DNA from: Shimia gijangensis
GTDB lineage: Bacteria; Pseudomonadota; Alphaproteobacteria; Rhodobacterales; Rhodobacteraceae
Length of the DNA: 64,000 nucleotides
Assembly: GCF_900142085.1 (NCBI RefSeq)
Contig: NZ_FQZQ01000010.1
Coordinates: forward strand, 1 to 64,000
Direction of reading: 5' to 3'
Positions 1-64,000 of the stretch are shown in pieces. A model generated the notes under the pieces. That model was not told the origin of the DNA. It did no database searches and worked only from the letters and a program-made list of their open reading frames with translations. The first letter of the stretch is position 1. Every line of letters starts with the position of its first letter. A program made the translations under genes and the position numbers.

Positions 1-24
1 TTCATCAAATTCAGTCTTCGCCAT
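1..24 (-). CDS. 5' end of an unknown protein (partial)
   Basis: Only the first eight codons lie in the window (MAKTEFDE on the minus strand). They follow a clear AGGAG ribosome binding site six bases upstream of the ATG at 24-22. The rest of the gene is off the left edge, so no function can be given. It is transcribed away from the methyltransferase gene to its right. Confidence 0.5.
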
Positions 25-260
25 GCTACTTCTCCTATTTGCAGAAATAGGCTCAGCCTAACCTGCTGGGTGAAGCAGCCGGTACATCCCATTAGCCGAC
101 TTTGGTGCACAGTGCGGCTAATGCAGGAAGGAGACCATTGTGTCAAATGCTGCGCACGGGACCAATGGCCGTTTTTTGGGGCTGTGGGAAATATAGAAAT
201 GCGCTACAGATCGAAGCGCACGAGCATTAATGCTCTTCGGGGATAGAAAATGAATAAAGT

Positions 261-863
261 TTGAAGCAGGTTGCAGGAGAACTACGCATTGATTTTGTCG
301 AAGGTTCAGTCGCCCACCGTCTTCGGTTCGGTGGTGGTCGTGGTCAAGATTTAGCCAAGGCCATGGGGCTGCGGGCGGGTAAAACTCCCATGATCGTTGA
401 TGCGACTGCTGGATTGGGCCGAGACTCATTTCTTTTAGCGTCTTTAGGTGCGCAAGTCACATTAATCGAGCGCTCAGAGAAAATGCATGCTTTGTTAGTT
501 CAAGGTATGAAACGCGCAGCAAGAGAGGGTGGTCAGATTCGCGAAATTATTGGACGCATGACCCTTCTGAAGGGAGACGCGCTGGATGTGATCCCAGAAT
601 TGGCTGGCGAAGCAATTCTGATTGATCCAATGCATCCTGAACGGAAAAATTCGGCACTGGTGAAGCAGGACCTACGTCAAGTCCGCGAGATCGTCGGCTC
701 CGACGATGACGCTGCTGATCTCGTAAGATTGGCGATCAAACATGCGCGTAAACGAGTAGTTCTAAAGTGGCCCGCCAAGGCTGCTCCTATTGAGGGCGTT
801 AAGAAGTGCACTCACCAAATTATCGGTAAAACAACGCGATATGATGTTTTTATGATAAGTTAA
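261..863 (+). CDS. rsmJ: RsmJ-like 16S rRNA (guanine-N2) methyltransferase, short form
   Basis: This looks like the class I SAM-dependent methyltransferase that makes m2G1516 in 16S rRNA. Family hallmarks are the FGGGRG stretch near residue 23, the SAM-binding DATAGLGRDSFLLASLG segment around residues 47-63, and an IDPMHPERKNSALVKQ motif matching the catalytic DPMFP region. The protein is 200 aa, whereas the E. coli enzyme is about 250 aa. The N-terminal 45-50 residues of the family are absent, and an in-frame stop at 255-257 leaves TTG at 261 as the first start, with no strong ribosome binding site. I found no frame-shifted remnant of the missing part upstream. It could be a naturally short form or a 5'-truncated gene. 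RsmJ is best known from Gammaproteobacteria. Confidence 0.75.
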   Translation: MKQVAGELRIDFVEGSVAHRLRFGGGRGQDLAKAMGLRAGKTPMIVDATAGLGRDSFLLASLGAQVTLIERSEKMHALLVQGMKRAAREGGQIREIIGRMTLLKGDALDVIPELAGEAILIDPMHPERKNSALVKQDLRQVREIVGSDDDAADLVRLAIKHARKRVVLKWPAKAAPIEGVKKCTHQIIGKTTRYDVFMIS

Positions 864-1001
864 GCGAACCTCGACGCAATTGCAGAAAATGGTAGTTTCA
901 TCCGCATAGCCGCCCTTGCTGTACAAAATAGCCTAGGGTTGCTATCTGACCAGTAGATTCAGATTACCGCAACCCCAAACAAGAAAGTTTGTGTAAACCA
1001 C

Positions 1002-1202
1002 ATGCAGGTTAGTGTTCGCGACAACAATGTCGATCAGGCCCTCCGAGTTCTAAAGAAAAAGCTCCAAAAGGAGGGCGTATTCCGTGAAATGAAGCTCAAG
1101 CAACATTTCGAGAAGCCTTCCGAGAAAAACGCGCGTCAGAAAGCAGAAGCGATCCGTCGTGCCCGCAAGCTTGCACGCAAGAAGCTGGAACGCGAAGGAT
1201 GA
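1002..1202 (+). CDS. rpsU: 30S ribosomal protein S21
   Basis: The 66-residue protein begins [20 protein letters not shown] and ends in a basic [15 protein letters not shown] tail, which is the S21 family end to end at normal length. S21 is a late-binding small-subunit protein near the anti-Shine-Dalgarno region of 16S rRNA. The ATG has no obvious purine-rich Shine-Dalgarno sequence. Instead a small hairpin (CAAAC/GTTTG, 976-991) sits ten bases before it, a possible control point. The gene stands alone and is followed by a strong terminator. Confidence 0.97.
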
Positions 1203-1233
1203 TGTAATTCAACTCTTGATGTTGAATAAACAG

Positions 1234-1265
1234 AACCCCCGTTGTCCGATGGCTGCGGGGGTTTT
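1234..1265 (+). terminator. Rho-independent terminator of rpsU
   Basis: An 8-bp perfect stem (AACCCCCG / CGGGGGTT) with a 14-nt loop is followed by TT, 31 bases after the rpsU stop codon. Confidence 0.85.
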
Positions 1266-1366
1266 CCGTGCCAGAATGGCATTTTATGCATGGACCGCCC
1301 AAATTTAAGAACCGCCGAAAGCGGGCTTTGCCATGACTGCAGCGAACGGCTCCAATGCCCCGCTGA

Positions 1367-1490
1367 GATGACATCGGCACAAGTCGCAGCGTGGGACCGG
1401 TTGCCGCCCTTAGTGACGATATGTGAGTGGTGCAGCAATTGGACCACTCCTTTCTCCCATCGCGGCAGCTTTGGCCCTAGGCTGCCGTTG
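1367..1490. repeat. Degenerate intergenic repeat, copy A
   Basis: Within the 640-base gap between rpsU and coxD, blocks GATGACATCGGCACA (1367-1381), GGTGCAG, and GCTGCCGTTG (1481-1490) recur in the same order at 14842-14940. The stretch has weak open frames but no ribosome binding site or recognisable protein, and I read it as a decayed non-coding repeat. Confidence 0.5.
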
Positions 1491-1546
1491 ACTGTAGGTA
1501 TCCGTCGCTTCGCTGCGGCCCATCATTCCGGACATTCGCTGCGTTA

Positions 1547-1594
1547 GCTTGAATTCAAGCCAGCGAAAGATCGTTCCGCCGGGTGCTTTCGCTG
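1547..1594. other. Two perfect inverted repeats upstream of coxD
   Basis: A 14-bp palindrome GCTTGAATTCAAGC (1547-1560) is immediately followed by a 9-bp stem CAGCGAAAG / CTTTCGCTG (1561-1569 and 1586-1594) with TTT after it. The second could act as a terminator. The rest of the gap up to coxD (1595-1842) shows nothing I can name. Confidence 0.4.
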
Positions 1595-1842
1595 TTTGTG
1601 CATGGTTATTAAATTTGCTGGTGCAGCATATGGTAGGAAGGGCGTAAACCGGAATTTTGGTGCAGGCCGGATGATCTCGGGGTCAGCTTTGTAACATCGA
1701 AAAGGGGAATGTATTGCTGCGGGTAAGCTAATTCTCCACCTTGCTCGAATAAAGTAACCATAGAAGCTAATCCCACCCAAAGTAGACTTCGCTCTTATGC
1801 AAAGCTATGTCTTGCGTAAGGCCAAAAAATGAATGGGGTGGT

Positions 1843-2757
1843 ATGCGGAAGCTTCCAAACAGCATTGATGCGACATTAGAGTACCTCTCTGCAAATGATT
1901 ACATTTGCGGTAGAGATCTTGGTACAGTTGCTTACTTGTCGCTCACGCTTGGGAAACCTCTTTTTCTTGAAGGGGAAGCCGGAGTTGGCAAAACCGAAAT
2001 TGCCAAAGCGATCTCCAAAGCCTTGGGGCGTCGTTTGATACGGCTTCAGTGCTATGAAGGCTTAGACGCGGCTTCAGCGATCTATGAATGGAATTTTGCC
2101 GCTCAGATGATTGCGATCCGCACCGCTGAGGCTTCGGGAAGCGCAGATAGATCCGTTTTGCAAAAAGAACTGTTCTCAGAGGAGTTCCTCATACGCCGCC
2201 CATTGCTGGAAGCGATGGAACCACATGAAGAAGGCCCACCCGTTCTTTTGATCGACGAAATAGACAGGACGGACGAGCCTTTCGAGGCATTCTTGTTAGA
2301 AGCACTATCGGATTTTCAGGTAACAATCCCTGAACTGGGGGCAATCAAGGCCCAAGAGCCACCCATTGTTATTTTAACATCGAACCGGACCCGCGAAGTG
2401 CATGATGCATTGAAGCGGCGTTGTTTATATCACTGGGTCGACTATCCGACTTATGATCGTGAACTTGAAATTCTGATGAAGAAGGTGCCGGAATGTGCAG
2501 CCGTTCTTTCGTCGGAAGTGGTTGCCTTCGTGCAACGTTTGCGTGGAGAGGATTTGTTCAAGAATCCAGGTGTTGCTGAAACTGTTGATTGGGCCCGATG
2601 TCTGGTCGCACTCGATGCCGTGTCTTTGTCGCCCGAAATGATCTCGGACACATTAGGGGCCGTTTTGAAGTATCAAGACGACATCTCCAAAATCGCCGGC
2701 TCTGAAGCCTCGCGTATTCTCGATGACGCGCGCGCAGACCTTGCCAAAGCGCCCTGA
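1843..2757 (+). CDS. coxD: CoxD-type MoxR-family AAA+ ATPase
   Basis: This is a MoxR-type AAA+ ATPase. CoxD proteins act as chaperones in maturing the molybdenum-containing active site of CO dehydrogenase-like enzymes, working with the VWA protein CoxE encoded next. The Walker A motif GEAGVGKT is at residues 44-51, and Walker B LLIDEID followed by the sensor-like LTSN motif are present. The start at 1843 is chosen because GGGGTGG lies just upstream and the product then begins like other CoxD proteins. An earlier in-frame ATG at 1807 lacks a ribosome binding site. It gives 304 aa, normal for the family. The stop overlaps the coxE start (ATGA), indicating translational coupling. Confidence 0.88.
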   Translation: MRKLPNSIDATLEYLSANDYICGRDLGTVAYLSLTLGKPLFLEGEAGVGKTEIAKAISKALGRRLIRLQCYEGLDAASAIYEWNFAAQMIAIRTAEASGSADRSVLQKELFSEEFLIRRPLLEAMEPHEEGPPVLLIDEIDRTDEPFEAFLLEALSDFQVTIPELGAIKAQEPPIVILTSNRTREVHDALKRRCLYHWVDYPTYDRELEILMKKVPECAAVLSSEVVAFVQRLRGEDLFKNPGVAETVDWARCLVALDAVSLSPEMISDTLGAVLKYQDDISKIAGSEASRILDDARADLAKAP

Positions 2758-4007
2758 TGGACGTGGCATCTGCAGCATCCATTCCCGAAGGCCATTTGGC
2801 AGAAAACGTCGTTCATTTTGCGCGAGCGTTGCGCAAAGCTGGTGTCAACGTGGGAACTGCCCAAATCCACACTGCGGTTGAGGCTGTGCGCCGCGCAGGT
2901 TTTACCAAGCGACAAGATTTCTACTACACGCTCAGGGCGACTTTGATCACCCGGCCAGAGTATCTTGAAACTTACCACCAAGTGTTTCACCTGTTCTGGC
3001 GCGATCCAGAATACCTAGAACGTATGATGAAAATGATGTTGCCGTTGGTGCAATCTTTGGCAGCGGAAGAAGAAGACGCTCCCAAAGCAGCTGAGCGCCG
3101 CGCTGCTGAGGCTTTGGGTGACAATCCGCCAGATGCATCACCGCGGCCGGAAAGCGAAGAAGTTGAGATCGACGCGCAGTTAAGCTGGTCGGAAAACGAA
3201 ATACTGCAGTCAAAAGACTTTGAACAAATGGGGGCCGCTGAAATTGCGGAAGCAAAACGAGCCATCCGAAATCTGTCGTTGCAGGTTGCCCCGATGAAAA
3301 CGCGGCGATACATTGCCAGACCGTCGGGGCAAGTTCCCGACACAAGCGCGTTATTACGTCGATCTTTACGCAAGGGTGGTGAACTGGACCGCTTGCCAAT
3401 GAAAGCCCCGCGCGTTCGGCCGCCAAATTTGGTGGCGCTTTGTGATATCTCTGGATCGATGTCCGTCTATTCAAGAATGCTGATGCACTTTCTGCATTCA
3501 CTGGTTTGGTCACCAAATGCCGGCTGGGGACGGGTTCACGGATTTACCTTTGGCACGCAGCTGACCAACGTAAGCCGCGCTTTGCATCTAAAGGATGTGG
3601 ATCTGGCTCTGGAAGCCGCCGGAAAAGACGCTCCCGACTGGGAGGGCGGCACCCGCATCGGTGAGGCCATTCAGAGGTTTAACAAGGATTGGTCGCGCCG
3701 GGTATTGGGACAAGGTGCAGTGGTTTTGCTGATTACCGACGGATTGGAAACCGGCAGCACCGAAATATTGCGCAATGAAATTGAACGCCTCGCACTTTCT
3801 TGCCGAAAGCTTGTTTGGCTTAATCCGCTGCTAAGATGGAACGAATTCTCACCCAAAGCGGCAGGAATTCGCACCATTTTGCCTTTTGCAGACAGCTTTC
3901 ATGCCTGCCATTCCCTTGGTTCGCTTACAGATCTCAGCATGGCCTTAAGTGGGGCGGGCGATAAACCGCGCATGATGCGGCTGATGAAAACTGACCAAAC
4001 GATCTAA
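2757..4007 (+). CDS. coxE: CoxE-type VWA-domain protein
   Basis: This 416-residue protein has a C-terminal von Willebrand factor A domain with an intact MIDAS metal site, D230-I-S232-G-S234, and later TDG and WEGGTRIG segments typical of CoxE. The acidic linker around residues 100-145 separates it from an N-terminal helical part. CoxE proteins pair with the CoxD ATPase in post-translational assembly of the molybdenum active site. The ATG overlaps the coxD stop by one base, so the two are almost certainly co-translated. A 66-base gap then leads to coxG. Confidence 0.88.
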   Translation: MDVASAASIPEGHLAENVVHFARALRKAGVNVGTAQIHTAVEAVRRAGFTKRQDFYYTLRATLITRPEYLETYHQVFHLFWRDPEYLERMMKMMLPLVQSLAAEEEDAPKAAERRAAEALGDNPPDASPRPESEEVEIDAQLSWSENEILQSKDFEQMGAAEIAEAKRAIRNLSLQVAPMKTRRYIARPSGQVPDTSALLRRSLRKGGELDRLPMKAPRVRPPNLVALCDISGSMSVYSRMLMHFLHSLVWSPNAGWGRVHGFTFGTQLTNVSRALHLKDVDLALEAAGKDAPDWEGGTRIGEAIQRFNKDWSRRVLGQGAVVLLITDGLETGSTEILRNEIERLALSCRKLVWLNPLLRWNEFSPKAAGIRTILPFADSFHACHSLGSLTDLSMALSGAGDKPRMMRLMKTDQTI

Positions 4008-4073
4008 AACTGTTGCAATGACTCTTTGCCTACGTATGATCGAGGTTCGGGTTTTCATACCAAAGGTACTTAA

Positions 4074-4529
4074 ATGGATTTGACCGGTGAATATCGTATT
4101 GCCGCTCCGCGCGAGGTCGTCTGGGCTGCACTGAACGACGCCGAAGTCCTCAAGGCCTGTATTCCGGGGTGCACCGAACTTGTGAAGACGTCGGACACGA
4201 CGATGGAAGCAAAAGTTGCGCTTAAGATCGGCCCGGTAAAAGCAAAGTTTAGTGGCGCAGTTGAGCTTCAGGATATTGAAGCACCTCAAAGCTATACAAT
4301 TCAGGGCGAAGGCAACGGGGGTGTTGCAGGATTCGCCAAAGGGTCTGCAGACGTCCTTTTGACAGAGGACGGCGAGGAGACCATTCTTGCATTTTCCTCT
4401 CACGCCAAAGTGGGGGGCAAGTTGGCACAGATCGGTAGTCGGTTGATCAATTCAACGGCCAAAAAACTCGCCAACAAGTTTTTCGACAGTTTTCACGCAC
4501 AATTCAATGACGAGGTACCGCCAGATTAG
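4074..4529 (+). CDS. coxG: CoxG-type SRPBCC protein, short form
   Basis: The product begins MDLTGEYRIAAPREVVWAALNDAEVLKACIPGC, the signature start of CoxG (SRPBCC/START-like fold). In carboxidotrophs CoxG helps anchor the enzyme to the inner membrane. This version is 151 aa, ends in AKKLANKFFDSFHAQFNDEVPPD, and has no C-terminal hydrophobic segment, so membrane recruitment in the usual way is doubtful. It lies between coxE and the structural genes, with a 60-base gap to coxS. Confidence 0.85.
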   Translation: MDLTGEYRIAAPREVVWAALNDAEVLKACIPGCTELVKTSDTTMEAKVALKIGPVKAKFSGAVELQDIEAPQSYTIQGEGNGGVAGFAKGSADVLLTEDGEETILAFSSHAKVGGKLAQIGSRLINSTAKKLANKFFDSFHAQFNDEVPPD

Positions 4530-4589
4530 AGATCCAGCGGTCCATTAATAAAGAGCGGGCGCAAAGACCTGCTCATCAGGGAGGACCAA

Positions 4590-5060
4590 ATGACATCAAT
4601 AAACATGAATGTGAACGGAAAGGCGGTCAGCGGGGACGTCCCCGACGAGACGCTCCTGTCCGAGTTTTTACGAGAACATCTGCGTCTGACCGGGACTCAC
4701 ATTGGCTGTGACACAAGCCAATGCGGTGCCTGTGTCGTGCACATTGACGGCAAAGCCGTGAAATCGTGTTCTACCTTAGCTGTTTCACTGGAAGGTGCCG
4801 AAGTCACCACGATTGAAGGCCTGGCCAACGGGGACCTGCACCCAATGCAGGTTGCTTTCAACGATAACCATGGTCTGCAATGCGGCTTTTGCACGCCGGG
4901 CATGATTATGTCGGGCGTCGATATGGTCAAACGGTACAAAGCAGAGGGCAAAGATCTGACATCTGATGCAATCCGCGCCGAGCTAGAAGGCAATATCTGC
5001 CGCTGTACCGGCTACCATAATATCGTGAAATCCATCGAAGACGCCGCGGCGAAGATGTGA
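4590..5060 (+). CDS. coxS: Small [2Fe-2S] subunit of a CoxL form II molybdenum hydroxylase
   Basis: This iron-sulfur subunit carries electrons from the molybdenum site to FAD in xanthine-oxidase-family enzymes. Both clusters are intact: the plant-ferredoxin type uses C40, C45, C48 and C60, and the helical-bundle type uses C98, C101, C137 and C139. At 156 aa it is the normal length. A GGGAGG ribosome binding site precedes the ATG. It is first of the S-L-M structural trio, with 22 bases to coxL. Confidence 0.93.
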
Positions 5061-5082
5061 TTGGCGCAAGGGAGGAAATGAC

Positions 5083-7443
5083 ATGAGCTCAGGAATTGGC
5101 GCCAGCGTCAAACGCAAGGAAGACAAGCGTTTCACGACCGGCAAAGGAAAATATACAGACGACGTTCGCAATGACAATCAGGCGTATGCGGCTTTCGTTC
5201 GCAGCCCACATGCACATGCGCGCGTGAAAGGCATAGACACATCTGCCGCAATGGCGATGGATGGCGTCATTGACGTGCTAAATGGTCAGCAACTAACCGG
5301 GGATGGCATCGGCAACATCATTTGTGGTTGGGCCATCACGTCAAAAGACGGAAGCCCGATGAACATGGGCGCTTGGTCCGCACTGGCGACCGAAAAGGTA
5401 CGGTATGTCGGCGATGCGGTTGCTGTTGTTATCGCAGAAACACAGGCCCTTGCCCGGATCGCAGCTGAAGCCGTGGATGTGGATTATGAAGAGCTTCCAG
5501 TGGCGGCTTCGGTTTTGACATCGATGAAAGATGGCGCACCGCAAATTCACGAAAACGCCCCCGGCAACCAGATTTACGATTGGGAATTGGGTGACGAGGC
5601 CGCCGCCGATGCTGGGCTGGCAAGTGCGACGCACATCACCTCGCTGGATCTGACCAACAACCGCTTGTCTCCCAATCCGATGGAACCACGGTCTGCTGTC
5701 GCCAAATATGACGACGCCGAGGACCACTACACACTCTACACCACCAGTCAAAATCCACATGTTGCGCGCTTGGTTTTGTCGGCGTTTTACAACGTCGCCC
5801 CCGAGCACAAGCTTCGCGTGATTGCGCCGGATGTGGGGGGTGGCTTTGGAGCCAAAATCTACATCTACCCCGAAGAGATCACCTGCCTTTGGGCGTCGAT
5901 GAAAACCAACCGTTCTGTGAAATGGACTTCCGATCGTTCAGAAGCATTTATAACGGACGCACATGGTCGCGACCACGTGACATCGGCGAAAATGGGCTTT
6001 GATGACGCGGGAAAAATCGTCGGTTTCAAAGTCGATACAATTGCCAATATCGGCGCTTACATGTCGCTGTTTTCAAGCTCGGTTCCGACCTATCTGTATG
6101 CGCCACTTTTGTCCGGCCAATACAATATTCAGAACATCCATTGCAACGTGCGCACATACTACACCAACACAGTTCCAGTTGATGCTTACCGTGGCGCCGG
6201 ACGGCCTGAGGCGACTTATCTCGTGGAACGGATGATGGAAACCGCTGCACGTGAAATGGGGATGGACCCTGCTGAGCTCAGGCGTCGGAACTTTATTCAA
6301 GAGTTCCCGCATCAGACACCAGTGCTCATGCAATATGATGCTGGCGATTTTCCGAAGATTTTGGAAATGGCACAGGAGACAGCCGATGTTGCCGGTTTCC
6401 CGGCTCGTAGAGCTGAGGCTGAAGCGCGTGGGAAACTCCGTGGGATTGGCTATTCAACCTTCATTGAGGCCTGTGGTTTGGCACCTTCAAAGGCGGCGGG
6501 ATCTCTTGGGGCTGGCGTCGGGCTTTGGGAATCCGCCGAGGTCCGTGTGAACCCGGTCGGGTCGATCGAGATCCTTACCGGGAGCCACAGCCACGGTCAG
6601 GGCCATGAAACAACCTTTGCTCAGGTGGTGGCTGACAGGTTCGGTGTGCCGATTGAAAATGTACAAATCGTGCATGGTGATACGGACAAGGTTCAGTTTG
6701 GCATGGGCACATATGGATCACGTTCCGGTCCGGTTGGCATGTCTGCCGTCGCAAAGGCTTTGGATAAGGTCGAGGCGAAGGTCAGAAAAATTGCTGCCCA
6801 TGCGCTGGAAGCCAGCGAAGACGACATTGTCATCGAAGGCGGCGAAGTCAAAGTTGCCGGAACCGACAAATCCATGGCGTGGCATGAAGTGGGTCTTGCA
6901 GCCTATATCGCGCACAACCTTCCAGAAGGGATGGAGCCCGGCCTGAAAGAATCTGCGTTCTTTGATCCGGTCAACTTCTCGTTCCCGTCCGGAGCGTTCA
7001 TCTGTGAAGTCGAGGTCGACCCAGATACGGGTACGACTGAGATTGTGCAGTTCACATCTGCTGATGACTTTGGGACAATTATTAATCCGATGATTGTTGA
7101 GGGTCAGGTGCACGGCGGCGTGACACAAGGCATTGGTCAGGCACTGCTTGAACAGGTTGTCTATGACGAAGATGGCCAACTGCTGAATGGGTCTTACATG
7201 GATTACACCATGCCCCGCGCGGCAGATGTTCCGTCTTTCCATGTGCAACACCATGAAACCCCAAGCCCAAACAATCCACTGGGTGTGAAAGGGTGTGGAG
7301 AGGCCGGGGCAATCGGCTCACCTCCGGCGGTGATCAACGCAATCACGGATGCGATCGGCACGAATGACCTGGCTATGCCAGCGACTCCACAAGCCGTTTG
7401 GCGCGCCATTCAAGCCGGCGCTAAATCCGTCGCAGCAGAGTAA
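5083..7443 (+). CDS. coxL: Large molybdopterin-binding subunit, CoxL form II
   Basis: This 786-residue subunit binds the molybdopterin cofactor and the substrate. The active-site loop reads A368-Y-R-G-A-G-R374, the form II type. Bona fide CO dehydrogenase (form I) has AYXCSFR with the copper-binding cysteine, which is missing here. The base-catalyst glutamate is kept in GCGEAGAIGSPPAVINA (E740). By family knowledge form II enzymes are mostly of unproven substrate, probably aldehydes or N-heterocycles, and CO oxidation should not be assumed. GGGAGGAAATGAC precedes the start. Confidence 0.93.
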   Translation: MSSGIGASVKRKEDKRFTTGKGKYTDDVRNDNQAYAAFVRSPHAHARVKGIDTSAAMAMDGVIDVLNGQQLTGDGIGNIICGWAITSKDGSPMNMGAWSALATEKVRYVGDAVAVVIAETQALARIAAEAVDVDYEELPVAASVLTSMKDGAPQIHENAPGNQIYDWELGDEAAADAGLASATHITSLDLTNNRLSPNPMEPRSAVAKYDDAEDHYTLYTTSQNPHVARLVLSAFYNVAPEHKLRVIAPDVGGGFGAKIYIYPEEITCLWASMKTNRSVKWTSDRSEAFITDAHGRDHVTSAKMGFDDAGKIVGFKVDTIANIGAYMSLFSSSVPTYLYAPLLSGQYNIQNIHCNVRTYYTNTVPVDAYRGAGRPEATYLVERMMETAAREMGMDPAELRRRNFIQEFPHQTPVLMQYDAGDFPKILEMAQETADVAGFPARRAEAEARGKLRGIGYSTFIEACGLAPSKAAGSLGAGVGLWESAEVRVNPVGSIEILTGSHSHGQGHETTFAQVVADRFGVPIENVQIVHGDTDKVQFGMGTYGSRSGPVGMSAVAKALDKVEAKVRKIAAHALEASEDDIVIEGGEVKVAGTDKSMAWHEVGLAAYIAHNLPEGMEPGLKESAFFDPVNFSFPSGAFICEVEVDPDTGTTEIVQFTSADDFGTIINPMIVEGQVHGGVTQGIGQALLEQVVYDEDGQLLNGSYMDYTMPRAADVPSFHVQHHETPSPNNPLGVKGCGEAGAIGSPPAVINAITDAIGTNDLAMPATPQAVWRAIQAGAKSVAAE

Positions 7444-7455
7444 AGGAGGACCATT

Positions 7456-8250
7456 ATGTATCCGACTAAATATCATAAACCAGCGTCCATCGCCGATGCT
7501 GTCGCCGCTCTGAACGGTGGAGACGAAGCGATGCTGCTTTCCGGCGGCCAGACTTTGCTGGCAACCATGAAGCAACATTTGGCCGCCCCCAGCGATCTGG
7601 TGGATATCCGCGGGATCGCCGGTCTCTCGGGTATTTCAGCAAACGGAAACGAGCTGACCATAGGAGCAACAACAACCCATGCAGAAGTTGCTGGAAACGT
7701 AGATGTTAGGCGTCTTTGCCCGGCGTTGGCGGATCTTGCCTCGGGTATCGGTGATACCGCAGTTCGCAACATGGGCACGATTGGCGGATCAATCGCCAAC
7801 AATGACCCAGCAGCGGACTATCCCGCAGGATTGCTGGCGTTGAATGCAACCATTGTGACCAACACTCGTGAAATCTCAGCGGACGACTTTTTCGAAGGTC
7901 TTTTCGCAACCGCGCTGGACGAAGGAGAAATCATCACCGCGGTCCGTGTGCCCGCCCCGTCCAAGGCGGCCTATGCAAAATTCGCCCAACCGGCATCTTT
8001 GTTTGCTCTGGTCGGCGTGTTTGTGGCTGACAGTGGCTCAGGAGTACGTGTCGCTGTAACCGGTGCCGGAGAAGACGGTGTGTTTCGTCATGCCGGACTA
8101 GAAGCCGCGCTCACTGGTTCGATGGGCGATGCTTCGATCGACGCCGTTGATATCTCGGACGGCAACTTGATATCCGATATACACGGCGCTTCGGATTATC
8201 GTGCCCACCTGATCTCGGTTATGGCGAAAAGAGCCGTACTGTCACTGTAA
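7456..8250 (+). CDS. coxM: Medium FAD-binding subunit of the CoxL form II enzyme
   Basis: This FAD-binding subunit completes the heterotrimer and passes electrons to an acceptor. The FAD pyrophosphate-binding motifs are visible as SGGQTLLATMKQHL (about residues 30-43) and TIGGSIANNDPAADYPAGLLAL (about 112-133). At 264 aa it is slightly shorter than CO dehydrogenase M subunits. It starts 12 bases after coxL behind AAAGGAGGACC. Its place after coxL (S-L-M rather than M-S-L) fits form II clusters. A strong terminator follows. Confidence 0.92.
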   Translation: MYPTKYHKPASIADAVAALNGGDEAMLLSGGQTLLATMKQHLAAPSDLVDIRGIAGLSGISANGNELTIGATTTHAEVAGNVDVRRLCPALADLASGIGDTAVRNMGTIGGSIANNDPAADYPAGLLALNATIVTNTREISADDFFEGLFATALDEGEIITAVRVPAPSKAAYAKFAQPASLFALVGVFVADSGSGVRVAVTGAGEDGVFRHAGLEAALTGSMGDASIDAVDISDGNLISDIHGASDYRAHLISVMAKRAVLSL

Positions 8251-8267
8251 TAGGGTGAAATCGAATT

Positions 8268-8310
8268 GAACATCCCGCCAAGAAAGTGACTTTGGCGGGA
8301 TGTTCTTTTT
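8268..8310 (+). terminator. Rho-independent terminator of the cox operon
   Basis: A perfect 14-bp stem (8268-8281 with 8292-8305) closes a 10-nt loop and is followed by five T residues, 17 bases after the coxM stop. This ends the coxDEGSLM transcript. Confidence 0.95.
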
Positions 8311-8694
8311 GTTCTAAGTAAAAGCGAATTGCCAGTAAGCGGCGTGATAAGTTGAAACCGGTCATTGGCTAACCAAACCTAGAGTTTCTGGCTCGGCCAA
8401 TGCTGTGCTTTACCCAAGTGCCGCATCTGGGAAATGTCCTAGTACGGTACCCGGTAGATGGGGCTCTGGGCCGACTTGCGGCGGTGCAGAGTGGAAGCCG
8501 GAACTTGCGCCGATCGAATGTCAGCTTCCAGCTTCTCGGCGTGGCTGGTTGGCGATCACAGCGAAAAGCTGGAATCCGCCTTACTTCCAGTTCGTGCCAA
8601 TTGCAGCATTCGACAATATGGGCGCAATCCAGACATTGGTGATGTCAAAGGAAACCTAGATGTGAAGGGCAGGGCCGTTCCGTAGCTTTGCCAG
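8311..8694. other. Gene-free stretch before the IS6 relic
   Basis: No convincing coding frame or ribosome binding site is present. Three overlapping plus-strand frames cover 8400-8685, but none resembles a protein. The blocks GGTGCAGAG and CCAATTGCAGCATTCG recall the degenerate repeat at 1367-1490, though too weakly to call a third copy. Confidence 0.35.
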
Positions 8695-9410
8695 ATCACA
8701 AAACGCTCCCCTTTTCCGCTACTTCAAGACCAGTCCTGAGATCATCCGCCTTGCGGTGATGATGTATGTCAGGTTTCCTCTCTCCCTCAGGAACGTGGAA
8801 GACTTGCTGCATGAATGCGGCATTGACGTGAGCCACGAAACTATCCGGTTTTGTGGAATAGATTTGGCCCGTTGTTTGCATCTGAAATCCGTCCAAAACT
8901 GATCGGCCGGATGCGGTGCTACTCGAATTGGCGATGGCATCTTGATGAGGTTTTCGTAAAGATCAACGGTGAGCGGCATTACCTTTGGCGGGCTGTAGAC
9001 CACGAAGGTAAGGTGCTGGATAGTTTTGTCACCAAGCGCCGAGATAAGGCTGCGGCCCCTAAATTTATGAAGAAGTTTATGAAGCGGTACGGCCAACCGG
9101 AGGTCGTCGTCACCGAAAATTTCCGTTCTTATGGTGCCGCGAGGAAAAAAACGGAAGTGCGGCAAAACAAGAGACCGGCCATTGGAAGAACAATCGAGCC
9201 GAGAATTCACACCTACCGTTTCGACGAAAAGAGCGCGCGATGCACCGCATTTGTCGGATGCAAAGTTTGCAGAAATTCGTCTCCGTCCATGCCTCCGTTT
9301 ACAATCACTTCAATCAGGAACGCAGCCTTTCCCAAAGAGAACATTTCAAGATAAACTGCATCGCTGTTCTCTCTGAGGGCGCGGTCTTTGCGCCGTATAA
9401 AGGACAGTGA
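8695..9410 (+). pseudogene. IS6-family transposase relic
   Basis: Reading across frames recovers most of an IS6-type transposase. The pieces are TKRSP, YFKTSPEIIRLAVMMYVR, LSLRNVEDLLHECGIDVS, WHLDEVFVKINGERHYLWR, VTKRRDKAA, NNRAENSHLPFRR and HASVYNHFNQERSL. Lesions visible are: the expected ATG reads ATC (8695), an extra base near 8711-8717, a frameshift at about 8849 where FWWNRFGP should be, another frameshift around 9130-9180, a changed C-terminus, and TEN in place of the TD of the second catalytic aspartate. It cannot make an active enzyme. I could not identify terminal inverted repeats or a target duplication. It separates the cox operon from the sulfatase locus. Confidence 0.88.
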
Positions 9411-9538
9411 TCTTGGCCTAGTAGAGACTCGTTCGAATTTGTCTGACAGCACCCTTGCTTGAGCTTGCCCGGCGTTCTCGCACCATTTGACGTTTCTTTC
9501 GTCATTAAGGACGAAGCCGACGCCGGGCATTCAAAAAT

Positions 9539-10033
9539 TTACTCTTCAAATTCCAATTTGATCGATCCAATGCCGCCGGCGATGTTTAGGCCGGTTTGAG
9601 TCTGCACGCTCAGTGGCTGCAATGTAACCGAGTCTTGTCCACCTCCGACTAAAACATTTGCGCCGACGCCTCCAACAACCGTAGCTTCAGCGGAAAGGCC
9701 GGCGTAGTTCCCAGTCAATGCGCCTACGGCATTTAGTTCAGAAGGAGCAAAGACGGCCCATGTGATGTGGGATTCCTTTGTGACACCGATGTCCAATCCA
9801 ACTTTGAGAATGCGGCCAGAGTAGTTTTCCTCGGCACCATTGGATTTTTCAAAGACACAGTCCAACTTCTTTTTTGACCCCAGAATGAGACCAGCTCCCC
9901 CGGCGACCGTGCATTTTAGTACACCTTTTTGAACGTCATCGTCAGCCGCTTGGGCCACTTGTGCCGAGGCAAACATGCTAACCGCAGCGACGCTTGCGAT
10001 TACAAATTTTCCAAGTTTTGTTTGATGTTTCAT
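9539..10033 (-). CDS. Exported DUF992-family protein
   Basis: This 164-residue protein has a signal peptide (MKHQTKLGKFVIASVAAVSMFASAQVAQA, cleavage near residue 29). The mature part matches DUF992: GVLKCTVAGGAGLILGSKKKLDC, GRILKVGLDIGVTKESHITWAVFAP, GANVLVGG and LQPLSVQTQTGLNIAGGI. DUF992 proteins are periplasmic or surface-exposed and of unknown function, mostly in Alphaproteobacteria. It reads toward the IS6 relic and stands alone. The 237 bases to the next gene hold no further coding signal. Confidence 0.85.
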   Translation of the reverse strand: MKHQTKLGKFVIASVAAVSMFASAQVAQAADDDVQKGVLKCTVAGGAGLILGSKKKLDCVFEKSNGAEENYSGRILKVGLDIGVTKESHITWAVFAPSELNAVGALTGNYAGLSAEATVVGGVGANVLVGGGQDSVTLQPLSVQTQTGLNIAGGIGSIKLEFEE

Positions 10034-10270
10034 TTTCTTACTTTCTGTTGGTTGCTCGGTTTTGTTTGATAGGAACAGAGAGAAATAGCCTTTGGTGCTC
10101 AGAATTTTCCTTTACCGGGGACTTTGGCAAAAAGATTAGGATATCAGGGTGTTCCTCGTGTTTCGCAGCATCATTCGCGGCCCTTTAACTTTAGTTTGCC
10201 GAAGCCCTCTCAAAGTGTAAGTATTACACGGTGTCATTCGAAGCATTTTGGGAGCGTTTTAACTGTCTTG

Positions 10271-11080
10271 TTAGAAGGTGTAGGTATATCCGACGAATGG
10301 CCCGATTTGCTGAACCTTGTAGGCAAAAACACCATCTGATCTGACGGTGGAGTAATCGATACTGTAGTACCGGAGCCCAAACTTGAGGGCCCCGTGTTTA
10401 CCGACCTCATACCCCAGTCCTAAGGTGGCGCTCCACGCCAGGTCATTTTCCCCAGCACCAAAACCGCCAGCATCGGCTGCTGCAAATCCGTTCCAGCGAT
10501 CGTTGATCTGCCACAAGGCCCGTGCGCCAATGACTGGTTCCCACCAAGTTTCGGTACCACCCAACGTTGTCCCGGCTCCTGGACCACCTGTGATTGCCAC
10601 AGTTTGCTTCAAACTATTGTACCTGGCGCCACCTTGAAGATCAATCGAATAGGCATTGCCGCGGCCATTGGTTCCTGATGCAACACGATACCCACCAAGC
10701 AACCCAAGCCAAGCTTGTTCAACGTCCACATCTGCCGTGATAGGCGGGGCCGGTTGAGCGTTGATCTCAAGCGCCAGATAATTCAAGTCAGCAATGAACC
10801 CCAAATCCCCATTCCAAGCTTCAAAGCGGCCAGCAAAGGCAAAATTCAAGAGATCAAGTGCATCACTGAGGTCAAGATCCAAAGGAACTTTTTGTCCTGC
10901 TATTGTCGAAGATCCTGACAGGGACCCAGGCAAAAAAGCATAGACTGAAAGATCAAACGTCCAATCATCAGAAAAAGTGAAGGCCGCCTGCTCGGCGTGT
11001 GCGGAAGTTGAAATGAATCCGAACAGCGCAATCGCGATCAGGCAAGATTTTTTTGTGCTCTTAAAACTGAAGTTTTCCAT
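10271..11080 (-). CDS. Outer-membrane beta-barrel protein
   Basis: The product (269 aa) has a signal peptide MENFSFKSTKKSCLIAIALFGFISTSAHA, then alternating aromatic and polar strands, ending GPFVGYTYTF with a C-terminal phenylalanine as expected for BAM-assembled barrels. Its pattern resembles alphaproteobacterial outer-membrane proteins with an 8-10 strand barrel. The start is placed at the second ATG because GGGGAA lies six bases upstream and the signal peptide is then of ordinary length. An ATG 30 bases earlier is also possible. It lies 70 bases downstream of the sulfatase on the same strand, so co-transcription is likely. The cargo is unknown. Confidence 0.75.
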   Translation of the reverse strand: MENFSFKSTKKSCLIAIALFGFISTSAHAEQAAFTFSDDWTFDLSVYAFLPGSLSGSSTIAGQKVPLDLDLSDALDLLNFAFAGRFEAWNGDLGFIADLNYLALEINAQPAPPITADVDVEQAWLGLLGGYRVASGTNGRGNAYSIDLQGGARYNSLKQTVAITGGPGAGTTLGGTETWWEPVIGARALWQINDRWNGFAAADAGGFGAGENDLAWSATLGLGYEVGKHGALKFGLRYYSIDYSTVRSDGVFAYKVQQIGPFVGYTYTF

Positions 11081-11150
11081 GCCAATTTCCCCGAAGAATA
11101 GTTGCTTCATGGGCCGAGTTCCCCCGGCCCAAATTTACTTTCATAGAGAT

Positions 11151-12845
11151 TTATTCAGACCCGGCAGTTAGGCTCTGGCCAAACATGATGTTTTCGACGA
11201 GTGCTTTGGTTTCTGGTCGAAGGTTCTCAATGCCACCATATAGCTCACCATGTCCTGGTGCCTGATCAGGGTATTGTTTCTTCATTCCCAGATGTCTTTG
11301 CGCCATGAGGCTGAAATTGGCTCCAAAACCAACGCCGACCTGGATGGAATCCTGCGGCCTGTCTTCGCGAGGGTTCTTGTAGAGATCATACATCGACGCA
11401 AGGATCGGGTTTCCACCCGGAGGCGGCAGGTGCATCTTGAACTGCTGCTTGACCAACGACTTCAGCACGAACCCCTCGTAGATGAAAACGTAGTCCCGCC
11501 GACCATAGGTTTCGCCCTTGAGCCACAAGGGCAGCTGGTCCACGCCATCGATGATGCGGTCGCGCGGGATGCCCGCCTCGGCGTCACCGAGCCGTGCAAA
11601 GGTTGTGAACAAGTCGGACACATGGGTGATGTCCTTGACGCGCGAACCGGCCTCGATAACCTCGGGCCAACGGACAAAGGCATTCACGCGAACACCGCCT
11701 TCAAGATGCTCGGTCTTACCGCCACGATAAATACGATCCGACTGACCGCTGCGGTCAACAAACTCCATGAACGGGCCGTTGTCACCCATGATTACTACGA
11801 CGGTATTTTCCGCAATTCCAAGTTCGTCCACACGGTCCAATATTTCACCAACATAGGTGTCGATGTTGACAATGGCTTCGGCGATCGGCCCGCCATTCAG
11901 CGTCTGGGCCTGTTCTATATCGGTCCGGGTAAAGCTGATCGGAATCAGCGGCCAGTATTGCAGGAAGAACGGCTTGTCCCCAGCTGCCATTTGCTCCAGC
12001 TGCTCCAGCGTCTTGTCCTGGTAGCGCTGGCCCATCGCCAGGTAGTCATCCTGTGAGAACTTCTGACCAGGTTCCATGCCAACTTCGCGCGGTTTGCCTC
12101 CTTTTTCGCCGACAATGTTGTAGACCATGGCGAAGGGATCTATGCGAAACGTGTCGTCCAGCATCAGTTCGTCGGAACGCAGCCGCATGTCTACTCCCGA
12201 GATATGACCTTCGTTCAGCGCGGTTGTGTTCATCAGGGCCAGCTGCGCCTGCTGGTGAATCGGATGCTCGGCATAATCAAAGCCCTGATTGATCGCATAG
12301 CTTTGTTCGATATCTCCCATATGCCATTTTCCGATGTGGGCTGTGGCATAGCCTACATCACTTAGGATTTCGGCAATCGTCACCTCGCCGGCTGCAAGCC
12401 CCTCGCCCTCGGGAACGGCTTTGGCCTCGTCGAAACCGGTTCTAACTGGGTGTCGACCCGTAATCATAGCAACACGTGTTGGCGTGCAACTTGGTTCAGA
12501 ATACATGCGCATCATCGACATGCCCTGTTCGGCAAATTTCGATATCTCAGGAGTTGAGTATCCGCGAATAACATCCAGGTCTGGCATTCCAAATTCACCA
12601 AATCCGATGTCATCCAGCAAGATGTAGAGAATATTTGGTGGCTTTCCGCCGTTGTTCTCACGAAGCTCCGCGAGCTTGGCATCGATCTCCGTGTCTTCGG
12701 CGGTCCAGCGGTCTCCGTGTTGACGTTCGAGAATCCGGTACTCCGCATCGCGGATGATGGGTTTTTCCTGGGCCACGGCGAATGGCGCCGTCGCCAGCAC
12801 CGTGACGGCGCAAGTGGCCGTCAGGAGCGAGGTTCTGATAGTCAT
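11151..12845 (-). CDS. Exported arylsulfatase (type I, formylglycine-dependent)
   Basis: This alkaline-phosphatase-fold sulfatase hydrolyses sulfate esters in the periplasm. It has a signal peptide (cleavage AVA-Q near residue 25), metal-binding D78-D79 in ILYILLDDIG, and the sulfatase signature C120-T-P-T-R124, in which the cysteine becomes formylglycine. GKWHMG and MGDNGPF complete the active site. At 564 aa it is in the normal range for exported arylsulfatases. The start at 12845 is supported by GGGGAGA four bases before the ATG and by the signal peptide; a start 39 bases upstream would bury it. Substrate cannot be read from sequence. No maturation enzyme (anaerobic SME or FGE) is encoded nearby. 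Confidence 0.9.
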   Translation of the reverse strand: MTIRTSLLTATCAVTVLATAPFAVAQEKPIIRDAEYRILERQHGDRWTAEDTEIDAKLAELRENNGGKPPNILYILLDDIGFGEFGMPDLDVIRGYSTPEISKFAEQGMSMMRMYSEPSCTPTRVAMITGRHPVRTGFDEAKAVPEGEGLAAGEVTIAEILSDVGYATAHIGKWHMGDIEQSYAINQGFDYAEHPIHQQAQLALMNTTALNEGHISGVDMRLRSDELMLDDTFRIDPFAMVYNIVGEKGGKPREVGMEPGQKFSQDDYLAMGQRYQDKTLEQLEQMAAGDKPFFLQYWPLIPISFTRTDIEQAQTLNGGPIAEAIVNIDTYVGEILDRVDELGIAENTVVVIMGDNGPFMEFVDRSGQSDRIYRGGKTEHLEGGVRVNAFVRWPEVIEAGSRVKDITHVSDLFTTFARLGDAEAGIPRDRIIDGVDQLPLWLKGETYGRRDYVFIYEGFVLKSLVKQQFKMHLPPPGGNPILASMYDLYKNPREDRPQDSIQVGVGFGANFSLMAQRHLGMKKQYPDQAPGHGELYGGIENLRPETKALVENIMFGQSLTAGSE

Positions 12846-12951
12846 GATGTCTCCCCATATTCTTGTTTGGTTGTGCGTCTTCATTCAGCGGCCCCGTTGC
12901 ACGAATTGGCGCCGCTGCATCTGGTCGTTGGGTCAGTCGGTTGAACGTCGT

Positions 12952-13203
12952 TCAAAGCATGCGCAGCCTGGCGAGGATCTCCTCTCGAAGACCTTTGAGG
13001 CTGTCGCGCAATTTCACCTGATAGCCGCGGTCCAACCGACCCTCGGAGCGTTCAGCCTCCTGCAGATCGATCGAAAGCGTTTCGTAGTCTCGGCAGATCT
13101 CGTCCAGTACCGAGTCCACCCCACGGCCATGGCGAAGTGAAACGGCATGCTCCGGAAAGCTCTCCTCCATGATGTGCATCTGGCGTCCCGTTCGTCTGGT
13201 CAT
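12952..13203 (-). CDS. Small hypothetical protein
   Basis: I do not recognise this 83-residue reading frame. It is charged and probably helical (YETLSIDLQEAERSEGRLDRGYQVKLRDSLKGLREEILARLRML), with no signal peptide or membrane segment. Three candidate starts (13203, 13179, 13170) all have weak ribosome binding sites, so the true product may be 72-83 aa. It lies upstream of the sulfatase on the same strand and faces away from the TPR regulator, so it could share the divergent promoter region at 13204-13309. Confidence 0.5.
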   Translation of the reverse strand: MTRRTGRQMHIMEESFPEHAVSLRHGRGVDSVLDEICRDYETLSIDLQEAERSEGRLDRGYQVKLRDSLKGLREEILARLRML

Positions 13204-13257
13204 TTTCGGGGATCAGTTTGCATCAACACGCTTTCAGCGCGAGTGTCACACGGTGTT

Positions 13258-13276
13258 AAAGGGGGTGAAACCCTTT
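13258..13276. promoter_or_regulatory. Inverted repeat before the TPR regulator
   Basis: AAAGGG and CCCTTT are separated by seven bases, 34 bases before the regulator start. It lies in the divergent region between this gene and the small protein upstream of the sulfatase. It may be an operator, but nothing identifies the protein that binds. Confidence 0.35.
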
Positions 13277-13309
13277 GAAAGCCTGACATTTGTAGGTAGT
13301 AAGGATGAC

Positions 13310-14701
13310 ATGGGAAGCGCTGAGAACCACTCTGATTTGAACACTCATTACGCCGCCCTTGCGTCGCGAACAGAGATTCTGGAGGCGTTGGAGCGGATCA
13401 AGTCGGACGAGTCGTTTGCGGGGGCAAGCCGGCTGGTGGATCTGCTCGATTACATCGTGACCAAGCATCTCGCCGACCCAGAACGCAAAATTCTCGCCAA
13501 GATCATTGCCGAAGATCTCTACGATCGAGCGCTCGATCAGGATACCGACAGCCACAATATTGTTCGGGTCGATGCCGGACGACTGAGGCGCCGTTTGGCT
13601 GAGTATTATGTTGGCCCAGGTCAGAACGAGCCGCTCTTGATTCATGTCGACCCCGGAGCCTATGTGCCCCGTTTTGAGGTCAGATCCACGGAGACGTCGC
13701 CCCGTGATGCGACGCCGAAAGTCGCCGATGCCGGCCTTCGGCGCAGCCAGGGTTCGATGGTCATTGTGGGCGCTGTTCTGGTCGCGTTGGGCTGCGGTTT
13801 CTTGCTCGGGACCATCACGTCTTTGCGCGGGCACCCCGACGCCCCTGAAGCCGCAATCACACCAACTTCGGGCGACCCGAAACTCGAGGCCGAACGCCGC
13901 GCCAGGATGAGCAAATCACCCTCCAGCCTGCAGGCCGTGACACTCTCGGATCATGCGCGGAACCTGATCTTTCCAATGTTCGAGAGAGAGCAGTTGAAAC
14001 TGTCGTTGGCCATGTTTCGGCAGGCGATCCGAAAGGATGACACCTACTTCGGCGGATATGCCGGCGCCGCGCAGTGTCTTGCCGCAATGGCACTGTTCTT
14101 GTCCGATGGTCCGGATCGGAGCGGCCTTCTGGCCGAGTCCCGCAAAATGGTCGATCGCGCCATCGAGCAATCGCCGACAAACTCCTGGTCTCAATCTGCG
14201 CTGTCCTGGACACTTCTTGTCGAGGGACGCGACTCCGAGGCAAGAGAACACGCCGAACTCGCGCTCGACCTTGCTCCAAAGGACGGGAACGTTCTGGATT
14301 TCTACGCCGTAGTGATGCTTCTTACGGGCGAATTCGACGCCGCCCGAGAAGCCGCAGATCCAGACCGCGAACGGACATCAGCGGTGGGTCGCCACGCAGA
14401 TCAAAGCTTGTATGGGGCCGCGAGTTTTCACCTTGGGTTGTATCAGGACGCCATCGACACGCTGATCGCGGCCAGCCTATCCGGTTCTCCGATTTCAGCG
14501 CCCAACTATGCTTATCTGTCGGCCTCCTACCAAGGGCTTGGAGAGGTCGACAAGGCTAGGAAATATGCGTTTGAGCTCATGGAAAACTGGCCTGAGTTCA
14601 ATCCATCCGTCGTGTTTGGCCGGATTTACTCAAACCCGGATCAGGTGAAAGGTGTGACCGACAAGCTTCTGGCAGCTGGATGGCAGCAAGGCGAACCATA
14701 A
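13310..14701 (+). CDS. Membrane-anchored TPR protein with an N-terminal winged-helix-like domain
   Basis: This 463-residue protein has three parts. Residues 20-122 carry a conserved block (AEDLYDRALDQDTDSHNIVRVDAGRLRRRLAEYY, then HVDPGAYVPRFEV) found at the N-terminus of bacterial proteins often annotated as adenylate-cyclase-like or CadC-like transmembrane regulators. A single membrane segment follows at 149-168. The remainder is TPR-like helical repeats (about 215-440), which should face the periplasm. By analogy it may bind DNA from the membrane and sense a periplasmic state, but this is inferred from domain order. The start at 13310 has AAGG upstream; longer upstream reading has no signal. 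It is divergent from the sulfatase genes, so it is a candidate local regulator. Confidence 0.65.
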   Translation: MGSAENHSDLNTHYAALASRTEILEALERIKSDESFAGASRLVDLLDYIVTKHLADPERKILAKIIAEDLYDRALDQDTDSHNIVRVDAGRLRRRLAEYYVGPGQNEPLLIHVDPGAYVPRFEVRSTETSPRDATPKVADAGLRRSQGSMVIVGAVLVALGCGFLLGTITSLRGHPDAPEAAITPTSGDPKLEAERRARMSKSPSSLQAVTLSDHARNLIFPMFEREQLKLSLAMFRQAIRKDDTYFGGYAGAAQCLAAMALFLSDGPDRSGLLAESRKMVDRAIEQSPTNSWSQSALSWTLLVEGRDSEAREHAELALDLAPKDGNVLDFYAVVMLLTGEFDAAREAADPDRERTSAVGRHADQSLYGAASFHLGLYQDAIDTLIAASLSGSPISAPNYAYLSASYQGLGEVDKARKYAFELMENWPEFNPSVVFGRIYSNPDQVKGVTDKLLAAGWQQGEP

Positions 14702-14841
14702 GCTTCCAAACCGCCCACTAACAAGTAGGTCGCCGGGCGAATTCAGGCATCGCAGAAGCTTACCGGGAATCGGCACAAGGGCGGCGCCGCAAAAGAAGCG
14801 TGCGCCTGTTCAAAAATCGTGACGGAAAACGAATCCGCTCG

Positions 14842-14940
14842 GATGACATCGGCACATCTCACAGCGAAAGTCCGCTTCCCGCCGATTCTTCAATATGGCT
14901 TGGTGCAGAAAATGGCAGTATGGGCTGCTTGCTGCCGTTG
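14842..14940. repeat. Degenerate intergenic repeat, copy B
   Basis: In the 267-base gap after the TPR regulator, the blocks GATGACATCGGCACA (14842-14856), TTGGTGCAGAAAATGG, and GCTGCCGTTG (14931-14940) repeat the order seen at 1367-1490. No protein is evident. Confidence 0.5.
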
Positions 14941-14968
14941 CCAGGCAAACACGTGACTCGCTTCTATT

Positions 14969-15277
14969 CTAATCCAGCTCGGTCCACGGCCAGGGTTTGA
15001 CATCACTGGCGGCGGTTTGAAAACGGGCGGCTTTGGCGATCCAGATGCCAAGATCGGTGCCAAAATCGGCCAGCCGCTCGTTGGGCTGTTTGGCGTTGAT
15101 CAGCATGATGACAAACTGAATGACTGTCACCACGACCAGAATGGTCTGGGCGAGATTGATCATCAAAGCGATCAGGATCATGTAAATCAGTCGTCCCAGC
15201 ATGTTGCCCTCACTCTCGGGTTCGATTTGTTCGCCGTGCAGGCGGCCTTGGAATTTGTCGTCGTCTGATTCTGCCAT
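14969..15277 (-). CDS. DUF4389 membrane protein
   Basis: This 102-residue protein starts MAESDDDKFQGRLHGEQIEPE and has one long hydrophobic stretch LIYMILIALMINLAQTILVVVTVIQFVIMLI (about residues 33-64), long enough for one or two membrane passes. The following KQPNERLADFGTDLGIWIAKAARFQTA is the DUF4389 signature. Function is unknown. The start at 15277 is preceded by GAGGCAG; the frame remains open upstream but that part looks non-coding. It lies 90 bases downstream of the DUF1294 gene on the same strand. Confidence 0.8.
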   Translation of the reverse strand: MAESDDDKFQGRLHGEQIEPESEGNMLGRLIYMILIALMINLAQTILVVVTVIQFVIMLINAKQPNERLADFGTDLGIWIAKAARFQTAASDVKPWPWTELD

Positions 15278-15368
15278 TTCTGCCTCGCATCCTGTCGTCA
15301 GACAAAGCCTAGCACAGATTTTTCGCAGGGTAACAGACGTGCTTGCATCAGTGCCCTCAAGGGAGGCC

Positions 15369-15671
15369 TTAGGTCGGAATGATCCCCACCAGCGCGGCGA
15401 CACTTATCAGAATAAAGGCGATCCCGTGCAGGATCAGAATGGTGCTGAGTTTGCGCGCAAAGGGTTGTTTGCGGGTTTTGTGGTGAAATACGCGCTGTCC
15501 AAGGCGCGCACCAATGCTGCCCCCCAACAGGGCGATCATCAACAACGTGGATTCCGGAATACGCCGCCATTTGGCACGGGCACATAGCTTGTCCCACCCG
15601 AACGCCAGAAAGCTGAGCGCGTTGAACGCAGCCAGCCACATCAGGATCAGTGTTGTTTCATTGCCCAGCAT
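15369..15671 (-). CDS. DUF1294 membrane protein
   Basis: This 100-residue protein has three hydrophobic segments (about 5-25, 40-60 and 78-97) and the DUF1294 motifs AFGWDKLCARAKWRRIPE and GGSIGARLGQRVFHHKTRKQPF. DUF1294 proteins are small inner-membrane proteins of unknown function, sometimes fused to cold-shock domains; no such domain is present here. It begins 27 bases after the dnaE2 stop on the same strand, so it might be read through from the SOS promoter. Confidence 0.85.
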   Translation of the reverse strand: MLGNETTLILMWLAAFNALSFLAFGWDKLCARAKWRRIPESTLLMIALLGGSIGARLGQRVFHHKTRKQPFARKLSTILILHGIAFILISVAALVGIIPT

Positions 15672-15698
15672 GTCTGCCCTTTTTTCTTTGTTGCGTGT

Positions 15699-18632
15699 TT
15701 AACGCCCGCGCGTCGCACCTGCCACTGTGTTTTCAGGTTCGGGCGTCAGCACATGCCGCAACAGCGCCACCGGATGGCTGCGCAACGTCAGGCGCATGGC
15801 GACGTAGTCTTCGACCACCTGTTCGCCTTCGCTCATCTCGGGCAGCATGGCGGCAGGTTCCACAATGCCTTCGCCGTCCATGTCACCGGCAAACAACGGC
15901 AATGGCTTTTCCGAATGGATGGCGCGGGCCTGCCACAGGGCCTCTCGTCGTGACATACGCAGACCCAGGAATGTGTCAGCTTCGGCCAGGCGCAACAGAA
16001 CCGGCGGGGCAGTGCCCGCGCGGCGCCAGACATCTTCGACCGACAGATACCCGTTGCCGCGCGCCGCAGTGATCCACGCCGCATCCTCTTCGCGCAGGCC
16101 TTTGATCTGGCGGAACCCCAGCCGCAGCGCCCAGCCGCCGCGGCCATCCGGTTCCATCACATTGTCCCAGTAACTCTCGTTGACGCAAACCGGGCGCACT
16201 TCAACGCCGTGTTCGCGCGCATCCCGCACGATCTGTGCCGGGGCATAAAACCCCATGGGCTGTGAGTTCAGCAGGGCGCAGGCAAACAGGCCCGGATGGT
16301 GGCATTTGATCCACGCGCTGGCATAGACCAACAGGGCAAAAGACGCCGCGTGGCTTTCGGGAAACCCGTATGAACCAAAGCCTTCGATCTGGCTGAAACA
16401 GCGTGCGGCAAAGTCTTCGTCATAGCCGTTTTTCTTCATCCCGCGCATGAACCGATCGTGAAATTCGCTGACATTGCCGTGTTTTTTGAAGGTCGCGAGG
16501 GACCGTCGCAGGCGATCTGCCTCTTCCGCCGAGAACCCCGCACCGATGATGGCGATCTGCATGGCCTGTTCCTGAAACAGCGGCACGCCAAGGGTTTTGC
16601 CCAGCACTTCGCCCAAAGCATCCGAGGGAAACGACACTTTTTCCTCACCATTCCGTCGCCGAATAAAAGGGTGCACCATATCGCCCTGAATGGGCCCCGG
16701 CCGAATGATGGCGACCTCGATCACCAGATCGTAAAAATTGCGCGGCTTCATGCGGGGCAGGAAATTCATCTGCGCCCGGCTTTCCACCTGAAACACCCCG
16801 ATGCTGTCGGCTTTGCACAGCATGTCGTACACTTTCGGGTCTTCCTGGGGCAGGTTGGCCAGCGTGTATTGCTCGCCGTAATGGCGCGCCATCAGATCAA
16901 ACGCCTTGCGGATACAAGTCAGCATCCCAAGGCTCAGTACATCCACTTTGAGGATGCCAAGGCTGTCGATATCATCTTTGTCCCAACAGATGACCGTGCG
17001 GTCCTCCATGGTGGCATTTTCAATTGGGACCAGCTCGTCCAGACGACCCTCGGTGATGATAAACCCGCCGACATGTTGCGACAGGTGACGGGGAAATCCG
17101 ATGATCTCATGCACCAGTTCCATGGTCTGTTTCAGGCGGCGGTCGTTGGGGTCCAGCCCGATTTCGCGCATGCGTTCGTCTTGCACGGCATCGGTGGAAA
17201 AGAACCCCCAAAGCTGTGAACTCAGCGCCGAGATCGTGTCGTCACTCAGCCCCATGGCGCGGCCCACCTCGCGAATGGCGCGTTTGCCGCGATAATGGAT
17301 CACCGTGGCACACAAGCCCGCCCGGTGACGGCCATAGCGTTCATAGATGTGCTGGATCACCTCTTCGCGGCGTTCATGTTCAAAATCAACGTCAATATCG
17401 GGCGGCTCGTCGCGGGCCTCAGAGACAAAACGTTCGAACACCATTGTGCCCACTTCGGGACTGACACTGGTCACGCCAAGACAATAGCAAGCCACTGAAT
17501 TCGCAGCACTTCCCCGGCCCTGACACAGGATGTCCCGGCCCCGCGCAAAATGCACAATGTCACGTACTGTGAGGAAGTAGGGTTCGTATTTCAGTCGCGA
17601 AATCAGGTCGAGTTCATGAGCAAGCATGCCCTTCACCCGTTCCGGTGCGCCATAAGGATACCGCCAGCGCAACCCTTCGTGCGCCAGTCGTGACAGGCGC
17701 TGGGCGGCGGTCTCACCCTGGGCCACTTCGCTGGGGTATTCATAGCGCAGACTGTCGAGCGAAAAGGTGATCTTCGCGGCCAGTTTGGCGGTGTTGTCCA
17801 GCGCCCCTTCATAGCCGCGGAACAGGCGTTGCATTTCCGGGATATTGCGCAGGCGTTGTTCGCCATTGGCCAGCGCATCGCGCCCCAAGGCATCAACCCG
17901 TTTGCCGGTGCGAATGGCGCTCAGCACATCGGCCAGTCGTCGGCGGCGTCCGTGATGCATCCGGGGTGAGGCGCTGGCGATCAGGGGCAGACCGAGGTGA
18001 TCTGCAGTGTCTGAAATCGCGCGAAAATGCGCATCGTCCAGCCCATCATATCGAGGAGAGAGCAGCAGATACATCCGCCCGGCAAAGCGGCGCGTCAGCC
18101 GTTTCATGTGCTGAGACCATCCCCCCGCGCCGCGCGGCAGGTGAAGCGTTTGTGGATCGGGATGCAGGATCAGATCCAGCCCCTCGGAGTGGTCGAAAAT
18201 GTCTGTAAGGCTCAGAATGCATGCGCCTTTTTCGGCCCGAAGTCGCCCTTTGGACAGCAGGCGGCAGAGACTGGCCCAGCCTTGCCGTGTGGCGGCAAAG
18301 GCCGTCATCGGCGGGGCGTCTGAAAAGATCAGCCGCGCGGCGGGCAGCAGACGCGGAATGTTCAGGATCGCGGCAGAAGGGGCAGAAGGACAGCCTTTGG
18401 GGGCAGGCGGGCCGATCAGACCATGGCTGGCATCAAACTGCTGCCGCTCTTTCACCTGCCGGGCAATCTCGCGGGCTTCGGTGTGGGCGCGCACAATGCC
18501 CGCCACCGTGTTGTCATCTGTGACGGCAATCGCCTCGTATCCATCCAAGGCGGCACGGCGCATGTACTCCTCGGGGTGGGACGCCCCGGTGAGGAAGGTG
18601 AAATTCGAAGTGATGCACAACTCGGCAACCAT
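15699..18632 (-). CDS. dnaE2: Error-prone DNA polymerase III alpha subunit DnaE2
   Basis: This C-family translesion polymerase carries out SOS mutagenesis together with ImuB. It starts MVAELCITSNFTFLTGASHPEE, as DnaE2 proteins do, with an N-terminal PHP domain (about 1-270), then the polymerase core. The catalytic aspartates sit in PDIDVDFEHERREE, with a third in LGILKVDVLSLGMLT. At 977 aa it is shorter than replicative DnaE, the usual mark of DnaE2. The open frame continues about 800 bases upstream antisense to imuB, but homology begins at 18632. It is divergent from imuB across a LexA box, an unusual layout, since the two usually follow imuA in one operon. Confidence 0.95.
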   Translation of the reverse strand: MVAELCITSNFTFLTGASHPEEYMRRAALDGYEAIAVTDDNTVAGIVRAHTEAREIARQVKERQQFDASHGLIGPPAPKGCPSAPSAAILNIPRLLPAARLIFSDAPPMTAFAATRQGWASLCRLLSKGRLRAEKGACILSLTDIFDHSEGLDLILHPDPQTLHLPRGAGGWSQHMKRLTRRFAGRMYLLLSPRYDGLDDAHFRAISDTADHLGLPLIASASPRMHHGRRRRLADVLSAIRTGKRVDALGRDALANGEQRLRNIPEMQRLFRGYEGALDNTAKLAAKITFSLDSLRYEYPSEVAQGETAAQRLSRLAHEGLRWRYPYGAPERVKGMLAHELDLISRLKYEPYFLTVRDIVHFARGRDILCQGRGSAANSVACYCLGVTSVSPEVGTMVFERFVSEARDEPPDIDVDFEHERREEVIQHIYERYGRHRAGLCATVIHYRGKRAIREVGRAMGLSDDTISALSSQLWGFFSTDAVQDERMREIGLDPNDRRLKQTMELVHEIIGFPRHLSQHVGGFIITEGRLDELVPIENATMEDRTVICWDKDDIDSLGILKVDVLSLGMLTCIRKAFDLMARHYGEQYTLANLPQEDPKVYDMLCKADSIGVFQVESRAQMNFLPRMKPRNFYDLVIEVAIIRPGPIQGDMVHPFIRRRNGEEKVSFPSDALGEVLGKTLGVPLFQEQAMQIAIIGAGFSAEEADRLRRSLATFKKHGNVSEFHDRFMRGMKKNGYDEDFAARCFSQIEGFGSYGFPESHAASFALLVYASAWIKCHHPGLFACALLNSQPMGFYAPAQIVRDAREHGVEVRPVCVNESYWDNVMEPDGRGGWALRLGFRQIKGLREEDAAWITAARGNGYLSVEDVWRRAGTAPPVLLRLAEADTFLGLRMSRREALWQARAIHSEKPLPLFAGDMDGEGIVEPAAMLPEMSEGEQVVEDYVAMRLTLRSHPVALLRHVLTPEPENTVAGATRGR

Positions 18633-18685
18633 GGCTTCAGAGGTCCTGCTCTCGACAGTGTCTATCGAATCACGATAAATAAGAA

Positions 18686-18700
18686 GAACAAAAAGAGAAC
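18686..18700. promoter_or_regulatory. LexA (SOS) box
   Basis: GAAC-N7-GAAC matches the direct-repeat LexA box of Alphaproteobacteria (reverse complement GTTC-N7-GTTC). It lies in the 96-base region between the starts of dnaE2 and imuB, 28 bases before the imuB ATG and 53 bases before the dnaE2 ATG, so one LexA site could repress both directions. Confidence 0.9.
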
Positions 18701-18728
18701 AAATTGCTGCCCAAATGTCAAATTCCTG

Positions 18729-20390
18729 ATGGTAAATCGTCGTGTCCTGTCCTTGTGGTTCCCGCGTCTGGGGGCCGAACGCCTGATCCGGTCCGAGCCG
18801 GACCTGTGGGGGCGGCCGTTTGCTGTGTTGCGCGACACAGGGCAGATGCAGGTGGTGGCGTCGGTCTCGCAAGCGGCGAGCCGTGAAGGTGTGCATGTGG
18901 ATCAGCCACACCGGGATGCCCAAGCCATGTGTCCGGGGCTGCTCACCCGGTTGCAGAACCGTCAGGCTGAGGCGGCGTTTTTGGGAACGCTGCGGCGCTG
19001 GGCGGTGCAGTTTTCGCCATGGGTGGCCGAAGAGGCCCCGGCTTCTTTGATGCTCGACATTACGGGGTGTGCGCATCTGTTTGGTGGGGAGCAGGGGGTG
19101 ATCGAGACCGTGCAGGAAGGGTGTGAAAGGCTGGGACTGACAGTGTTGGCGGGTGTGGCGGACACGGCCGGAGCAGCCTGGGCGCTGGCGCGATTTTCCG
19201 GGCGCGGAGATATGCTGATGCACCGCAGTGGGGATGCGATCGACCAAGAGGCCCCGGCCACACGGGTGCGCGCGGCGCGGCGACGACACTGGACCAAGGG
19301 CGGGGCCGCGCCTCAGATCGGGGTCACAGGACAGCCAGCCAGCACAATTGCCCCTGTGGGTCAGACCCGAACGGCGCTGGCAGATATTCCCGTGGCGGGC
19401 CTGCGCATTGATGCCGAGACACAGGCCCATCTGGCACGTCTTGGGCTGCGAAAAATCGCAGATCTTGCCAATCAGCCCCGCGCCACAGTGGCGCGTCGAT
19501 TTGGTAAGGGATTGATATTGCGTCTGGATCAGGCGTTGGGCTCAGTGCCAGAGCCGATCGCTCCGGCCAGGGAAGTCCAGAATTTTGCGGTGCGGATGAC
19601 CCTGCCGGAACCGATTGGTCTGCGCGACGATATTGAGGCCGGGATGGTGCGCTTGCTTGATCGGCTTTGCGTGATGCTTGAGGAACGCGGCAAGGTCGCT
19701 CGGCAGGTTCGGCTTCAGGCATTTCGTGTCGATCAAGGCAGCGAATGGATTGAGGTGGGATTGGCACGTGCGTCGTCTGTGGTGGATCGCATCCGCCCGC
19801 TTCTGTCGATGAAGCTGGATGAAATTGATGCAGGCTTTGGCATCGACATGCTGCGGCTTGAAGCGGTGCAGGTCGAAGCCGCGCTTCAACGTCCCATGGC
19901 CGGACGCTTCGATGCAGAACAATCCGTGGCCAAGCGGTTGAACGGCTCAGAAGCGCTGGATGATCTGATTGGGCGGGTGGGGGCCCGTGTGGGTTTGGAG
20001 CGGATCACGCGGTTGCATCCCGCCGACAGCCATCTGCCGGAAAAGACGGCCAAAGTGATGGCGGCGGCCTGGGCCGCGCCGTATGGACAGGATTGGCCTG
20101 CGCCCGCAACCCCACGCCCCACATTGATCTGGCGTCCCGAGCCAGTGACCGCCCCGGACAGCGCCTATCCGCCGGGCCAGTTTCGCTGGCGGGGGCGTGA
20201 TTTGCATCTGGCCATGGCCACCGGACCAGAACGGATCACGCCGGAATGGTGGCTGGATGATCCTGAATGGCGCAGCGGCGTGCGCGATTACTGGCGTGTG
20301 ACCTGCCGCGAAGGGGATTGCCTGCACATGTATTACGCCCATGGCGGTGCGATGTCCGCAGGCTGGTTCTGTCAGGGCAGCTTTGCCTGA
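18729..20390 (+). CDS. imuB: ImuB, Y-family-like mutagenesis protein
   Basis: This 553-residue product begins MVNRRVLSLWFPRLGAERLIRSEPDLWGRPFAVL, the standard ImuB start. ImuB resembles Y-family polymerases but is catalytically inactive and acts as a hub that recruits DnaE2 to the beta clamp. Family landmarks include WVAEEAPASLMLDITGCAHLFGGE and GLTVLAGVADTAGAAWALARF in the palm-like part and a C-terminal region ending WWRVT-like (DYWRVTCREGDCLHMYYAHGGAMSAGWFCQGSFA). The start at 18729 is set by homology; the frame is open 300 bases upstream because it runs antisense to dnaE2. No imuA is adjacent. Confidence 0.93.
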   Translation: MVNRRVLSLWFPRLGAERLIRSEPDLWGRPFAVLRDTGQMQVVASVSQAASREGVHVDQPHRDAQAMCPGLLTRLQNRQAEAAFLGTLRRWAVQFSPWVAEEAPASLMLDITGCAHLFGGEQGVIETVQEGCERLGLTVLAGVADTAGAAWALARFSGRGDMLMHRSGDAIDQEAPATRVRAARRRHWTKGGAAPQIGVTGQPASTIAPVGQTRTALADIPVAGLRIDAETQAHLARLGLRKIADLANQPRATVARRFGKGLILRLDQALGSVPEPIAPAREVQNFAVRMTLPEPIGLRDDIEAGMVRLLDRLCVMLEERGKVARQVRLQAFRVDQGSEWIEVGLARASSVVDRIRPLLSMKLDEIDAGFGIDMLRLEAVQVEAALQRPMAGRFDAEQSVAKRLNGSEALDDLIGRVGARVGLERITRLHPADSHLPEKTAKVMAAAWAAPYGQDWPAPATPRPTLIWRPEPVTAPDSAYPPGQFRWRGRDLHLAMATGPERITPEWWLDDPEWRSGVRDYWRVTCREGDCLHMYYAHGGAMSAGWFCQGSFA

Positions 20391-20608
20391 TGCATTTATG
20401 GTATGTTGGGGGGAAATGCCCTCCGACGACGCAGACTGGGTGGGGGCAAGAACGCCGCGTCGCCGGAGGTAGCGTTTGTTTCGCTATGGAGTGAATATGC
20501 AGGTCGCTTGGGGCGACAAGAGGGAAAGCAAAAGGCCATTTGCCGATTAGTTTGGGGCAAAATCGGGGCGGGGTTGATTTTTTGGCAAACTGGCGCAACT
20601 CTGAACAG

Positions 20609-20956
20609 ATGAATGCACAGCCCCCCATTCCGTTCAACGGACCTTTGCAAACCCCAACGCAGGTGGCGTTTCATCGCACAGAGCTTGGAGCAATCATGTC
20701 TCTATATGGCCGTATGGTCGCTGCCGGGGAATGGAGAGACTATGGTATATCCTGCCTGAGGGATGTCGCAGTGTTTTCGGTGTTTAAACGCACCGCAGAA
20801 AATCCGCTTTACCGAATCGAGAAACGCCCAAAGCTGCGCAATCGCCAGGGGCTTTATGCGGTGATCGGAGTGGACGGTCAGGTTCTGAAACGTGGCCATG
20901 ACCTCAAGACTGTGTTGCGTGTGCTGGAACGCAAGCTGATCCGCGCGGTTGAATAA
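20609..20956 (+). CDS. DUF2794 protein
   Basis: The 115-residue product contains the DUF2794 core VAFHRTELGAIMSLYGRMVAAGEWRDYGIS, then VAVFSVFKRTAENPLYRIEKRPKLRNRQGLYAVI and LKRGHDLKTVLRVLERKL. The family is nearly confined to Alphaproteobacteria and has no assigned function. The start at 20609 is chosen by homology; there is no strong ribosome binding site. It converges on the agmatinase gene, with a small stem (20982-20997, GCAGCC/GGCTGC) between them. Confidence 0.85.
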   Translation: MNAQPPIPFNGPLQTPTQVAFHRTELGAIMSLYGRMVAAGEWRDYGISCLRDVAVFSVFKRTAENPLYRIEKRPKLRNRQGLYAVIGVDGQVLKRGHDLKTVLRVLERKLIRAVE

Positions 20957-21039
20957 CCATTGATTGGCGTCACCAGATTGAGCAGCCTTTCGGCTGCGCA
21001 GGATATCTCGTCCCCAACCTTTGTTTGGCGTCCTTGGGA

Positions 21040-22002
21040 TTATGTGGCAATGCGCCGGGCCATCACGCACAACAGCTCAAACATGATAGAGACCCCAAGA
21101 AAGGCGGTTCCGCCGGAGGCGTCGAACGGTGGGGATACCTCGACCAGATCAGCCCCGATGATATTCACACCCTCAAGTTCGCGCACGACCTGCAAGGCCT
21201 GAAAAGAGTTTGGGCCGCCAACTTCTGGCGTGCCGGTGCCGGGCGCAAAGGTCGGGTCGACAAAATCAATGTCGTAAGAAACATAAGTGTCTCCGTCTCC
21301 CACGATCTCGCGGGCCTCGGCCATCACATCCGCCACACCCCGATCAAAAAATTCCTCAATCCGAATGATGCGAATGCCGGTGCTTTTGGCAAAGTCGATG
21401 TCTTCGCTGTCATAGGCCGTGCCGCGAATGCCGATTTGCACGATGCGTTTGGGGTCAAGAAGGCCTTCTTCCACGGCGCGGCGAAACGGCGTGCCGTGGG
21501 TGTACATGGTGCCGCCAAAGTAGCTGTGAAACAGGTCTGTGTGGCTGTCGAAATGGATCATGCCGAGGGGCGCCTTGGCCCCTAGCGCGCGCAGGATCGG
21601 CAGCGAAGACAGATGATCGCCGCCGGCTGTTAACGGCATGATGTCTTTGGCGATGACTTGTTCGAAAAAGGCAGTGATCCTGCTCATGCTGTCGATGATA
21701 TCGGCCGGGTTTGGCCCTACATCCCCAAGATCAGCGCAATTGACCATCTCAAACGGGCGCACACCTGTGGCGCCATTTTCAGCCCGGATCATTGTCGACA
21801 TATCGCGCAGCTGCCGGGGGCCATGCCGGGGGCCCGGACGGTTGGTGGTGCCGCTGTCCCATGGCACGCCGATAATACCAACCTGAACGGCGTCACAGCG
21901 TGGATCATCGAGCGGCACCTGTGGCAGCCGCATGAAGCTCGGAACCCCTGCAAACCGGGGCAATTCCATGCCGGATACAGGGTGGAAGAATGCATCGCTC
22001 AT
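21040..22002 (-). CDS. speB: Agmatinase-family ureohydrolase
   Basis: This arginase/agmatinase-family enzyme hydrolyses a guanidino compound to urea and an amine. The dinuclear manganese site is seen in GGDHLSS, HFDSHTDLF (usually DAHxD) and YVSYDIDFVDP. At 320 aa it is normal. Sequence alone does not separate agmatinase from guanidinobutyrase or guanidinopropionase. Its start overlaps the stop of the NlpC/P60 gene by four bases (ATGA), so it is the last gene of a leucyl aminopeptidase, NlpC/P60, ureohydrolase operon that suggests peptide and amine turnover. Confidence 0.85.
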   Translation of the reverse strand: MSDAFFHPVSGMELPRFAGVPSFMRLPQVPLDDPRCDAVQVGIIGVPWDSGTTNRPGPRHGPRQLRDMSTMIRAENGATGVRPFEMVNCADLGDVGPNPADIIDSMSRITAFFEQVIAKDIMPLTAGGDHLSSLPILRALGAKAPLGMIHFDSHTDLFHSYFGGTMYTHGTPFRRAVEEGLLDPKRIVQIGIRGTAYDSEDIDFAKSTGIRIIRIEEFFDRGVADVMAEAREIVGDGDTYVSYDIDFVDPTFAPGTGTPEVGGPNSFQALQVVRELEGVNIIGADLVEVSPPFDASGGTAFLGVSIMFELLCVMARRIAT

Positions 22003-22835
22003 GTTGATCCTTTCAAGGCCGGTCGTTTGTGAGAGGTCACAGGACCGTCGCCCTGATCCATAATTCGCGTGATTGCATCGGTGATGGGCTCATAGGCCAC
22101 CGCCATATGAAAAGCATTGGCATGGATCAGCCGTTCACTGTCAACCACTATGGCAACATGGCCTTTCCAGAACACCAGATCACCGCACTGATATCCTCCA
22201 GTGGCATCTGGAAAGGCCTGTTCCTGCAGATCGCTGTCGCCGGGGCAGGGGATGCCGCAGACCATCAGCGCGCCCTGAATAAGACCCGAGCAATCAATGC
22301 CCAGAATTGAATTTCCGCCCCAGAGATACGGTGTGCCAAGGTATTTATCGGCCTCAATCACAGGATCAATGGCCAGAGCAGCTATCGGACACAGATGCGC
22401 GCTGGGCACGAACTGACCGGTCGCCAATTCGCTAAAACGTCCGTGCTCTCCAACCACCTTTTCACGGCCGCCATGGCTGAGCACCTGAGGGTTCGGGGCT
22501 TTGAAATCGGGCTTGGAAAAAGCGAAACTGGCGCGTGCGCTGATCCAATGGGTCGGCTCCTGCCAGTCCTCAAGCGAGGCTTCGTCAACATAGCCAACAT
22601 AGCCCCCCCGATCCGCCTGACCAAAGGCACGCCCTTCTTTTCGATCCAGAACCCGAAACCGATCCCCACGCAGCAATTGCCGGTCAAGAGGTTTGGCGTC
22701 TGGATCGCAACGCAAATCGATCACCGGGGCAGACACCCGGGCAAACTGGCCCTGCACGAAACGCTGTGCCTCGACCTTGCCTTGCCACTCGGCGGCGGCA
22801 ACCTCTCCGTTGCAGGGGGTCGTGCGTCGGTCCAT
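21999..22835 (-). CDS. NlpC/P60 family peptidoglycan hydrolase
   Basis: This 278-residue protein has N-terminal SH3-like sequence (DRFRVLDRKEGRAFGQADRGGYVGYVDEASL) and a C-terminal NlpC/P60 cysteine peptidase domain. The catalytic cysteine is in GIDCSGLIQGAL and the histidine in GDLVFWKGHVAIV. Such enzymes cleave the D-Glu-DAP bond of murein peptides. There is no signal peptide, which fits a cytoplasmic dipeptidyl-peptidase VI-like role in recycling muropeptides. Its ATG overlaps the leucyl aminopeptidase stop by one base (TGATG), and its stop overlaps the next start. It fits working after the aminopeptidase on peptide fragments. Confidence 0.87.
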   Translation of the reverse strand: MDRRTTPCNGEVAAAEWQGKVEAQRFVQGQFARVSAPVIDLRCDPDAKPLDRQLLRGDRFRVLDRKEGRAFGQADRGGYVGYVDEASLEDWQEPTHWISARASFAFSKPDFKAPNPQVLSHGGREKVVGEHGRFSELATGQFVPSAHLCPIAALAIDPVIEADKYLGTPYLWGGNSILGIDCSGLIQGALMVCGIPCPGDSDLQEQAFPDATGGYQCGDLVFWKGHVAIVVDSERLIHANAFHMAVAYEPITDAITRIMDQGDGPVTSHKRPALKGST

Positions 22836-24217
22836 CAAAAATCCAACATGTCGGGCAGGGCCTGCAACAATGCGCGCGCGCCCATGCCGACGCCACCTTT
22901 GGGGCGGGCGGGCGCATTTGCCGGGTTCCATCCATAGATGTCAAAATGCGTATAGCGCGGGTTTTCAACAAACCGGCGCAGGAACAAGGCTGCCGTGATC
23001 GAGCCTGCAAATCCACCCTTGGGGGCGTTATCGAGGTCGGCAATGCCGGGTTCGATCATCTTTTCATAGGGCTCCCAGAACGGCATGCGCCAGACAGGGT
23101 CAGACACCTCGGTGCCAGCTTTGGTGAGGGCTGCGGAAATCCCATCGTCATCGGTGTAATAGGGCGACAAATCCGGACCAACGGCCACGCGGGCGGCACC
23201 GGTTAACGTGGCCATTGAGATAACAAGGTCAGGGTTCTCTTCATCTGCCAGCGTCAAAGCATCGGCCAGCACCAGACGCCCTTCGGCATCGGTGTTGTTG
23301 ATCTCAACCGTGAACCCTTTGCGCGAATTCAAAATGTCACCGGGACGAAAGGCATTGCCTGATACGGCGTTTTCCACCGCCGGGATCAGCACGCGTAGCT
23401 GAATGGGCAGTTTGAGTGCCATAATCATATGCGCCAACCCCAAAACAGTGGCCGCCCCGCCCATGTCCTTTTTCATCAGCCCCATTGACCCACCGGGTTT
23501 GAGGTTCAGACCCCCTGTGTCAAAACACACGCCTTTGCCAACCAAAGTCAGCTTGGGTCCGTCTTGCCCCCAGTGCATATCAATCAGACGCGGTGCCTGA
23601 TCGGACGCACGACCAACAGCGTGGATCATGGGAAAACCCTGATCCAGCAAAGCGTCACCTGCGATGACATCGATCTTGCCGCCAAAATCTTTTACCACCT
23701 CACGGGCCGCTGCCTCCAAGGCCTCGGGCCCCATGTCCGAGGCAGGCGTGTTGATCAGATCGCGGGTCAGTGCCTCGGCGTTGGCAATCGCTTCGACCTT
23801 TGCGGCATCAACCCCTGTCGGGCAAACCAGCCGAGCTTTGGCACCTTGGTTTTTGTGATAGCGGTCAAAGGCATACCCGGAAAGAAGCCAGCCAAGCGCC
23901 TCGGTCTCAAGGTCCCCGGCAGGCAGGTCCGTGGCCAGACGATAGATACCTTCAGGCAGGGATTTGGCCGCCGCCGCCAAGGGAAATCGGCCCCTTGCCC
24001 GCGTCTTTGCCTTGCCAAATCCTGCAATCGCCTTGGACACCGATCCCTTGTCGTCAGGCATCAGAACATGGGATCCGATGCTGGCGCGGAAGCCTGCCGC
24101 CCTGATCCAGTTGCTTTCATGGTCGGGCAGGCTGTCGAGCCATGTGTCCAGTTCCTCTGCCTCAACGAGGTAAAGCGGAACAACGGTGTCAGATTCGGGT
24201 GCAAAACTCAGCGACAT
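22835..24217 (-). CDS. Leucyl aminopeptidase (M17)
   Basis: This 460-residue cytoplasmic aminopeptidase has the M17 signature NTDAEGRLVLADAL at about residue 307, the upstream KGVCFDTGGLNLKP metal-binding segment, and GATVLGLAH-type sequence between them. It removes N-terminal residues from peptides using two metal ions. It is first in the three-gene operon. The 177-base gap upstream holds a G/C-rich stem (CGCCC/GGGCG near 24305-24330) of unclear role. Confidence 0.9.
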   Translation of the reverse strand: MSLSFAPESDTVVPLYLVEAEELDTWLDSLPDHESNWIRAAGFRASIGSHVLMPDDKGSVSKAIAGFGKAKTRARGRFPLAAAAKSLPEGIYRLATDLPAGDLETEALGWLLSGYAFDRYHKNQGAKARLVCPTGVDAAKVEAIANAEALTRDLINTPASDMGPEALEAAAREVVKDFGGKIDVIAGDALLDQGFPMIHAVGRASDQAPRLIDMHWGQDGPKLTLVGKGVCFDTGGLNLKPGGSMGLMKKDMGGAATVLGLAHMIMALKLPIQLRVLIPAVENAVSGNAFRPGDILNSRKGFTVEINNTDAEGRLVLADALTLADEENPDLVISMATLTGAARVAVGPDLSPYYTDDDGISAALTKAGTEVSDPVWRMPFWEPYEKMIEPGIADLDNAPKGGFAGSITAALFLRRFVENPRYTHFDIYGWNPANAPARPKGGVGMGARALLQALPDMLDF

Positions 24218-24394
24218 TTAGGGGCTCATCCTTTTGATGTTACCCTCAGCCTAAAGTGTTTTGACCTATTGTTGAAACGCAATAATGAAGCGAAATGCGC
24301 GCGCCCAAATATTGTTGTGGGCGTTTCGAGATCAAATTTTGAACCCGCTCAATCCCGAAACGCTTTCGCTTGTGTTTGCGTCCCTGCAAGAGGG

Positions 24395-24805
24395 TCAGAC
24401 ACGAATGTCCTGCATGTCCCAAATCTCTGTGAGAGAGTTTTGACCAACACGTAGCAACCGATCATGCGTGGCAGACAGAGCCACCAGGTCGCCGTTGTCA
24501 ATGCAATCCAGAACGTCGTCGGCCACCATAGTCAGCGTGTCCAGCCCCACCTGATCAGCAATGGCCAGCAAAGACCGGGTTGATTTGCGCATTTCCGGCA
24601 ACTCTTGAAGGCCAAAACGCACGCTCACGTATTCAAGCCGCGCGGCAATTTCTTCGACCGCGCGGCACAGAACATCCTGCGCCGTCGGTTCGCCCAATTG
24701 TCGTTTTAGCTGCACAATCCGATCCCGGTTCAGCAGCGCCCGTTCGTTCAGTCTCAGGACAGAAACCTGTTCCACTCTCTCACCCTCAATTAATAATGCC
24801 CCCAC
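24395..24805 (-). CDS. Conserved hypothetical protein, all-helical
   Basis: I do not recognise a family for this 136-residue protein. It is rich in leucine, arginine and acidic residues with no signal or membrane segment and looks helical throughout (LNRDRIVQLKRQLGEPTAQDVLCRAVEEIAARLEYV; STRSLLAIADQVGLDTLTMVADDVLDCID). The spacing recalls a histidine phosphotransfer bundle, but the HxxKG phospho-acceptor motif is missing. Codon use looks like that of its neighbours. It is divergent from the carbonic anhydrase gene. Confidence 0.65.
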   Translation of the reverse strand: MGALLIEGERVEQVSVLRLNERALLNRDRIVQLKRQLGEPTAQDVLCRAVEEIAARLEYVSVRFGLQELPEMRKSTRSLLAIADQVGLDTLTMVADDVLDCIDNGDLVALSATHDRLLRVGQNSLTEIWDMQDIRV

Positions 24806-24923
24806 GGCTGGTTCTGATATTGGCTGCCAGAAGTTCCCAAAAAGTTATAGTCTTTCGTGATTTTCCCTCGAAATCTGTGCAATTTATGACTATCTCGTTC
24901 AAAACTTGCCGCAAGGAGAGACG

Positions 24924-25574
24924 ATGGAACACGCCAAACCTTTGCCGTCATATCTGGTACAGCGTTACCAGGGGTGGAAAGCCACAACGTATGAACAGAA
25001 TCAGCCGTGGTATCGGCATCTTGGGGCGCAGGGACAGCATCCGCGCGCCATGATTATCTCGTGCTGTGACAGTCGCGTGCATGTGACTGCCATTTTTGGA
25101 GCAGATCAGGGCGAATTTTTTATTCACCGAAATATTGCGAATCTGGTGCCGCCGTTTGCCCCAGATGGCGATTATCACGGGACCAGTGCTGCTGTGGAAT
25201 ATGCGGTTGGTGCTTTGAAAGTGGCCCATTTGATTGTTTTGGGCCATTCACAATGCGGCGGTGTGCAGGGATGCATCGACATGTGCGAAGGTCAGGCTCC
25301 GCATCTTGAGGCCAAAGACAGCTTTGTCGGTCGGTGGATGAGCATGTTGAAACCCCGCTATGAAAAAGTGGCTGGCATCGAAAACGCCGAGGACAAGGCG
25401 CGCAGCTTTGAAAAACAAGCGGTTTTGGTGTCACTGGAAAACCTGCTGACATTCCCATTTGTCCAAGAGCGTGTCGAAGCCGGGGATCTAAGTCTGCATG
25501 GCCTGTGGCACAATATCGGCGAGGGCGGGCTGGAATGCTTTAACCCCGAAACCGAAGAGTTTGACCCACTCTGA
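24924..25574 (+). CDS. Beta-class carbonic anhydrase
   Basis: This zinc enzyme interconverts CO2 and bicarbonate. The ligands are visible as C47 and D49-S50-R51 in SCCDSRVH, and H108 with C111 in GHSQCGGV. At 216 aa it is typical. The ATG at 24924 follows AAGGAGAG; an in-frame TTG 18 bases earlier is inside that site. No signal peptide is present. A strong terminator follows, so it is monocistronic. Confidence 0.94.
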   Translation: MEHAKPLPSYLVQRYQGWKATTYEQNQPWYRHLGAQGQHPRAMIISCCDSRVHVTAIFGADQGEFFIHRNIANLVPPFAPDGDYHGTSAAVEYAVGALKVAHLIVLGHSQCGGVQGCIDMCEGQAPHLEAKDSFVGRWMSMLKPRYEKVAGIENAEDKARSFEKQAVLVSLENLLTFPFVQERVEAGDLSLHGLWHNIGEGGLECFNPETEEFDPL

Positions 25575-25592
25575 AACCGTGTTGTTTTCACA

Positions 25593-25634
25593 AAAGAAAA
25601 CGGTCCTGACCAAACTGGCCGGACCGTTTTCTTT
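25593..25634 (+). terminator. Rho-independent terminator after carbonic anhydrase
   Basis: A perfect 14-bp stem (AAAGAAAACGGTCC / GGACCGTTTTCTTT) closes a 14-nt loop. The arms start and end in A and T runs, so it may work in both directions and also serve the small minus-strand gene at 25678. Confidence 0.92.
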
Positions 25635-25677
25635 ACTAGGAAACAAACAACTTTGAGGTCGGAAATCCTGTCGTGTC

Positions 25678-25812
25678 TTAAAGGAACAGGTTTTCTTCGG
25701 ACTCTTCGCATACCAGCAGTGCACGAAGGCGGCGCTGACGGGCTTTGTCCAGAAGAGAGCCACCAGGTTGGCCAGCTGTTTCGATCCGGGGGGTGTAAAA
25801 TTCTTTGCGCAT
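25678..25812 (-). CDS. 44-residue basic small protein
   Basis: A short frame starts at ATG 25812, behind a strong AAGGAGA ribosome binding site seven bases upstream. It begins MRKEFYTPRIETAGQPGGSL and continues with an arginine-rich helix (LLDKARQRRLRALLVCEESEENLFL). The ribosome binding site, codon use and position just before a bidirectional terminator support a real gene. I recognise no family. Confidence 0.6.
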   Translation of the reverse strand: MRKEFYTPRIETAGQPGGSLLDKARQRRLRALLVCEESEENLFL

Positions 25813-26286
25813 GGTTCAGTCTCCTTAGCGTTTTGCCCACTGTGTTGATGAATTCAGTATGGAGGTGAACTGTGGCCAAATTCGTGCAGAATGCGTCCGA
25901 AATGGGGCTTTAGACCCATCGGATTGGAAACAGTCTGTGCTGTTTTTGGCAACATTTTCATATGGTTAACGCGTTCGTAAACCTTGACCTCTCTTGTGAC
26001 AAGGAAATTGGGCAATAGTTTTCGCTGTTTGGGGAAACACTGTGTTTGAGGTGTCAGAAATGGGGCAGCTCGGACTGGCTTTGGGCCCAAGGAGCAAAAA
26101 AATGAATGTGTGATTAACCCACCGGTAACCAAGATTTTGCGACGGTGTCCAAATGAAAAGACAAAATGTGCATTTGAAATTGTCTGACCCGATGCGCGGG
26201 CCGCTGAAATGCTCGCGCTTGAGGTTGACATAACTGTTGGGCAGTTGGTGCCTGCGGGGCTCGCCATCGAAACCCCGCAGAAATAA
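25813..26286. other. Gene-free stretch with one strong hairpin
   Basis: About 470 bases without a supported gene. The clearest element is a stem CTGCGGGG / CCCCGCAG (26252-26259 with 26273-26280), 26 bases downstream of a TTGACA. It is not followed by a T run on either strand. A small RNA is possible but unproven. Very short frames at 26151-26286 were not accepted. Confidence 0.35.
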
Positions 26287-26322
26287 TTAGGGCGCCACAT
26301 CCCAATGACGTGGCGCCCCTAA
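26287..26322 (-). terminator. Terminator-like hairpin after asd
   Basis: A stem of TTAGGGCGCCAC and GTGGCGCCCCTAA with an 11-nt loop lies 19 bases past the asd stop. The T tract on the minus strand is short (TAATTATTT). Confidence 0.65.
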
Positions 26323-26340
26323 ATTTAGTGCCGTCTTATC

Positions 26341-27363
26341 TTAGCCCTTTTTCAGAACTTCCCGACCCAGCGTTTCAGCAATCTGTACGGCGTTCAACGC
26401 AGCACCCTTGCGCAGGTTGTCGCTGACGCACCACAGGTTGATACCATTGTCGATGGTCGAATCCTGACGGATGCGGCTGATGAAGGTGGCATAGTCACCC
26501 ACACATTCCGCAGGCGAGACATAGCCACCATCTTCGCGCTTATCGATCACCATGACGCCCGGTGCTTCGCGCAGGATGTCGCGGGCTTCGTCTTCGTCGA
26601 GGAAATCTTCAAACTCGATGTTGATCGCTTCTGAGTGGCCAACAAAGACCGGCACACGTACGCAGGTCGCGGTGACCTTGATCGACGTGTCGACGATCTT
26701 TTTGGTCTCAGCGACCATCTTCCATTCTTCTTTGGTCGATCCGTCTTCCATGAAAACGTCGATGTGCGGAATGACGTTAAAGGCGATCTGTTTGGTGAAT
26801 TTCTTAGGCGGCTTGTCGTCGGTCGGGTTGTAGATAGACTTGGTCTGATCCCACAACTCGTCGATACCTTCTTTGCCAGCCCCGGACACAGACTGATAGG
26901 TCGACACCACGACGCGCTTGATCTTGGCGCGGTCATGCAGCGGCTTCAGCGCCACAACCATCTGTGCAGTTGAGCAGTTGGGGTTGGCGATGATGTTCTT
27001 CTTAGAATAGCCGTGCACAGCGTCAGCGTTCACTTCCGGAACGATCAGCGGCACGTCAGGGTCATAGCGGTAAAGCGACGAGTTATCGATCACCACACAG
27101 CCTGCAGCCGCAGACTTGGGCGCATAGACTTTGGTGGCGTCTGATCCCACGGCGAACAACGCCATGTCCCAGCCGGTGAAATCAAAGGTATCAAGATCCT
27201 GCGTCTTCAGGGTCTTGTCGCCAAAGCTAACTTCTGTTCCCAAGCTACGGCGGCTTGCAAGAACGGCGATCTCATCGATCGGGAACTGGCGCTCGTCCAG
27301 AATGTTTAGCATTTCGCGGCCCACGTTACCTGTGGCTCCAACGACAACGACACGATAACCCAT
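26341..27363 (-). CDS. asd: Aspartate-semialdehyde dehydrogenase
   Basis: This enzyme reduces aspartyl phosphate to aspartate semialdehyde with NADPH, the branch point to lysine/DAP, threonine and methionine. The Rossmann motif GATGNVG is at residues 9-15, and the catalytic cysteine C130 lies in NPNCSTAQMV. At 340 aa it is full length. The start at 27363 (MGYRVVVVGATGNVG) is fixed by homology, with GGAGACC-like sequence upstream. An open frame continues 58 codons upstream but shows no family resemblance. It is monocistronic. Confidence 0.96.
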   Translation of the reverse strand: MGYRVVVVGATGNVGREMLNILDERQFPIDEIAVLASRRSLGTEVSFGDKTLKTQDLDTFDFTGWDMALFAVGSDATKVYAPKSAAAGCVVIDNSSLYRYDPDVPLIVPEVNADAVHGYSKKNIIANPNCSTAQMVVALKPLHDRAKIKRVVVSTYQSVSGAGKEGIDELWDQTKSIYNPTDDKPPKKFTKQIAFNVIPHIDVFMEDGSTKEEWKMVAETKKIVDTSIKVTATCVRVPVFVGHSEAINIEFEDFLDEDEARDILREAPGVMVIDKREDGGYVSPAECVGDYATFISRIRQDSTIDNGINLWCVSDNLRKGAALNAVQIAETLGREVLKKG

Positions 27364-27484
27364 GATAGGTCTCCAATGTTTCAGACGCGTCCTATTAGCG
27401 CCGATTCCCATAAGACAAAAGGGGCTGGACCCGGTTTTTCTTGAAGTGGGACATTTCGAAGTGCGATGGTCGCCCGTATTGGGC

Positions 27485-28498
27485 TCAGGTTTGGCCCAAC
27501 AAGTGCCGGTACAACGCCACCAGCGCGTCCGCTTCACGCTCTAACCCAAACTCGGCCTGAACACGTGTGCGCCCGGCCGTCCCCATCGCAGGCAGGTCTC
27601 GCGCCAGCATTGTCCTGATCGATGCCGCCAAAGCACCACCGTCGTCCTTGGGGACAATCTCACCGCAATCCTGACTGACAAAGTCGCGAAACGCACCGAC
27701 ATCGGTGGCCACCACGGGTACAGCGCAGGACAGGGCCTCAAGCGGCGTGAGGCCAAACCCTTCCAGCAATGAAGGGGCCACATATAAAGACAGTGCATTA
27801 TAGGCCCGTGGCATCTCGGTCAGCGGCAGCTCGTCCTTGAAAAGGATGCGATCCGTCAGGTCCGCGGTCGCAATGCGTTGTTTCAACTCTTCTGCATAGG
27901 CCGCATTGTCCGGCGTGATGCGACCCATGATAATGGCGGTATAGTCTGGATGATCCGGCAACAGCTCACACATCGCGTCGACAAAATGATGGGCCCCCTT
28001 CATGTGGCGCACCCGGCCAAAACAGCCGATCAGTTTTTGATCGCCGGTTCCAAAGATATCCGACGGTGCCGGGGCAAACACTTCGGTATTCACGCCATGC
28101 GGGATCAAAACAGGTGTGCCGGGCATCACAGTGGCATTCACGGGCGTGGTGGCGACAATGGCGTCCATCTTTGACGTCATCCAATTGGTCAGCCCCCCGC
28201 GTTTGCGCGGTGATGAGGACGTGAACACCAGTTTCAACCGCATCAGGCCCAGACTGCGCAATAAAATACCCAAGAGCATCTCGTTGTTGCGCCTTGCGTG
28301 CCAGACCCGCAGACGGCGCTTCAGAAACGGCAGCTTCCATAGTGGGGTGAACGGCAAGCCATCTGGCAAGGCGACGCCTGTGGCCGTGATTCCAACCTTG
28401 CGCGCCTGCAATGGGACCAGCGAGATCACAGTGGCCGTCACGCCAGACAATCGGCGGTTCAGGTTGGGCGCAATCACATCAATGTCGTCGTTGGGCAT
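27485..28498 (-). CDS. Group 1 (GT4-type) glycosyltransferase
   Basis: This 337-residue GT-B glycosyltransferase has the GT4 nucleotide-sugar motif E246-G-F-G-L-T-P-L-E254 (E-x7-E) and IPHGVN and GCFGRVRHMKG segments at the hinge. Such enzymes build LPS core or surface polysaccharide. The donor and acceptor cannot be told. It begins seven bases after the MFS gene on the same strand, so the two are probably co-transcribed. Confidence 0.85.
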   Translation of the reverse strand: MPNDDIDVIAPNLNRRLSGVTATVISLVPLQARKVGITATGVALPDGLPFTPLWKLPFLKRRLRVWHARRNNEMLLGILLRSLGLMRLKLVFTSSSPRKRGGLTNWMTSKMDAIVATTPVNATVMPGTPVLIPHGVNTEVFAPAPSDIFGTGDQKLIGCFGRVRHMKGAHHFVDAMCELLPDHPDYTAIIMGRITPDNAAYAEELKQRIATADLTDRILFKDELPLTEMPRAYNALSLYVAPSLLEGFGLTPLEALSCAVPVVATDVGAFRDFVSQDCGEIVPKDDGGALAASIRTMLARDLPAMGTAGRTRVQAEFGLEREADALVALYRHLLGQT

Positions 28499-28505
28499 GG
28501 TCGCC

Positions 28506-29678
28506 TCAGTCCGTTCTGTCCTGACTGAATAGATAGATCAGAACCCCGAGCAGCGAAAGCACACCAAAAAAGGCAAACAGCGTTTGATAGGCCAAAATCG
28601 GCGAGGTTTCGGCCATTTGTCCGTGCAATTTTCCTGACACCGATTGCATCACGCCGACGCCACCAATTCCAAACAGGTTCAACAACGTCACGCCACGCCC
28701 TGTCAGATGCGGTGGGATAAAGCTGCGGGCATGTGCGATGATCACAGGGAAAGACGCGCCACAAAACCCGATCAAGGCCATAATCGCGATCGACAAAACC
28801 ACGCCTGTGCTGATCCACACGGCCAGCGCAAAGCATGCCAATCCGACCAATGTATTGCCCATGACCACAACCCATTTGCGCGTCCCAAATATCCGATCCG
28901 CAGGGCCATAAGACAATGTCCCGGCAATCATGGCGACGCCCATCATCAACGATGCCGTGCCGATGCCCGAGGTTGACACATCAAACACATCACTCAGGTA
29001 AGGGCCAATCCAAAGACCCCGGATACCCGCAGCCGGGATGTAGTTTACAAACATCAGCGGGAACATGAGCCACAGAGCGGGCATTTTCAAAAGGTCCAGA
29101 ACCGAACCCTTTTCCGTGGTTTCCGCTTTGGGAGGGTCTTTGACCATGAGCCCAAGACCAACGGCTGTTGCCGCGCTAAAAATTGCCAGAGCCACAAGGG
29201 TCATGCGCCAGCCGATCACTTCAGCCGCCCAGGCCGTTGGATAGGACGCCACAAGGTTGCCCACAGATCCGACCCCAAGCATCAAGGCCGCCAGGGTCGC
29301 AAATTTCGCCGCAGGATAGCTGCGCGCAAAGATGTAATAGCTGGCCATCAACACGGGCGAACAGCCGATGCCGATCAACCCCATTGCCAGGGTGATATGA
29401 GCAGGGGTCGTTGCATAGGAAAACAACAAGGCCCCACCGCCTCCACCAATGAATAGCAAAACAGACGATGTCAGGCGCGGGCCAATTCGGTCCAACGCTG
29501 CCCCCACAGGGATTTGCATCGCTGCGAACACCAGAAACCAGACACCGGATGCGAACGCCAGGTCTTCGGACGTGGCCCCGATGTCGCTGTCCAACACTTT
29601 GGTCAGAACCGCCAGAAAGGCGCGGAAAAACTGGCTCAGCACATAGGCAAAGCAAAGCAGGATCAAATCAGGGCGCAT
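28506..29678 (-). CDS. Major facilitator superfamily transporter
   Basis: This 390-residue protein has about twelve hydrophobic segments and begins MRPDLILLCFAYVLSQFFRAFLAVL. An MFS loop pattern is seen near GAALDRIGPRLTSS after the second segment. The start at 29678 has GGAGAC upstream; an ATG 24 bases earlier has a poorer ribosome binding site. The substrate is unknown. It precedes the glycosyltransferase by seven bases. Confidence 0.82.
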   Translation of the reverse strand: MRPDLILLCFAYVLSQFFRAFLAVLTKVLDSDIGATSEDLAFASGVWFLVFAAMQIPVGAALDRIGPRLTSSVLLFIGGGGGALLFSYATTPAHITLAMGLIGIGCSPVLMASYYIFARSYPAAKFATLAALMLGVGSVGNLVASYPTAWAAEVIGWRMTLVALAIFSAATAVGLGLMVKDPPKAETTEKGSVLDLLKMPALWLMFPLMFVNYIPAAGIRGLWIGPYLSDVFDVSTSGIGTASLMMGVAMIAGTLSYGPADRIFGTRKWVVVMGNTLVGLACFALAVWISTGVVLSIAIMALIGFCGASFPVIIAHARSFIPPHLTGRGVTLLNLFGIGGVGVMQSVSGKLHGQMAETSPILAYQTLFAFFGVLSLLGVLIYLFSQDRTD

Positions 29679-29766
29679 GCGTGTCTCCTCGTCAGGTGAC
29701 ATGATCCGACGGACCTCAGAAACGCAAGTACAATACGGTTGTTCCTTGGGCGTTTTGGGGTGCTGA

Positions 29767-31179
29767 TCAGGTCAAAGTCCCTGCGATTTCGCGGGTCACA
29801 TCAAACGCCAGCAATACATCCTCTTGCGTGGCGTTGACCTGCCCCGCCTGAAACCGGATCACCAGCTGATCGTTGGTCCGGGTTTGTGTGATGTAAATGC
29901 GGCCGTCATCATTCACCGCATCCACCAGACGTTGGTTCAACCCATCAAGATCACTGTGTCCGCCGGGGGCATATCGAAACGTAAATAGCGACAGAACCGG
30001 GGCGGTGACAATTTCATAATCCTGCTCGGCGGCAAACAGATCGTGCAGGTCTTTGGCCCATGCAACATGATTGCGGATCATCTCTTGCAGGCCCTCAACA
30101 CCATAGACGCGCAGCACAAACCAGATTTTCAGCGCCCGGAACCGCCGCCCCAAAGGCACGGACCATTCCGAATAATTGATAATGCCATCGTGGCCATGGG
30201 TCTTAAGGTATTCCGGCTTGATGGCCAGCGTGCGCACCAGATCGTCTGGGTTCTTTACAAAATGCGCCGAACAATCGAACTGCATGCCCAGCCATTTATG
30301 CGGGTTGAACACCACGGAATCCGCTTTGTCGACGCCTTCCCACAGGTGGCGAAACTCGGGACAGATCATTGCCGCCCCGGCCCATGCTGCATCGACATGG
30401 ACATAAAGGTCGTATTTTGCCGCGATGTCGCAGACCGCCGAGATATCATCACAGCCCCCTGTCCCCGTGCCTCCCACACAAGCCACAATGCCCGCAGGTT
30501 TCAGACCTTTGGCAATGTCTTCCTTAATGGCGGCTTCCAACGCTTCGGGCTGCATCGCGCGCAAAGGTCCATGAGTGGGAATGCGGCGCAGGTTCTTTTG
30601 GCCAATGCCGGAAATCCAGATCGCCCGATCTACCGAGGTATGCACTTCGTTTGAACAATAGATGCGCAGAGTGTCCAGGCCGCTCAGACCTTCTTCATTA
30701 CCAGCCCATCCCAGCGCCCTTTCGCGCATCGTCAATACGGCCGCCAAGGTGGCGGTTGACGCACTGTCCTGAATGACGCCCTCAAAGTGGTCTGCCAGCC
30801 CCAAAGACCCGCGCAGCCATTGCAGCATACGGGTTTCCATCTCGGTGGCTGCGGGTGAGGTCTGCCACAACATGCATTGCGGCGCGATCACCGTGGCCAG
30901 ATAGTCCGCCAGCATCGAAGGTGGCGTGGCGTTGGCCGGGAAATAAGCAAAGAACCGGGGGTGTTGCCAATGGGTGATGCCGGGCATCACAACCTTCTCA
31001 AAATCGGCAAACACGGTTTCCATGTCATCGCCACTTTGGGGGGCTGCGACGGGCAACTGGTTCAGGATATCCCCCGGTGCCACCTGTGCCCGTACCGGAC
31101 GGTCGCGTAGGGTTTCGTGATATCCGCGTGCCCAATCCGAAATACGCGCACCCCATTTCGCAAATTCATCCCAGTCCAT
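29767..31179 (-). CDS. PLP-dependent group II decarboxylase, aromatic-amino-acid type
   Basis: This 470-residue enzyme resembles aromatic L-amino-acid decarboxylases. The PLP aspartate lies in HVDAAW (D263), and the Schiff-base lysine K295 in NPHKWLGMQFD. The N-terminal HPRFFAYFPANATPPSML motif is typical of DDC-like enzymes. It would turn phenylalanine, tyrosine or tryptophan into the amine, a possible source of arylacetates for the catabolic genes downstream, though this is inferred. The start at 31179 has GGGAGGG upstream. It is divergent from a HpaR-like MarR gene across two palindromes. Confidence 0.85.
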   Translation of the reverse strand: MDWDEFAKWGARISDWARGYHETLRDRPVRAQVAPGDILNQLPVAAPQSGDDMETVFADFEKVVMPGITHWQHPRFFAYFPANATPPSMLADYLATVIAPQCMLWQTSPAATEMETRMLQWLRGSLGLADHFEGVIQDSASTATLAAVLTMRERALGWAGNEEGLSGLDTLRIYCSNEVHTSVDRAIWISGIGQKNLRRIPTHGPLRAMQPEALEAAIKEDIAKGLKPAGIVACVGGTGTGGCDDISAVCDIAAKYDLYVHVDAAWAGAAMICPEFRHLWEGVDKADSVVFNPHKWLGMQFDCSAHFVKNPDDLVRTLAIKPEYLKTHGHDGIINYSEWSVPLGRRFRALKIWFVLRVYGVEGLQEMIRNHVAWAKDLHDLFAAEQDYEIVTAPVLSLFTFRYAPGGHSDLDGLNQRLVDAVNDDGRIYITQTRTNDQLVIRFQAGQVNATQEDVLLAFDVTREIAGTLT

Positions 31180-31201
31180 AAAACCCTCCCAAAGCATTTG
31201 A

Positions 31202-31228
31202 TTAACACGTTAACAAAGTGCGACTTTG
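31202..31228. promoter_or_regulatory. Two adjacent palindromes between the decarboxylase and the MarR gene
   Basis: TTAAC-AC-GTTAA (31202-31213) abuts CAAAGT-GCG-ACTTTG (31214-31228), both with perfect arms. They lie in the 101-base divergent region, close to the decarboxylase start. They are the obvious candidate operators for the MarR-family regulator encoded at 31281. Confidence 0.6.
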
Positions 31229-31280
31229 TAGACAAGCCAGTGATATTGCCCTTTTGCCGATCAAAGTGCATGAATGGACT

Positions 31281-31721
31281 ATGGCGTCAAAGATCAAAAA
31301 CCCGTCCACCACAAAATCCCTTCCAATTGCTCTGTTGCGGGCACGTGAACGCGTGATGTGGCCGATCCGGGACATGCTGGCCAATGCCGGTGTCACCGAA
31401 CAACAATGGCGCGTGTTGCGCGTGCTGGACGAAGAAGGTCCGATGGACCCGACATCTATCGCCGAGCGGGCCGTTCTGCTTTTGCCCAGTCTGACGCGCA
31501 TTCTGCACAAGCTTGAGAGCAAAGGGTTGATTACCCGCAAACGCGACACCACAGATCGTCGCCGTCAGATCATCACGGCCACCGCCGAAGGCCGCGGTAT
31601 CATTGCGGCCAACATGGACACCAGCCGCAGCATCCTGAGCAAGCTGCGCGAAGATCTGGGTGAAGAGCGTCATGATCAGTTGATAGCGCTTTTGGTCGAC
31701 CTGACCGAACTCGAAGACTGA
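31281..31721 (+). CDS. hpaR: HpaR-like MarR-family regulator
   Basis: This 146-residue winged-helix repressor resembles HpaR of homoprotocatechuate operons (LPIALLRARERVMWPIRDML, TEQQWRVLRVLDEEGPMDP, LLPSLTRILHKLESKGLITRKRDTTDRRRQIITAT). MarR proteins of this branch release DNA on binding aromatic acids. The start at 31281 is chosen by homology; its ribosome binding site is weak. No hpa genes are in the window, so its target is more likely the divergent decarboxylase and its own promoter. Confidence 0.8.
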   Translation: MASKIKNPSTTKSLPIALLRARERVMWPIRDMLANAGVTEQQWRVLRVLDEEGPMDPTSIAERAVLLLPSLTRILHKLESKGLITRKRDTTDRRRQIITATAEGRGIIAANMDTSRSILSKLREDLGEERHDQLIALLVDLTELED

Positions 31722-31734
31722 CTTCACGCCCCTT

Positions 31735-32538
31735 TTAGGCGCTTAAACTGTCCAGACCTGGCAATCCCAGACGATCAAGGGCATCCATCACCTTGTGTCG
31801 GCAGGCCGTGCCACGCCAACCTTCGGGAAAAAACGCATCGGGCAGGTCCGGATGGCTGAATAGCGCGCGGCGCCAGACATGCACAATGATCGTGCGCAAT
31901 GTTGCCACCTCTAACGGGGTCGGGGTCGGGGCGTTTTCCAGGATCTGTGCAAACCGATCCAACGCTTGTTCCAGATCCTCATAGGCTTTGACCGATTGTG
32001 GCGGGGAAATCTGTTGCTTCAGCCATCTGGGCAAAACCCCCAAATCGCCACTGATTGTCAGGCAATCGTCCCGCTTGGGCGCAACCTCAGGCCCCAGATA
32101 GACCCCCTGAGCCACCGAGACATACCCCTCGCGGCGCATTATCCGGGCCTGTTCATCGCGTTCTGATTTGCGCAAAGGTTCGGGAATGCACAGATGCCAG
32201 ACGTCAGGATAGATCACATCACGGGTGTAAATCCTTGGGCTGGCCGCCTCACTTTGAACAAGGCCGCTTTGGGTCAGGTGGTAAAAGCTAGACCGCCCGG
32301 ACTTTTCGCTGGCGATCCAGCCGTCGTTGCGCAAACGATGCAGCGCGACGCGCACCGCCTCGGGTTTGATCGCCATCGGCTCGGTGATGCGGGACAACTG
32401 ACTGCCGCTGATCCGGTCGCCGGGCGCGCGGGCAAGATCGCCAAACAAGGATACGATGATCGACCACACCCGTTGATTGCGGTTGTAGGTCAGGGTCTGA
32501 ATACTGTCTTCGAACCAGGAATTTGTGTCACTTGCCAT
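31735..32538 (-). CDS. paaX: PaaX phenylacetate operon repressor
   Basis: This 267-residue protein matches PaaX: an N-terminal winged helix (QRVWSIIVSLFGDLAR, SGSQLSRITEPMAIKPEAVRVALHRLRNDGWI) and the C-terminal PaaX domains. PaaX binds phenylacetyl-CoA and leaves its operators. It follows paaZ on the same strand with a strong hairpin between, so it may be read through at a lower level. A TetR-type paa regulator is also encoded nearby, so two repressors may act. Confidence 0.92.
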   Translation of the reverse strand: MASDTNSWFEDSIQTLTYNRNQRVWSIIVSLFGDLARAPGDRISGSQLSRITEPMAIKPEAVRVALHRLRNDGWIASEKSGRSSFYHLTQSGLVQSEAASPRIYTRDVIYPDVWHLCIPEPLRKSERDEQARIMRREGYVSVAQGVYLGPEVAPKRDDCLTISGDLGVLPRWLKQQISPPQSVKAYEDLEQALDRFAQILENAPTPTPLEVATLRTIIVHVWRRALFSHPDLPDAFFPEGWRGTACRHKVMDALDRLGLPGLDSLSA

Positions 32539-32576
32539 GTCCGTTCAATACTGTGACAGGGCGGGATTGACCATCC

Positions 32577-32603
32577 CACCGGCCCCAATTGTCAGGGCCG
32601 GTG
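32577..32603 (-). terminator. Strong inverted repeat between paaZ and paaX
   Basis: CACCGGCCC and GGGCCGGTG pair over nine bases around a 9-nt loop, 14 bases past the paaZ stop. No T run follows on the minus strand, so it may be an RNA-stabilising or attenuating hairpin rather than a full terminator. Confidence 0.5.
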
Positions 32604-32616
32604 ATGCGTCGTTGCT

Positions 32617-34647
32617 TCAGTAGGCGTTCATGGTCAGCAGTTCGTATTCCGCAACCATTTCGTTATCCTGATTGGTCAGCGTCACGTGCCAGCGCACTTC
32701 GCCATACTCTTCGTTGCGCGGGGTCTTTTTCTTGACGGTCAGGCGCACCTTGATGCTGTCGCCCGCCGACACAGGCTTCATAAAGCGCAGATTATCCAGC
32801 CCTGTGTTGGCCAGAACCGGACCTTCGTTCGGCTCCACAAACAGTCCGGCGGCGAAGGACAGCAAGAGATAGCCATGCGCCACACGACCCGGGAAAAACG
32901 GGTTCCGCTCGGCGGCGTCTTGATCCATGTGCGCATAGAAGGTGTCGCCAGTGAAATTGGCAAAGTGTTCGATGTCTTCCATGGTGACAATGCGCGGCTC
33001 GGTGTACATCGTCTCGCCAATCGACACCTCGTGGAATGTCCGGGTAAACGGATGCGCCGGGCCTTTGATCTCGGCCGCACCGGGCACCCAAGTGCCACCA
33101 ATCGCCGACAGGATATCAGGCGAGCCCTGAATGGCGGTGCGCTGCATGTAATGCTTTACGCCGCGAATGCCGCCCAGCTCTTCGCCGCCACCTGCGCGAC
33201 CCGGTCCACCGTGCACCATATGGGGCAGGGGAGATCCGTGGCCGGTCGATTCCTTCATCGAGTCGCGGTTGTTGAAGTAAATCCGCCCATGATACGCACC
33301 CGCGCCCATCGCAACCTGACGCGCCACGTCCGAGTCATGAGTGATGACCGAGGCCACCAGCGACCCCATGCCCTTGTTGACCAGCTCAACGGCGTGATCG
33401 ACATCGCGGTAGCCCATGACCGTCGACACTGGGCCAAAGGCCTCGGTGTCATGCACGCGCTGGGCATTGTCCGGGTCGGCGCAATGGAACAGCATCGGCG
33501 GCACAAAAGCGCCTCTCTCGGCGTCCGCGCCATCTACGGTAAAGTTTTCGGGGTCGCCATAAACGCGCTCAGCTTCCTGGCCGATAATGGCGGCCTTTTC
33601 CAGAACGTCACGTTTTTGGCCGTTCGAGACCAGCGCCCCCATGCGAGTGGTTTCCAGACGTGGATCGCCGATCACCGTTTTTGCAAGACGCGCTGACAGG
33701 GCTTCGATCACGGCCTGCACCGTGTTTTCCGGCGCGAATATCCGGCGAATAGCCGTACATTTCTGCCCCGCCTTGGTGGTCATCTCGCGCTGCACTTCCT
33801 TAACGAACAGATCAAACTCAGGCGTGCCGGGCTCTGCATCCGGTCCAAGGATCGAGGCATTGAGACTGTCCTGCTCAGCGACAAACCGCACCGAGTTCTC
33901 AAGGATCACAGGGTTTGAACGCAACTTCATTGCCGTATCAGCCGAGCCGGTAAAGCTCACCACATCCTGCATGGTCAAGCGGTCCAGCATGTCGCCCAGA
34001 CCGCCCGAGACCAGTTGCAGTGCCCCTTCGGGCAACAACCCGCTGTCCAGCATCAGGCGTACGCACAATTCGGTCACGTAGCACGAATTTGTCGCCGGTT
34101 TCACAATACAGGGCACACCCGCCAACAGGGTCGGGGCAACCTTTTCCAACATGCCCCAAACCGGGAAGTTGAACGCGTTGATATGCACGGCCACGCCTTG
34201 GAGCGACGTGCAAATGTGCTGACCAAGGAATGTGCCATTGCGCGACAGCTGTTCCACTTCGCCGTCCAGATAGACATGCCCGTCCGGCATCTCGCGACGG
34301 CCTTTCGAGGCAAACACCAACATCGTGCCAATGCCGCCATCGATGTCGATCAGGTGATCTGACTGGATGGCTCCGGTGTCAAACGACAGATCATACATCG
34401 CCTGACGATTTTTCTGCAGATGAAGGGCAACCGCCTTGAGCATGCGTGCGCGGTCATGGAACGTCATCTTGCGCAGGTTTGCGCCACCCACTTTGCGACC
34501 GTAGTCCAGCATCGCCTGTACATCGAGGTCATTGTTGCCCGCGCTGGCAATCACGTCGCCGGTGATGGCGCTGGCAATGTTGCGGGCTCCGGCGCCAGGG
34601 GCAAGCCATTCGCCTGCGGCAAAGCTGGAAATCTGTTGGATGGTCAT
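32617..34647 (-). CDS. paaZ: PaaZ, oxepin-CoA hydrolase / aldehyde dehydrogenase
   Basis: This bifunctional enzyme opens the oxepin-CoA ring with its C-terminal MaoC-like hydratase domain and oxidises the reactive aldehyde with its N-terminal aldehyde dehydrogenase domain. The dehydrogenase residues are intact: E258 in EQDSLN and C297 in GQKCTAIR. The hydratase part has [23 protein letters not shown] and [14 protein letters not shown]. At 676 aa it is full length. The start at 34647 has GAGGAGATTAAG upstream. A TetR-type palindrome lies 70 bases upstream. The intact glutamate marks it as the catabolic form rather than the dehydrogenase-dead form reported in tropodithietate producers. Confidence 0.95.
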
Positions 34648-34716
34648 CTTAATCTCCTCATCGGGCACACCTGCGCCCGTCATTCGAATCCGATTGTTAC
34701 CGGCAATCTATTACAT

Positions 34717-34732
34717 GACCGAACGGTCGGTC
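34717..34732. promoter_or_regulatory. TetR-type (PaaR-like) operator at paaZ
   Basis: GACCGA-ACGG-TCGGTC is a perfect palindrome, 70 bases before the paaZ ATG. Related sites occur at 41083-41098 and 52238-52253, each at a paa promoter. Confidence 0.7.
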
Positions 34733-34771
34733 AATAAGCTTGCAGCAAAACACCTCGACGTCATAAACCTG

Positions 34772-35959
34772 CTAGTCCAACCGTGCTGGCAGTTTGGAAA
34801 ATCCACGGAACCGCAAGCGTCCACCACGTTCCATACCGTCGGTAATCTCAAACTTCGGGAACCGCTCCAGGAAACGCCCCACCGCAATACGGCCCTCCAT
34901 CCGCGCCAGCGTCAGGCCAACACAGGTATGCACGCCACCGGCAAAGGCGATGTGTTTGTTAGGGCGGCGGTCCAGCTTCATCTCGTCTGGGTTTGGAAAC
35001 TGCGCGGGATCACGATTGGCACCCCCCATGCACAGATGAATGTCGGTCCCCTTGGGGATGGTGACGCCGTGCATCTCAATCTCAGACGTGGTCAGCCGGT
35101 TGCCAAACTGGTTGGGGCTTTCCATGCGCAGAAACTCATCCACGGCGGTGGTGATCAACTTGGGGTTGGCGATCAGCTCGGCGCGTTTGTCGGGGAAACG
35201 GTCCAGCAACTCAATCGAATTGCCAATCAGGTTGGTGGTGGTCTCATGCCCGGCGTTCAGAATGAAGATACAGTTCTGATACAGCTCAACTTCGGTCAGA
35301 TGGTCGCCTTCGGTGTGGATCAGCCGTGTCAGCACATCAACTTCGGGATCGCCCGGATTGGCTTTGCGATCTTCAATGATACCGCGCAGAAAGACCTTAA
35401 AGTCACGCACCGACTGATTGCCATGTGCCTCTTGTTCCGGTGTCAGTTGTGGCTCAAGCGCGCCCAGAATAGACAGCGACCAGTCCCGCAAAGGATCGCG
35501 TTGGTCGCGTGGAATGCCCAACATGTTGCCGATCACCTCAATCGGGATGGCGCCTGCAAAGGCTTCCATCAGCTCAACGTCTCTCTGGCCTTCCATCTTG
35601 TCCAGAAGGCTCGCAATCAACAGCTCCAGCCCCGGTTCCATCTGGGCCAGCGCACGCGGGTTCATCGCCCCCACCATCACCTTGCGCACGCGGGTGTGCA
35701 GGGGCGGGTCGTTAAACACCAATGAGTTGGTGTGATGCTCATAAAGCGGTGAGTCGACACCATACTTGGGGCCAAACACCGCCTTTTTGTCCGAGATGAA
35801 CGTCGTGGTGTCGCGGTAAATCCGGTCCAGATCTTCATACCGTGACACGATCACGCTGCCGTCGGGTTGAACACAGGCGGGCGCGTCTTCACGCAGCCGC
35901 CTGTAGTGCGGATAGGGGTCGTCGTGAAACCCGTCAGGAAGGTCCGTCAAAACAAACAT
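34772..35959 (-). CDS. Cytochrome P450
   Basis: This soluble bacterial P450 (395 aa) has the haem-binding motif FAGGVHTCVGLTLAR with C346, the I-helix AGHETTTN (236-243) and the K-helix E275-F-L-R278. No ferredoxin or reductase is adjacent. Its ATG overlaps the dctM stop by one base (TGATG), which ties it to the TRAP transporter. A shared operator with hmgA upstream of dctP suggests that it hydroxylates an aromatic acid feeding homogentisate. That assignment is inference; the fold and haem site are plain. Confidence 0.93.
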   Translation of the reverse strand: MFVLTDLPDGFHDDPYPHYRRLREDAPACVQPDGSVIVSRYEDLDRIYRDTTTFISDKKAVFGPKYGVDSPLYEHHTNSLVFNDPPLHTRVRKVMVGAMNPRALAQMEPGLELLIASLLDKMEGQRDVELMEAFAGAIPIEVIGNMLGIPRDQRDPLRDWSLSILGALEPQLTPEQEAHGNQSVRDFKVFLRGIIEDRKANPGDPEVDVLTRLIHTEGDHLTEVELYQNCIFILNAGHETTTNLIGNSIELLDRFPDKRAELIANPKLITTAVDEFLRMESPNQFGNRLTTSEIEMHGVTIPKGTDIHLCMGGANRDPAQFPNPDEMKLDRRPNKHIAFAGGVHTCVGLTLARMEGRIAVGRFLERFPKFEITDGMERGGRLRFRGFSKLPARLD

Positions 35960-37311
35960 CAGTGTCCAATCGCGCCCATTTGTTCCGGCAGCACCAGTAC
36001 GATCCATGGCACCAACACGATCAGCGCCAGACGGAAGATGTCAGCGATCCAGAACGGTGTCACACCCCGGAAAATCGTTGCGGTCGACACGTCGCCCACA
36101 ACACCTTTTAGGATGAACACGTTCAACCCAACAGGTGGCGTAATCAGCGAAATCTCGGTCACCACCACAACGACGATACCAAACCAGATAGGGTCATAGC
36201 CAAGGCTGACGACCAGTGGGAAAAAGATCGGAACGGTCAGCAACAGCATCGACAGGGATTCAAACACACAACCCAGAATGATGTAGATGCCAAGGATCAT
36301 CAGGATGACCATAAAGTTTGGCACATCATAGGCTGTGACCATGGCGATCAACGCTTCGGGCAGGCCCGCAAGGTTGATGAAGTTCGAGAAAATCTGCGCG
36401 CCGATCAGAACCGAGAACAACGCAGCGGCGGTAAAGGACGTTTCTTTCAACACTTCGAATGTCGATTTTACTGTCAAACCCCCCCGGAACAAGGCGATCA
36501 GAAACGCGCCCATCGCACCCATGCCGGCGGCTTCAGTGGGCGAGAATGTCAGGTTCAAAGGCTCAAAATCAAACGCGCCGTAAAGCCCGCCAATCACAAG
36601 GAAGAACAACAGCAACACGGCCCAGACCGATTTCAACGCCAGCAACCGCTGACCCCAGCCTGCGCGCTCGCCTGCAGGACCCGAGTCGGGGTTGCGCCAC
36701 ACGGTCCAACGCACTGCGCCGAGGTAAAACAGGATGCCCAGGGTGCCTGGCAGAATACCCGCCATGAACAGCTTGCCAATTGAGGTTTCGGTCAGCAGGC
36801 CGTAGATCACCAGAATGACAGAGGGCGGAATGAGAATGCCCAATGTGCCACCGGCTGCGATCGACGCTGTCGACAACTCATCCGAATAGCCATAGCGGCG
36901 CATCTCGGGCATGGCGACTTTGGACATGGTTGCGGCTGTGGCCAGCGACGATCCACAGATCGCAGAAAAGCCACCACAGGCGGCCACGGTTGCCATGGCG
37001 ATCCCGCCCCGCATGTGCCCCAGAAAGGCGTTTGAGACGGCGTACAGCTCTTTGGCCATGCCGCCTTTGTTTACGAACAGACCCATGAGGATGAACAGCG
37101 GGACAACTGACAAGCCATAATCCTGTGCGGTGTCGGTGATCTGGCGACCCACCATCGACATGGCGGCCTTGATGCCGCGCTCGTCAAAGATTGATCCGCC
37201 GCGCTCATAGGCGTAGCCCAAGGTGCCGACAAGGCCCATGGCAAACACGATCGGCAGGCGCACAAGCACCAGAACAAGAACAAGGGCGAACCCAATAAGT
37301 GCGGCAGTCAT
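35959..37311 (-). CDS. dctM: TRAP transporter large permease
   Basis: This 450-residue DctM-family permease has about twelve hydrophobic segments and typical stretches such as CGGFSAICGSSLATAATMSKVAMPEMRRYGY and LGIYIILGCVFESLSMLLLTVPIFFPL. TRAP systems import organic acids with a sodium gradient. It overlaps dctQ by four bases and the P450 start by one, so the set is translated as a coupled unit. Confidence 0.94.
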   Translation of the reverse strand: MTAALIGFALVLVLVLVRLPIVFAMGLVGTLGYAYERGGSIFDERGIKAAMSMVGRQITDTAQDYGLSVVPLFILMGLFVNKGGMAKELYAVSNAFLGHMRGGIAMATVAACGGFSAICGSSLATAATMSKVAMPEMRRYGYSDELSTASIAAGGTLGILIPPSVILVIYGLLTETSIGKLFMAGILPGTLGILFYLGAVRWTVWRNPDSGPAGERAGWGQRLLALKSVWAVLLLFFLVIGGLYGAFDFEPLNLTFSPTEAAGMGAMGAFLIALFRGGLTVKSTFEVLKETSFTAAALFSVLIGAQIFSNFINLAGLPEALIAMVTAYDVPNFMVILMILGIYIILGCVFESLSMLLLTVPIFFPLVVSLGYDPIWFGIVVVVVTEISLITPPVGLNVFILKGVVGDVSTATIFRGVTPFWIADIFRLALIVLVPWIVLVLPEQMGAIGH

Positions 37312-37814
37312 GCGCGTCGCTCCGTCAAAAGATGGGGGGCAAGGAAATGCAACAGACCGACAACGATCATTGCAACGGCGGCAATTGCGGTGAAGACCGC
37401 AATGAACCAGCCGATATAGAATTGCGGGATGTGCAGATATTCTGTGACATCGCCATAGTCGCGGGCGCGTTCCGCCAGCACCCAGACGCGCTTGATCGGC
37501 CAGAACAGCATGATGCCGGAAAACAGAAATACCAGGCCATCGCGTATGCGGGTGAGGCGCAGACGTGCGAAAAAGCCGTCAGTCAAATCAACCGCGATAT
37601 GATCGGCGCGGGACGACATGACGGGCAAAACGGCAAAAACCAGAATGGCCATCAGGATGCGGGTCAGTTCGGTGGCGGCTTCGATTGGGGCATTGAAAAT
37701 CGAGCGCAGAATGACGTCGCAAAAGGTCATGACCATGAGAATGAAAAGCGCCGCGCAGGCAACATAGACAGGAATGCTGCTAAGGCGGCGGATTGCGTGA
37801 AGGAGCGAGGCCAT
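37308..37814 (-). CDS. dctQ: TRAP transporter small permease
   Basis: This 168-residue DctQ-family protein has four hydrophobic segments (about 11-31, 46-66, 86-106 and 128-150) and the motif EAATELTRILMAILVFAVLP of the family. It pairs with the large permease. The stop overlaps the dctM start (ATGA). It is preceded by an 88-base gap after dctP. Confidence 0.9.
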   Translation of the reverse strand: MASLLHAIRRLSSIPVYVACAALFILMVMTFCDVILRSIFNAPIEAATELTRILMAILVFAVLPVMSSRADHIAVDLTDGFFARLRLTRIRDGLVFLFSGIMLFWPIKRVWVLAERARDYGDVTEYLHIPQFYIGWFIAVFTAIAAVAMIVVGLLHFLAPHLLTERRA

Positions 37815-37902
37815 CAGGGCAACCCTTTCGTGGCTTAAGAAGGTGGGGGTGACCCCGGCAAGTCAACCTGCCGGGGACTTTGGATTGGCTCAGAGGATAG
37901 GC

Positions 37903-38925
37903 TTAGTTAGCAGCCATTTCCTTGACGATCAGGTCGTATGCGGCTTGGCCGTCAACACCACCAGCAGTCACTTCGGCGATCACTTTGGCACGTACGTCCG
38001 ACGCAATTGCGTTGAAAGCTTCCAGATCGGCAGCAGTGGCTGCGTTGATGGCGTTGCCTTCGGTCGATGTTGTGGCGTCACGACCAATAGTGTCGATCTC
38101 GTCCCAGATCTTACCGATTTCACGGCTCAGAGGCTCACCAAAGACTTGCTCGTCCAGCGCCGCCTGCAGGTCTGCAGGCAGATCAGCAAATGTGTCTTCG
38201 TTCATGATGAAGGCGAACGATCCACGGTACAGACCACCGGGCATTTCATAAACGTTGGTTGCAACTTCGGTCAGCTTGAAACCTTTGCGGCCTTCAAACG
38301 GCATGACCACACCGTCAGCAGCGTTCGACGCCAGAGTTTCATACACCTTAGGGGCTGGAACCGCGATGCCTGTGGCACCAAGCGCGGCACCAACATCACC
38401 ACCCACACCACCGGGGATGCGGATTTTCATGCCAGCGACCTGATCCATCGATGTCACAGCTTTGTTCGAGTGCAGCTGCGCAGGACCGTGTGTGTGCAAT
38501 GCGATGACTTTCACGCCGCGGTGCTCGTTAGCTGCTGCAAGGTGGGCCTCATAGGCGCGCCAGTAAGCAACTGATGCGGCTTCAGCTGAACCTTCGTAAC
38601 CGGGCAGTTCGATCATTTTTGTCATCACGAAACGACCAGCCTGGTAGCCGTGGAAGATGATCGATGCGTCAGCCGCACCATCCATGACCAGATCCATTTG
38701 GGCTGGGGGTGGGGCGATGCCCAGTTTCAGCTCGGCGGTGACTTTACCGTCGGTGGCTGCTTCAACCATCTCAACGAATTTGGGCCACATTTTTGCGTTG
38801 ATGCCATGCGTGGGCGGAGCCCAGCTCGAGATTGTCAGTGTGTGGTCAGCCGCGAATGCAGCGGCACCCGACAGAGCCAATGTGGCACCTGCCAGAAGCG
38901 AAGTGAGTTTCGAAAATTTAGCCAT
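37903..38925 (-). CDS. dctP: TRAP transporter substrate-binding protein
   Basis: This 340-residue DctP-family periplasmic receptor has a signal peptide MAKFSKLTSLLAGATLALSG followed by AAAFA, with cleavage near residue 25. TISSWAPPTHGINAKMWPKFVEMVE is the usual mature start, and MKIRIPGGVGGDVGAALGATGIAVP carries the conserved arginine that pairs with the ligand carboxylate. A good ribosome binding site (GGGAGG) precedes the ATG. Substrate is unknown, but the operator shared with hmgA points to an aromatic acid. It heads the dctPQM-P450 operon. Confidence 0.93.
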   Translation of the reverse strand: MAKFSKLTSLLAGATLALSGAAAFAADHTLTISSWAPPTHGINAKMWPKFVEMVEAATDGKVTAELKLGIAPPPAQMDLVMDGAADASIIFHGYQAGRFVMTKMIELPGYEGSAEAASVAYWRAYEAHLAAANEHRGVKVIALHTHGPAQLHSNKAVTSMDQVAGMKIRIPGGVGGDVGAALGATGIAVPAPKVYETLASNAADGVVMPFEGRKGFKLTEVATNVYEMPGGLYRGSFAFIMNEDTFADLPADLQAALDEQVFGEPLSREIGKIWDEIDTIGRDATTSTEGNAINAATAADLEAFNAIASDVRAKVIAEVTAGGVDGQAAYDLIVKEMAAN

Positions 38926-38961
38926 GAGGTCCTCCCAAAATAGGCAATTGATGAATGTGTT

Positions 38962-38985
38962 AATTGTTAATTTTGTAACTATCAA
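38962..38985. promoter_or_regulatory. MarR-like operator at dctP, matching the hmgA site
   Basis: TTGTT-N8-AACTA sits 39 bases before the dctP ATG. Aligned without gaps over 24 bases, 20 match the site at 59853-59876 between hmgA and its MarR gene. The arms are nearly palindromic, as expected for a MarR dimer. Confidence 0.6.
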
Positions 38986-39002
38986 CACTTTCGGTTCATA
39001 TT

Positions 39003-41036
39003 TCAAACCGCATCGGGGTTCGACGCGATGGTCCACGAGTTGGGGCTTTCTGCGTCCACCAACTGCATGAATTCTTTTGTTTTTCCCCAACCGATTTCGG
39101 TTGCATACTGCATGGGTCCGCCACGCCATCGTGGAAAACCGTAGCCGTGAATTTTTACAATGTCTACGTCGGCGTCACGCTCGGCAATGCCCTCTTCCAC
39201 GATTCGCGCGCCTTCATTCGCCAATACGGCCAACAGGCGTCCGGCGATCTCTTCGTTGGTGAACGCGCGGCGGGAAATCCCTTGTTTTGCAGAGTATTCC
39301 TCAATCATCGCTTCGACCAATGGGTCGCGCTGCGGGGTGCGATTACCTTCTTCATAGGCGTACCAACCCTTGCCACTGCGCTGGCCCAGACGGTCCATTT
39401 GGCACAATTGATCGCCGATAGTTACATAACGTTCGGCGGGGTCACGGGTTTCGGCCTGACGCTGACGATTGGCCCATGCAATCTGCAATCCGGTCAGATC
39501 CTGCATCTCATAAGGCCCCATCGGCAGGCCCATTTCGCGCATCGCTGCATCCACCTGATAGGGCAGCGCGCCATCGGCCAACAGGTAATCTGCCGCCCGG
39601 CGATAGGCCGCCAGCATCCGGTTTCCAATGAACCCATCACAAATGCCCGAAAGGACGGAGACCTTGCGCATCCGTTTGCCCAAGGCAAATCCCGTGGCCA
39701 GAACGCTTGCGTCCGTGTGCGGTGTCTTGACGATCTCCAACAGCTTCATGATGTGGGCTGGGCTGAAAAAATGCAGACCCAGACAGCGGTTTTGGTGCGC
39801 AACACCCTCGAATATCTCCATCGGATCAAGGTAGGATGTGTTGGTCGCCAGAATGGCATCCGGCGCCATCACAGCTGCAAGCTGGCGGAACACATCGCGT
39901 TTGACGTCGACGTTTTCAAACACCGCCTCAATCGCCAGCGGAATGTTCGCGGCCTCTGCGTAATCCCATACCGCCCGAAACGCCGCCTTGCGCGCCTTAA
40001 AAGTTTCTGGCGCCATCTTGCCCCGCTTTACCGCACCTTCCAAAAGGCCATGCACACGGGTCTCGGCCATCGCGGCCGCTTCGGCATCACGCTCGATGAG
40101 CGTCACAGACAGGCCGGCGTTCAACGCAGATGTGGCAATACCAGCCCCCATCAACCCACCGCCAACCACGGCAATATGGTTGATCTCACGCGGTGTTGCG
40201 CCTCTAATTGCATCCGGCTTGGCCACCATCCGTTCGGCAAAAAACGCATGCCGCAAAGCACGGCTCTCGGGCGAATGGCGCAGCTTCAGATGGCGCGCGC
40301 GTTCTTTGGGCTGGCCGATCTCAAAAGCCTCTGTGGCCCACTGCAGCGCCTCGAGGTTTTCCAACGGTGACGTCTGCCCCTTGGCGCGTTTGACCAAGGT
40401 GGCCCGCGCCGCTTCGATCAATTCGGCGTCAAAGGCGGGCACTTGGCGTTGACGCACAGCAACGGGCCGCTCGGGCAGGTTCTGGACAAAGTCCGCAATC
40501 GCCACCTCGAGGTTGTCCACCACTGCATCAACCGCACCAAGGCTGTGCATTTCCTCGGCCTTCAGGATTTTACCCGAACAGGCCACATCAATTGCAGCTT
40601 TCATGCCGATCAGTCGGGGCAGGCGTTGTGTGCCGCCCGCGCCGGGGATCAACCCAACATTCACTTCCGGCAGACCAAAGCCCGTGCCCTTGGCGGCAAT
40701 TCGCCACGCACAGCCCATAGCAATCTCGAGCCCGCCGCCCAGCACATTGCCATGCATCGCGGCCAAAAAAGGCACTTGGCTGTCTTCGATCAATTGCACG
40801 ACGTCGGGCAAATGCGGCTCGGCCGGGGGGGCGTCAAATTCTGACATGTCGCCACCGGCCACAAATGTGCGGCCTGCACAGGTCAGCACCGCCACACGTG
40901 CACCTTGCACCGCGGCCACCGCATCGGCCAACCCCTGGCGCACAGCCGTCGAGGTCGCATTGACCGGAGGATTGTTGATCTCGACCCGGGCCACATCGCC
41001 ATCAAAGGTCACCAAGACAGGGGACTGATCCGTCAT
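39003..41036 (-). CDS. Fused enoyl-CoA hydratase / 3-hydroxyacyl-CoA dehydrogenase
   Basis: This 677-residue FadJ-like fusion has an N-terminal crotonase domain with both catalytic glutamates (GGGLEIAMGC and GFGLPEVNVGLIPGAGGTQ) and a C-terminal dehydrogenase domain with the NAD motif VVGGGLMGAGIA and catalytic histidine in LGLHFFSPAHIMKLLEIV. In the phenylacetate pathway it would replace the separate PaaF hydratase and PaaH dehydrogenase of E. coli, neither of which is present here. The start at 41036 is by homology. It is divergent from paaG with a TetR-type site between. Confidence 0.9.
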   Translation of the reverse strand: MTDQSPVLVTFDGDVARVEINNPPVNATSTAVRQGLADAVAAVQGARVAVLTCAGRTFVAGGDMSEFDAPPAEPHLPDVVQLIEDSQVPFLAAMHGNVLGGGLEIAMGCAWRIAAKGTGFGLPEVNVGLIPGAGGTQRLPRLIGMKAAIDVACSGKILKAEEMHSLGAVDAVVDNLEVAIADFVQNLPERPVAVRQRQVPAFDAELIEAARATLVKRAKGQTSPLENLEALQWATEAFEIGQPKERARHLKLRHSPESRALRHAFFAERMVAKPDAIRGATPREINHIAVVGGGLMGAGIATSALNAGLSVTLIERDAEAAAMAETRVHGLLEGAVKRGKMAPETFKARKAAFRAVWDYAEAANIPLAIEAVFENVDVKRDVFRQLAAVMAPDAILATNTSYLDPMEIFEGVAHQNRCLGLHFFSPAHIMKLLEIVKTPHTDASVLATGFALGKRMRKVSVLSGICDGFIGNRMLAAYRRAADYLLADGALPYQVDAAMREMGLPMGPYEMQDLTGLQIAWANRQRQAETRDPAERYVTIGDQLCQMDRLGQRSGKGWYAYEEGNRTPQRDPLVEAMIEEYSAKQGISRRAFTNEEIAGRLLAVLANEGARIVEEGIAERDADVDIVKIHGYGFPRWRGGPMQYATEIGWGKTKEFMQLVDAESPNSWTIASNPDAV

Positions 41037-41082
41037 ATTCAAATATTCCGCACGTTGAGAATCAAACTTGCGGAGCTTTATT

Positions 41083-41098
41083 GACCAACCGTTCGGTT
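41083..41098. promoter_or_regulatory. TetR-type (PaaR-like) operator between the fadJ-like gene and paaG
   Basis: Read on the minus strand, AACCGAACGGTTGGTC matches the paaZ site at all but two of 16 positions. It lies 42 bases before paaG and 46 before the fadJ-like gene, so it could control both directions, including the TetR gene in the paaGIK transcript. Confidence 0.7.
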
Positions 41099-41140
41099 TA
41101 TGCAAGAACAACCTCGTAATTTTCGAACTTTGAGGCCGCT

Positions 41141-41926
41141 ATGAGCGATACGATTCTTGCGCAAGATCACGGAAACTGGGTGGAGATCACCCTGAACCGC
41201 CCTGATCGACTGAATTCCTTTAATGACGAGATGCACTACGCATTGCGTGGAGAAATCGAAAAGGCGCGCGACAATGGCGCTCGGGCGATTCTTCTGACCG
41301 GGTCTGGTCGCGGCTTTTGCGCCGGTCAGGATCTGGGCGATCGTGACCCTTCCAAAATGGATGGCCCGCCTGATCTAGGTAACACCGTGCGCACGTTTTA
41401 TGCGCCTCTGGTCAATCTGATCCGGTCTCTGAACTTCCCGGTGATCTGTGCCGTGAACGGCGTCGCCGCCGGGGCAGGGGCGAACCTTGCGCTGGCCTGT
41501 GACATGGTGCTGGCGGCTGAGAGCGCCAAGTTCATTCAGTCGTTTTCCAAAGTTGGCCTGATCCCGGATACGGGCGGCAGCTGGCACTTGCCGCGTCTTT
41601 TGGGCGAAGCCCGCGCCAAGGGGCTCGCCTTTACCGCCCAACCTTTGAAGGCGCAGCAAGCCGAAGACTGGGGCCTGATCTGGAAAGCTGTGCCAGACGC
41701 CGACCTGATGGATGAGGCCCGCAAAATGGCAGATCAATTTGCCAATGGTCCGACCTTGGGTCTGGGCCTGACCAAACAATGCATTCAGGCCGCAGCGGTT
41801 GATACGTTGCAAGATCACCTTGAACTGGAAGCGGACGCGATGAAAACCTGTGGCGAAAGTGCCGATTACGCCGAAGGTGTTTCGGCATTCCTCGAAAAAC
41901 GCGCGCCTGCGTTCAAAGGAAGCTGA
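41141..41926 (+). CDS. paaG: PaaG, ring-1,2-epoxyphenylacetyl-CoA isomerase
   Basis: This crotonase-fold isomerase converts 1,2-epoxyphenylacetyl-CoA to oxepin-CoA. It has the oxyanion hole segments GRGFCAGQDL and NGVAAGAGANLALACD and the catalytic aspartate in SKVGLIPDTGGSWHLPRL. At 261 aa it matches PaaG. It is two bases upstream of paaI and heads the paaGIK-tetR operon. Confidence 0.93.
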   Translation: MSDTILAQDHGNWVEITLNRPDRLNSFNDEMHYALRGEIEKARDNGARAILLTGSGRGFCAGQDLGDRDPSKMDGPPDLGNTVRTFYAPLVNLIRSLNFPVICAVNGVAAGAGANLALACDMVLAAESAKFIQSFSKVGLIPDTGGSWHLPRLLGEARAKGLAFTAQPLKAQQAEDWGLIWKAVPDADLMDEARKMADQFANGPTLGLGLTKQCIQAAAVDTLQDHLELEADAMKTCGESADYAEGVSAFLEKRAPAFKGS

Positions 41927-41928
41927 CC

Positions 41929-42354
41929 ATGACACCAAAGGAACGCGCAGACCGCTCTGCCGCTGCCATGTGGGCCGGTGACCGCGCCAGCCAGACCTTG
42001 GGCATGTCGATTGTCGAAATGGACGAAGGCCGCGCCGTGTTGCAAATGACCGTGCAGGAAAGCCACGCCAACGGCCACGCCATCTGCCACGGTGGCATCA
42101 CCTTTTCCCTGGCCGACAGCGCCTTTGCTTTTGCCTGCAACAGTCGCAATCAGTCGACTGTGGCCCAGCACAATATGATCAGCTATCTCGCCCCCGGCCG
42201 GGTTGGCGATGTACTCACCGCCACCGCGTCTGAGGTCAGCCTGACCGGACGCAGCGGCATCTATGACGTGACAGTGACCAAACAGGACGGTACCAAGATT
42301 GCAGAGTTTCGGGGCTTTTCCCGCGCAATCAAGGGCCAGCTTTTCGAAGAATAA
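41929..42354 (+). CDS. paaI: PaaI, hydroxyphenylacetyl-CoA thioesterase
   Basis: This 141-residue hotdog-fold thioesterase removes CoA from dead-end hydroxyphenylacetyl-CoA, rescuing CoA. The catalytic segment HAICHGGITFSLADSAFAFACN holds the HGG and aspartate of the family, and later TVAQHNMISYLAPGRVGDVLTATASEV matches PaaI. It follows paaG by two bases and precedes paaK by 17. Confidence 0.93.
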   Translation: MTPKERADRSAAAMWAGDRASQTLGMSIVEMDEGRAVLQMTVQESHANGHAICHGGITFSLADSAFAFACNSRNQSTVAQHNMISYLAPGRVGDVLTATASEVSLTGRSGIYDVTVTKQDGTKIAEFRGFSRAIKGQLFEE

Positions 42355-42371
42355 GTGTCGAGGAGGACGCG

Positions 42372-43682
42372 ATGAAAGACCTTACCCCCAAGAAATCCGA
42401 TCTTGATCCAATTGAAATTGCCTCGGTCGACGAAATCCGCAGCCTGCAGCTTGAGCGCCTGAAATGGTCGGTGCGCCACGCCTATGACAATGTGCCGATG
42501 TACAAGAAACGCTTTGACGACGCTGGCGTGCACCCGGACGATCTGAAAACCCTCAGCGATCTGGCGAAGTTCCCGTTTACTTATAAAAATGACCTGCGCG
42601 ACAACTATCCGTTTGGCCTGTTTGCGGTTCCGCGCGAAGAGATCATCCGCATTCACGCCTCTTCCGGCACCACTGGCAAGGCGACGGTTGTCGGCTACAC
42701 CCAAAACGACATCGATGTCTGGGCCGACACCGTCGCGCGGTCTTTGCGGGCCTCTGGCCTTCGCAAAGGCGACATGGTTCACAACGCCTATGGCTATGGC
42801 CTGTTCACCGGGGGTCTTGGCGCGCATTACGGCATCGAACGCCTTGGCGCGACCGTTGTTCCAATGAGCGGCGGGCAGACCGAGAAACAGGTTGGCCTGA
42901 TCACCGACTTCAAACCCGACGGCATCATGGTGACCCCGTCTTATATGCTCAACATCCTCGAAGGCTTCCGCAAAGCCGGGATCGACCCCCGCAGCTGCTC
43001 GCTGTCGGTCGGTATCTTTGGGGCCGAGCCATGGACCAACGCCATGCGGCTTGAGGTTGAGGCCGCGTTCGATATGCATGCGGTTGATATCTATGGACTT
43101 TCTGAAATCATGGGCCCCGGTGTCGCCAATGAATGTGTGGAAACCAAAGACGGCTTGCACGTCTGGGAAGACCACTATTACCCCGAGATCATCAACCCCG
43201 CGACGGGCGAAGTGGTTGAGGATGGCGAAGAAGGCGAGCTGGTCTTCACCACGCTCACCAAAGAAGGCATGCCAATGATCCGCTATCGCACCCGCGACCT
43301 GACGACATTGCTGCCGGGCACTGCGCGCTCTATGCGTCGCATGGCCAAGATCACCGGCCGGTCCGATGACATGATTATCCTGCGCGGTGTTAACGTGTTC
43401 CCGACCCAGGTCGAAGAACAGGTTATGGCCACAGGCGGTCTGTCACCGCACTTCCAGATCGAACTGTACAAAGCCGGCCGCATGGATGCGATGCGGGTGT
43501 TTGTTGAGGTCACGCCTGAAGCTGCCGACAACCTGTCCAAAACCGCCGCCGCGCGGATGTTGACCAAACATATCAAAGACATGATCGGTGTTTCAACCGA
43601 GGTCGTTGTCGGTGATCCCGGCGATGTCGCCCGTTCCCAAGGCAAAGCGGTTCGTGTTATCGACAACCGCGACAAGGAGTAA
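42372..43682 (+). CDS. paaK: PaaK, phenylacetate-CoA ligase
   Basis: This AMP-forming ligase activates phenylacetate to phenylacetyl-CoA, the committed step. It has the P-loop SSGTTGKATVVGYT at about residues 97-110, the acyl-adenylate region YGLSEIMGPGVANECVE, and the hinge GRSDDMIILRGVNVFPTQVEEQVM. At 436 aa it is the E. coli length. A GAGGAGGAC ribosome binding site precedes the ATG. It is directly followed by the TetR gene. Confidence 0.95.
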   Translation: MKDLTPKKSDLDPIEIASVDEIRSLQLERLKWSVRHAYDNVPMYKKRFDDAGVHPDDLKTLSDLAKFPFTYKNDLRDNYPFGLFAVPREEIIRIHASSGTTGKATVVGYTQNDIDVWADTVARSLRASGLRKGDMVHNAYGYGLFTGGLGAHYGIERLGATVVPMSGGQTEKQVGLITDFKPDGIMVTPSYMLNILEGFRKAGIDPRSCSLSVGIFGAEPWTNAMRLEVEAAFDMHAVDIYGLSEIMGPGVANECVETKDGLHVWEDHYYPEIINPATGEVVEDGEEGELVFTTLTKEGMPMIRYRTRDLTTLLPGTARSMRRMAKITGRSDDMIILRGVNVFPTQVEEQVMATGGLSPHFQIELYKAGRMDAMRVFVEVTPEAADNLSKTAAARMLTKHIKDMIGVSTEVVVGDPGDVARSQGKAVRVIDNRDKE

Positions 43683-43685
43683 GTT

Positions 43686-44282
43686 TTGGCCCGCACAATC
43701 GCAAAAGACCACGACCAGAAGCGCGACCAGATTCTCAAGAATGCCGCCAAGGTGTTCGCCACAGAAGGTTATGATCGCGCATCCATGTCCATGCTTGCGC
43801 GCGAGTGCGGGATCTCCAAGGCCAATATCTACCACTATTACGACAGCAAGGACGCCTTGCTGTTTGATATCTTAGAGACCTATCTGCGCGAATTGCGCGA
43901 CGCCATCTGTGGCCTCAGCCTTGATGGGCTGGGCCCAGATGACAGGTTGCGGGGCGTGGTGGCGGTGACCCTGCAGGCCTATCAGGGCGCCGATCACGAA
44001 CATCAGGTTCAGATCGGCTCCATGTCAGCCTTGCCCGAGGATCAGCAGAAGCTGTTGCGCGGCTATCAGCGCGACATGGTGGTCTTTGTGAGTGACATTG
44101 TTGCGGCGCTGGATCCGGATACGTTTGCCCCTGATTCCAACAAGTTGCGCTCGGCGACCATGTCCGTATTTGGCATGCTGAACTGGTATTACATGTGGAA
44201 TTCCGGCGCCGGATCAGACGCCCGCGAAGACTATGCAGAGCTGGTCAGCAATCTGATCCTCGGCGGCGTTAAGACGCTTTAA
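43686..44282 (+). CDS. paaR: TetR-family regulator in the paa operon (PaaR-like)
   Basis: This 198-residue TetR-family regulator has the helix-turn-helix ILKNAAKVFATEGYDRASMSMLARECGISKANIYHYYDSKDALL at residues 17-60. The start is a TTG at 43686, four bases past the paaK stop, with AAGGAG five bases upstream. Its place after paaK and the palindromes at three paa promoters make it the likely repressor of the regulon, released by phenylacetyl-CoA. That is inferred; the family is certain. Confidence 0.85.
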   Translation: MARTIAKDHDQKRDQILKNAAKVFATEGYDRASMSMLARECGISKANIYHYYDSKDALLFDILETYLRELRDAICGLSLDGLGPDDRLRGVVAVTLQAYQGADHEHQVQIGSMSALPEDQQKLLRGYQRDMVVFVSDIVAALDPDTFAPDSNKLRSATMSVFGMLNWYYMWNSGAGSDAREDYAELVSNLILGGVKTL

Positions 44283-44283
44283 C

Positions 44284-44721
44284 TCACGGCGCCACTTCGC
44301 CCCTGTCGCCGCGTGGCACCGGAAAGACGATGTCGTAGCTCCAGTTAAACACATAGGCGTAGACCAAAAAGAACGCCGAAAATCCCAAATCCAGCAAGAG
44401 CGCATCAAGATACGAAATGCTCAGCCACCATGCGGTGACAAAAATTCCGACGATGATCAGGAACGCTTCAAACAACACCGCGTGAACAACGCGAATGCCA
44501 GCCCCACGCGGGGCCATGCCGCGATACTTGCGATCCCACAGATCAAACAGCCAGTTAAAGACAAAGTTCCAAGCCATCGCGAGCAGGCTGAACAACACGC
44601 CCAATGTCCCGAGGGCGGCCATCGAATGCCCCGTCACCCAAGCGCCCACTGTTGCGACAAAAAACAGTGCGATGGCTTCAAACATCAGCGTATGGCGAAT
44701 GCGGTCTCTGACGGTGCGCAT
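44284..44721 (-). CDS. PACE-family efflux transporter
   Basis: This 145-residue membrane protein has four hydrophobic segments arranged as two BTP repeats (RHTLMFEAIALFFVATVGAW and RVVHAVLFEAFLIIVGIFVTAWW), each followed by a conserved WNFVFNWLFDLWDR or FNWSYDIVFP motif. PACE proteins such as AceI export biocides or polyamines by proton antiport. It converges on the TetR gene with one base between stops and is divergent from a MarR gene. A perfect palindrome overlaps its ribosome binding site region. Confidence 0.85.
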   Translation of the reverse strand: MRTVRDRIRHTLMFEAIALFFVATVGAWVTGHSMAALGTLGVLFSLLAMAWNFVFNWLFDLWDRKYRGMAPRGAGIRVVHAVLFEAFLIIVGIFVTAWWLSISYLDALLLDLGFSAFFLVYAYVFNWSYDIVFPVPRGDRGEVAP

Positions 44722-44728
44722 GGTTTAT

Positions 44729-44780
44729 CTTTCTAGAAAGGTATTCACATTTCTTACAGTTCATGCAACTTTCTGGCAAG
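44729..44780. promoter_or_regulatory. Paired MarR-type operators between PACE and MarR genes
   Basis: CTTTCTAGAAAG (44729-44740) is a perfect 12-bp palindrome eight bases from the PACE start. CTTTCTGGCAAG (44769-44780), 40 bases away, matches it at 10 of 12 positions and lies 20 bases before the MarR start. The pair fits repression of both genes by the MarR protein. Confidence 0.6.
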
Positions 44781-44800
44781 CCAAAAGTGAAGGGAAACCG

Positions 44801-45331
44801 ATGACCAGTAAACAGCCTCTGGCAAAAATCTTACAGGATTATCAGCAAAACTGGCCCGACTTTGATCGTCCCGAAACCCGAGTGATGCTGGGGGTGATCC
44901 GGCTCAACGATCTGGTGTTTGAAAGCAGCAAAGCCTTGATTGCCGAATTTGGCCTGACCATGGCAGCCTTTGAGGCGCTGATGACATTGCGCGGCCAGCC
45001 TGAGCCGTGGCAAATGACCCCCACAGCCCTGTTGCAGGCCATCCTGATCACCTCGGGGGGGTTGACCAAAGTTCTGGGGCAACTTGAACAGGACGGTCTG
45101 ATTCAACGCATCGACAACCCCGACGATCAACGCAGCCGCTTTGTGCGTCTCACCCCCAAAGGCAAAACCCGCGCCGAGGCGTCGATGCAGGCTTTGGCGA
45201 CCCATGACAAAGACTTACTGGAACAGGCTTTGAACGAACAACAGATCACTCAGCTGTCGAAAGTATTGATGCGTACCGTGGACAAGCTGGAAAAGCACGA
45301 AGAGAGGGGCGAAAAAAGCGGGTCAAATTGA
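44801..45331 (+). CDS. MarR-family regulator
   Basis: This 176-residue winged-helix protein has the MarR layout (LGVIRLNDLVFESSKALIAEFGLTMAAFEALMTLRGQP, TPTALLQAILITSGGLTKVLGQLEQDGLIQRIDNPDDQRSRFVRLTPKG). The start at 44801 has GAAGGGAA upstream; the frame stays open far upstream but is antisense to the PACE gene there. It is divergent from PACE, with two operator-like sites between, so it is the likely repressor of that exporter. Confidence 0.85.
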   Translation: MTSKQPLAKILQDYQQNWPDFDRPETRVMLGVIRLNDLVFESSKALIAEFGLTMAAFEALMTLRGQPEPWQMTPTALLQAILITSGGLTKVLGQLEQDGLIQRIDNPDDQRSRFVRLTPKGKTRAEASMQALATHDKDLLEQALNEQQITQLSKVLMRTVDKLEKHEERGEKSGSN

Positions 45332-45472
45332 CCCAAGCTCGAAAGCCTGAGGATCTGGCCTTGCACTCTTGCAAAGTCACAGCCTGAGGCGCATGGCGTC
45401 TGACCGAGAAAATCGCAAGTTTCGGCACAAAGGGCGACTGCCTGTCCCTGTACCTCTGTACGGAAGTGGCCC

Positions 45473-45504
45473 ACAAAAACGGGGCTGGACACCTGATCAG
45501 CCCC
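45473..45504 (-). terminator. Terminator of the glycine-zipper gene
   Basis: On the minus strand, GGGGCTG / CAGCCCC (45504-45498 with 45487-45481) with a 10-nt loop is followed by C, G and five T residues, 38 bases past the stop at 45542. A separate palindrome GGGTCAA-A-TTGACCC (45320-45334) covers the MarR stop codon. Confidence 0.85.
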
Positions 45505-45541
45505 TAACGCACGCACAAGTTGGCAATCACCTCCCGGCGCC

Positions 45542-46165
45542 TCACTGCAAATCAACGAAGATTTGCGAGTCGACGCCTGCTTCAAACAGCGCCTTCTTGA
45601 TCTCATCGATCGCATTTGCATCGGCTGAACTGACGATGACCACATCATTGACGACCAGTGAATACAACGGCGCTTCGGGCTGTGCGCCAGGCTCGAGGTT
45701 TGCCAGATATTCCTCTGCAGCCCGTCGAGACATTGGCCCCCATTTACCGTCATAGGCGACGCCAATCGTGTACTGCACGTCCATGATCATTTCTTTACTG
45801 ACGGACTGGCCATCGTTTAAATTCTGCAAGACCTGTTCAAGCGTTTCCGCATCGGTGACACGATCAGGAATAAACACATTCTTGCAGGTTTCGACGTCTT
45901 TGTATTTGGTGACGGTTGTTTTGCTGTTTTCATGGCCGACAACCCCGCCAATGACCGCGCCGACAGCAGCGCCGGCATTATCGTCAGTTACGACTTTTCC
46001 GATCACGCCGCCTATGACCGCTCCACCGATAACCTTTTCGGGTTCTCCGCCTTTGACGGTTTCCTGATAGGGTACTGCCGTTGTCTCGCATCTGACTTCG
46101 TACGTACCTGCAAATGTCTGAGATGCAATCAGAGCCGCTGCCGCTGCCGTTGCCAAAATTTTCAT
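45542..46165 (-). CDS. Exported glycine-zipper protein
   Basis: This 207-residue protein has a signal peptide MKILATAAAAALIASQTFA and a glycine-zipper region around residues 43-78 (KVIGGAVIGGVIGKVV and AGAAVGAVIGGVVG) that could insert in a membrane. The C-terminal half contains a short peptidoglycan-binding-like motif (DGKWGPMSRRAAEEYLANL). It looks like an outer-membrane or periplasmic protein of unknown role. The start at 46165 fits the signal peptide. It is monocistronic. Confidence 0.75.
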   Translation of the reverse strand: MKILATAAAAALIASQTFAGTYEVRCETTAVPYQETVKGGEPEKVIGGAVIGGVIGKVVTDDNAGAAVGAVIGGVVGHENSKTTVTKYKDVETCKNVFIPDRVTDAETLEQVLQNLNDGQSVSKEMIMDVQYTIGVAYDGKWGPMSRRAAEEYLANLEPGAQPEAPLYSLVVNDVVIVSSADANAIDEIKKALFEAGVDSQIFVDLQ

Positions 46166-46515
46166 GGTCTTAATCCTTTGTTCTTCAAGTCGCGGCAATT
46201 TAGCCATGGCGTTTTCTGACTGCCGCCATATTCCCTGTTTCGCAAAGCCAACGTATTGCCTTGCTGACCGGTCGCCTGGCTTTAACTTGTGTGTAATCTA
46301 GCTTTTCCCGCGAGTGTTATTCAATATCACTGCCACTCAGCTTGCTTTTGAAGGCCGTGTCGAAGGCCATGCGCTCGTATAAGTTTGGAGCGAACTCAGT
46401 GCGTACATGACCGGATAAGACGTGCTGCAGAAACAATGGACGCTTTGTCTCGCAAAGCGGCCACTGACAACATGTGCGGTGGGGGACTTCACCCTACTTG
46501 TCACGTCTTGCAAAG
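46166..46515. other. Gene-free stretch
   Basis: About 350 bases between the glycine-zipper gene and the paa operon terminator. Nothing coding or clearly structured was seen beyond a repeated GAAGGCC near 46349 and 46363. Confidence 0.35.
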
Positions 46516-46542
46516 AAAAACGCCCCCCATTTCTGGAGGGCG
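46516..46542 (-). terminator. Terminator of the paaABCDE operon
   Basis: On the minus strand CGCCCTCC / GGGGGGCG (one mismatch, 6-nt loop) is followed by TTTTT, 27 bases past the last gene of the operon. Confidence 0.85.
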
Positions 46543-46569
46543 CTTTGGCTTTGCAGCTAAGCGATCAGA

Positions 46570-47328
46570 TCAGGCAGCCTTAAGGCCCAACCCATCCAGC
46601 ACTGATTTGGTTTCTGCTTCCCAGCGGGTTTTCAATTCGGCATTGGTCGACTTGCGCAAACCCATCGCCTTTAGGCTATCCGCTTTGGTCGAATCCGCTG
46701 CCCCAAAGGATGCCGCTACGCGCGGCCACCAGTAGTCAACGCTCGCCTGAAGGGCGGCGGTGTCGCCACTTTCGGCCAGTTTGGTCACACCTTCTGCGGC
46801 CAACTCCGCGTGGCGCGCTTCGACCGGGGCCACCGCGCGGAACGCTTCGGCCAACGGTTGATAAGACACCATTGAGAACTCGGCCATCTGTACTGCCACA
46901 GCGCGACCCATCAACAGGTTCATCACCACCGCATCGCTCCAGCCTTCCAGCGGATAGTTGAACACCGCCAGACGCATGTCGTGCTCGGTGCGTGACGCGC
47001 CAATGTCGGCGTCACGTCCCAAACGTGCGGTCCATGGGTGGTGGCTGGCATAGCGATCGCCGTCCACACCAAATTCGCCCATGATCTTCAACACACGGTC
47101 GGCATTATCAGTCTTTTCCAGAACAATTTTCGCCGCCGCGATGCGCTCCTTGATGCCGGGGCCTGCGTTGATGACGTCGGCAAAGCCTGCCGCGCCTGCC
47201 AGCTCACTGTCCACAAATGTGGTCATCAGCTTCATCAACTCGGCGCGATAGCGTGGCGGCACGTTGGTCGGATTTGTCAGCACGCCGCCCTGGGCGAGAT
47301 AGCTTTCAATGCTCATATCTTCAGCCAT
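46570..47328 (-). CDS. Extra PaaA/PaaC-like phenylacetate catabolic family protein
   Basis: This 252-residue protein belongs to the phenylacetic-acid catabolic (PaaA/PaaC ferritin-like) family but is neither PaaA nor PaaC, both of which are present. It has helices with possible metal ligands (FVDSELAGAAGFAD; VAVQMAEFSMVSYQPLAEAF; VEARHAELAAEG with an E-xx-H pattern). Whether it holds a diiron site cannot be settled by eye. It is last in the operon, 12 bases after paaE. It could be a further structural subunit or a related oxygenase. Confidence 0.75.
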   Translation of the reverse strand: MAEDMSIESYLAQGGVLTNPTNVPPRYRAELMKLMTTFVDSELAGAAGFADVINAGPGIKERIAAAKIVLEKTDNADRVLKIMGEFGVDGDRYASHHPWTARLGRDADIGASRTEHDMRLAVFNYPLEGWSDAVVMNLLMGRAVAVQMAEFSMVSYQPLAEAFRAVAPVEARHAELAAEGVTKLAESGDTAALQASVDYWWPRVAASFGAADSTKADSLKAMGLRKSTNAELKTRWEAETKSVLDGLGLKAA

Positions 47329-47340
47329 GATCAGGTCTCC

Positions 47341-48417
47341 TTACTGGTCAAAGTCGACAACAACGTTGTCTGTGACGGGATAGGACTGGCACGACAGGAC
47401 ATAGCCCTTTTCGACCTCGTAATCCTCAAGCGCGTGGTTGGCGACCATATCAACTTCGCCTTCGATCACGCGGCAGCGACAGGTCGAACACACACCCGCC
47501 TTACAGGCATAGGGCGCGTCCATTTTGTTGCCAATGGCGGCGTCCAGAATGCTGATGTCCTTGGGTGTTTCAATTGTCTGGGTTGACCCATCCAACGTGA
47601 TCACCGCAGTCGCCTGATTGGCGGCAGATGCCGCATCGGTCGACACAGCGCGTTTCTTGGCGCGGCCCGGTTGTGACGATGCAAACAGTTCAAACTTGAT
47701 CTGGCTGTCGTCCAATCCACCTGTGCGCAGGGCGGCTGCAATGCCCAGCATCATTGGTTCGGGGCCACAGATGAACGCGGTGTCGACGGATGTGATGTCG
47801 ATCCAGCCCGTGGCAAACAGTTGCGCACATTTTTCTTCCGTGACCAGACCTGTGAACAGGTCAATCTCCTGTGCGTCGGTTTCCAGAACATGGATCACAT
47901 TAAAGCGGCCCATATAGATGTTCTTGAGGTCTTCCAGCTCTTCGCGGAACATGATCGTGTTCACGCCCTTGTTGGCGTAAACCAAGGTGAATGTGCTGTC
48001 TGGCTCGGTCGCCAGCGTGGTTTTCAGGATCGACAGAACCGGCGTGATGCCTGACCCACCGGCAAAGCCGAGGTAGTTCTTTTCGTTGCCTGCATCGAGC
48101 GCTGTGAAAAAGCCACCCATCGGCGGCATCGCTTGCAGCGTGTCTCCGACGTTCAGGTCTTCATTGGCCCAGGTTGAGAACGCACCGCCGTCGACACGTT
48201 TGATGCCAACTTGCAGAATGCCTTCGTCCTTGCCAGCACAGATCGAATAGGACCGGCGCAATTCGTCTCCGTCAAAATCCTGGCGGAAGGTCAGGTATTG
48301 GCCTTGGGTAAAGTCAAATTCCTCAGCCGCGCCATTGACGGGCTTGAGGGTCACGACAACGGCGTCGCGAATGGTCTTGTGGATATCGGTAACTTCCAGA
48401 TCGTGAAAGCGTGCCAT
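47341..48417 (-). CDS. paaE: PaaE, reductase of phenylacetyl-CoA epoxidase
   Basis: This 358-residue flavoprotein passes electrons from NADPH to the diiron subunit. It has the FAD-binding RRSYSICAG segment near residue 56, the NAD-binding GGSGITPVLSIL and CGPEPMM motifs, and a C-terminal plant-type [2Fe-2S] cluster (CKAGVCSTCRCRV plus a final C in LSCQSYP). The start at 48417 has GGAGGAACC upstream. It follows paaD by 22 bases. Confidence 0.95.
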   Translation of the reverse strand: MARFHDLEVTDIHKTIRDAVVVTLKPVNGAAEEFDFTQGQYLTFRQDFDGDELRRSYSICAGKDEGILQVGIKRVDGGAFSTWANEDLNVGDTLQAMPPMGGFFTALDAGNEKNYLGFAGGSGITPVLSILKTTLATEPDSTFTLVYANKGVNTIMFREELEDLKNIYMGRFNVIHVLETDAQEIDLFTGLVTEEKCAQLFATGWIDITSVDTAFICGPEPMMLGIAAALRTGGLDDSQIKFELFASSQPGRAKKRAVSTDAASAANQATAVITLDGSTQTIETPKDISILDAAIGNKMDAPYACKAGVCSTCRCRVIEGEVDMVANHALEDYEVEKGYVLSCQSYPVTDNVVVDFDQ

Positions 48418-48439
48418 AGTGGTTCCTCCCTTAAGCGCG

Positions 48440-48901
48440 TCAGATGCACTTGAAGTATTCAAAGGGTTCAAGACAGTCCTGGCAGCGCCATTGTGCCTTG
48501 CACGGGGTCGAGCCGAACTGGCTCAGTTTTTCTAGGTGGTCGCCACCGCATCGGGGGCAGCGTTTGGGCCCGCCCGCCGCTTGCGGTGGGGCGATCCCGT
48601 ATTTCTCCAAAGCGTCGCGGGCTTTGTCAGACATCCAGTCAGTGGTCCACGCCGGGCTAAGCTGTTGCTTGAGTTCGATTTTCTCGAGCCCGCAGTCACG
48701 CAGCTTGGTCTCAATGTCCATGTTGATCATCGAGGTTGCCGGACAGCCGGAATAGGTGGGCGTGACAGCAACGACGCAAGTGTCGCCCTGCCATTCCACA
48801 TTCCGGATGATGCCAAGATCGATGAGGCTAATCACCGGGATCTCGGGGTCAGGAATGGTTTCCAGCCATTCCCAGACCTGTTCCACCGAAGGATTGCTCA
48901 T
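48440..48901 (-). CDS. paaD: PaaD, epoxidase maturation factor
   Basis: This 153-residue protein has the N-terminal MIP18/DUF59 domain (WLETIPDPEIPVISLIDLGIIRNVEW, GCPATSMIN) and a C-terminal zinc-ribbon-like cysteine set (CPRCGGDHLEKLSQFGSTPCKAQWRCQDC). PaaD is needed to load the iron-sulfur cluster of PaaE. It sits six bases after paaC. Confidence 0.94.
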   Translation of the reverse strand: MSNPSVEQVWEWLETIPDPEIPVISLIDLGIIRNVEWQGDTCVVAVTPTYSGCPATSMINMDIETKLRDCGLEKIELKQQLSPAWTTDWMSDKARDALEKYGIAPPQAAGGPKRCPRCGGDHLEKLSQFGSTPCKAQWRCQDCLEPFEYFKCI

Positions 48902-48907
48902 GGGTCT

Positions 48908-49672
48908 TTACCACTCACAGCCCGGATAGGCGCGCTGCAACCACTGCATCGAGGTCAGCAAATGCCCCAGATGTTCAGTATGCATATAGCCTGTGCGACC
49001 ACCCTTGTGGGCATAGGTCGCCGCTGGAATGTCCAGCGTGGCGTCGGTCAACACCTTGCTGATCAGCGCGTCATATTCTTCGCGCAAACTCGCCGGATCA
49101 GGGGCAATACCCGCTGCAGCCATGGCCGCATCCGTTTCGTCGCTGGCAAACATCTCGCCCACATATGGCCAGAGATACTCAAGCGCTTCTTGCATGCGGC
49201 GGTGGCTTTCCTCGGTGCCATCACCCAGACCCACAACCGTGTCAGCCGAGCGTTCCACATGATAGGCCACTTCTTTGGAAGCCTTGGCAGCAATCGCGGC
49301 CACGGTTTCGTCAGACGACTGCATCAAGCGGCCCATCAGAACCGACTGGAACGCATCAAACAGGAACTGGCGCAGCAATGTGCGGCCAAAGTCGCCGTTC
49401 GGCAATTCGGTCAGCAGCACATTGCGGAAATCCCAGGCGTCGCGCAGAAAGGCCAGATCGTCGGCGCTCTTGCCTTCGCCCTGCACTTCTGCGGCGTAAC
49501 CCAGCCACATTTGTGTCTGGCCAATCAGGTCCAGCGCCGTGTTGGCGAGCGCGATATCCTCTTCCAGAATGGGCGAGTGACCGCACCATTCCGATACGCG
49601 GTGTCCCAGCACCAGGGTGTTATCCCCCTGACGCAGCAGGAACTGCAACAAGTGTTGTTTATCGACAGACAT
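48908..49672 (-). CDS. paaC: PaaC, structural subunit of phenylacetyl-CoA epoxidase
   Basis: This 254-residue ferritin-like subunit forms the heterodimer with PaaA but has no metal site of its own. LRQGDNTLVLGHRVSEWCGHSPILEEDIALANTALDLIGQ is the PaaC start. The ATG overlaps the paaB stop by one base (TAATG), indicating coupling. Confidence 0.94.
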   Translation of the reverse strand: MSVDKQHLLQFLLRQGDNTLVLGHRVSEWCGHSPILEEDIALANTALDLIGQTQMWLGYAAEVQGEGKSADDLAFLRDAWDFRNVLLTELPNGDFGRTLLRQFLFDAFQSVLMGRLMQSSDETVAAIAAKASKEVAYHVERSADTVVGLGDGTEESHRRMQEALEYLWPYVGEMFASDETDAAMAAAGIAPDPASLREEYDALISKVLTDATLDIPAATYAHKGGRTGYMHTEHLGHLLTSMQWLQRAYPGCEW

Positions 49673-49956
49673 TACATGCTTCCCACTTCTTCTGGGATGT
49701 CAAAGAACGTTGGGTGACGGTAGATCTTTGATTCCGATGGTTCGAACAGTGGGCCTTTGTCGCCCGGTGCGGTTGCCGAAATGTGTTTGGCTTCCACCAC
49801 CCAGATCGACACGCCTTCGTTGCGGCGGGTGTAAACATCGCGCGCATTTTTGACAGCCATTTCGGCGTCAGGGGCGTGCAGCGAACCGACGTGACGGTGG
49901 CTCATGCCATGCTGACCGCGGATGAAGATTTCCCAGAGGGGCCATTCGTTTTTCAT
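49672..49956 (-). CDS. paaB: PaaB, epoxidase subunit
   Basis: This 94-residue protein begins MKNEWPLWEIFIRGQHGMSH and has GSLHAPDAEMAVKNARDVYTRRNEGVSIWVV, the PaaB signature. PaaB bridges two PaaAC heterodimers in the complex. A GAGGAGG site precedes the ATG. Confidence 0.95.
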   Translation of the reverse strand: MKNEWPLWEIFIRGQHGMSHRHVGSLHAPDAEMAVKNARDVYTRRNEGVSIWVVEAKHISATAPGDKGPLFEPSESKIYRHPTFFDIPEEVGSM

Positions 49957-49979
49957 AATCTCATTCCTCCTCGAGATTT

Positions 49980-50972
49980 TTATTCAGCTGCAACTTTGGC
50001 AGCGGCTTTTTTCTGTGCGTGGGCCATCAGACCATCGCGCACCCATTCACCATCGTCCCAAGCCGCGACGCGGTCTTTCAGACGATCAACGTTGCAAGGG
50101 CCATTGCCCTTGATGACGTCAAAGAATTCTGACCAATCGGGATCCGAGAAATCATAGTGGCCACGCTCTTCGTTCCACTTGATGCCTGCGTCTGGCAGAT
50201 CGAGACCCAGATATTCAATTTGAGGCACGGTCTGGTCGACAAATTGCTGACGCAACTCGTCGTTCGATTTGACTTTGATCTTCCAGGCCATCGACTGATC
50301 CGAGTTGGTCGAATCCGCGTCCGTGGGGCCAAACATCATGATTGCAGGGAACCACAAACGATCCACAGCGCTTTGCGCCTGACGTTTCTGTTCGGGCGTG
50401 CCAAAGGCCATGTTCATGATCGCGTGATACCCCTGTCGGGCGTGAAAGCTTTCTTCTTTACAGATGCGGATCATCGCGCGGCTGTAGGGGCCGTAAGATG
50501 TCCGTTGCAGGGCGACCTGGTTCACAATGGCCGCGCCATCCACCAGCCACCCAACGGCACCAATATCGGCCCAGTTCAGTGTGGGGTAGTTAAAGATCGA
50601 CGAGTATTTCATCCGCCCTTCGTGCAGCAAACGCACCAACTCGTCGCGGCTCTCGCCCAGCGTTTCGGCGGCGGAATAGAGATACAGACCGTGGCCTGCC
50701 TCGTCCTGCACTTTGGCCAGCAGGATCGCTTTGCGCTCAAGCGTGGGCGCACGGGTGATCCAGTTGCCCTCTGGCAGTTGGCCGACGACCTCAGAGTGCG
50801 CATGCTGACCCATTTGGCGGATCAGCGTGCGGCGATAATCATCCGGCATCCAATCCCGAGGTTCGATCTTGATGTCATTGTCGATTTTGTCCTGAAACTC
50901 ACGTTCCTGTTCCGACATCTCTTCACGAGATTTGATGCCAGAGCGGGCCGTTTTGATGAGCTGTGCATACAT
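49980..50972 (-). CDS. paaA: PaaA, catalytic diiron subunit of phenylacetyl-CoA epoxidase
   Basis: This 330-residue subunit carries the diiron centre that epoxidises the ring of phenylacetyl-CoA. Metal-binding helices are visible as [21 protein letters not shown] and [18 protein letters not shown]. The start at 50972 ([19 protein letters not shown]) has GGAGGAGACC upstream and matches the family. It follows the thiolase gene by 16 bases. Confidence 0.96.
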
Positions 50973-50988
50973 TAGCAGGTCTCCTCCC

Positions 50989-52191
50989 TTAAACGCGTTC
51001 GATAATGATGGCGGCACCCTGGCCGACACCGACGCACATGGTGCACAGCGCATAGCGCCCACCGGTGCGTTGCAATTGATAAGCGGCCGTCAGCACCAGC
51101 CGCGCGCCGGACATGCCCAGCGGGTGACCGATGGCAATCGCGCCACCATTAGGATTTACATGGGGTGCGTTGTCCGCAACGCCAAGCTCGCGCAAGGTCG
51201 CCAGACCCTGAGACGCAAACGCTTCGTTCAGTTCTATCACATCCATCTGATCGATGCTGAGACCGGCGCGCGCCAGAACCTTGCGGCTGGCTGGCACCGG
51301 GCCGATGCCCATAATGCGCGGCTCCACGCCCGCTGTCGACATGCCAACAATCCGCGCCATTGGTTTCAGACCGTTTTTGGCAGCCGCGGCCTCGTTGGCC
51401 AGCAAGATCGCCGCGGCACCGTCATTCACGCCAGACGCGTTGCCTGCCGTCACGGTCTTGTCAGCGCCGTTTACGCCCTTCAAACCAGATAGCTTTTCAG
51501 CCGAAGTGCCGGGGCGGGGATGTTCATCTGTATCCACAATCACAGGATCACCCTTACGCTGTGCAACAGAAACAGGCGTGATCTCATCCTTAAAGACACC
51601 CGCCTCATGCGCAGCCGCCCAACGGGCTTGGCTGGTGGCGGCAAAGGCGTCCTGATCGGCACGATTGATGTTGTAATCCTCGGCGACATTGTCAGCCGTC
51701 TGCGGCATCGAATCCGTGCCGTACATCTCGTGCATCTTTTTGTTGGTAAAGCGCCAGCCGATGGTGGTGTCATAGACCGCATTCGCGCGGGTAAAGGCGC
51801 TGGTGGCTTTGGGCATCACAAACGGCGCGCGGCTCATGCTTTCGACACCGCCCGCGATGGCCATGTCATAGTCACCCGCCTTGATCCCGCGTGACGCCAT
51901 GCCGACAGCATCCATACCGCTGGCGCACAGTCGGTTTACGGTTGTGCCCGGAACGTCCACTGGCAGACCGGCGAGCAACGCTGCCATACGTGCGACGTTA
52001 CGATTGCTTTCGCCTGCTTGGTTGGCGTCGCCGTAGATCACATCATCAATGCTGGCCCAATCCACCTGCGGATTACGCTCGATCAGGGCCGCAATAGGAA
52101 GCGCGGCGAGGTCGTCAGTTCGGATCGAAGAAAGCGCGCCGCCGTATCGCCCAATCGGGGTCCGGGTTGCGTCGCAGATGAATGCATCCAT
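50989..52191 (-). CDS. paaJ: 3-oxoadipyl-CoA / 3-oxo-5,6-didehydrosuberyl-CoA thiolase
   Basis: This 400-residue thiolase performs both thiolytic steps of the phenylacetate pathway. The nucleophilic cysteine is in [15 protein letters not shown] (about residue 90), the histidine in [19 protein letters not shown], and the second cysteine in [10 protein letters not shown]. It heads the thiolase-paaABCDE operon, in place of its usual position elsewhere in E. coli. The start at 52191 is by homology. A TetR-type operator lies 47 bases upstream. Confidence 0.93.
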
Positions 52192-52237
52192 GGGTGTCTG
52201 CCTTTGGTTAGTATCCTGTTCATCGGCAAAATTAGCC

Positions 52238-52253
52238 GACCGCATGGTCGGGA
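52238..52253. promoter_or_regulatory. TetR-type (PaaR-like) operator at the thiolase-paaABCDE promoter
   Basis: CCGACC-GCAT-GGTCGG is a palindrome covering this span. Aligned on ACCG-N6-CGG it shares 12 of 14 core positions with the paaZ site. It is 47 bases upstream of the thiolase ATG. Confidence 0.6.
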
Positions 52254-52446
52254 TAGGGTGGATTGCGATTCGTTGCAAGAAAAATGTTACACAAATTCAC
52301 TAAATCTGAAAAACTGGTAACTCAATGGCGTAAAAAATCACTTTTGGGGTTTTGTGCAAACCGGAGAGTCTGCCAAAAAAATTTGTACAAAACGGACAAA
52401 CCGCACCCTTGGCGCAGTTCATTACAATTTGAAACAAACTTGATGT

Positions 52447-53085
52447 TTAGGCCGGTTTGACGGCGTCCGGATAGGCTGCGGCAAAGGCCGGATGTTCACC
52501 ACAAGCGGCCTCGACTTTCTGAATGCGCGGGCAATCCGAGAAATCCACACCCCAGCGATGGGCATTATACAGTTGCGGCATCAAACAGACATCTGCCAGC
52601 GACGGTGTATCCCCGCAGCAGAACGGCGTTTGCTCAAATTCCGCCAACAGAGTTTCAAAAGCCCGCAGCCCGGTTGGGATGAAATGCTTCATCCAGTCGA
52701 CCTTGGCCTCGGGGACCTCAGGCAACAGCCGCGAGACATGGCCAACGACGCCCAGATTGCACACCGGATGCACGTCTACGGCGACAGAATGGGCCAGCGC
52801 TTTGACTTTGGTGGCCTCGGCGGGATCCTTGGGAGAAAGGCCTAATCCTCTGGTTTCATTCAGGTAATCCAGAATGGCCAGAGATTGCGTAAAGCTGTGG
52901 CCGTCGATTTCAAGAACCGGTACCAACCCTTGCGGATTGCGCGCCAGATGCTCTGCCGACCTGTGATCACCTTTGACAAGATCCACCGAAATGGCCTGAT
53001 ATTCGATCCCGGCAAGGTTCATCGCGATGCGCAAACGATAGCTCGCCGACGAGCGCCAATAGTCATAAAGGATCGTGTCAGTCAT
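52447..53085 (-). CDS. maiA: Maleylacetoacetate isomerase
   Basis: This 212-residue zeta-class glutathione transferase isomerises maleylacetoacetate to fumarylacetoacetate. The active-site loop reads YWRSSASYRLRIAMN, with alanine where many family members have cysteine. NPQGLVPVLEIDG and QSLAILDYLNE form the glutathione site. It lies downstream of the VOC gene but past a terminator, so it may have its own promoter or be expressed by read-through. Confidence 0.92.
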   Translation of the reverse strand: MTDTILYDYWRSSASYRLRIAMNLAGIEYQAISVDLVKGDHRSAEHLARNPQGLVPVLEIDGHSFTQSLAILDYLNETRGLGLSPKDPAEATKVKALAHSVAVDVHPVCNLGVVGHVSRLLPEVPEAKVDWMKHFIPTGLRAFETLLAEFEQTPFCCGDTPSLADVCLMPQLYNAHRWGVDFSDCPRIQKVEAACGEHPAFAAAYPDAVKPA

Positions 53086-53103
53086 CAGCTTACCCTGCCT
53101 TAC

Positions 53104-53131
53104 AAAACAACCGGCCCCGAAAGGCCGGTTG
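53104..53131 (-). terminator. Terminator between the VOC gene and maiA
   Basis: CAACCGGCC / GGCCGGTTG is a perfect 9-bp stem with a 6-nt loop, followed by TTTT on the minus strand, 18 bases before the maiA start. Confidence 0.85.
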
Positions 53132-53165
53132 CTTGATCTTATCGCAATTTAGTTGCGAAGTTAAC

Positions 53166-53705
53166 TTATTTCTTCAACTCTTTGGCGTGCAGCCAATCAG
53201 CGTGCTTGGGGGCTTTCTTGGTCTGTGACCATTCTTCCAGCATGTCCCACTTAACCGAGTCCATGCGCTTCAACATGGCTTCTTCCTCGGGGTCCGGACA
53301 GGCCAGTTCCACGCGGTGACCATTGGGATCAAAGAAGTAAATCGAGTGGAAGATCGAGTGGTCTGTGACACCAAGAACGTCAACGCCATTGGCAACCAGA
53401 TGATCACGGAATTCGATCAGTGTGTCGCGATCTTTTACTTTGAAAGCAATATGTTGCACCCAGATTGGGGTGTTTGGATCACGACCCATTTCAGCTTTTG
53501 TAGGCAGTTCAAAGAACGCCAGAACGTTGCCGTTACCCGCATCCATAAAGATATGCATGTAGGGATCCGGCTCGTGGGTTGAAGGCACGTGATCTTCTGC
53601 GATGGCCAGAACAAAGTCCATGTTCAGCATCTTGTTGTACCATTCAACGGTCTCTTTGGCGTCTTTACAGCGATAAGCGACGTGGTGAATTTGTTCGATT
53701 TTCAT
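53166..53705 (-). CDS. VOC-superfamily protein
   Basis: This 179-residue protein has the vicinal-oxygen-chelate fold with likely metal ligands in IEQIHHVAYRCKDAK, WVQHIAFKV and FFDPNGHRVELACP. Family members include ring-cleavage dioxygenases, isomerases and glyoxalases. Here it lies in the homogentisate operon, five bases after the DUF2783 gene, so it probably acts on an aromatic or ring-cleavage product. The exact reaction is not evident. GAGGAG precedes the ATG. Confidence 0.8.
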   Translation of the reverse strand: MKIEQIHHVAYRCKDAKETVEWYNKMLNMDFVLAIAEDHVPSTHEPDPYMHIFMDAGNGNVLAFFELPTKAEMGRDPNTPIWVQHIAFKVKDRDTLIEFRDHLVANGVDVLGVTDHSIFHSIYFFDPNGHRVELACPDPEEEAMLKRMDSVKWDMLEEWSQTKKAPKHADWLHAKELKK

Positions 53706-53710
53706 GGGTC

Positions 53711-53914
53711 TTACTCCTCGGATTTCAACGCGGCAGCTGCCAGCGCCTGAGACAGGATCACGCGATCCCCAATGTGATTTGCCAACACCAGAACAAGGCG
53801 CGCGTTTAGCGCGTCACTGTCGGCTTTGGACAGACCTTCGTGGGCGGTCAGCAGTTCAGCGTAGAAATCATCTGCGCCAGCGATGTTTGGGGTCAGGGTT
53901 AGTTGATCAGACAT
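53711..53914 (-). CDS. DUF2783 small protein, likely partner of the flavin hydroxylase
   Basis: This 67-residue protein (MSDQLTLTPNIAGADDFYAELLTAHEGLSKADSDALNARL) belongs to DUF2783. It starts six bases after the stop of the flavin monooxygenase, whose last codons carry its AAGGAG ribosome binding site. A GTG nine bases earlier is less likely. In Pseudomonas putida U a small protein, MhaB, couples with flavoprotein MhaA in 3-hydroxyphenylacetate 6-hydroxylase. This pair has the same layout and size relation. The match of DUF2783 to MhaB is my inference. Confidence 0.75.
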   Translation of the reverse strand: MSDQLTLTPNIAGADDFYAELLTAHEGLSKADSDALNARLVLVLANHIGDRVILSQALAAAALKSEE

Positions 53915-53919
53915 CTGGA

Positions 53920-55530
53920 TCACTCCTTACCAATGGCGCGGCGGATCGCTGCGCGGATGAGATTGTCGTCATAGCTCGGGCGACGTGCCGCCACGTGCTG
54001 GTCAGGACGGATCAGATAAACACCGGCTTCGGCGCCCCCAAGGAACCGCTCTTTCAGCATTTGCGACGGATCGTTTTTGGTCGACAAAGCCAACCGGGTC
54101 ACGGTGATGCCGCTCTCCTCGATTTCGTCAGGCGCATCTGCATCGATGGTCAGCAACGTGAACTTGTCACCCAGCTTGGGCAGCAAGAAATCGTCACCAA
54201 GAGGCACGTCCGGACAAGGCGATCCGGGCCGTGTACGCGCCGGCCCATCCAATGCATCAGCCGAGTTCAGTGGAGAGCCATCATAGGTGCAAGGTACTGA
54301 CAAACGGCCAGAATTCACCAAAGGACGGGCAAATGCATGTACTTCGCTAAGGTCCAGAACCGCATCGCGCAGCACCCGGCTCATCTCGGATTTTGGCGTG
54401 ATGAAGTCGGTCGAGCGCGACGAGTTCATGATGTTCTCATCCGCGCCGTGGATACGTTCGTAGTCATAGCTGTCCAACAGCGATTCCGGCGCTGTGCCAT
54501 CCATGATCAGTTTCAGTTTCCAGCACAGGTTGTCGGTATCTTGCAGACCCGAGTTTGCCCCACGTGCACCAAACGGAGAGACCTGGTGGGCTGCGTCGCC
54601 GGCAAAGATCACGCGGCCTTGGCGGAAGGTTTCCATGCGGCGGCATTGGAAGGTGTAGATCGAAACCCATTCCAGTTCGAACTGAACATCGTCGCCCAGC
54701 ATCGCCTTGAGGCGCGGGATGACATTTTCGGGTTTCTTTTCTTCTTCTTTGTCGATGTCCCAACCCAGTTGCAGGTCGATGCGCCAAACGCCGTCGGGCT
54801 GTTTGTGCAGCAATGCCGACTGGCCTTTGTTAAAGGGCGGATCGAACCAGAACCAACGTTCGGTTGGGAATTCTGCGTCCATGATCACATCAGCAATCAG
54901 GAAGTTGTCCTCAAAGATACGACCAACAAAGTCGAGCCCCATCATCGCGCGGATCGGCGAGGTCGCGCCATCACAGGCTACCAGCCAGTCGGCTTCCAGC
55001 GTGTATTGGCCTTCAGGCGTGTCGACCAGAACGCTGGCATGATCACCGTGCTCTTCGACCTTCAGAACCTTGTTGCGACCGCGGATTTCGATTGGCGCGC
55101 CTTCAGCTTGCAACTCGCGGACACGGTTCACCATGTACTCTTCGAAATAGTATTGCTGCAGGTTGATAAAGGCGGGGAATTCGTGGCCGCCCTCGGGCAG
55201 CAGATCGAACTGATAAACCTGACGTTCGTCAAAGAATACCTTGCCGATGTTCCATTCAACGCCCTTATCGACCATGGGTTTGCCACAGCCCAGACGATCC
55301 AGAATTTCCAACGGGCGCTTGGCGTAGCACACGGCGCGGCTGCCAAAGCTGACTTTGTCGTTGTCGTCAAGAATGACAACTTCGATGCCCTGCTGGGCAA
55401 AGTCGATGGCGGCCCCAAGGCCAATCGGGCCAGCGCCCACCACGACCACCTTGCGGCGGACGGGTGTGTCGGCGTCCTGATCCGGGCTACGCTCGTAAGC
55501 ATATAGCGGGATTTCGAAAATTTTGTTCAT
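53920..55530 (-). CDS. FAD-dependent aromatic hydroxylase (MhaA-like)
   Basis: This 536-residue class A flavin monooxygenase has the FAD motif VVVGAGPIGLGAAID (G32-x-G34-x2-G37), the DG-type segment LVACDGATSPIRAMMG, and the FAD-binding GRVIFAGDAAHQVSPFGARGANSGLQD. It resembles 3-hydroxyphenylpropionate- and 3-hydroxyphenylacetate-type hydroxylases. With the DUF2783 protein directly behind it and hmgA in the same cluster, 6-hydroxylation of 3-hydroxyphenylacetate to homogentisate is the best guess. The substrate is inferred, not read from residues. Confidence 0.85.
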   Translation of the reverse strand: MNKIFEIPLYAYERSPDQDADTPVRRKVVVVGAGPIGLGAAIDFAQQGIEVVILDDNDKVSFGSRAVCYAKRPLEILDRLGCGKPMVDKGVEWNIGKVFFDERQVYQFDLLPEGGHEFPAFINLQQYYFEEYMVNRVRELQAEGAPIEIRGRNKVLKVEEHGDHASVLVDTPEGQYTLEADWLVACDGATSPIRAMMGLDFVGRIFEDNFLIADVIMDAEFPTERWFWFDPPFNKGQSALLHKQPDGVWRIDLQLGWDIDKEEEKKPENVIPRLKAMLGDDVQFELEWVSIYTFQCRRMETFRQGRVIFAGDAAHQVSPFGARGANSGLQDTDNLCWKLKLIMDGTAPESLLDSYDYERIHGADENIMNSSRSTDFITPKSEMSRVLRDAVLDLSEVHAFARPLVNSGRLSVPCTYDGSPLNSADALDGPARTRPGSPCPDVPLGDDFLLPKLGDKFTLLTIDADAPDEIEESGITVTRLALSTKNDPSQMLKERFLGGAEAGVYLIRPDQHVAARRPSYDDNLIRAAIRRAIGKE

Positions 55531-55620
55531 TGGGTCTCCTCCCGAATGAAAAGTTTTTTGCGCGTATCTTTCCTGTCCGCGCGCCGAACAAGGGCGGTGC
55601 GCGGGTGTCTTCTTGCGGGT

Positions 55621-55670
55621 GCCTCCGGCGGGCGTATTTGGGAACGATGAAGCTTCCCTAGCCCCCGCCG
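55621..55670. repeat. G/C-rich hairpin element upstream of the hydroxylase
   Basis: The 153-base gap holds CCTCCGGCGGGCGTATTTGG followed by GAACGATGAAG. Similar CCTCCGGCGGG...TATTT...GATGAAG strings are frequent between genes in Rhodobacteraceae, as I recall them. The outer arms CGGCGGG (55626-55632) and CCCGCCG (55664-55670) pair, and GGGAA/TTCCC pair inside. Confidence 0.5.
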
Positions 55671-55683
55671 ACGGGAGTGGTGT

Positions 55684-56634
55684 TTAGCCCTGCAAAGCCG
55701 CCCACATGTCCAGATCGCGTTGCGCGGTCCAGATGCGGGGGGTGTCGATGCCACGCGCTTCGTCATAGGCGCGGGCAACGTTGAACGGCAGGCAGTGTTC
55801 GTAGATGGCGTAATCTTTGAACTTAGGATCACAGCTTTCGCGGACGGCGTCCCATGCTTCTTTCAAAGACCCACCGCGCGCGGCCACTTTGGCGGCGGGC
55901 AGATAGGTGCTTTCCACGAAATCGCGGGTGCTTTCGATGGCGCGTTCCACGGCGTCTTTACCAACCAGTGCGCCGCCACGTCCGGGCGCGATGGCGTCGA
56001 CGTCAAAGGCGGCGATGTTGTCGAGCGTGTTACCCCAGTCACCAAAGTGGCCGTCGCCACAATAGCAGGCCGAGTGGTCTTCGACGATGTCACCGGTGAA
56101 CATGACGTTCTGGTCCGGCACGTGGATGACGATGTCACCGGCAGTGTGGGCGCGGCCCAGATGCATCAGGTCAACGCGACGGTTGCCCAGATAGACTGTC
56201 ATGTCGTCGCTGAAGGTGGTGGTGGGCCAAGTCAGGCCGGGGATCGACTCATGGCCTTCGAACAGACGTGGGAAGCGTTGGAATTCACTGTCCCAGTCTT
56301 CCTGACCGCGCTCCACAACCATCGAGCGCGCAGTATCGCCCATGATGATCTGGCTGGCGCCAAAGGCCGAGGCCCCCAGCACGCGCACGGCGTGATAGTG
56401 GGTCAGAACCACGTGGCTGATCGGCTTGTCGGTGACTGTGCGAACACATTCGATGACTTTGTTGGCCAGCCGTGGTGTGGCTTGCGCCTCGATGATCATT
56501 ACACTGTCGTCGCCAATGATGACGCCCGAGTTCGGGTCGCCCTCGGCGGTAAAGGCATAGAGACCTTCGCCGATTTCGTCGAACGTGATTTTCTTTTCAG
56601 ACATGTCCCCTTGGGACGCAAATGCTTTTGCCAT
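55684..56634 (-). CDS. MBL-fold metallohydrolase with a degenerate metal motif
   Basis: This 316-residue protein has a metallo-beta-lactamase fold (GVIIGDDSVMIIEAQAT, VVLTHYHAVRVLGASAFGA, HLGRAHTAGDIVIHVP, VMFTGDIVEDH). The usual HxHxDH reads H79-Y-H81-A-V-R, so the aspartate and third histidine are replaced by V83 and R84, while the later H and D remain. It may bind one metal. The ATG at 56634 has AAGGAA upstream; a second ATG ten codons in is possible. It lies four bases after the RibD-like gene in the homogentisate operon. Its substrate is unknown. Confidence 0.82.
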   Translation of the reverse strand: MAKAFASQGDMSEKKITFDEIGEGLYAFTAEGDPNSGVIIGDDSVMIIEAQATPRLANKVIECVRTVTDKPISHVVLTHYHAVRVLGASAFGASQIIMGDTARSMVVERGQEDWDSEFQRFPRLFEGHESIPGLTWPTTTFSDDMTVYLGNRRVDLMHLGRAHTAGDIVIHVPDQNVMFTGDIVEDHSACYCGDGHFGDWGNTLDNIAAFDVDAIAPGRGGALVGKDAVERAIESTRDFVESTYLPAAKVAARGGSLKEAWDAVRESCDPKFKDYAIYEHCLPFNVARAYDEARGIDTPRIWTAQRDLDMWAALQG

Positions 56635-56638
56635 GTGT

Positions 56639-57175
56639 TTATTCCTTGATCGCGTAGTCGAGTTTCATAATGCCGCCAGGCATTTCTGTACTGGCGGTGA
56701 GAGAGAGGTTGTGTTGTTTGCCGGGGGCGAAGCAAGGCAGCCCGTCACCAAGCAATGTGGGCATGACAAACACTTGCAGGTTGTCGAACATACCGTTGTC
56801 CAGCGCCGCGCGTTGGGTTTCGCCGCCACCCATGATCCAGATGTGGCGATGCCCGTTTGCCTCAATCGCTGTGCGAAGGGCGGTGATGTCACCGGCAGCA
56901 GTCACGTTGTCGCCGGTAAAATCCATTTGACGAGTCAGCACATAGCCCGCGCGGGCCTCATAGGGCCAACCCCACCCCATAACCTGTTCGTAAGTGGCCC
57001 GCCCCATGACAAGTGCATCGATCGGGCCGATGAAATCGCCATAGCCGCCGTCATCGCCAGCCTCACCAAGGGCGGCATTGAACGGATCAAGCCATTCAAC
57101 GCTGCCATTGGCATCGGCAATGAACCCATCAAGGCTCATGGCGATATAGCCGGCATATGTGGGGCGGGTGCTCAA
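56639..57175 (-). CDS. RibD/dihydrofolate-reductase-like oxidoreductase
   Basis: This 178-residue protein has the RibD C-terminal/DHFR-like fold: YIAMSLDGFIADANGSVEWLDPF, IDALVMGRATYEQVMGWGWPY, IWIMGGGETQRAALDNGMFDNLQVFVMPTLLGDG. These small enzymes use NADPH, but few have known substrates. The likely start is TTG at 57175, four bases past the fahA stop, with AAGG upstream. It sits between fahA and the MBL gene in one operon, so it may repair or reduce a pathway by-product; that is conjecture. Confidence 0.78.
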   Translation of the reverse strand: MSTRPTYAGYIAMSLDGFIADANGSVEWLDPFNAALGEAGDDGGYGDFIGPIDALVMGRATYEQVMGWGWPYEARAGYVLTRQMDFTGDNVTAAGDITALRTAIEANGHRHIWIMGGGETQRAALDNGMFDNLQVFVMPTLLGDGLPCFAPGKQHNLSLTASTEMPGGIMKLDYAIKE

Positions 57176-57179
57176 TGCC

Positions 57180-58442
57180 TTAACCTTTTGCCGGCCATGC
57201 CACGGAGGGCAGAATTTTGCCCACGCAGTCGCCAAAGCCGATGGTGAAGCCATCGCCACGAGCATTGCCGCGCAGTGTGAGCGTGTCGCCGTCTTCGATG
57301 AAGCCGCGGGTCTCGCCTGTATCAAGCGTGAAAGGCTCGCGCCCGGCCCAGCTCATTTCCATGAGTGAGCCGAATTCGGTCTTGGTTGGCCCCGAGATCG
57401 TGCCCGATCCCAACAGATCGCCGACATTCATGGCACAGCCACCAATGGCGTGATGGCAAAGTTGCTCAGCTGCCGAATAATACATACGGCTGTAGTTGGT
57501 CTCGCCAATAACGCTGGCTTTTTCGGCCCCTTCGGGCTGCATCAGAACCTGAAGTTCAATGTCATAAAGACCATCTTTGGAGCCATCGAGGTAGGGCAGC
57601 AATTCCTTTTCGCGCTCAGGTGTGGGCGCACGGAACGCTTCCAACGCGGCAGCTGTGACGATCCACGGGCTGATCGAGGTGCCAAAGGCTTTGCCTTGGA
57701 ACGGACCCAGCGGCTGATACTCCCAGCCTTGAATGTCGCGTGCGGACCAGTCGTTCAGCAAAACGTAGCCAAAGATCATGTCATCCGCCTGATCCACCGT
57801 GATGGGTTGGCCAAACTCGGACGGCGTGCCGACGATGGCACCCATTTCCAATTCGATGTCCAAACGCATAGACGGGCCAAACGACGGCATGTCTGCGTCT
57901 GGCGCTTTGCGCTGGCCGTTGGGGCGGTGAATGTCGGTGCCCGAGATCACAACCGAAGACGCACGGCCATTGTAACCGATTGGAATGTGCAGCCAGTTGG
58001 CTGGCAGATCAGGCGAGCCACGCAGGATCGCACCCATGTTTTTGGCGTGCTGCATGCCGGCGTAGAAATCGGTGTATTCGCTGACAACAATTGGCATGTG
58101 CAATTCAGCATCGGCCATCGGCACCAGCAGAGGCTCAACTTTGTCCTGATCGGCGCTGCCTTCGGCGAGCATTTCGTTCAGACGGGCACGCAGTTCATTC
58201 CAGGCGTCGCTGCCCAGATCCATAAACTCGTTCCAGTAAGGCGCGTCGAAGACTTCGATGTCAGACACTTTGACCAGACCGGCCTCTTCGGCGGCGGCCA
58301 TGTCGAGGATCATGTCGCCAATGGCTACACCACAGCGCTCTTCTGTGCCGTCGGTCGAGAACACGCCATACGGCAGGTTGTTCAGGGGGAAAGGGTGGTT
58401 GGCATCATTGGCCGAAGCCACCCAAGATTTCATCAAAGACAT
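57180..58442 (-). CDS. fahA: Fumarylacetoacetase
   Basis: This 420-residue hydrolase splits fumarylacetoacetate into fumarate and acetoacetate, ending tyrosine/homogentisate breakdown. Hallmarks are VVSEYTDFYAGMQHAKNMG, FGPSMRLDIELEMGAIVG, NDWSARDIQGWEYQPLGPFQGKAF and GDLLGSGTISGP. The start at 58442 has AAGGAAA upstream. It follows hmgA by 11 bases. Confidence 0.95.
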   Translation of the reverse strand: MSLMKSWVASANDANHPFPLNNLPYGVFSTDGTEERCGVAIGDMILDMAAAEEAGLVKVSDIEVFDAPYWNEFMDLGSDAWNELRARLNEMLAEGSADQDKVEPLLVPMADAELHMPIVVSEYTDFYAGMQHAKNMGAILRGSPDLPANWLHIPIGYNGRASSVVISGTDIHRPNGQRKAPDADMPSFGPSMRLDIELEMGAIVGTPSEFGQPITVDQADDMIFGYVLLNDWSARDIQGWEYQPLGPFQGKAFGTSISPWIVTAAALEAFRAPTPEREKELLPYLDGSKDGLYDIELQVLMQPEGAEKASVIGETNYSRMYYSAAEQLCHHAIGGCAMNVGDLLGSGTISGPTKTEFGSLMEMSWAGREPFTLDTGETRGFIEDGDTLTLRGNARGDGFTIGFGDCVGKILPSVAWPAKG

Positions 58443-58453
58443 ATTTGTTTTCC

Positions 58454-59815
58454 TTACTTCTTGCCCGGAGTGCCATCGAATTTCTTTTCGATGTCCGACC
58501 AACAATCAATGTAATCATCCTGTAGCGGTGCTTCATCTGCGGCAAATGCGGTCAGATGCTGCGGAAAGCGGGTTTCGAACATGAAGGACATGGTGTTGTC
58601 CAACTTATCCGGGCCCAGATTGGCGTTCGACGCACCTTCAAAGGCGTTCTTGTCAGGACCATGTGGCAGCATCATGTTGTGCAGGGACAGGCCGCCGGGG
58701 ATGAACCCTTTGGGTTTGGCGTCGTACTGACCATAGATGTTGCCCATCAGCTCGGACATGATGTTCTTATGATACCACGGTGGGCGGAATGTGTCTTCGG
58801 CGACCATCCAACGTTCGCGAAACAGCACGAAATCGATGTTGGCCGTACCCGGCTGGCCCGAAGGCGCGGTCAGCACAGTAAAGATCGAGGGATCCGGGTG
58901 GTCAAACAGGATCGCGCCGACCGGGCAATAGGTGCGCAGGTCGTACTTCACGGGTGCATAGTTGCCGTGCCACGCCACCACGTCCAGCGGCGACTGGCCG
59001 ATTTCTGTTTTGTGGAACTGGCCGCACCATTTGACGGTCACGGTCGAGGGCACTTCGCGGTCTTCATAGGCCGCCACGGGCGCTTTGAAGTCGCGCGGGT
59101 TGGCCATGCAGTTGGCCCCAATCGGCCCACGGCCAGGCAATTCAAACTTCTGACCATAGTTTTCGCAGACAAAGCCGCGCGCAGGTCCTTCCAGAACCTC
59201 AACGCGATACAGCAGCCCACGCGGGATAATGGCGATTTCTTTTGGCTCTAAGTCAATGATTCCCAGCTCGGTCGAAAAGCGCAGAACGCCCTCTTGCGGA
59301 ACTACCAGCAGTTCGGAATCAGCTGAGAAGAAATAGTCATCCTCCATCGACTCGTTGACCAGATAGATATGTGTGGCCATGCCCACTTGGGTGTTTACAT
59401 CCCCTGCTGTGGTCATGGTGTACATGCCATTGATCCAATTCAGCGCCTCATCCGAATGGGGCACCGGATCCCAACGATACTGACCAAGACTGGTCACATC
59501 AGGGTCAACATTCGGTGCCGATTTCCAATGTGGCACGTCGATCTTTTCGTAACGATGCGAGTGCTTCACCGACGGGCGGATGCGATAGCACCATGTGCGT
59601 TCGTTCTGGTGGCTGGGGGCAGTAAACGCCGTGCCCGAAAGCTGCTCGCCGTAAAGGCCATAGTTGCATTTCTGGGGAGAGTTCATGCCTTGGGGCAGGG
59701 CGCCCGGCAGAACCTCGGATTCATAGTCATTGCCAAAACCGGGCATATAGCCTTCATGCGGGCCTGTCATAGAGGGGGCCATTTGCATGCGGGTCGGAAC
59801 AGTATGTTTGGTCAT
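58454..59815 (-). CDS. hmgA: Homogentisate 1,2-dioxygenase
   Basis: This non-haem iron dioxygenase cleaves homogentisate to maleylacetoacetate. At 453 aa it is full length, with the iron-binding region [19 protein letters not shown] and landmarks [25 protein letters not shown] and [20 protein letters not shown]. It heads the minus-strand homogentisate operon. The 79-base divergent region to the MarR gene carries the operator at 59853. Confidence 0.96.
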
Positions 59816-59852
59816 TTTCGCGCGCTCCTGTTGAGAAACTAGTTGCTTTATT

Positions 59853-59876
59853 AATAGTTCTTTTTGTAACTAACAA
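59853..59876. promoter_or_regulatory. MarR-type operator between hmgA and its regulator
   Basis: TAGTT-N8-AACTA (59855-59872) has perfect 5-base arms and lies 18 bases before the MarR ATG and 38 before hmgA. A close relative occurs at 38962-38985 before dctP. A weaker TAGTT-N8-AACTT is at 53150-53167, near maiA. Confidence 0.65.
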
Positions 59877-59894
59877 GCAAAGGAGCGTAAAAAC

Positions 59895-60332
59895 ATGATA
59901 AAAAATGATGACTTCGATCTGCAGACATTTCTGCCATATTTGCTGAATCAGGCGGCTGAGGAAAGCAGTCTGTCTTTCACGCAACTCTATAAAAACAAAT
60001 ACGGAATGCTGAGAACCGAGTGGCGGGTTTTGTTCCATCTTGGGGCCTTTGGGCAGATGACGGCCACAGATATTGTGATCAGAGCGAAGATTCACAAAAC
60101 CAAAACTTCACGGGCGGTGAACAAGTTGGTTGAGAAACGATTCGTCGTGCGAGAGCGCTCAGAGGACGACCGCCGCCAAGAGTTTCTGACACTCACCTCC
60201 GCAGGCGAAACGGCCTATCTGGACCTGCGCGGAGTTGCAGAATCCTACGACGCTGAAATGTCGCGCAAATTTACCGACGGAGAAGTGCGTCTGTTACGTA
60301 TGATGCTCAAAAGGCTCGCTGGAATAGATTGA
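59895..60332 (+). CDS. MarR-family regulator, HmgR-like
   Basis: This 145-residue MarR-family protein has the winged helix FTQLYKNKYGMLRTEWRVLFHLGAFGQMTATDIVIRAKIHKTKTSRAVNKLVEKRFVVRERSEDDRRQEFLTLT. Divergence from hmgA and a palindromic site between them make it the likely homogentisate-pathway repressor. AAAGGAG precedes the ATG. Confidence 0.85.
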   Translation: MIKNDDFDLQTFLPYLLNQAAEESSLSFTQLYKNKYGMLRTEWRVLFHLGAFGQMTATDIVIRAKIHKTKTSRAVNKLVEKRFVVRERSEDDRRQEFLTLTSAGETAYLDLRGVAESYDAEMSRKFTDGEVRLLRMMLKRLAGID

Positions 60333-60372
60333 ATTCGGCGCCTCTCGATTGCATCAACTAAGGAGATTTTTC

Positions 60373-60912
60373 ATGACGGCAGGCAAAAATTGGAGCGTGA
60401 TTTCGCGCTTAAATCACTGGATCTTTGGCCTTGCCATGATCGCAATGCTGGCCTTTGGCATTTACCTGCATGAATTTGTGCCTCGCGGTCCAGACAAGGG
60501 CTTGCTGATTGGATATCACAAGGCCGCAGGTGTTCTGGTCCTGATCTTCGGTTTGTGGCGGGTTGGGTATCGGTTGTTCAATGGGTTCCTTGAAGATGCA
60601 TCACCAATGCCAAAATGGCAGTCGGTTTCTGCAAAGGTGGTGCATTGGGTGCTGCTGATCAGCGTGATTGCGATGCCTCTCAGCGGGCTCATTGGGTCGT
60701 ATTTTGGGGGCCACGATATTGATGTCTTTGGTCTGTTCACTGTCTATGGTGCGATGGAGCCCAGCAAGGCGACAGGCAACATCTTTATGGGGATGCACGG
60801 CGCATTTGCCAAACTGACCATCCTGTCGTTGGTGTTGCATGTCGCCGGAGCCTACAAGCATCACCTGATTGACAAGGACGATACGTTGAAACGTATGGTG
60901 GGGCGCTCCTGA
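60373..60912 (+). CDS. Cytochrome b561
   Basis: This 179-residue di-haem membrane cytochrome has four hydrophobic helices and the expected histidines (LNHWIFGLAM, IGYHKAAGVLV, VVHWVLLISV, LVLHVAGAYKHH). YceJ/CybB-type proteins oxidise ubiquinol, partly as a superoxide:quinone oxidoreductase. The start at 60373 has AAGGAGATTTTTC upstream. A strong terminator follows, so it ends the short MarR-b561 run. Confidence 0.9.
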   Translation: MTAGKNWSVISRLNHWIFGLAMIAMLAFGIYLHEFVPRGPDKGLLIGYHKAAGVLVLIFGLWRVGYRLFNGFLEDASPMPKWQSVSAKVVHWVLLISVIAMPLSGLIGSYFGGHDIDVFGLFTVYGAMEPSKATGNIFMGMHGAFAKLTILSLVLHVAGAYKHHLIDKDDTLKRMVGRS

Positions 60913-60940
60913 GCATCCCACTCTTTACTTGTGGAATAGG

Positions 60941-60970
60941 AAAGGCGACTGATGAATTAGTCGCCTTTTT
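60941..60970 (+). terminator. Rho-independent terminator after cytochrome b561
   Basis: A perfect 10-bp stem (AAAGGCGACT / AGTCGCCTTT) with an 8-nt loop runs into five T residues. Confidence 0.94.
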
Positions 60971-60990
60971 CTATTTTGGACATCCGCTTC

Positions 60991-61848
60991 ATGAACATTC
61001 AGGCCAAAGGGCTTTTGATCACGACGCTCGGTGTCCTTTGTGTGGTACCGGATTCTCTGTTTGTGCGTCTTCTGGACACTGACCCGTTGGTGGCCGCGTT
61101 TTGGCGTAATGGCATTTCGGGGCTTCTGATCCTTTTGGGTATTCTGGCGTTTCAGGGGACCAAACCGTTCCGCGAGGTAGCATCAACCGGGCACCACGGA
61201 GCCATTTTTATCATTGCTCAGGGAGTTAGCGGTGTTCTGTTCGTGGTCGCCGTCAACCTGACCAGTGTCGCCAACGTTGTCTTTATTATCGCATCGATGC
61301 CGATGTTTGCGGCTTTGTTCAGCCGCATCTTTTTGGGTGAGCGTCTCAGTCCCAGAATGCTGATCACCATGGCTGTTGTGGTGCCGGGGCTGGGGGTTAT
61401 CGCCTATGGGTCTGGCGAAACCGAGAATGCGCACTGGCACGGCGATCTGGTGGCGGTTTGTGTGGCAGCGACGTTTGCCGGTGGGCTGACGGCGGCACGC
61501 AAAGTGCGGCATGTCTCGATGGTGCCGGGGGTATCGGTGGCTTATCTGGGCTCTGCGATTCTTATTCTGCCCTTTATCAACCCTTTCGGCCTTGAGGGCT
61601 GGCAGTTCTGGCTTTTGCCAGTTTATGGCGCATTGATCGTCGGGAGTGCCTCAGGTCTTGCCTTGGGACCCCGCTACATCACCTCGGCCGAGGTCGCCTT
61701 GCTGATCCTTTTGGAGTCGGTGTTCGCCCCCATTCTTGTCTGGGTGGTTTTGGGCGAAAATCCGGGCGTGTGGGCGCTGATTGGGGGCGGCGTTGTGATC
61801 GGAGCTTTGGCTGTGTCCAACTTGGTGGTGCTGATGCGACGTCGATAG
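60991..61848 (+). CDS. EamA-family (DMT) transporter
   Basis: This 285-residue protein has ten hydrophobic segments in two EamA repeats (LLITTLGVLCVVPDSLFVRLL and GDLVAVCVAATFAGGLTAARKV start each half). Such drug/metabolite transporters export amino acids or related compounds; the substrate here is unknown. The start is ATG 60991, or TTG 60976, neither with a strong ribosome binding site. It converges on mipZ. Confidence 0.85.
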   Translation: MNIQAKGLLITTLGVLCVVPDSLFVRLLDTDPLVAAFWRNGISGLLILLGILAFQGTKPFREVASTGHHGAIFIIAQGVSGVLFVVAVNLTSVANVVFIIASMPMFAALFSRIFLGERLSPRMLITMAVVVPGLGVIAYGSGETENAHWHGDLVAVCVAATFAGGLTAARKVRHVSMVPGVSVAYLGSAILILPFINPFGLEGWQFWLLPVYGALIVGSASGLALGPRYITSAEVALLILLESVFAPILVWVVLGENPGVWALIGGGVVIGALAVSNLVVLMRRR

Positions 61849-61859
61849 ATGCGCCTGCC

Positions 61860-62669
61860 TTAAAAGCTGATCTCGACACCCGGCAATTTCAGCGCTTTCA
61901 TCAGGTCACGCAGTTCCTGACGGGCCGCGACGTTCGAGATGTTCAATTGCTTCACGCCAATATCGCGCAGATCCAAAAGCGTCAGGCCGCGCGGGAACAA
62001 TTCACGGAAAATGACTCGCTCGTTAAAACCGGGCGCCACGCGAAACCCAATGCGCCGCGCCAGATTGTCCAGCGCCTTGCCCATCTTTTCCTTGTTGACC
62101 ATCTGCTGGGCGCCCATGCGATTGCGCAAGACCACCCAGTCAATCGGTTTCAAACCGGCTTGCGCGCGCAACTGCCGCGCGTTCCAGACCATTTCGGAAT
62201 AGACCGACGGCCCAAGGATTTTTTCACCCATCGGATCGGTGTGGGCCAAAAGGTCAAAATCCACAAAGCTGTCGTTCAGTGGCGTGACCAACGTGTCGGC
62301 CAATGAGTGCGCCACCTGACTCAGCCGGGTGTGTGACCCCGGACAGTCGATCAGAATGAAATCGCAGTCTGGTTCCAGCGTGGCGACGGCCGCCGAAAGC
62401 CGGTGGTCATAGATGTTTTCGCCGGGTTTCAGAGAGGCCGGGTCAATCTCGGGGAGATCGTGGTAATCCGGGCTGGGCAGATCAAGGCCGTTTTCATGCA
62501 GAAACGCTTTGCGGTTTTCGACATAGCGACCAAACGTCTTTTGGCGCAGATCCAGATCCAACGCGCTGACTTTGTGGCCCAACCGGGCAAGTGCTGTGGC
62601 GATATGCATGGACATGGTGGATTTGCCCGCTCCGCCCTTTTCGTTGCCTACGACAATGATATGCGCCAT
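61860..62669 (-). CDS. mipZ: MipZ, division-plane positioning ATPase
   Basis: This 269-residue ParA-like ATPase begins MAHIIVVGNEKGGAGKSTMSMHIATALARLGHKV, with the deviant Walker A KGGAGKST at residues 11-18. ALDLDLRQKTFGRYVENRK and ILIDCPGSHTRLSQVAHSLADTLVTPLNDSFVDFDLLA are MipZ signatures. It forms a gradient from the poles and inhibits FtsZ, placing division at midcell. It is typical of Alphaproteobacteria. Confidence 0.95.
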   Translation of the reverse strand: MAHIIVVGNEKGGAGKSTMSMHIATALARLGHKVSALDLDLRQKTFGRYVENRKAFLHENGLDLPSPDYHDLPEIDPASLKPGENIYDHRLSAAVATLEPDCDFILIDCPGSHTRLSQVAHSLADTLVTPLNDSFVDFDLLAHTDPMGEKILGPSVYSEMVWNARQLRAQAGLKPIDWVVLRNRMGAQQMVNKEKMGKALDNLARRIGFRVAPGFNERVIFRELFPRGLTLLDLRDIGVKQLNISNVAARQELRDLMKALKLPGVEISF

Positions 62670-62857
62670 CTGTCTGTCTCCGCTCGCCGATTTGGCCTGC
62701 CACCCACGCTCTATGGCGCGATAAGGCTGTTATGCACACTATATGTTGAGGCTGGCAAGAGGGGAAGCGCGCCTGCGGGTGTGCCATTTGATTGTCGCTT
62801 TTGCACAACCCCGGTTGTTTTGTGGCGGTTAGGTTCAAGAGAGTTAGGAGGCCCATT

Positions 62858-64000
62858 ATGCGTGAAAAGAATCTGCTGATCATCATGTCTGACGAGCATC
62901 GCCGGGATGCGATGGGCTGTATGGGGCATCCTATCGTGAAGACGCCCCATCTGGACGCTTTGGCGGCGCGCGGTGCGGTTTTTGAACATGCTTATACGCC
63001 CTCACCGATCTGCGTGCCCGCCCGTGCCGCGCTGGCCACCGGAGAGTGGGTGCATGCGGTTGGCCACTGGGACAGCGCCACACCCTATGCCGGGCAACAG
63101 ACCAGCTGGATGCACCAGCTGCGTGACGCAGGCGTTGAGGTGGTGTCTATCGGTAAGCTGCATTTTCGATCCGATAAGGACGACAATGGGTTTTCCAAAG
63201 AGATCATTCCAATGCATGTGGTTGGCGGCGTCGGCTGGCCAATCGACCTCTTGCGCTCACCTCTGCCGGACTATGATGCGGCCTCGGAACTGGCTGGCGA
63301 CGTGGGTGTGGGCGACAGCTCTTACACCGATTATGACCGTGATGTCACAGTCAGGGCCGAAGACTGGCTACGCGCCCGTAAGGACAGCGATCAGCCCTGG
63401 GCGGCCTTCGTGTCGATGGTCAGCCCGCATTATCCGCTAACCTGCCCCGAAGAATGGTACAATCTTTATGATCCCGCCGAAATGGACCTGCCGGTTGTTT
63501 ATGGTGAAGACCCACCGGCCCATACCGAGTTGCGAAGTCTTCGCGGCTTCTGGAATTATGACGACTATTTCGACGCGCAAAAGACACGCGAGGCCAAGGC
63601 GGCCTATTACGGGCTGACGTCTTTTATGGACGATTGCGTCGGTCGCATTCTGGCCGCTTTGGAGGACAGTGGTCAGGCCGAGGACACCGTTGTGATCTAT
63701 ATCTCGGACCACGGTGACATGATGGGCGATCAGGGGTTTTGGACAAAGCAGGTGATGTACGAGCAATCCGCCGGTGTGCCGATGATTGTCGCAGGCCCCG
63801 GCGTGCCCGAGGGGCGGCGGGTGAATACCTGTGCCAACCTGCGCGATATCGCGGCTACGGCGATGGATGTGACAGGCGTTGATGGTGTGGCCAAGGGCAG
63901 GTCACTGTGTGAGTTGGCGGCGGCACCGGATGATCCGAACCGCACCGGGTTTTCAGAGTACCATGATGGCGGGTCGACCACCGGCACCTTTATGGTGCGC
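62858..64000 (+). CDS. Cytoplasmic sulfatase, C-terminus beyond the window
   Basis: The first 381 codons of a sulfatase-family enzyme are present, running off the right edge without a stop. The protein starts MREKNLLIIMSDEHRRDAMG with no signal peptide. The catalytic motif is C52-V-P-A-R56 (TPSPICVPARAALATG), and ISDHGDMMGDQG carries metal ligands. It resembles choline-sulfatase-like enzymes. A strong TTAGGAGG ribosome binding site lies six bases upstream. It is not related to the exported sulfatase at 11151 beyond the family. Confidence 0.9.
   Translation, partial: MREKNLLIIMSDEHRRDAMGCMGHPIVKTPHLDALAARGAVFEHAYTPSPICVPARAALATGEWVHAVGHWDSATPYAGQQTSWMHQLRDAGVEVVSIGKLHFRSDKDDNGFSKEIIPMHVVGGVGWPIDLLRSPLPDYDAASELAGDVGVGDSSYTDYDRDVTVRAEDWLRARKDSDQPWAAFVSMVSPHYPLTCPEEWYNLYDPAEMDLPVVYGEDPPAHTELRSLRGFWNYDDYFDAQKTREAKAAYYGLTSFMDDCVGRILAALEDSGQAEDTVVIYISDHGDMMGDQGFWTKQVMYEQSAGVPMIVAGPGVPEGRRVNTCANLRDIAATAMDVTGVDGVAKGRSLCELAAAPDDPNRTGFSEYHDGGSTTGTFMVR

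Follow-up and report, generated by a model that had tools for sequence, protein, structure and literature searches.

A putative MarR operator shared by a TRAP transporter operon and the homogentisate operon of Shimia gijangensis

Genes at the locus

The window (the whole stretch of Shimia gijangensis DNA that was analysed, 64,000 nucleotides) encodes a TRAP transporter followed by a cytochrome P450 and paaZ and, at higher coordinates, genes for cleavage and predicted formation of homogentisate next to a gene for a MarR-family protein. The features are listed by position.

32617..34683, minus strand: paaZ, the next gene past the P450 gene (TIGR02278, 3.1e-294)
34772..36007, minus strand: cytochrome P450, probably accessory (PF00067, 1e-28); the ORF overlaps dctM, with a likely start at 35959
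35959..37311, minus strand: dctM (PF06808, 9.2e-94)
37308..37814, minus strand: dctQ (PF04290, 1.3e-13)
37903..38925, minus strand: dctP, TRAP solute-binding protein of aromatic-acid type (PF03480, 6.6e-23; Foldseek)
38961..38985, minus strand: putative MarR operator upstream of dctP, 25 bp, TTGATAGTTACAAAATTAACAATTA, 1 mismatch to the refined motif
52447..53085, minus strand: maiA, maleylacetoacetate isomerase (TIGR01262, 4e-71)
53166..53705, minus strand: VOC-superfamily gene (PF00903, 2.9e-16)
53711..53914, minus strand: mhaB-like small gene, 67 aa, DUF2783 (PF10932, 6.1e-27)
53920..55530, minus strand: mhaA-like FAD monooxygenase gene (NF006002, 7.4e-238, over cut-off; PF01494, 3e-57)
55684..56634, minus strand: metallo-beta-lactamase-fold (MBL) hydrolase gene (PF00753, 1.3e-11)
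56639..57325, minus strand: RibD_C/DHFR-like gene (PF01872, 3e-12); ORF limits, start uncertain
57180..58505, minus strand: fahA, fumarylacetoacetase (TIGR01266, 1.6e-152); ORF limits, true start probably inside
58454..59815, minus strand: hmgA, homogentisate 1,2-dioxygenase (NCBIfam TIGR01015, 9.8e-196, over cut-off)
59852..59876, no strand assigned: putative MarR operator between hmgA and marR, TTGTTAGTTACAAAAAGAACTATTA on the minus strand, 0 mismatches to the refined motif
59895..60332, plus strand: marR, 145 aa, proposed repressor of both operons (Pfam MarR_2, 9.5e-16)

The marR product has a MarR winged-helix domain (PF12802, 58.2 bits against a cut-off of 27; PF01047, 44.6 against 24.6). 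The mhaA-like gene encodes a candidate 3-hydroxyphenylacetate 6-hydroxylase flavoprotein, tentatively equated with MhaA by family, gene pairing and size. The small gene beside it is close in length to the ~60 aa of MhaB. The presence of this MhaAB-like pair in the hmg operon makes conversion of hydroxyphenylacetate to homogentisate plausible. In relatives, the MBL gene also adjoins mha or hmg genes.

In a Foldseek comparison using a model of DctP, rows 1–21 comprise 4p56, TarP_Sse, TarP_Csal, marine aromatic-acid binders and 5im2, and sialic-acid binding proteins start only at row 28. An earlier note on this DNA had proposed that a hydroxyphenylacetate is turned into homogentisate; the MhaA-like and DUF2783 genes, together with the aromatic-acid TRAP binders nearest to DctP, support this in part. 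The best PDB relatives of the P450 are mixed P450s. To judge from spacing alone, paaZ is probably part of the dctP transcription unit. As paaZ is a gene of the CoA-dependent route, the operator would then appear to bear on both routes instead of keeping them apart; the note had envisaged an oxygenase route running beside the CoA-dependent one.

Two copies of the putative operator

The sequences at 38962-38985 (AATTGTTAATTTTGTAACTATCAA) and 59853-59876 (AATAGTTCTTTTTGTAACTAACAA) are identical at 20 of 24 positions without gaps, and both copies form an imperfect inverted repeat of 25 bp. The first lies in a 77-bp gap between dctP and a co-oriented fadJ-like gene; the second lies between the divergent genes hmgA and marR. 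Each is overlapped by one promoter-like hexamer pair (consensus matches only). The hmg 24-mer has no further match of at least 17 positions in the rest of the window, and the highest match seen among 40 Markov-shuffled windows was 18.

A 29-column weight matrix was built from 28 marR-upstream sites, all from other genomes. It scores the hmg site at 41.8 bits and the dctP site at 36.5 bits, with the next-best place in the window at -3.2; the top score in 60 Markov windows was 12.4. The likeness reported in the earlier note is thus borne out by a matrix that singles out both sites. A near-match at 53150-53167, at the end of the VOC gene, was dropped (-5.9 bits by the matrix, at 53144-53172).

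The note had also called for a genome-wide search for TAGTT-N8-AACTA. This short motif proved too weak alone, with 10 matches at 2 mismatches against 5.8 expected, and 21 matches in the genome listed for a relaxed form. A refined 25-mer (TTGWTRGTTACAAAANNAACYATTA, up to 3 mismatches allowed), written after these sites and their orthologues were known, has exactly two matches in the 4,094,570-base genome, which are the two window sites. The reversed control has none in that genome. Elsewhere in the genome, TAGTT-N8-AACTA occurs three times as a perfect palindrome, but these copies share a different core and fail the refined motif; we take them as putative sites of another regulator.

Conservation among relatives

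We computed the conservation of the sites, their co-occurrence with the MarR protein and the genes that the operator accompanies. Of 394 genomes of the family, 121 contain the operator (144 matches listed), against 2 matches for the reversed control. Upstream regions of marR from other genomes hold the site in 28 of the 29 fetched, the exception being L030. An orthologue of dctP is present in 25 genomes, ten of which have the operator at dctP. These ten carry ten different genus codes and are exactly the genomes with a MarR at least 62% identical to that of the window. The dctP site occurs in 10/12 dctP genomes with the operator elsewhere and in 0/13 without it. Scores across 79 named loci split into 34 at or above 18.7 and 45 at or below 3.3, and in the 34 high-scoring loci the motif starts 61-75 nt ahead of the dctP match.

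The operator also precedes mha genes situated away from hmgA in three genomes (L116, L117, L119), a solitary VOC gene in six (L106-L111, 2-3 mismatches) and a different TRAP dctP, ~30% identical, in three (3 mismatches). Two genomes (G089, G139) combine this operator with a MarR at 56-58% but lack the dctP site. In G110 both sites are present, but there is no hmgA match at E 1e-20 and fahA adjoins marR instead. The one other genome from the genus of the window carries the hmg-type site, but no dctP of this kind passed the threshold applied. A 26-row tree yields only three supported independent contrasts, which mostly agree, with none opposed; these are too few for significance.

Recognition helix and operator type change together. 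The helix HKTK goes with GTTAC-type operators. Seven genomes have DKSK, with hmgA preceded by GTTGCA-N2-TGCAAC (six genomes) or GTTTCAAATGCAAC (G270), and three others have EKTK, EKPR or EKSK. In G197 the hmg-mha cluster directly adjoins the paa-TRAP locus, and the different operator of this genome recurs before its dctP. Among 11 genomes with another MarR/operator type, the best match to the genome's own hmg region lies at its own dctP in three (two tied) and not in eight. In several of these 11 genomes (G036, G270, G267) the MarR homologue is not adjacent to hmgA, and thus may not be the regulator of hmgA.

Control of both operons by a single MarR, as the note had predicted, is well supported in silico, by the 10/12 versus 0/13 distribution of the dctP site and by an operator type that follows the recognition helix.

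Proposed regulon and alternative explanations

We propose, with a probability of roughly three in four, that a local MarR repressor couples import of aryl-acetate-type acids to formation and cleavage of homogentisate. Binding, repression, operon limits, effector and substrate are inferred from sequence. The MarR protein would bind the repeat at 59852-59876, controlling its own gene and the hmg operon (hmgA-fahA-(RibD-like)-MBL-mhaA-mhaB-VOC-maiA), and also the copy at 38961-38985, controlling dctPQM-(P450)-paaZ. Release would be triggered by an aromatic effector, for which homogentisate and 3-hydroxyphenylacetate are the likeliest candidates. The TRAP system would provide high-affinity import of an aryl-acetate-type acid, MhaAB would turn this acid into homogentisate, and HmgA, MaiA and FahA would then handle ring cleavage. 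With both operons under one MarR, import, conversion to homogentisate and ring cleavage would be coupled. The P450 gene would be an accessory member of the operon, carried along in certain lineages.

It is conceivable, if doubtful, that the regulon serves tyrosine degradation only, with the TRAP system importing an acid derived from tyrosine, for example 4-hydroxyphenylpyruvate or homogentisate. Genes hmgA, fahA and maiA constitute the classical tyrosine route, and HPPD genes above the cut-off occur in 19 of 25 genomes. However, among the 12 dctP genomes with the operator, ten have an HPPD gene above the cut-off, always without a nearby site; the nearest site-to-HPPD distance on one contig is ~2 Mb (G073). 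In G100, which has the regulon, there is no match to HPPD at E 1e-30. By contrast, in the loci taken from genomes with the site, the mha genes sit in units that carry the operator.

The full model of the earlier note, in which the P450 hydroxylates phenylacetate and, with the transporter, supplies a homogentisate precursor by an oxygenase route beside paa, is unlikely. The P450 ORF overlaps dctM, the gene lies behind the operator in the window, G100 and G043, and the MhaAB-like proteins could take 3-hydroxyphenylacetate onward. The distribution of the P450 runs in the opposite direction: 3/10 dctP loci with the site against 9/16 without it, and 9/34 named loci with the site against 14/24 comparable loci without it (Fisher p 0.028, kinship ignored). 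A tie between P450 and operator was therefore rejected. The P450 is missing from 7 of 10 site-bearing loci, so that its role as a necessary supplier is not supported, and it is probably a non-essential part of the regulatory link.

A related scheme is also improbable, namely a MarR-controlled aryl-acetate route in bacteria that parallels the fungal one. The TRAP system would import phenylacetate, the P450 would form 3-hydroxyphenylacetate and MhaAB would form homogentisate, so that one substrate could be switched between CoA-epoxide and CoA-free oxygenase routes. All of the parts are present in the lineage of the window, in certain relatives from Shimia and Ruegeria and, contiguously but with another operator type, in G197.

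It is very unlikely that the dctP site is recognised by a different regulator from the paa locus, either a second MarR (44801-45331) or a TetR (43686-44282). Both genes are close to dctP, but the dctP site resembles the hmgA-marR site itself, and there is no third copy of the motif at either gene. Within the flanks fetched, a homologue of the second MarR (at least 42%) occurs in one of nine other site-bearing dctP loci (G100) and also in two loci without the site (G298, G086). The TetR gene occurs both with and without the site.

Chance, or common AT-rich promoter sequence, is hardly credible as the source of the likeness: both sites are AT-rich and overlap promoter-like hexamers, but this is contradicted by the dctP site in ten genomes with ten genus codes, by the matrix from other genomes and the two refined-motif matches in the genome, by the 121 of 394 family genomes against two control matches, and by the 61-75 nt spacing to dctP.

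Under the proposed MarR regulon, a pattern seen by eye becomes a candidate regulon of small size and clear extent within a family of marine bacteria, comprising an importer, a hydroxylase pair, ring-cleavage genes and a repressor. It would give a genomic handle on the aromatic acids imported by these bacteria, and it points to a pathway in which three uncharacterised, operator-associated genes (VOC, MBL and DUF2783) could take part. The joint change of operator and recognition helix also offers a natural series.

Comparison with known systems

Among the matches listed, titles and abstracts of open-licence PubMed Central papers yielded no report of an operator link between an importer and hmg genes. 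The available text of PMC8027193 reports an inferred phenylacetate transporter of Ruegeria pomeroyi in co-culture with a diatom; that of PMC4103551 only lists PaaK.

For TarPQM and related aromatic-acid TRAP transporters, the likeness is structural: the model of DctP matches structures of TarP with coumarate, cinnamate, ferulate, caffeate and 4-hydroxyphenylacetate. In sequence, DctP is 20-32% identical to TarP proteins and 36% to 4p56.

MhaAB is described, in the portion of PMC3053370 available, as the 3-hydroxyphenylacetate 6-hydroxylase of Pseudomonas putida U, with a counterpart in B. xenovorans LB400. The FAD monooxygenase has 536 aa here and 560-566 aa there, beside hmg genes in both cases. 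The small partner has 67 aa here and 60 aa there, and is likened by size and pairing (PMC3053370). The word MarR does not occur in PMC3053370.

HmgS, as described in the accessible part of PMC5343134, is a MarR-family regulator predicted for hmgAB in Alteromonadales. Like the Shimia protein, it belongs to the MarR family and would exert local control of homogentisate genes, as predicted by comparative genomics. It differs in that it occurs in Gammaproteobacteria and covers hmgAB only, without a transporter or mhaAB; the likeness is one of family and predicted role (PMC5343134).

HmgR of P. putida, in the account available, is an IclR-family protein that represses hmgABC, with homogentisate as anti-repressor. 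Both HmgR and the Shimia MarR are encoded beside hmg genes, and by analogy the Shimia repressor would likewise be released by a pathway compound. The two belong to different protein families, and the candidate Shimia regulon includes an importer.

Two sites of one candidate operator type

Around dctP the minus strand carries, in order, a fadJ-like gene, the dctP site, dctP, dctQ, dctM, P450 and paaZ. Divergent from the fadJ-like gene are paaG, paaI, paaK and a gene for a TetR protein. A second MarR gene lies farther out. The hmg unit comprises hmgA, fahA, a RibD_C-like gene, genes for an MBL-fold protein, an FAD monooxygenase and a 67-aa DUF2783 protein, a VOC gene and maiA, with marR divergent. 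The limits of both operons are judged from spacing.

Features of the window
38962-38985: dctP site, candidate MarR operator before dctP
44801-45331: second MarR gene
46570-52278: stretch with a thiolase gene and genes for the phenylacetate ring oxygenase
53166-53705: gene of the VOC superfamily, with 75-93% identity in the compared relatives
55684-56634: MBL-fold hydrolase gene, ~78-93% identical in the relatives compared, where it adjoins mha or hmg genes
56639-57325: RibD_C/DHFR-like gene within the hmg operon, seen by tblastn in G100, G038 and G210 only among the loci compared
59853-59876: hmg site, candidate MarR operator between hmgA and marR
59895-60332, plus strand: marR

The two sites are identical at 20 of 24 letters, confirming the likeness claimed in an earlier note, and both top a weight-matrix scan of the window (41.8 bits at 59850-59878 and 36.5 bits at 38959-38987; next best, -3.2). 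The matrix was built only from marR-upstream sites of 28 other genomes (29 were fetched; L030 has no site and was left out), and its top score in 60 Markov windows was 12.4 bits. The hmg 24-mer has no further match of at least 17 letters anywhere in the window, and its best match in 40 Markov-shuffled windows was 18. The genome-wide motif search proposed in that note, run with a refined 25-mer at up to 3 mismatches, returned exactly two matches in the 4,094,570-base genome, the two sites themselves, and zero for the reversed control. Because this 25-mer was composed after the sites had been seen, the matrix is the fairer test. Three perfect palindromes of type TAGTTTA-N4-TAAACTA also occur in this genome (C42:53531, C62:2225 and C67:192475), and are perhaps sites of a different regulator.

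Conservation across related genomes

The site was present in 47 of 149 family genomes, and 28 of the 29 loci fetched from other genomes carry it directly before their marR orthologue. In a larger set it occurred in 121 of 394 genomes (144 matches by our own count of the listing; 2 for the reversed control). Orthologues of dctP (E 1e-140 or better, 68-100% identical) were found in 25 of the 394, one with two copies. Ten carry the site just upstream of dctP (the window's own genome G000, G100, G073, G038, G043, G031, G228, G389, G110 and G282), two have the operator elsewhere and none at dctP (G089 and G139), and in 13 it was found nowhere in the genome. Those ten, and no others, have a MarR at least 62% identical to the window's; G089 and G139 reach 56-58%, and the 13 either stay at or below 50% or give no match at E 1e-15. 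A dctP site thus occurs in 10/12 genomes with the operator elsewhere versus 0/13 without (Fisher p 2e-5, ignoring kinship). On a tree of 26 rows, site and MarR each change five times; of three supported independent contrasts, 2.5 agree on average and none oppose, too few for significance. G210, the one further genome from the genus of the window, has an hmg-type site and no dctP orthologue at the cut-off. G089 has two MarR genes of the window type, each with its own operator, one adjoining hmgA-fahA-maiA and the other MBL-mhaAB (L118, L119).

A further set, which overlaps the 25 genomes, comprised 79 named dctP loci retained from 89 relatives; they come mostly from Rhodobacteraceae (e.g., Shimia, Ruegeria) and partly from other Alpha- and Gammaproteobacteria. 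Matrix scores fall at 18.7-39.8 in 34 and at 3.3 or below in 45, and in the 34 the motif starts 61-75 nt before the dctP match. The row closest to the window by dctP and dctM is G100 (93%). Control of both operons by one MarR, as the earlier note proposed, is well supported in silico.

Operator types in site-less genomes

An hmgA match passes the cut-off in 22 of the 25 dctP genomes (not G306, G363 or G110), including 11 of the 13 site-less ones. The fetched hmg regions of those eleven encode another MarR homologue (29-50%), several kb from hmgA in G036, G270 and G267 and beside fahA on another contig in G305. A repeat of type CGTTGCAAATGCAACG precedes hmgA in most of them. DKSK is the recognition helix in seven of the eleven; G086 has EKSK, G350 EKTK and G197 EKPR. 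Genomes with GTTAC-type operators have MarRs with an HKTK helix, as do G139, where the site precedes hmgA and is absent from the marR region, and G305, where relaxed GGTTAC repeats precede hmgA and fahA. In G197 the hmg-mha cluster directly adjoins the TRAP-P450-paa locus (L126, L275); its MarR is 29% identical and has another operator type, which recurs before its own dctP (18/22, rank 1 of 26, operators picked by eye). Without such picking, the own dctP ranks first of 23 in G197, ties for first in G270 and G350, and is not first in the other eight of eleven genomes. The link of operator to dctP is therefore lineage-specific, not universal.

Genes that accompany the operator

Among 60 fetched loci, the operator precedes a VOC gene standing alone in six genomes (L106-L111, 2-3 mismatches). 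Three genomes (L116, L117, L119) have it before units with mha genes (MhaAB-like) away from hmgA, and three (L105, L112, L113, 3 mismatches) before the dctP gene of another TRAP transporter, ~30% identical. In L105 and L112 (G075, G340) that transporter adjoins a fumarylacetoacetate-hydrolase-family gene. An HPPD gene scores above the cut-off in 10 of the 12 dctP genomes with the operator, with no operator site near any HPPD gene of the twelve, and G100 has the whole proposed regulon and no HPPD match at E 1e-30. Given these companion genes, the site-less HPPD genes and G100, we read the regulon as serving an aryl acetate that enters homogentisate rather than tyrosine. G110 counts against so tidy a picture: both sites are present along with its mha, fahA, maiA and marR genes, but its genome gives no hmgA match at E 1e-20. 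Its locus L157 holds marR, fahA, MBL, mha genes, VOC, maiA and the operator, with hmgA missing between fahA and marR.

The earlier note also proposed that the transporter and P450 supply a compound turned into homogentisate, beside the CoA-dependent paa route. A P450 gene is present at 3/10 dctP loci with the site versus 9/16 without, at 9/34 versus 15/45 named loci, and at 14/24 site-less named loci restricted to dctP of at least 70% identity plus paaZ. Being commoner where the site is absent, the P450 is not the reason why the operator has been retained, and a P450-fed route as a general feature is not supported. Where present, the P450 may act on the same compounds.

Comparison with known transport and hydroxylase systems

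The AlphaFold2 model of DctP (mean pLDDT 89.5) retrieved 4p56 first in Foldseek (TM 0.88); next come TarP structures with coumarate and with cinnamate and aromatic-acid binders of marine origin, and TarP with 4-hydroxyphenylacetate stands at row 24. The FAD monooxygenase is an NF006002 member, over cut-off, and its small neighbor is DUF2783; we infer that the pair is MhaAB. Of the note's proposal, conversion of a hydroxyphenylacetate to homogentisate is plausible through MhaAB. PMC3053370 describes MhaA (566 aa) and MhaB (60 aa) of P. putida U as hydroxylating 3-hydroxyphenylacetate to homogentisate, and places the MhaAB counterpart of LB400 next to its hmg genes.
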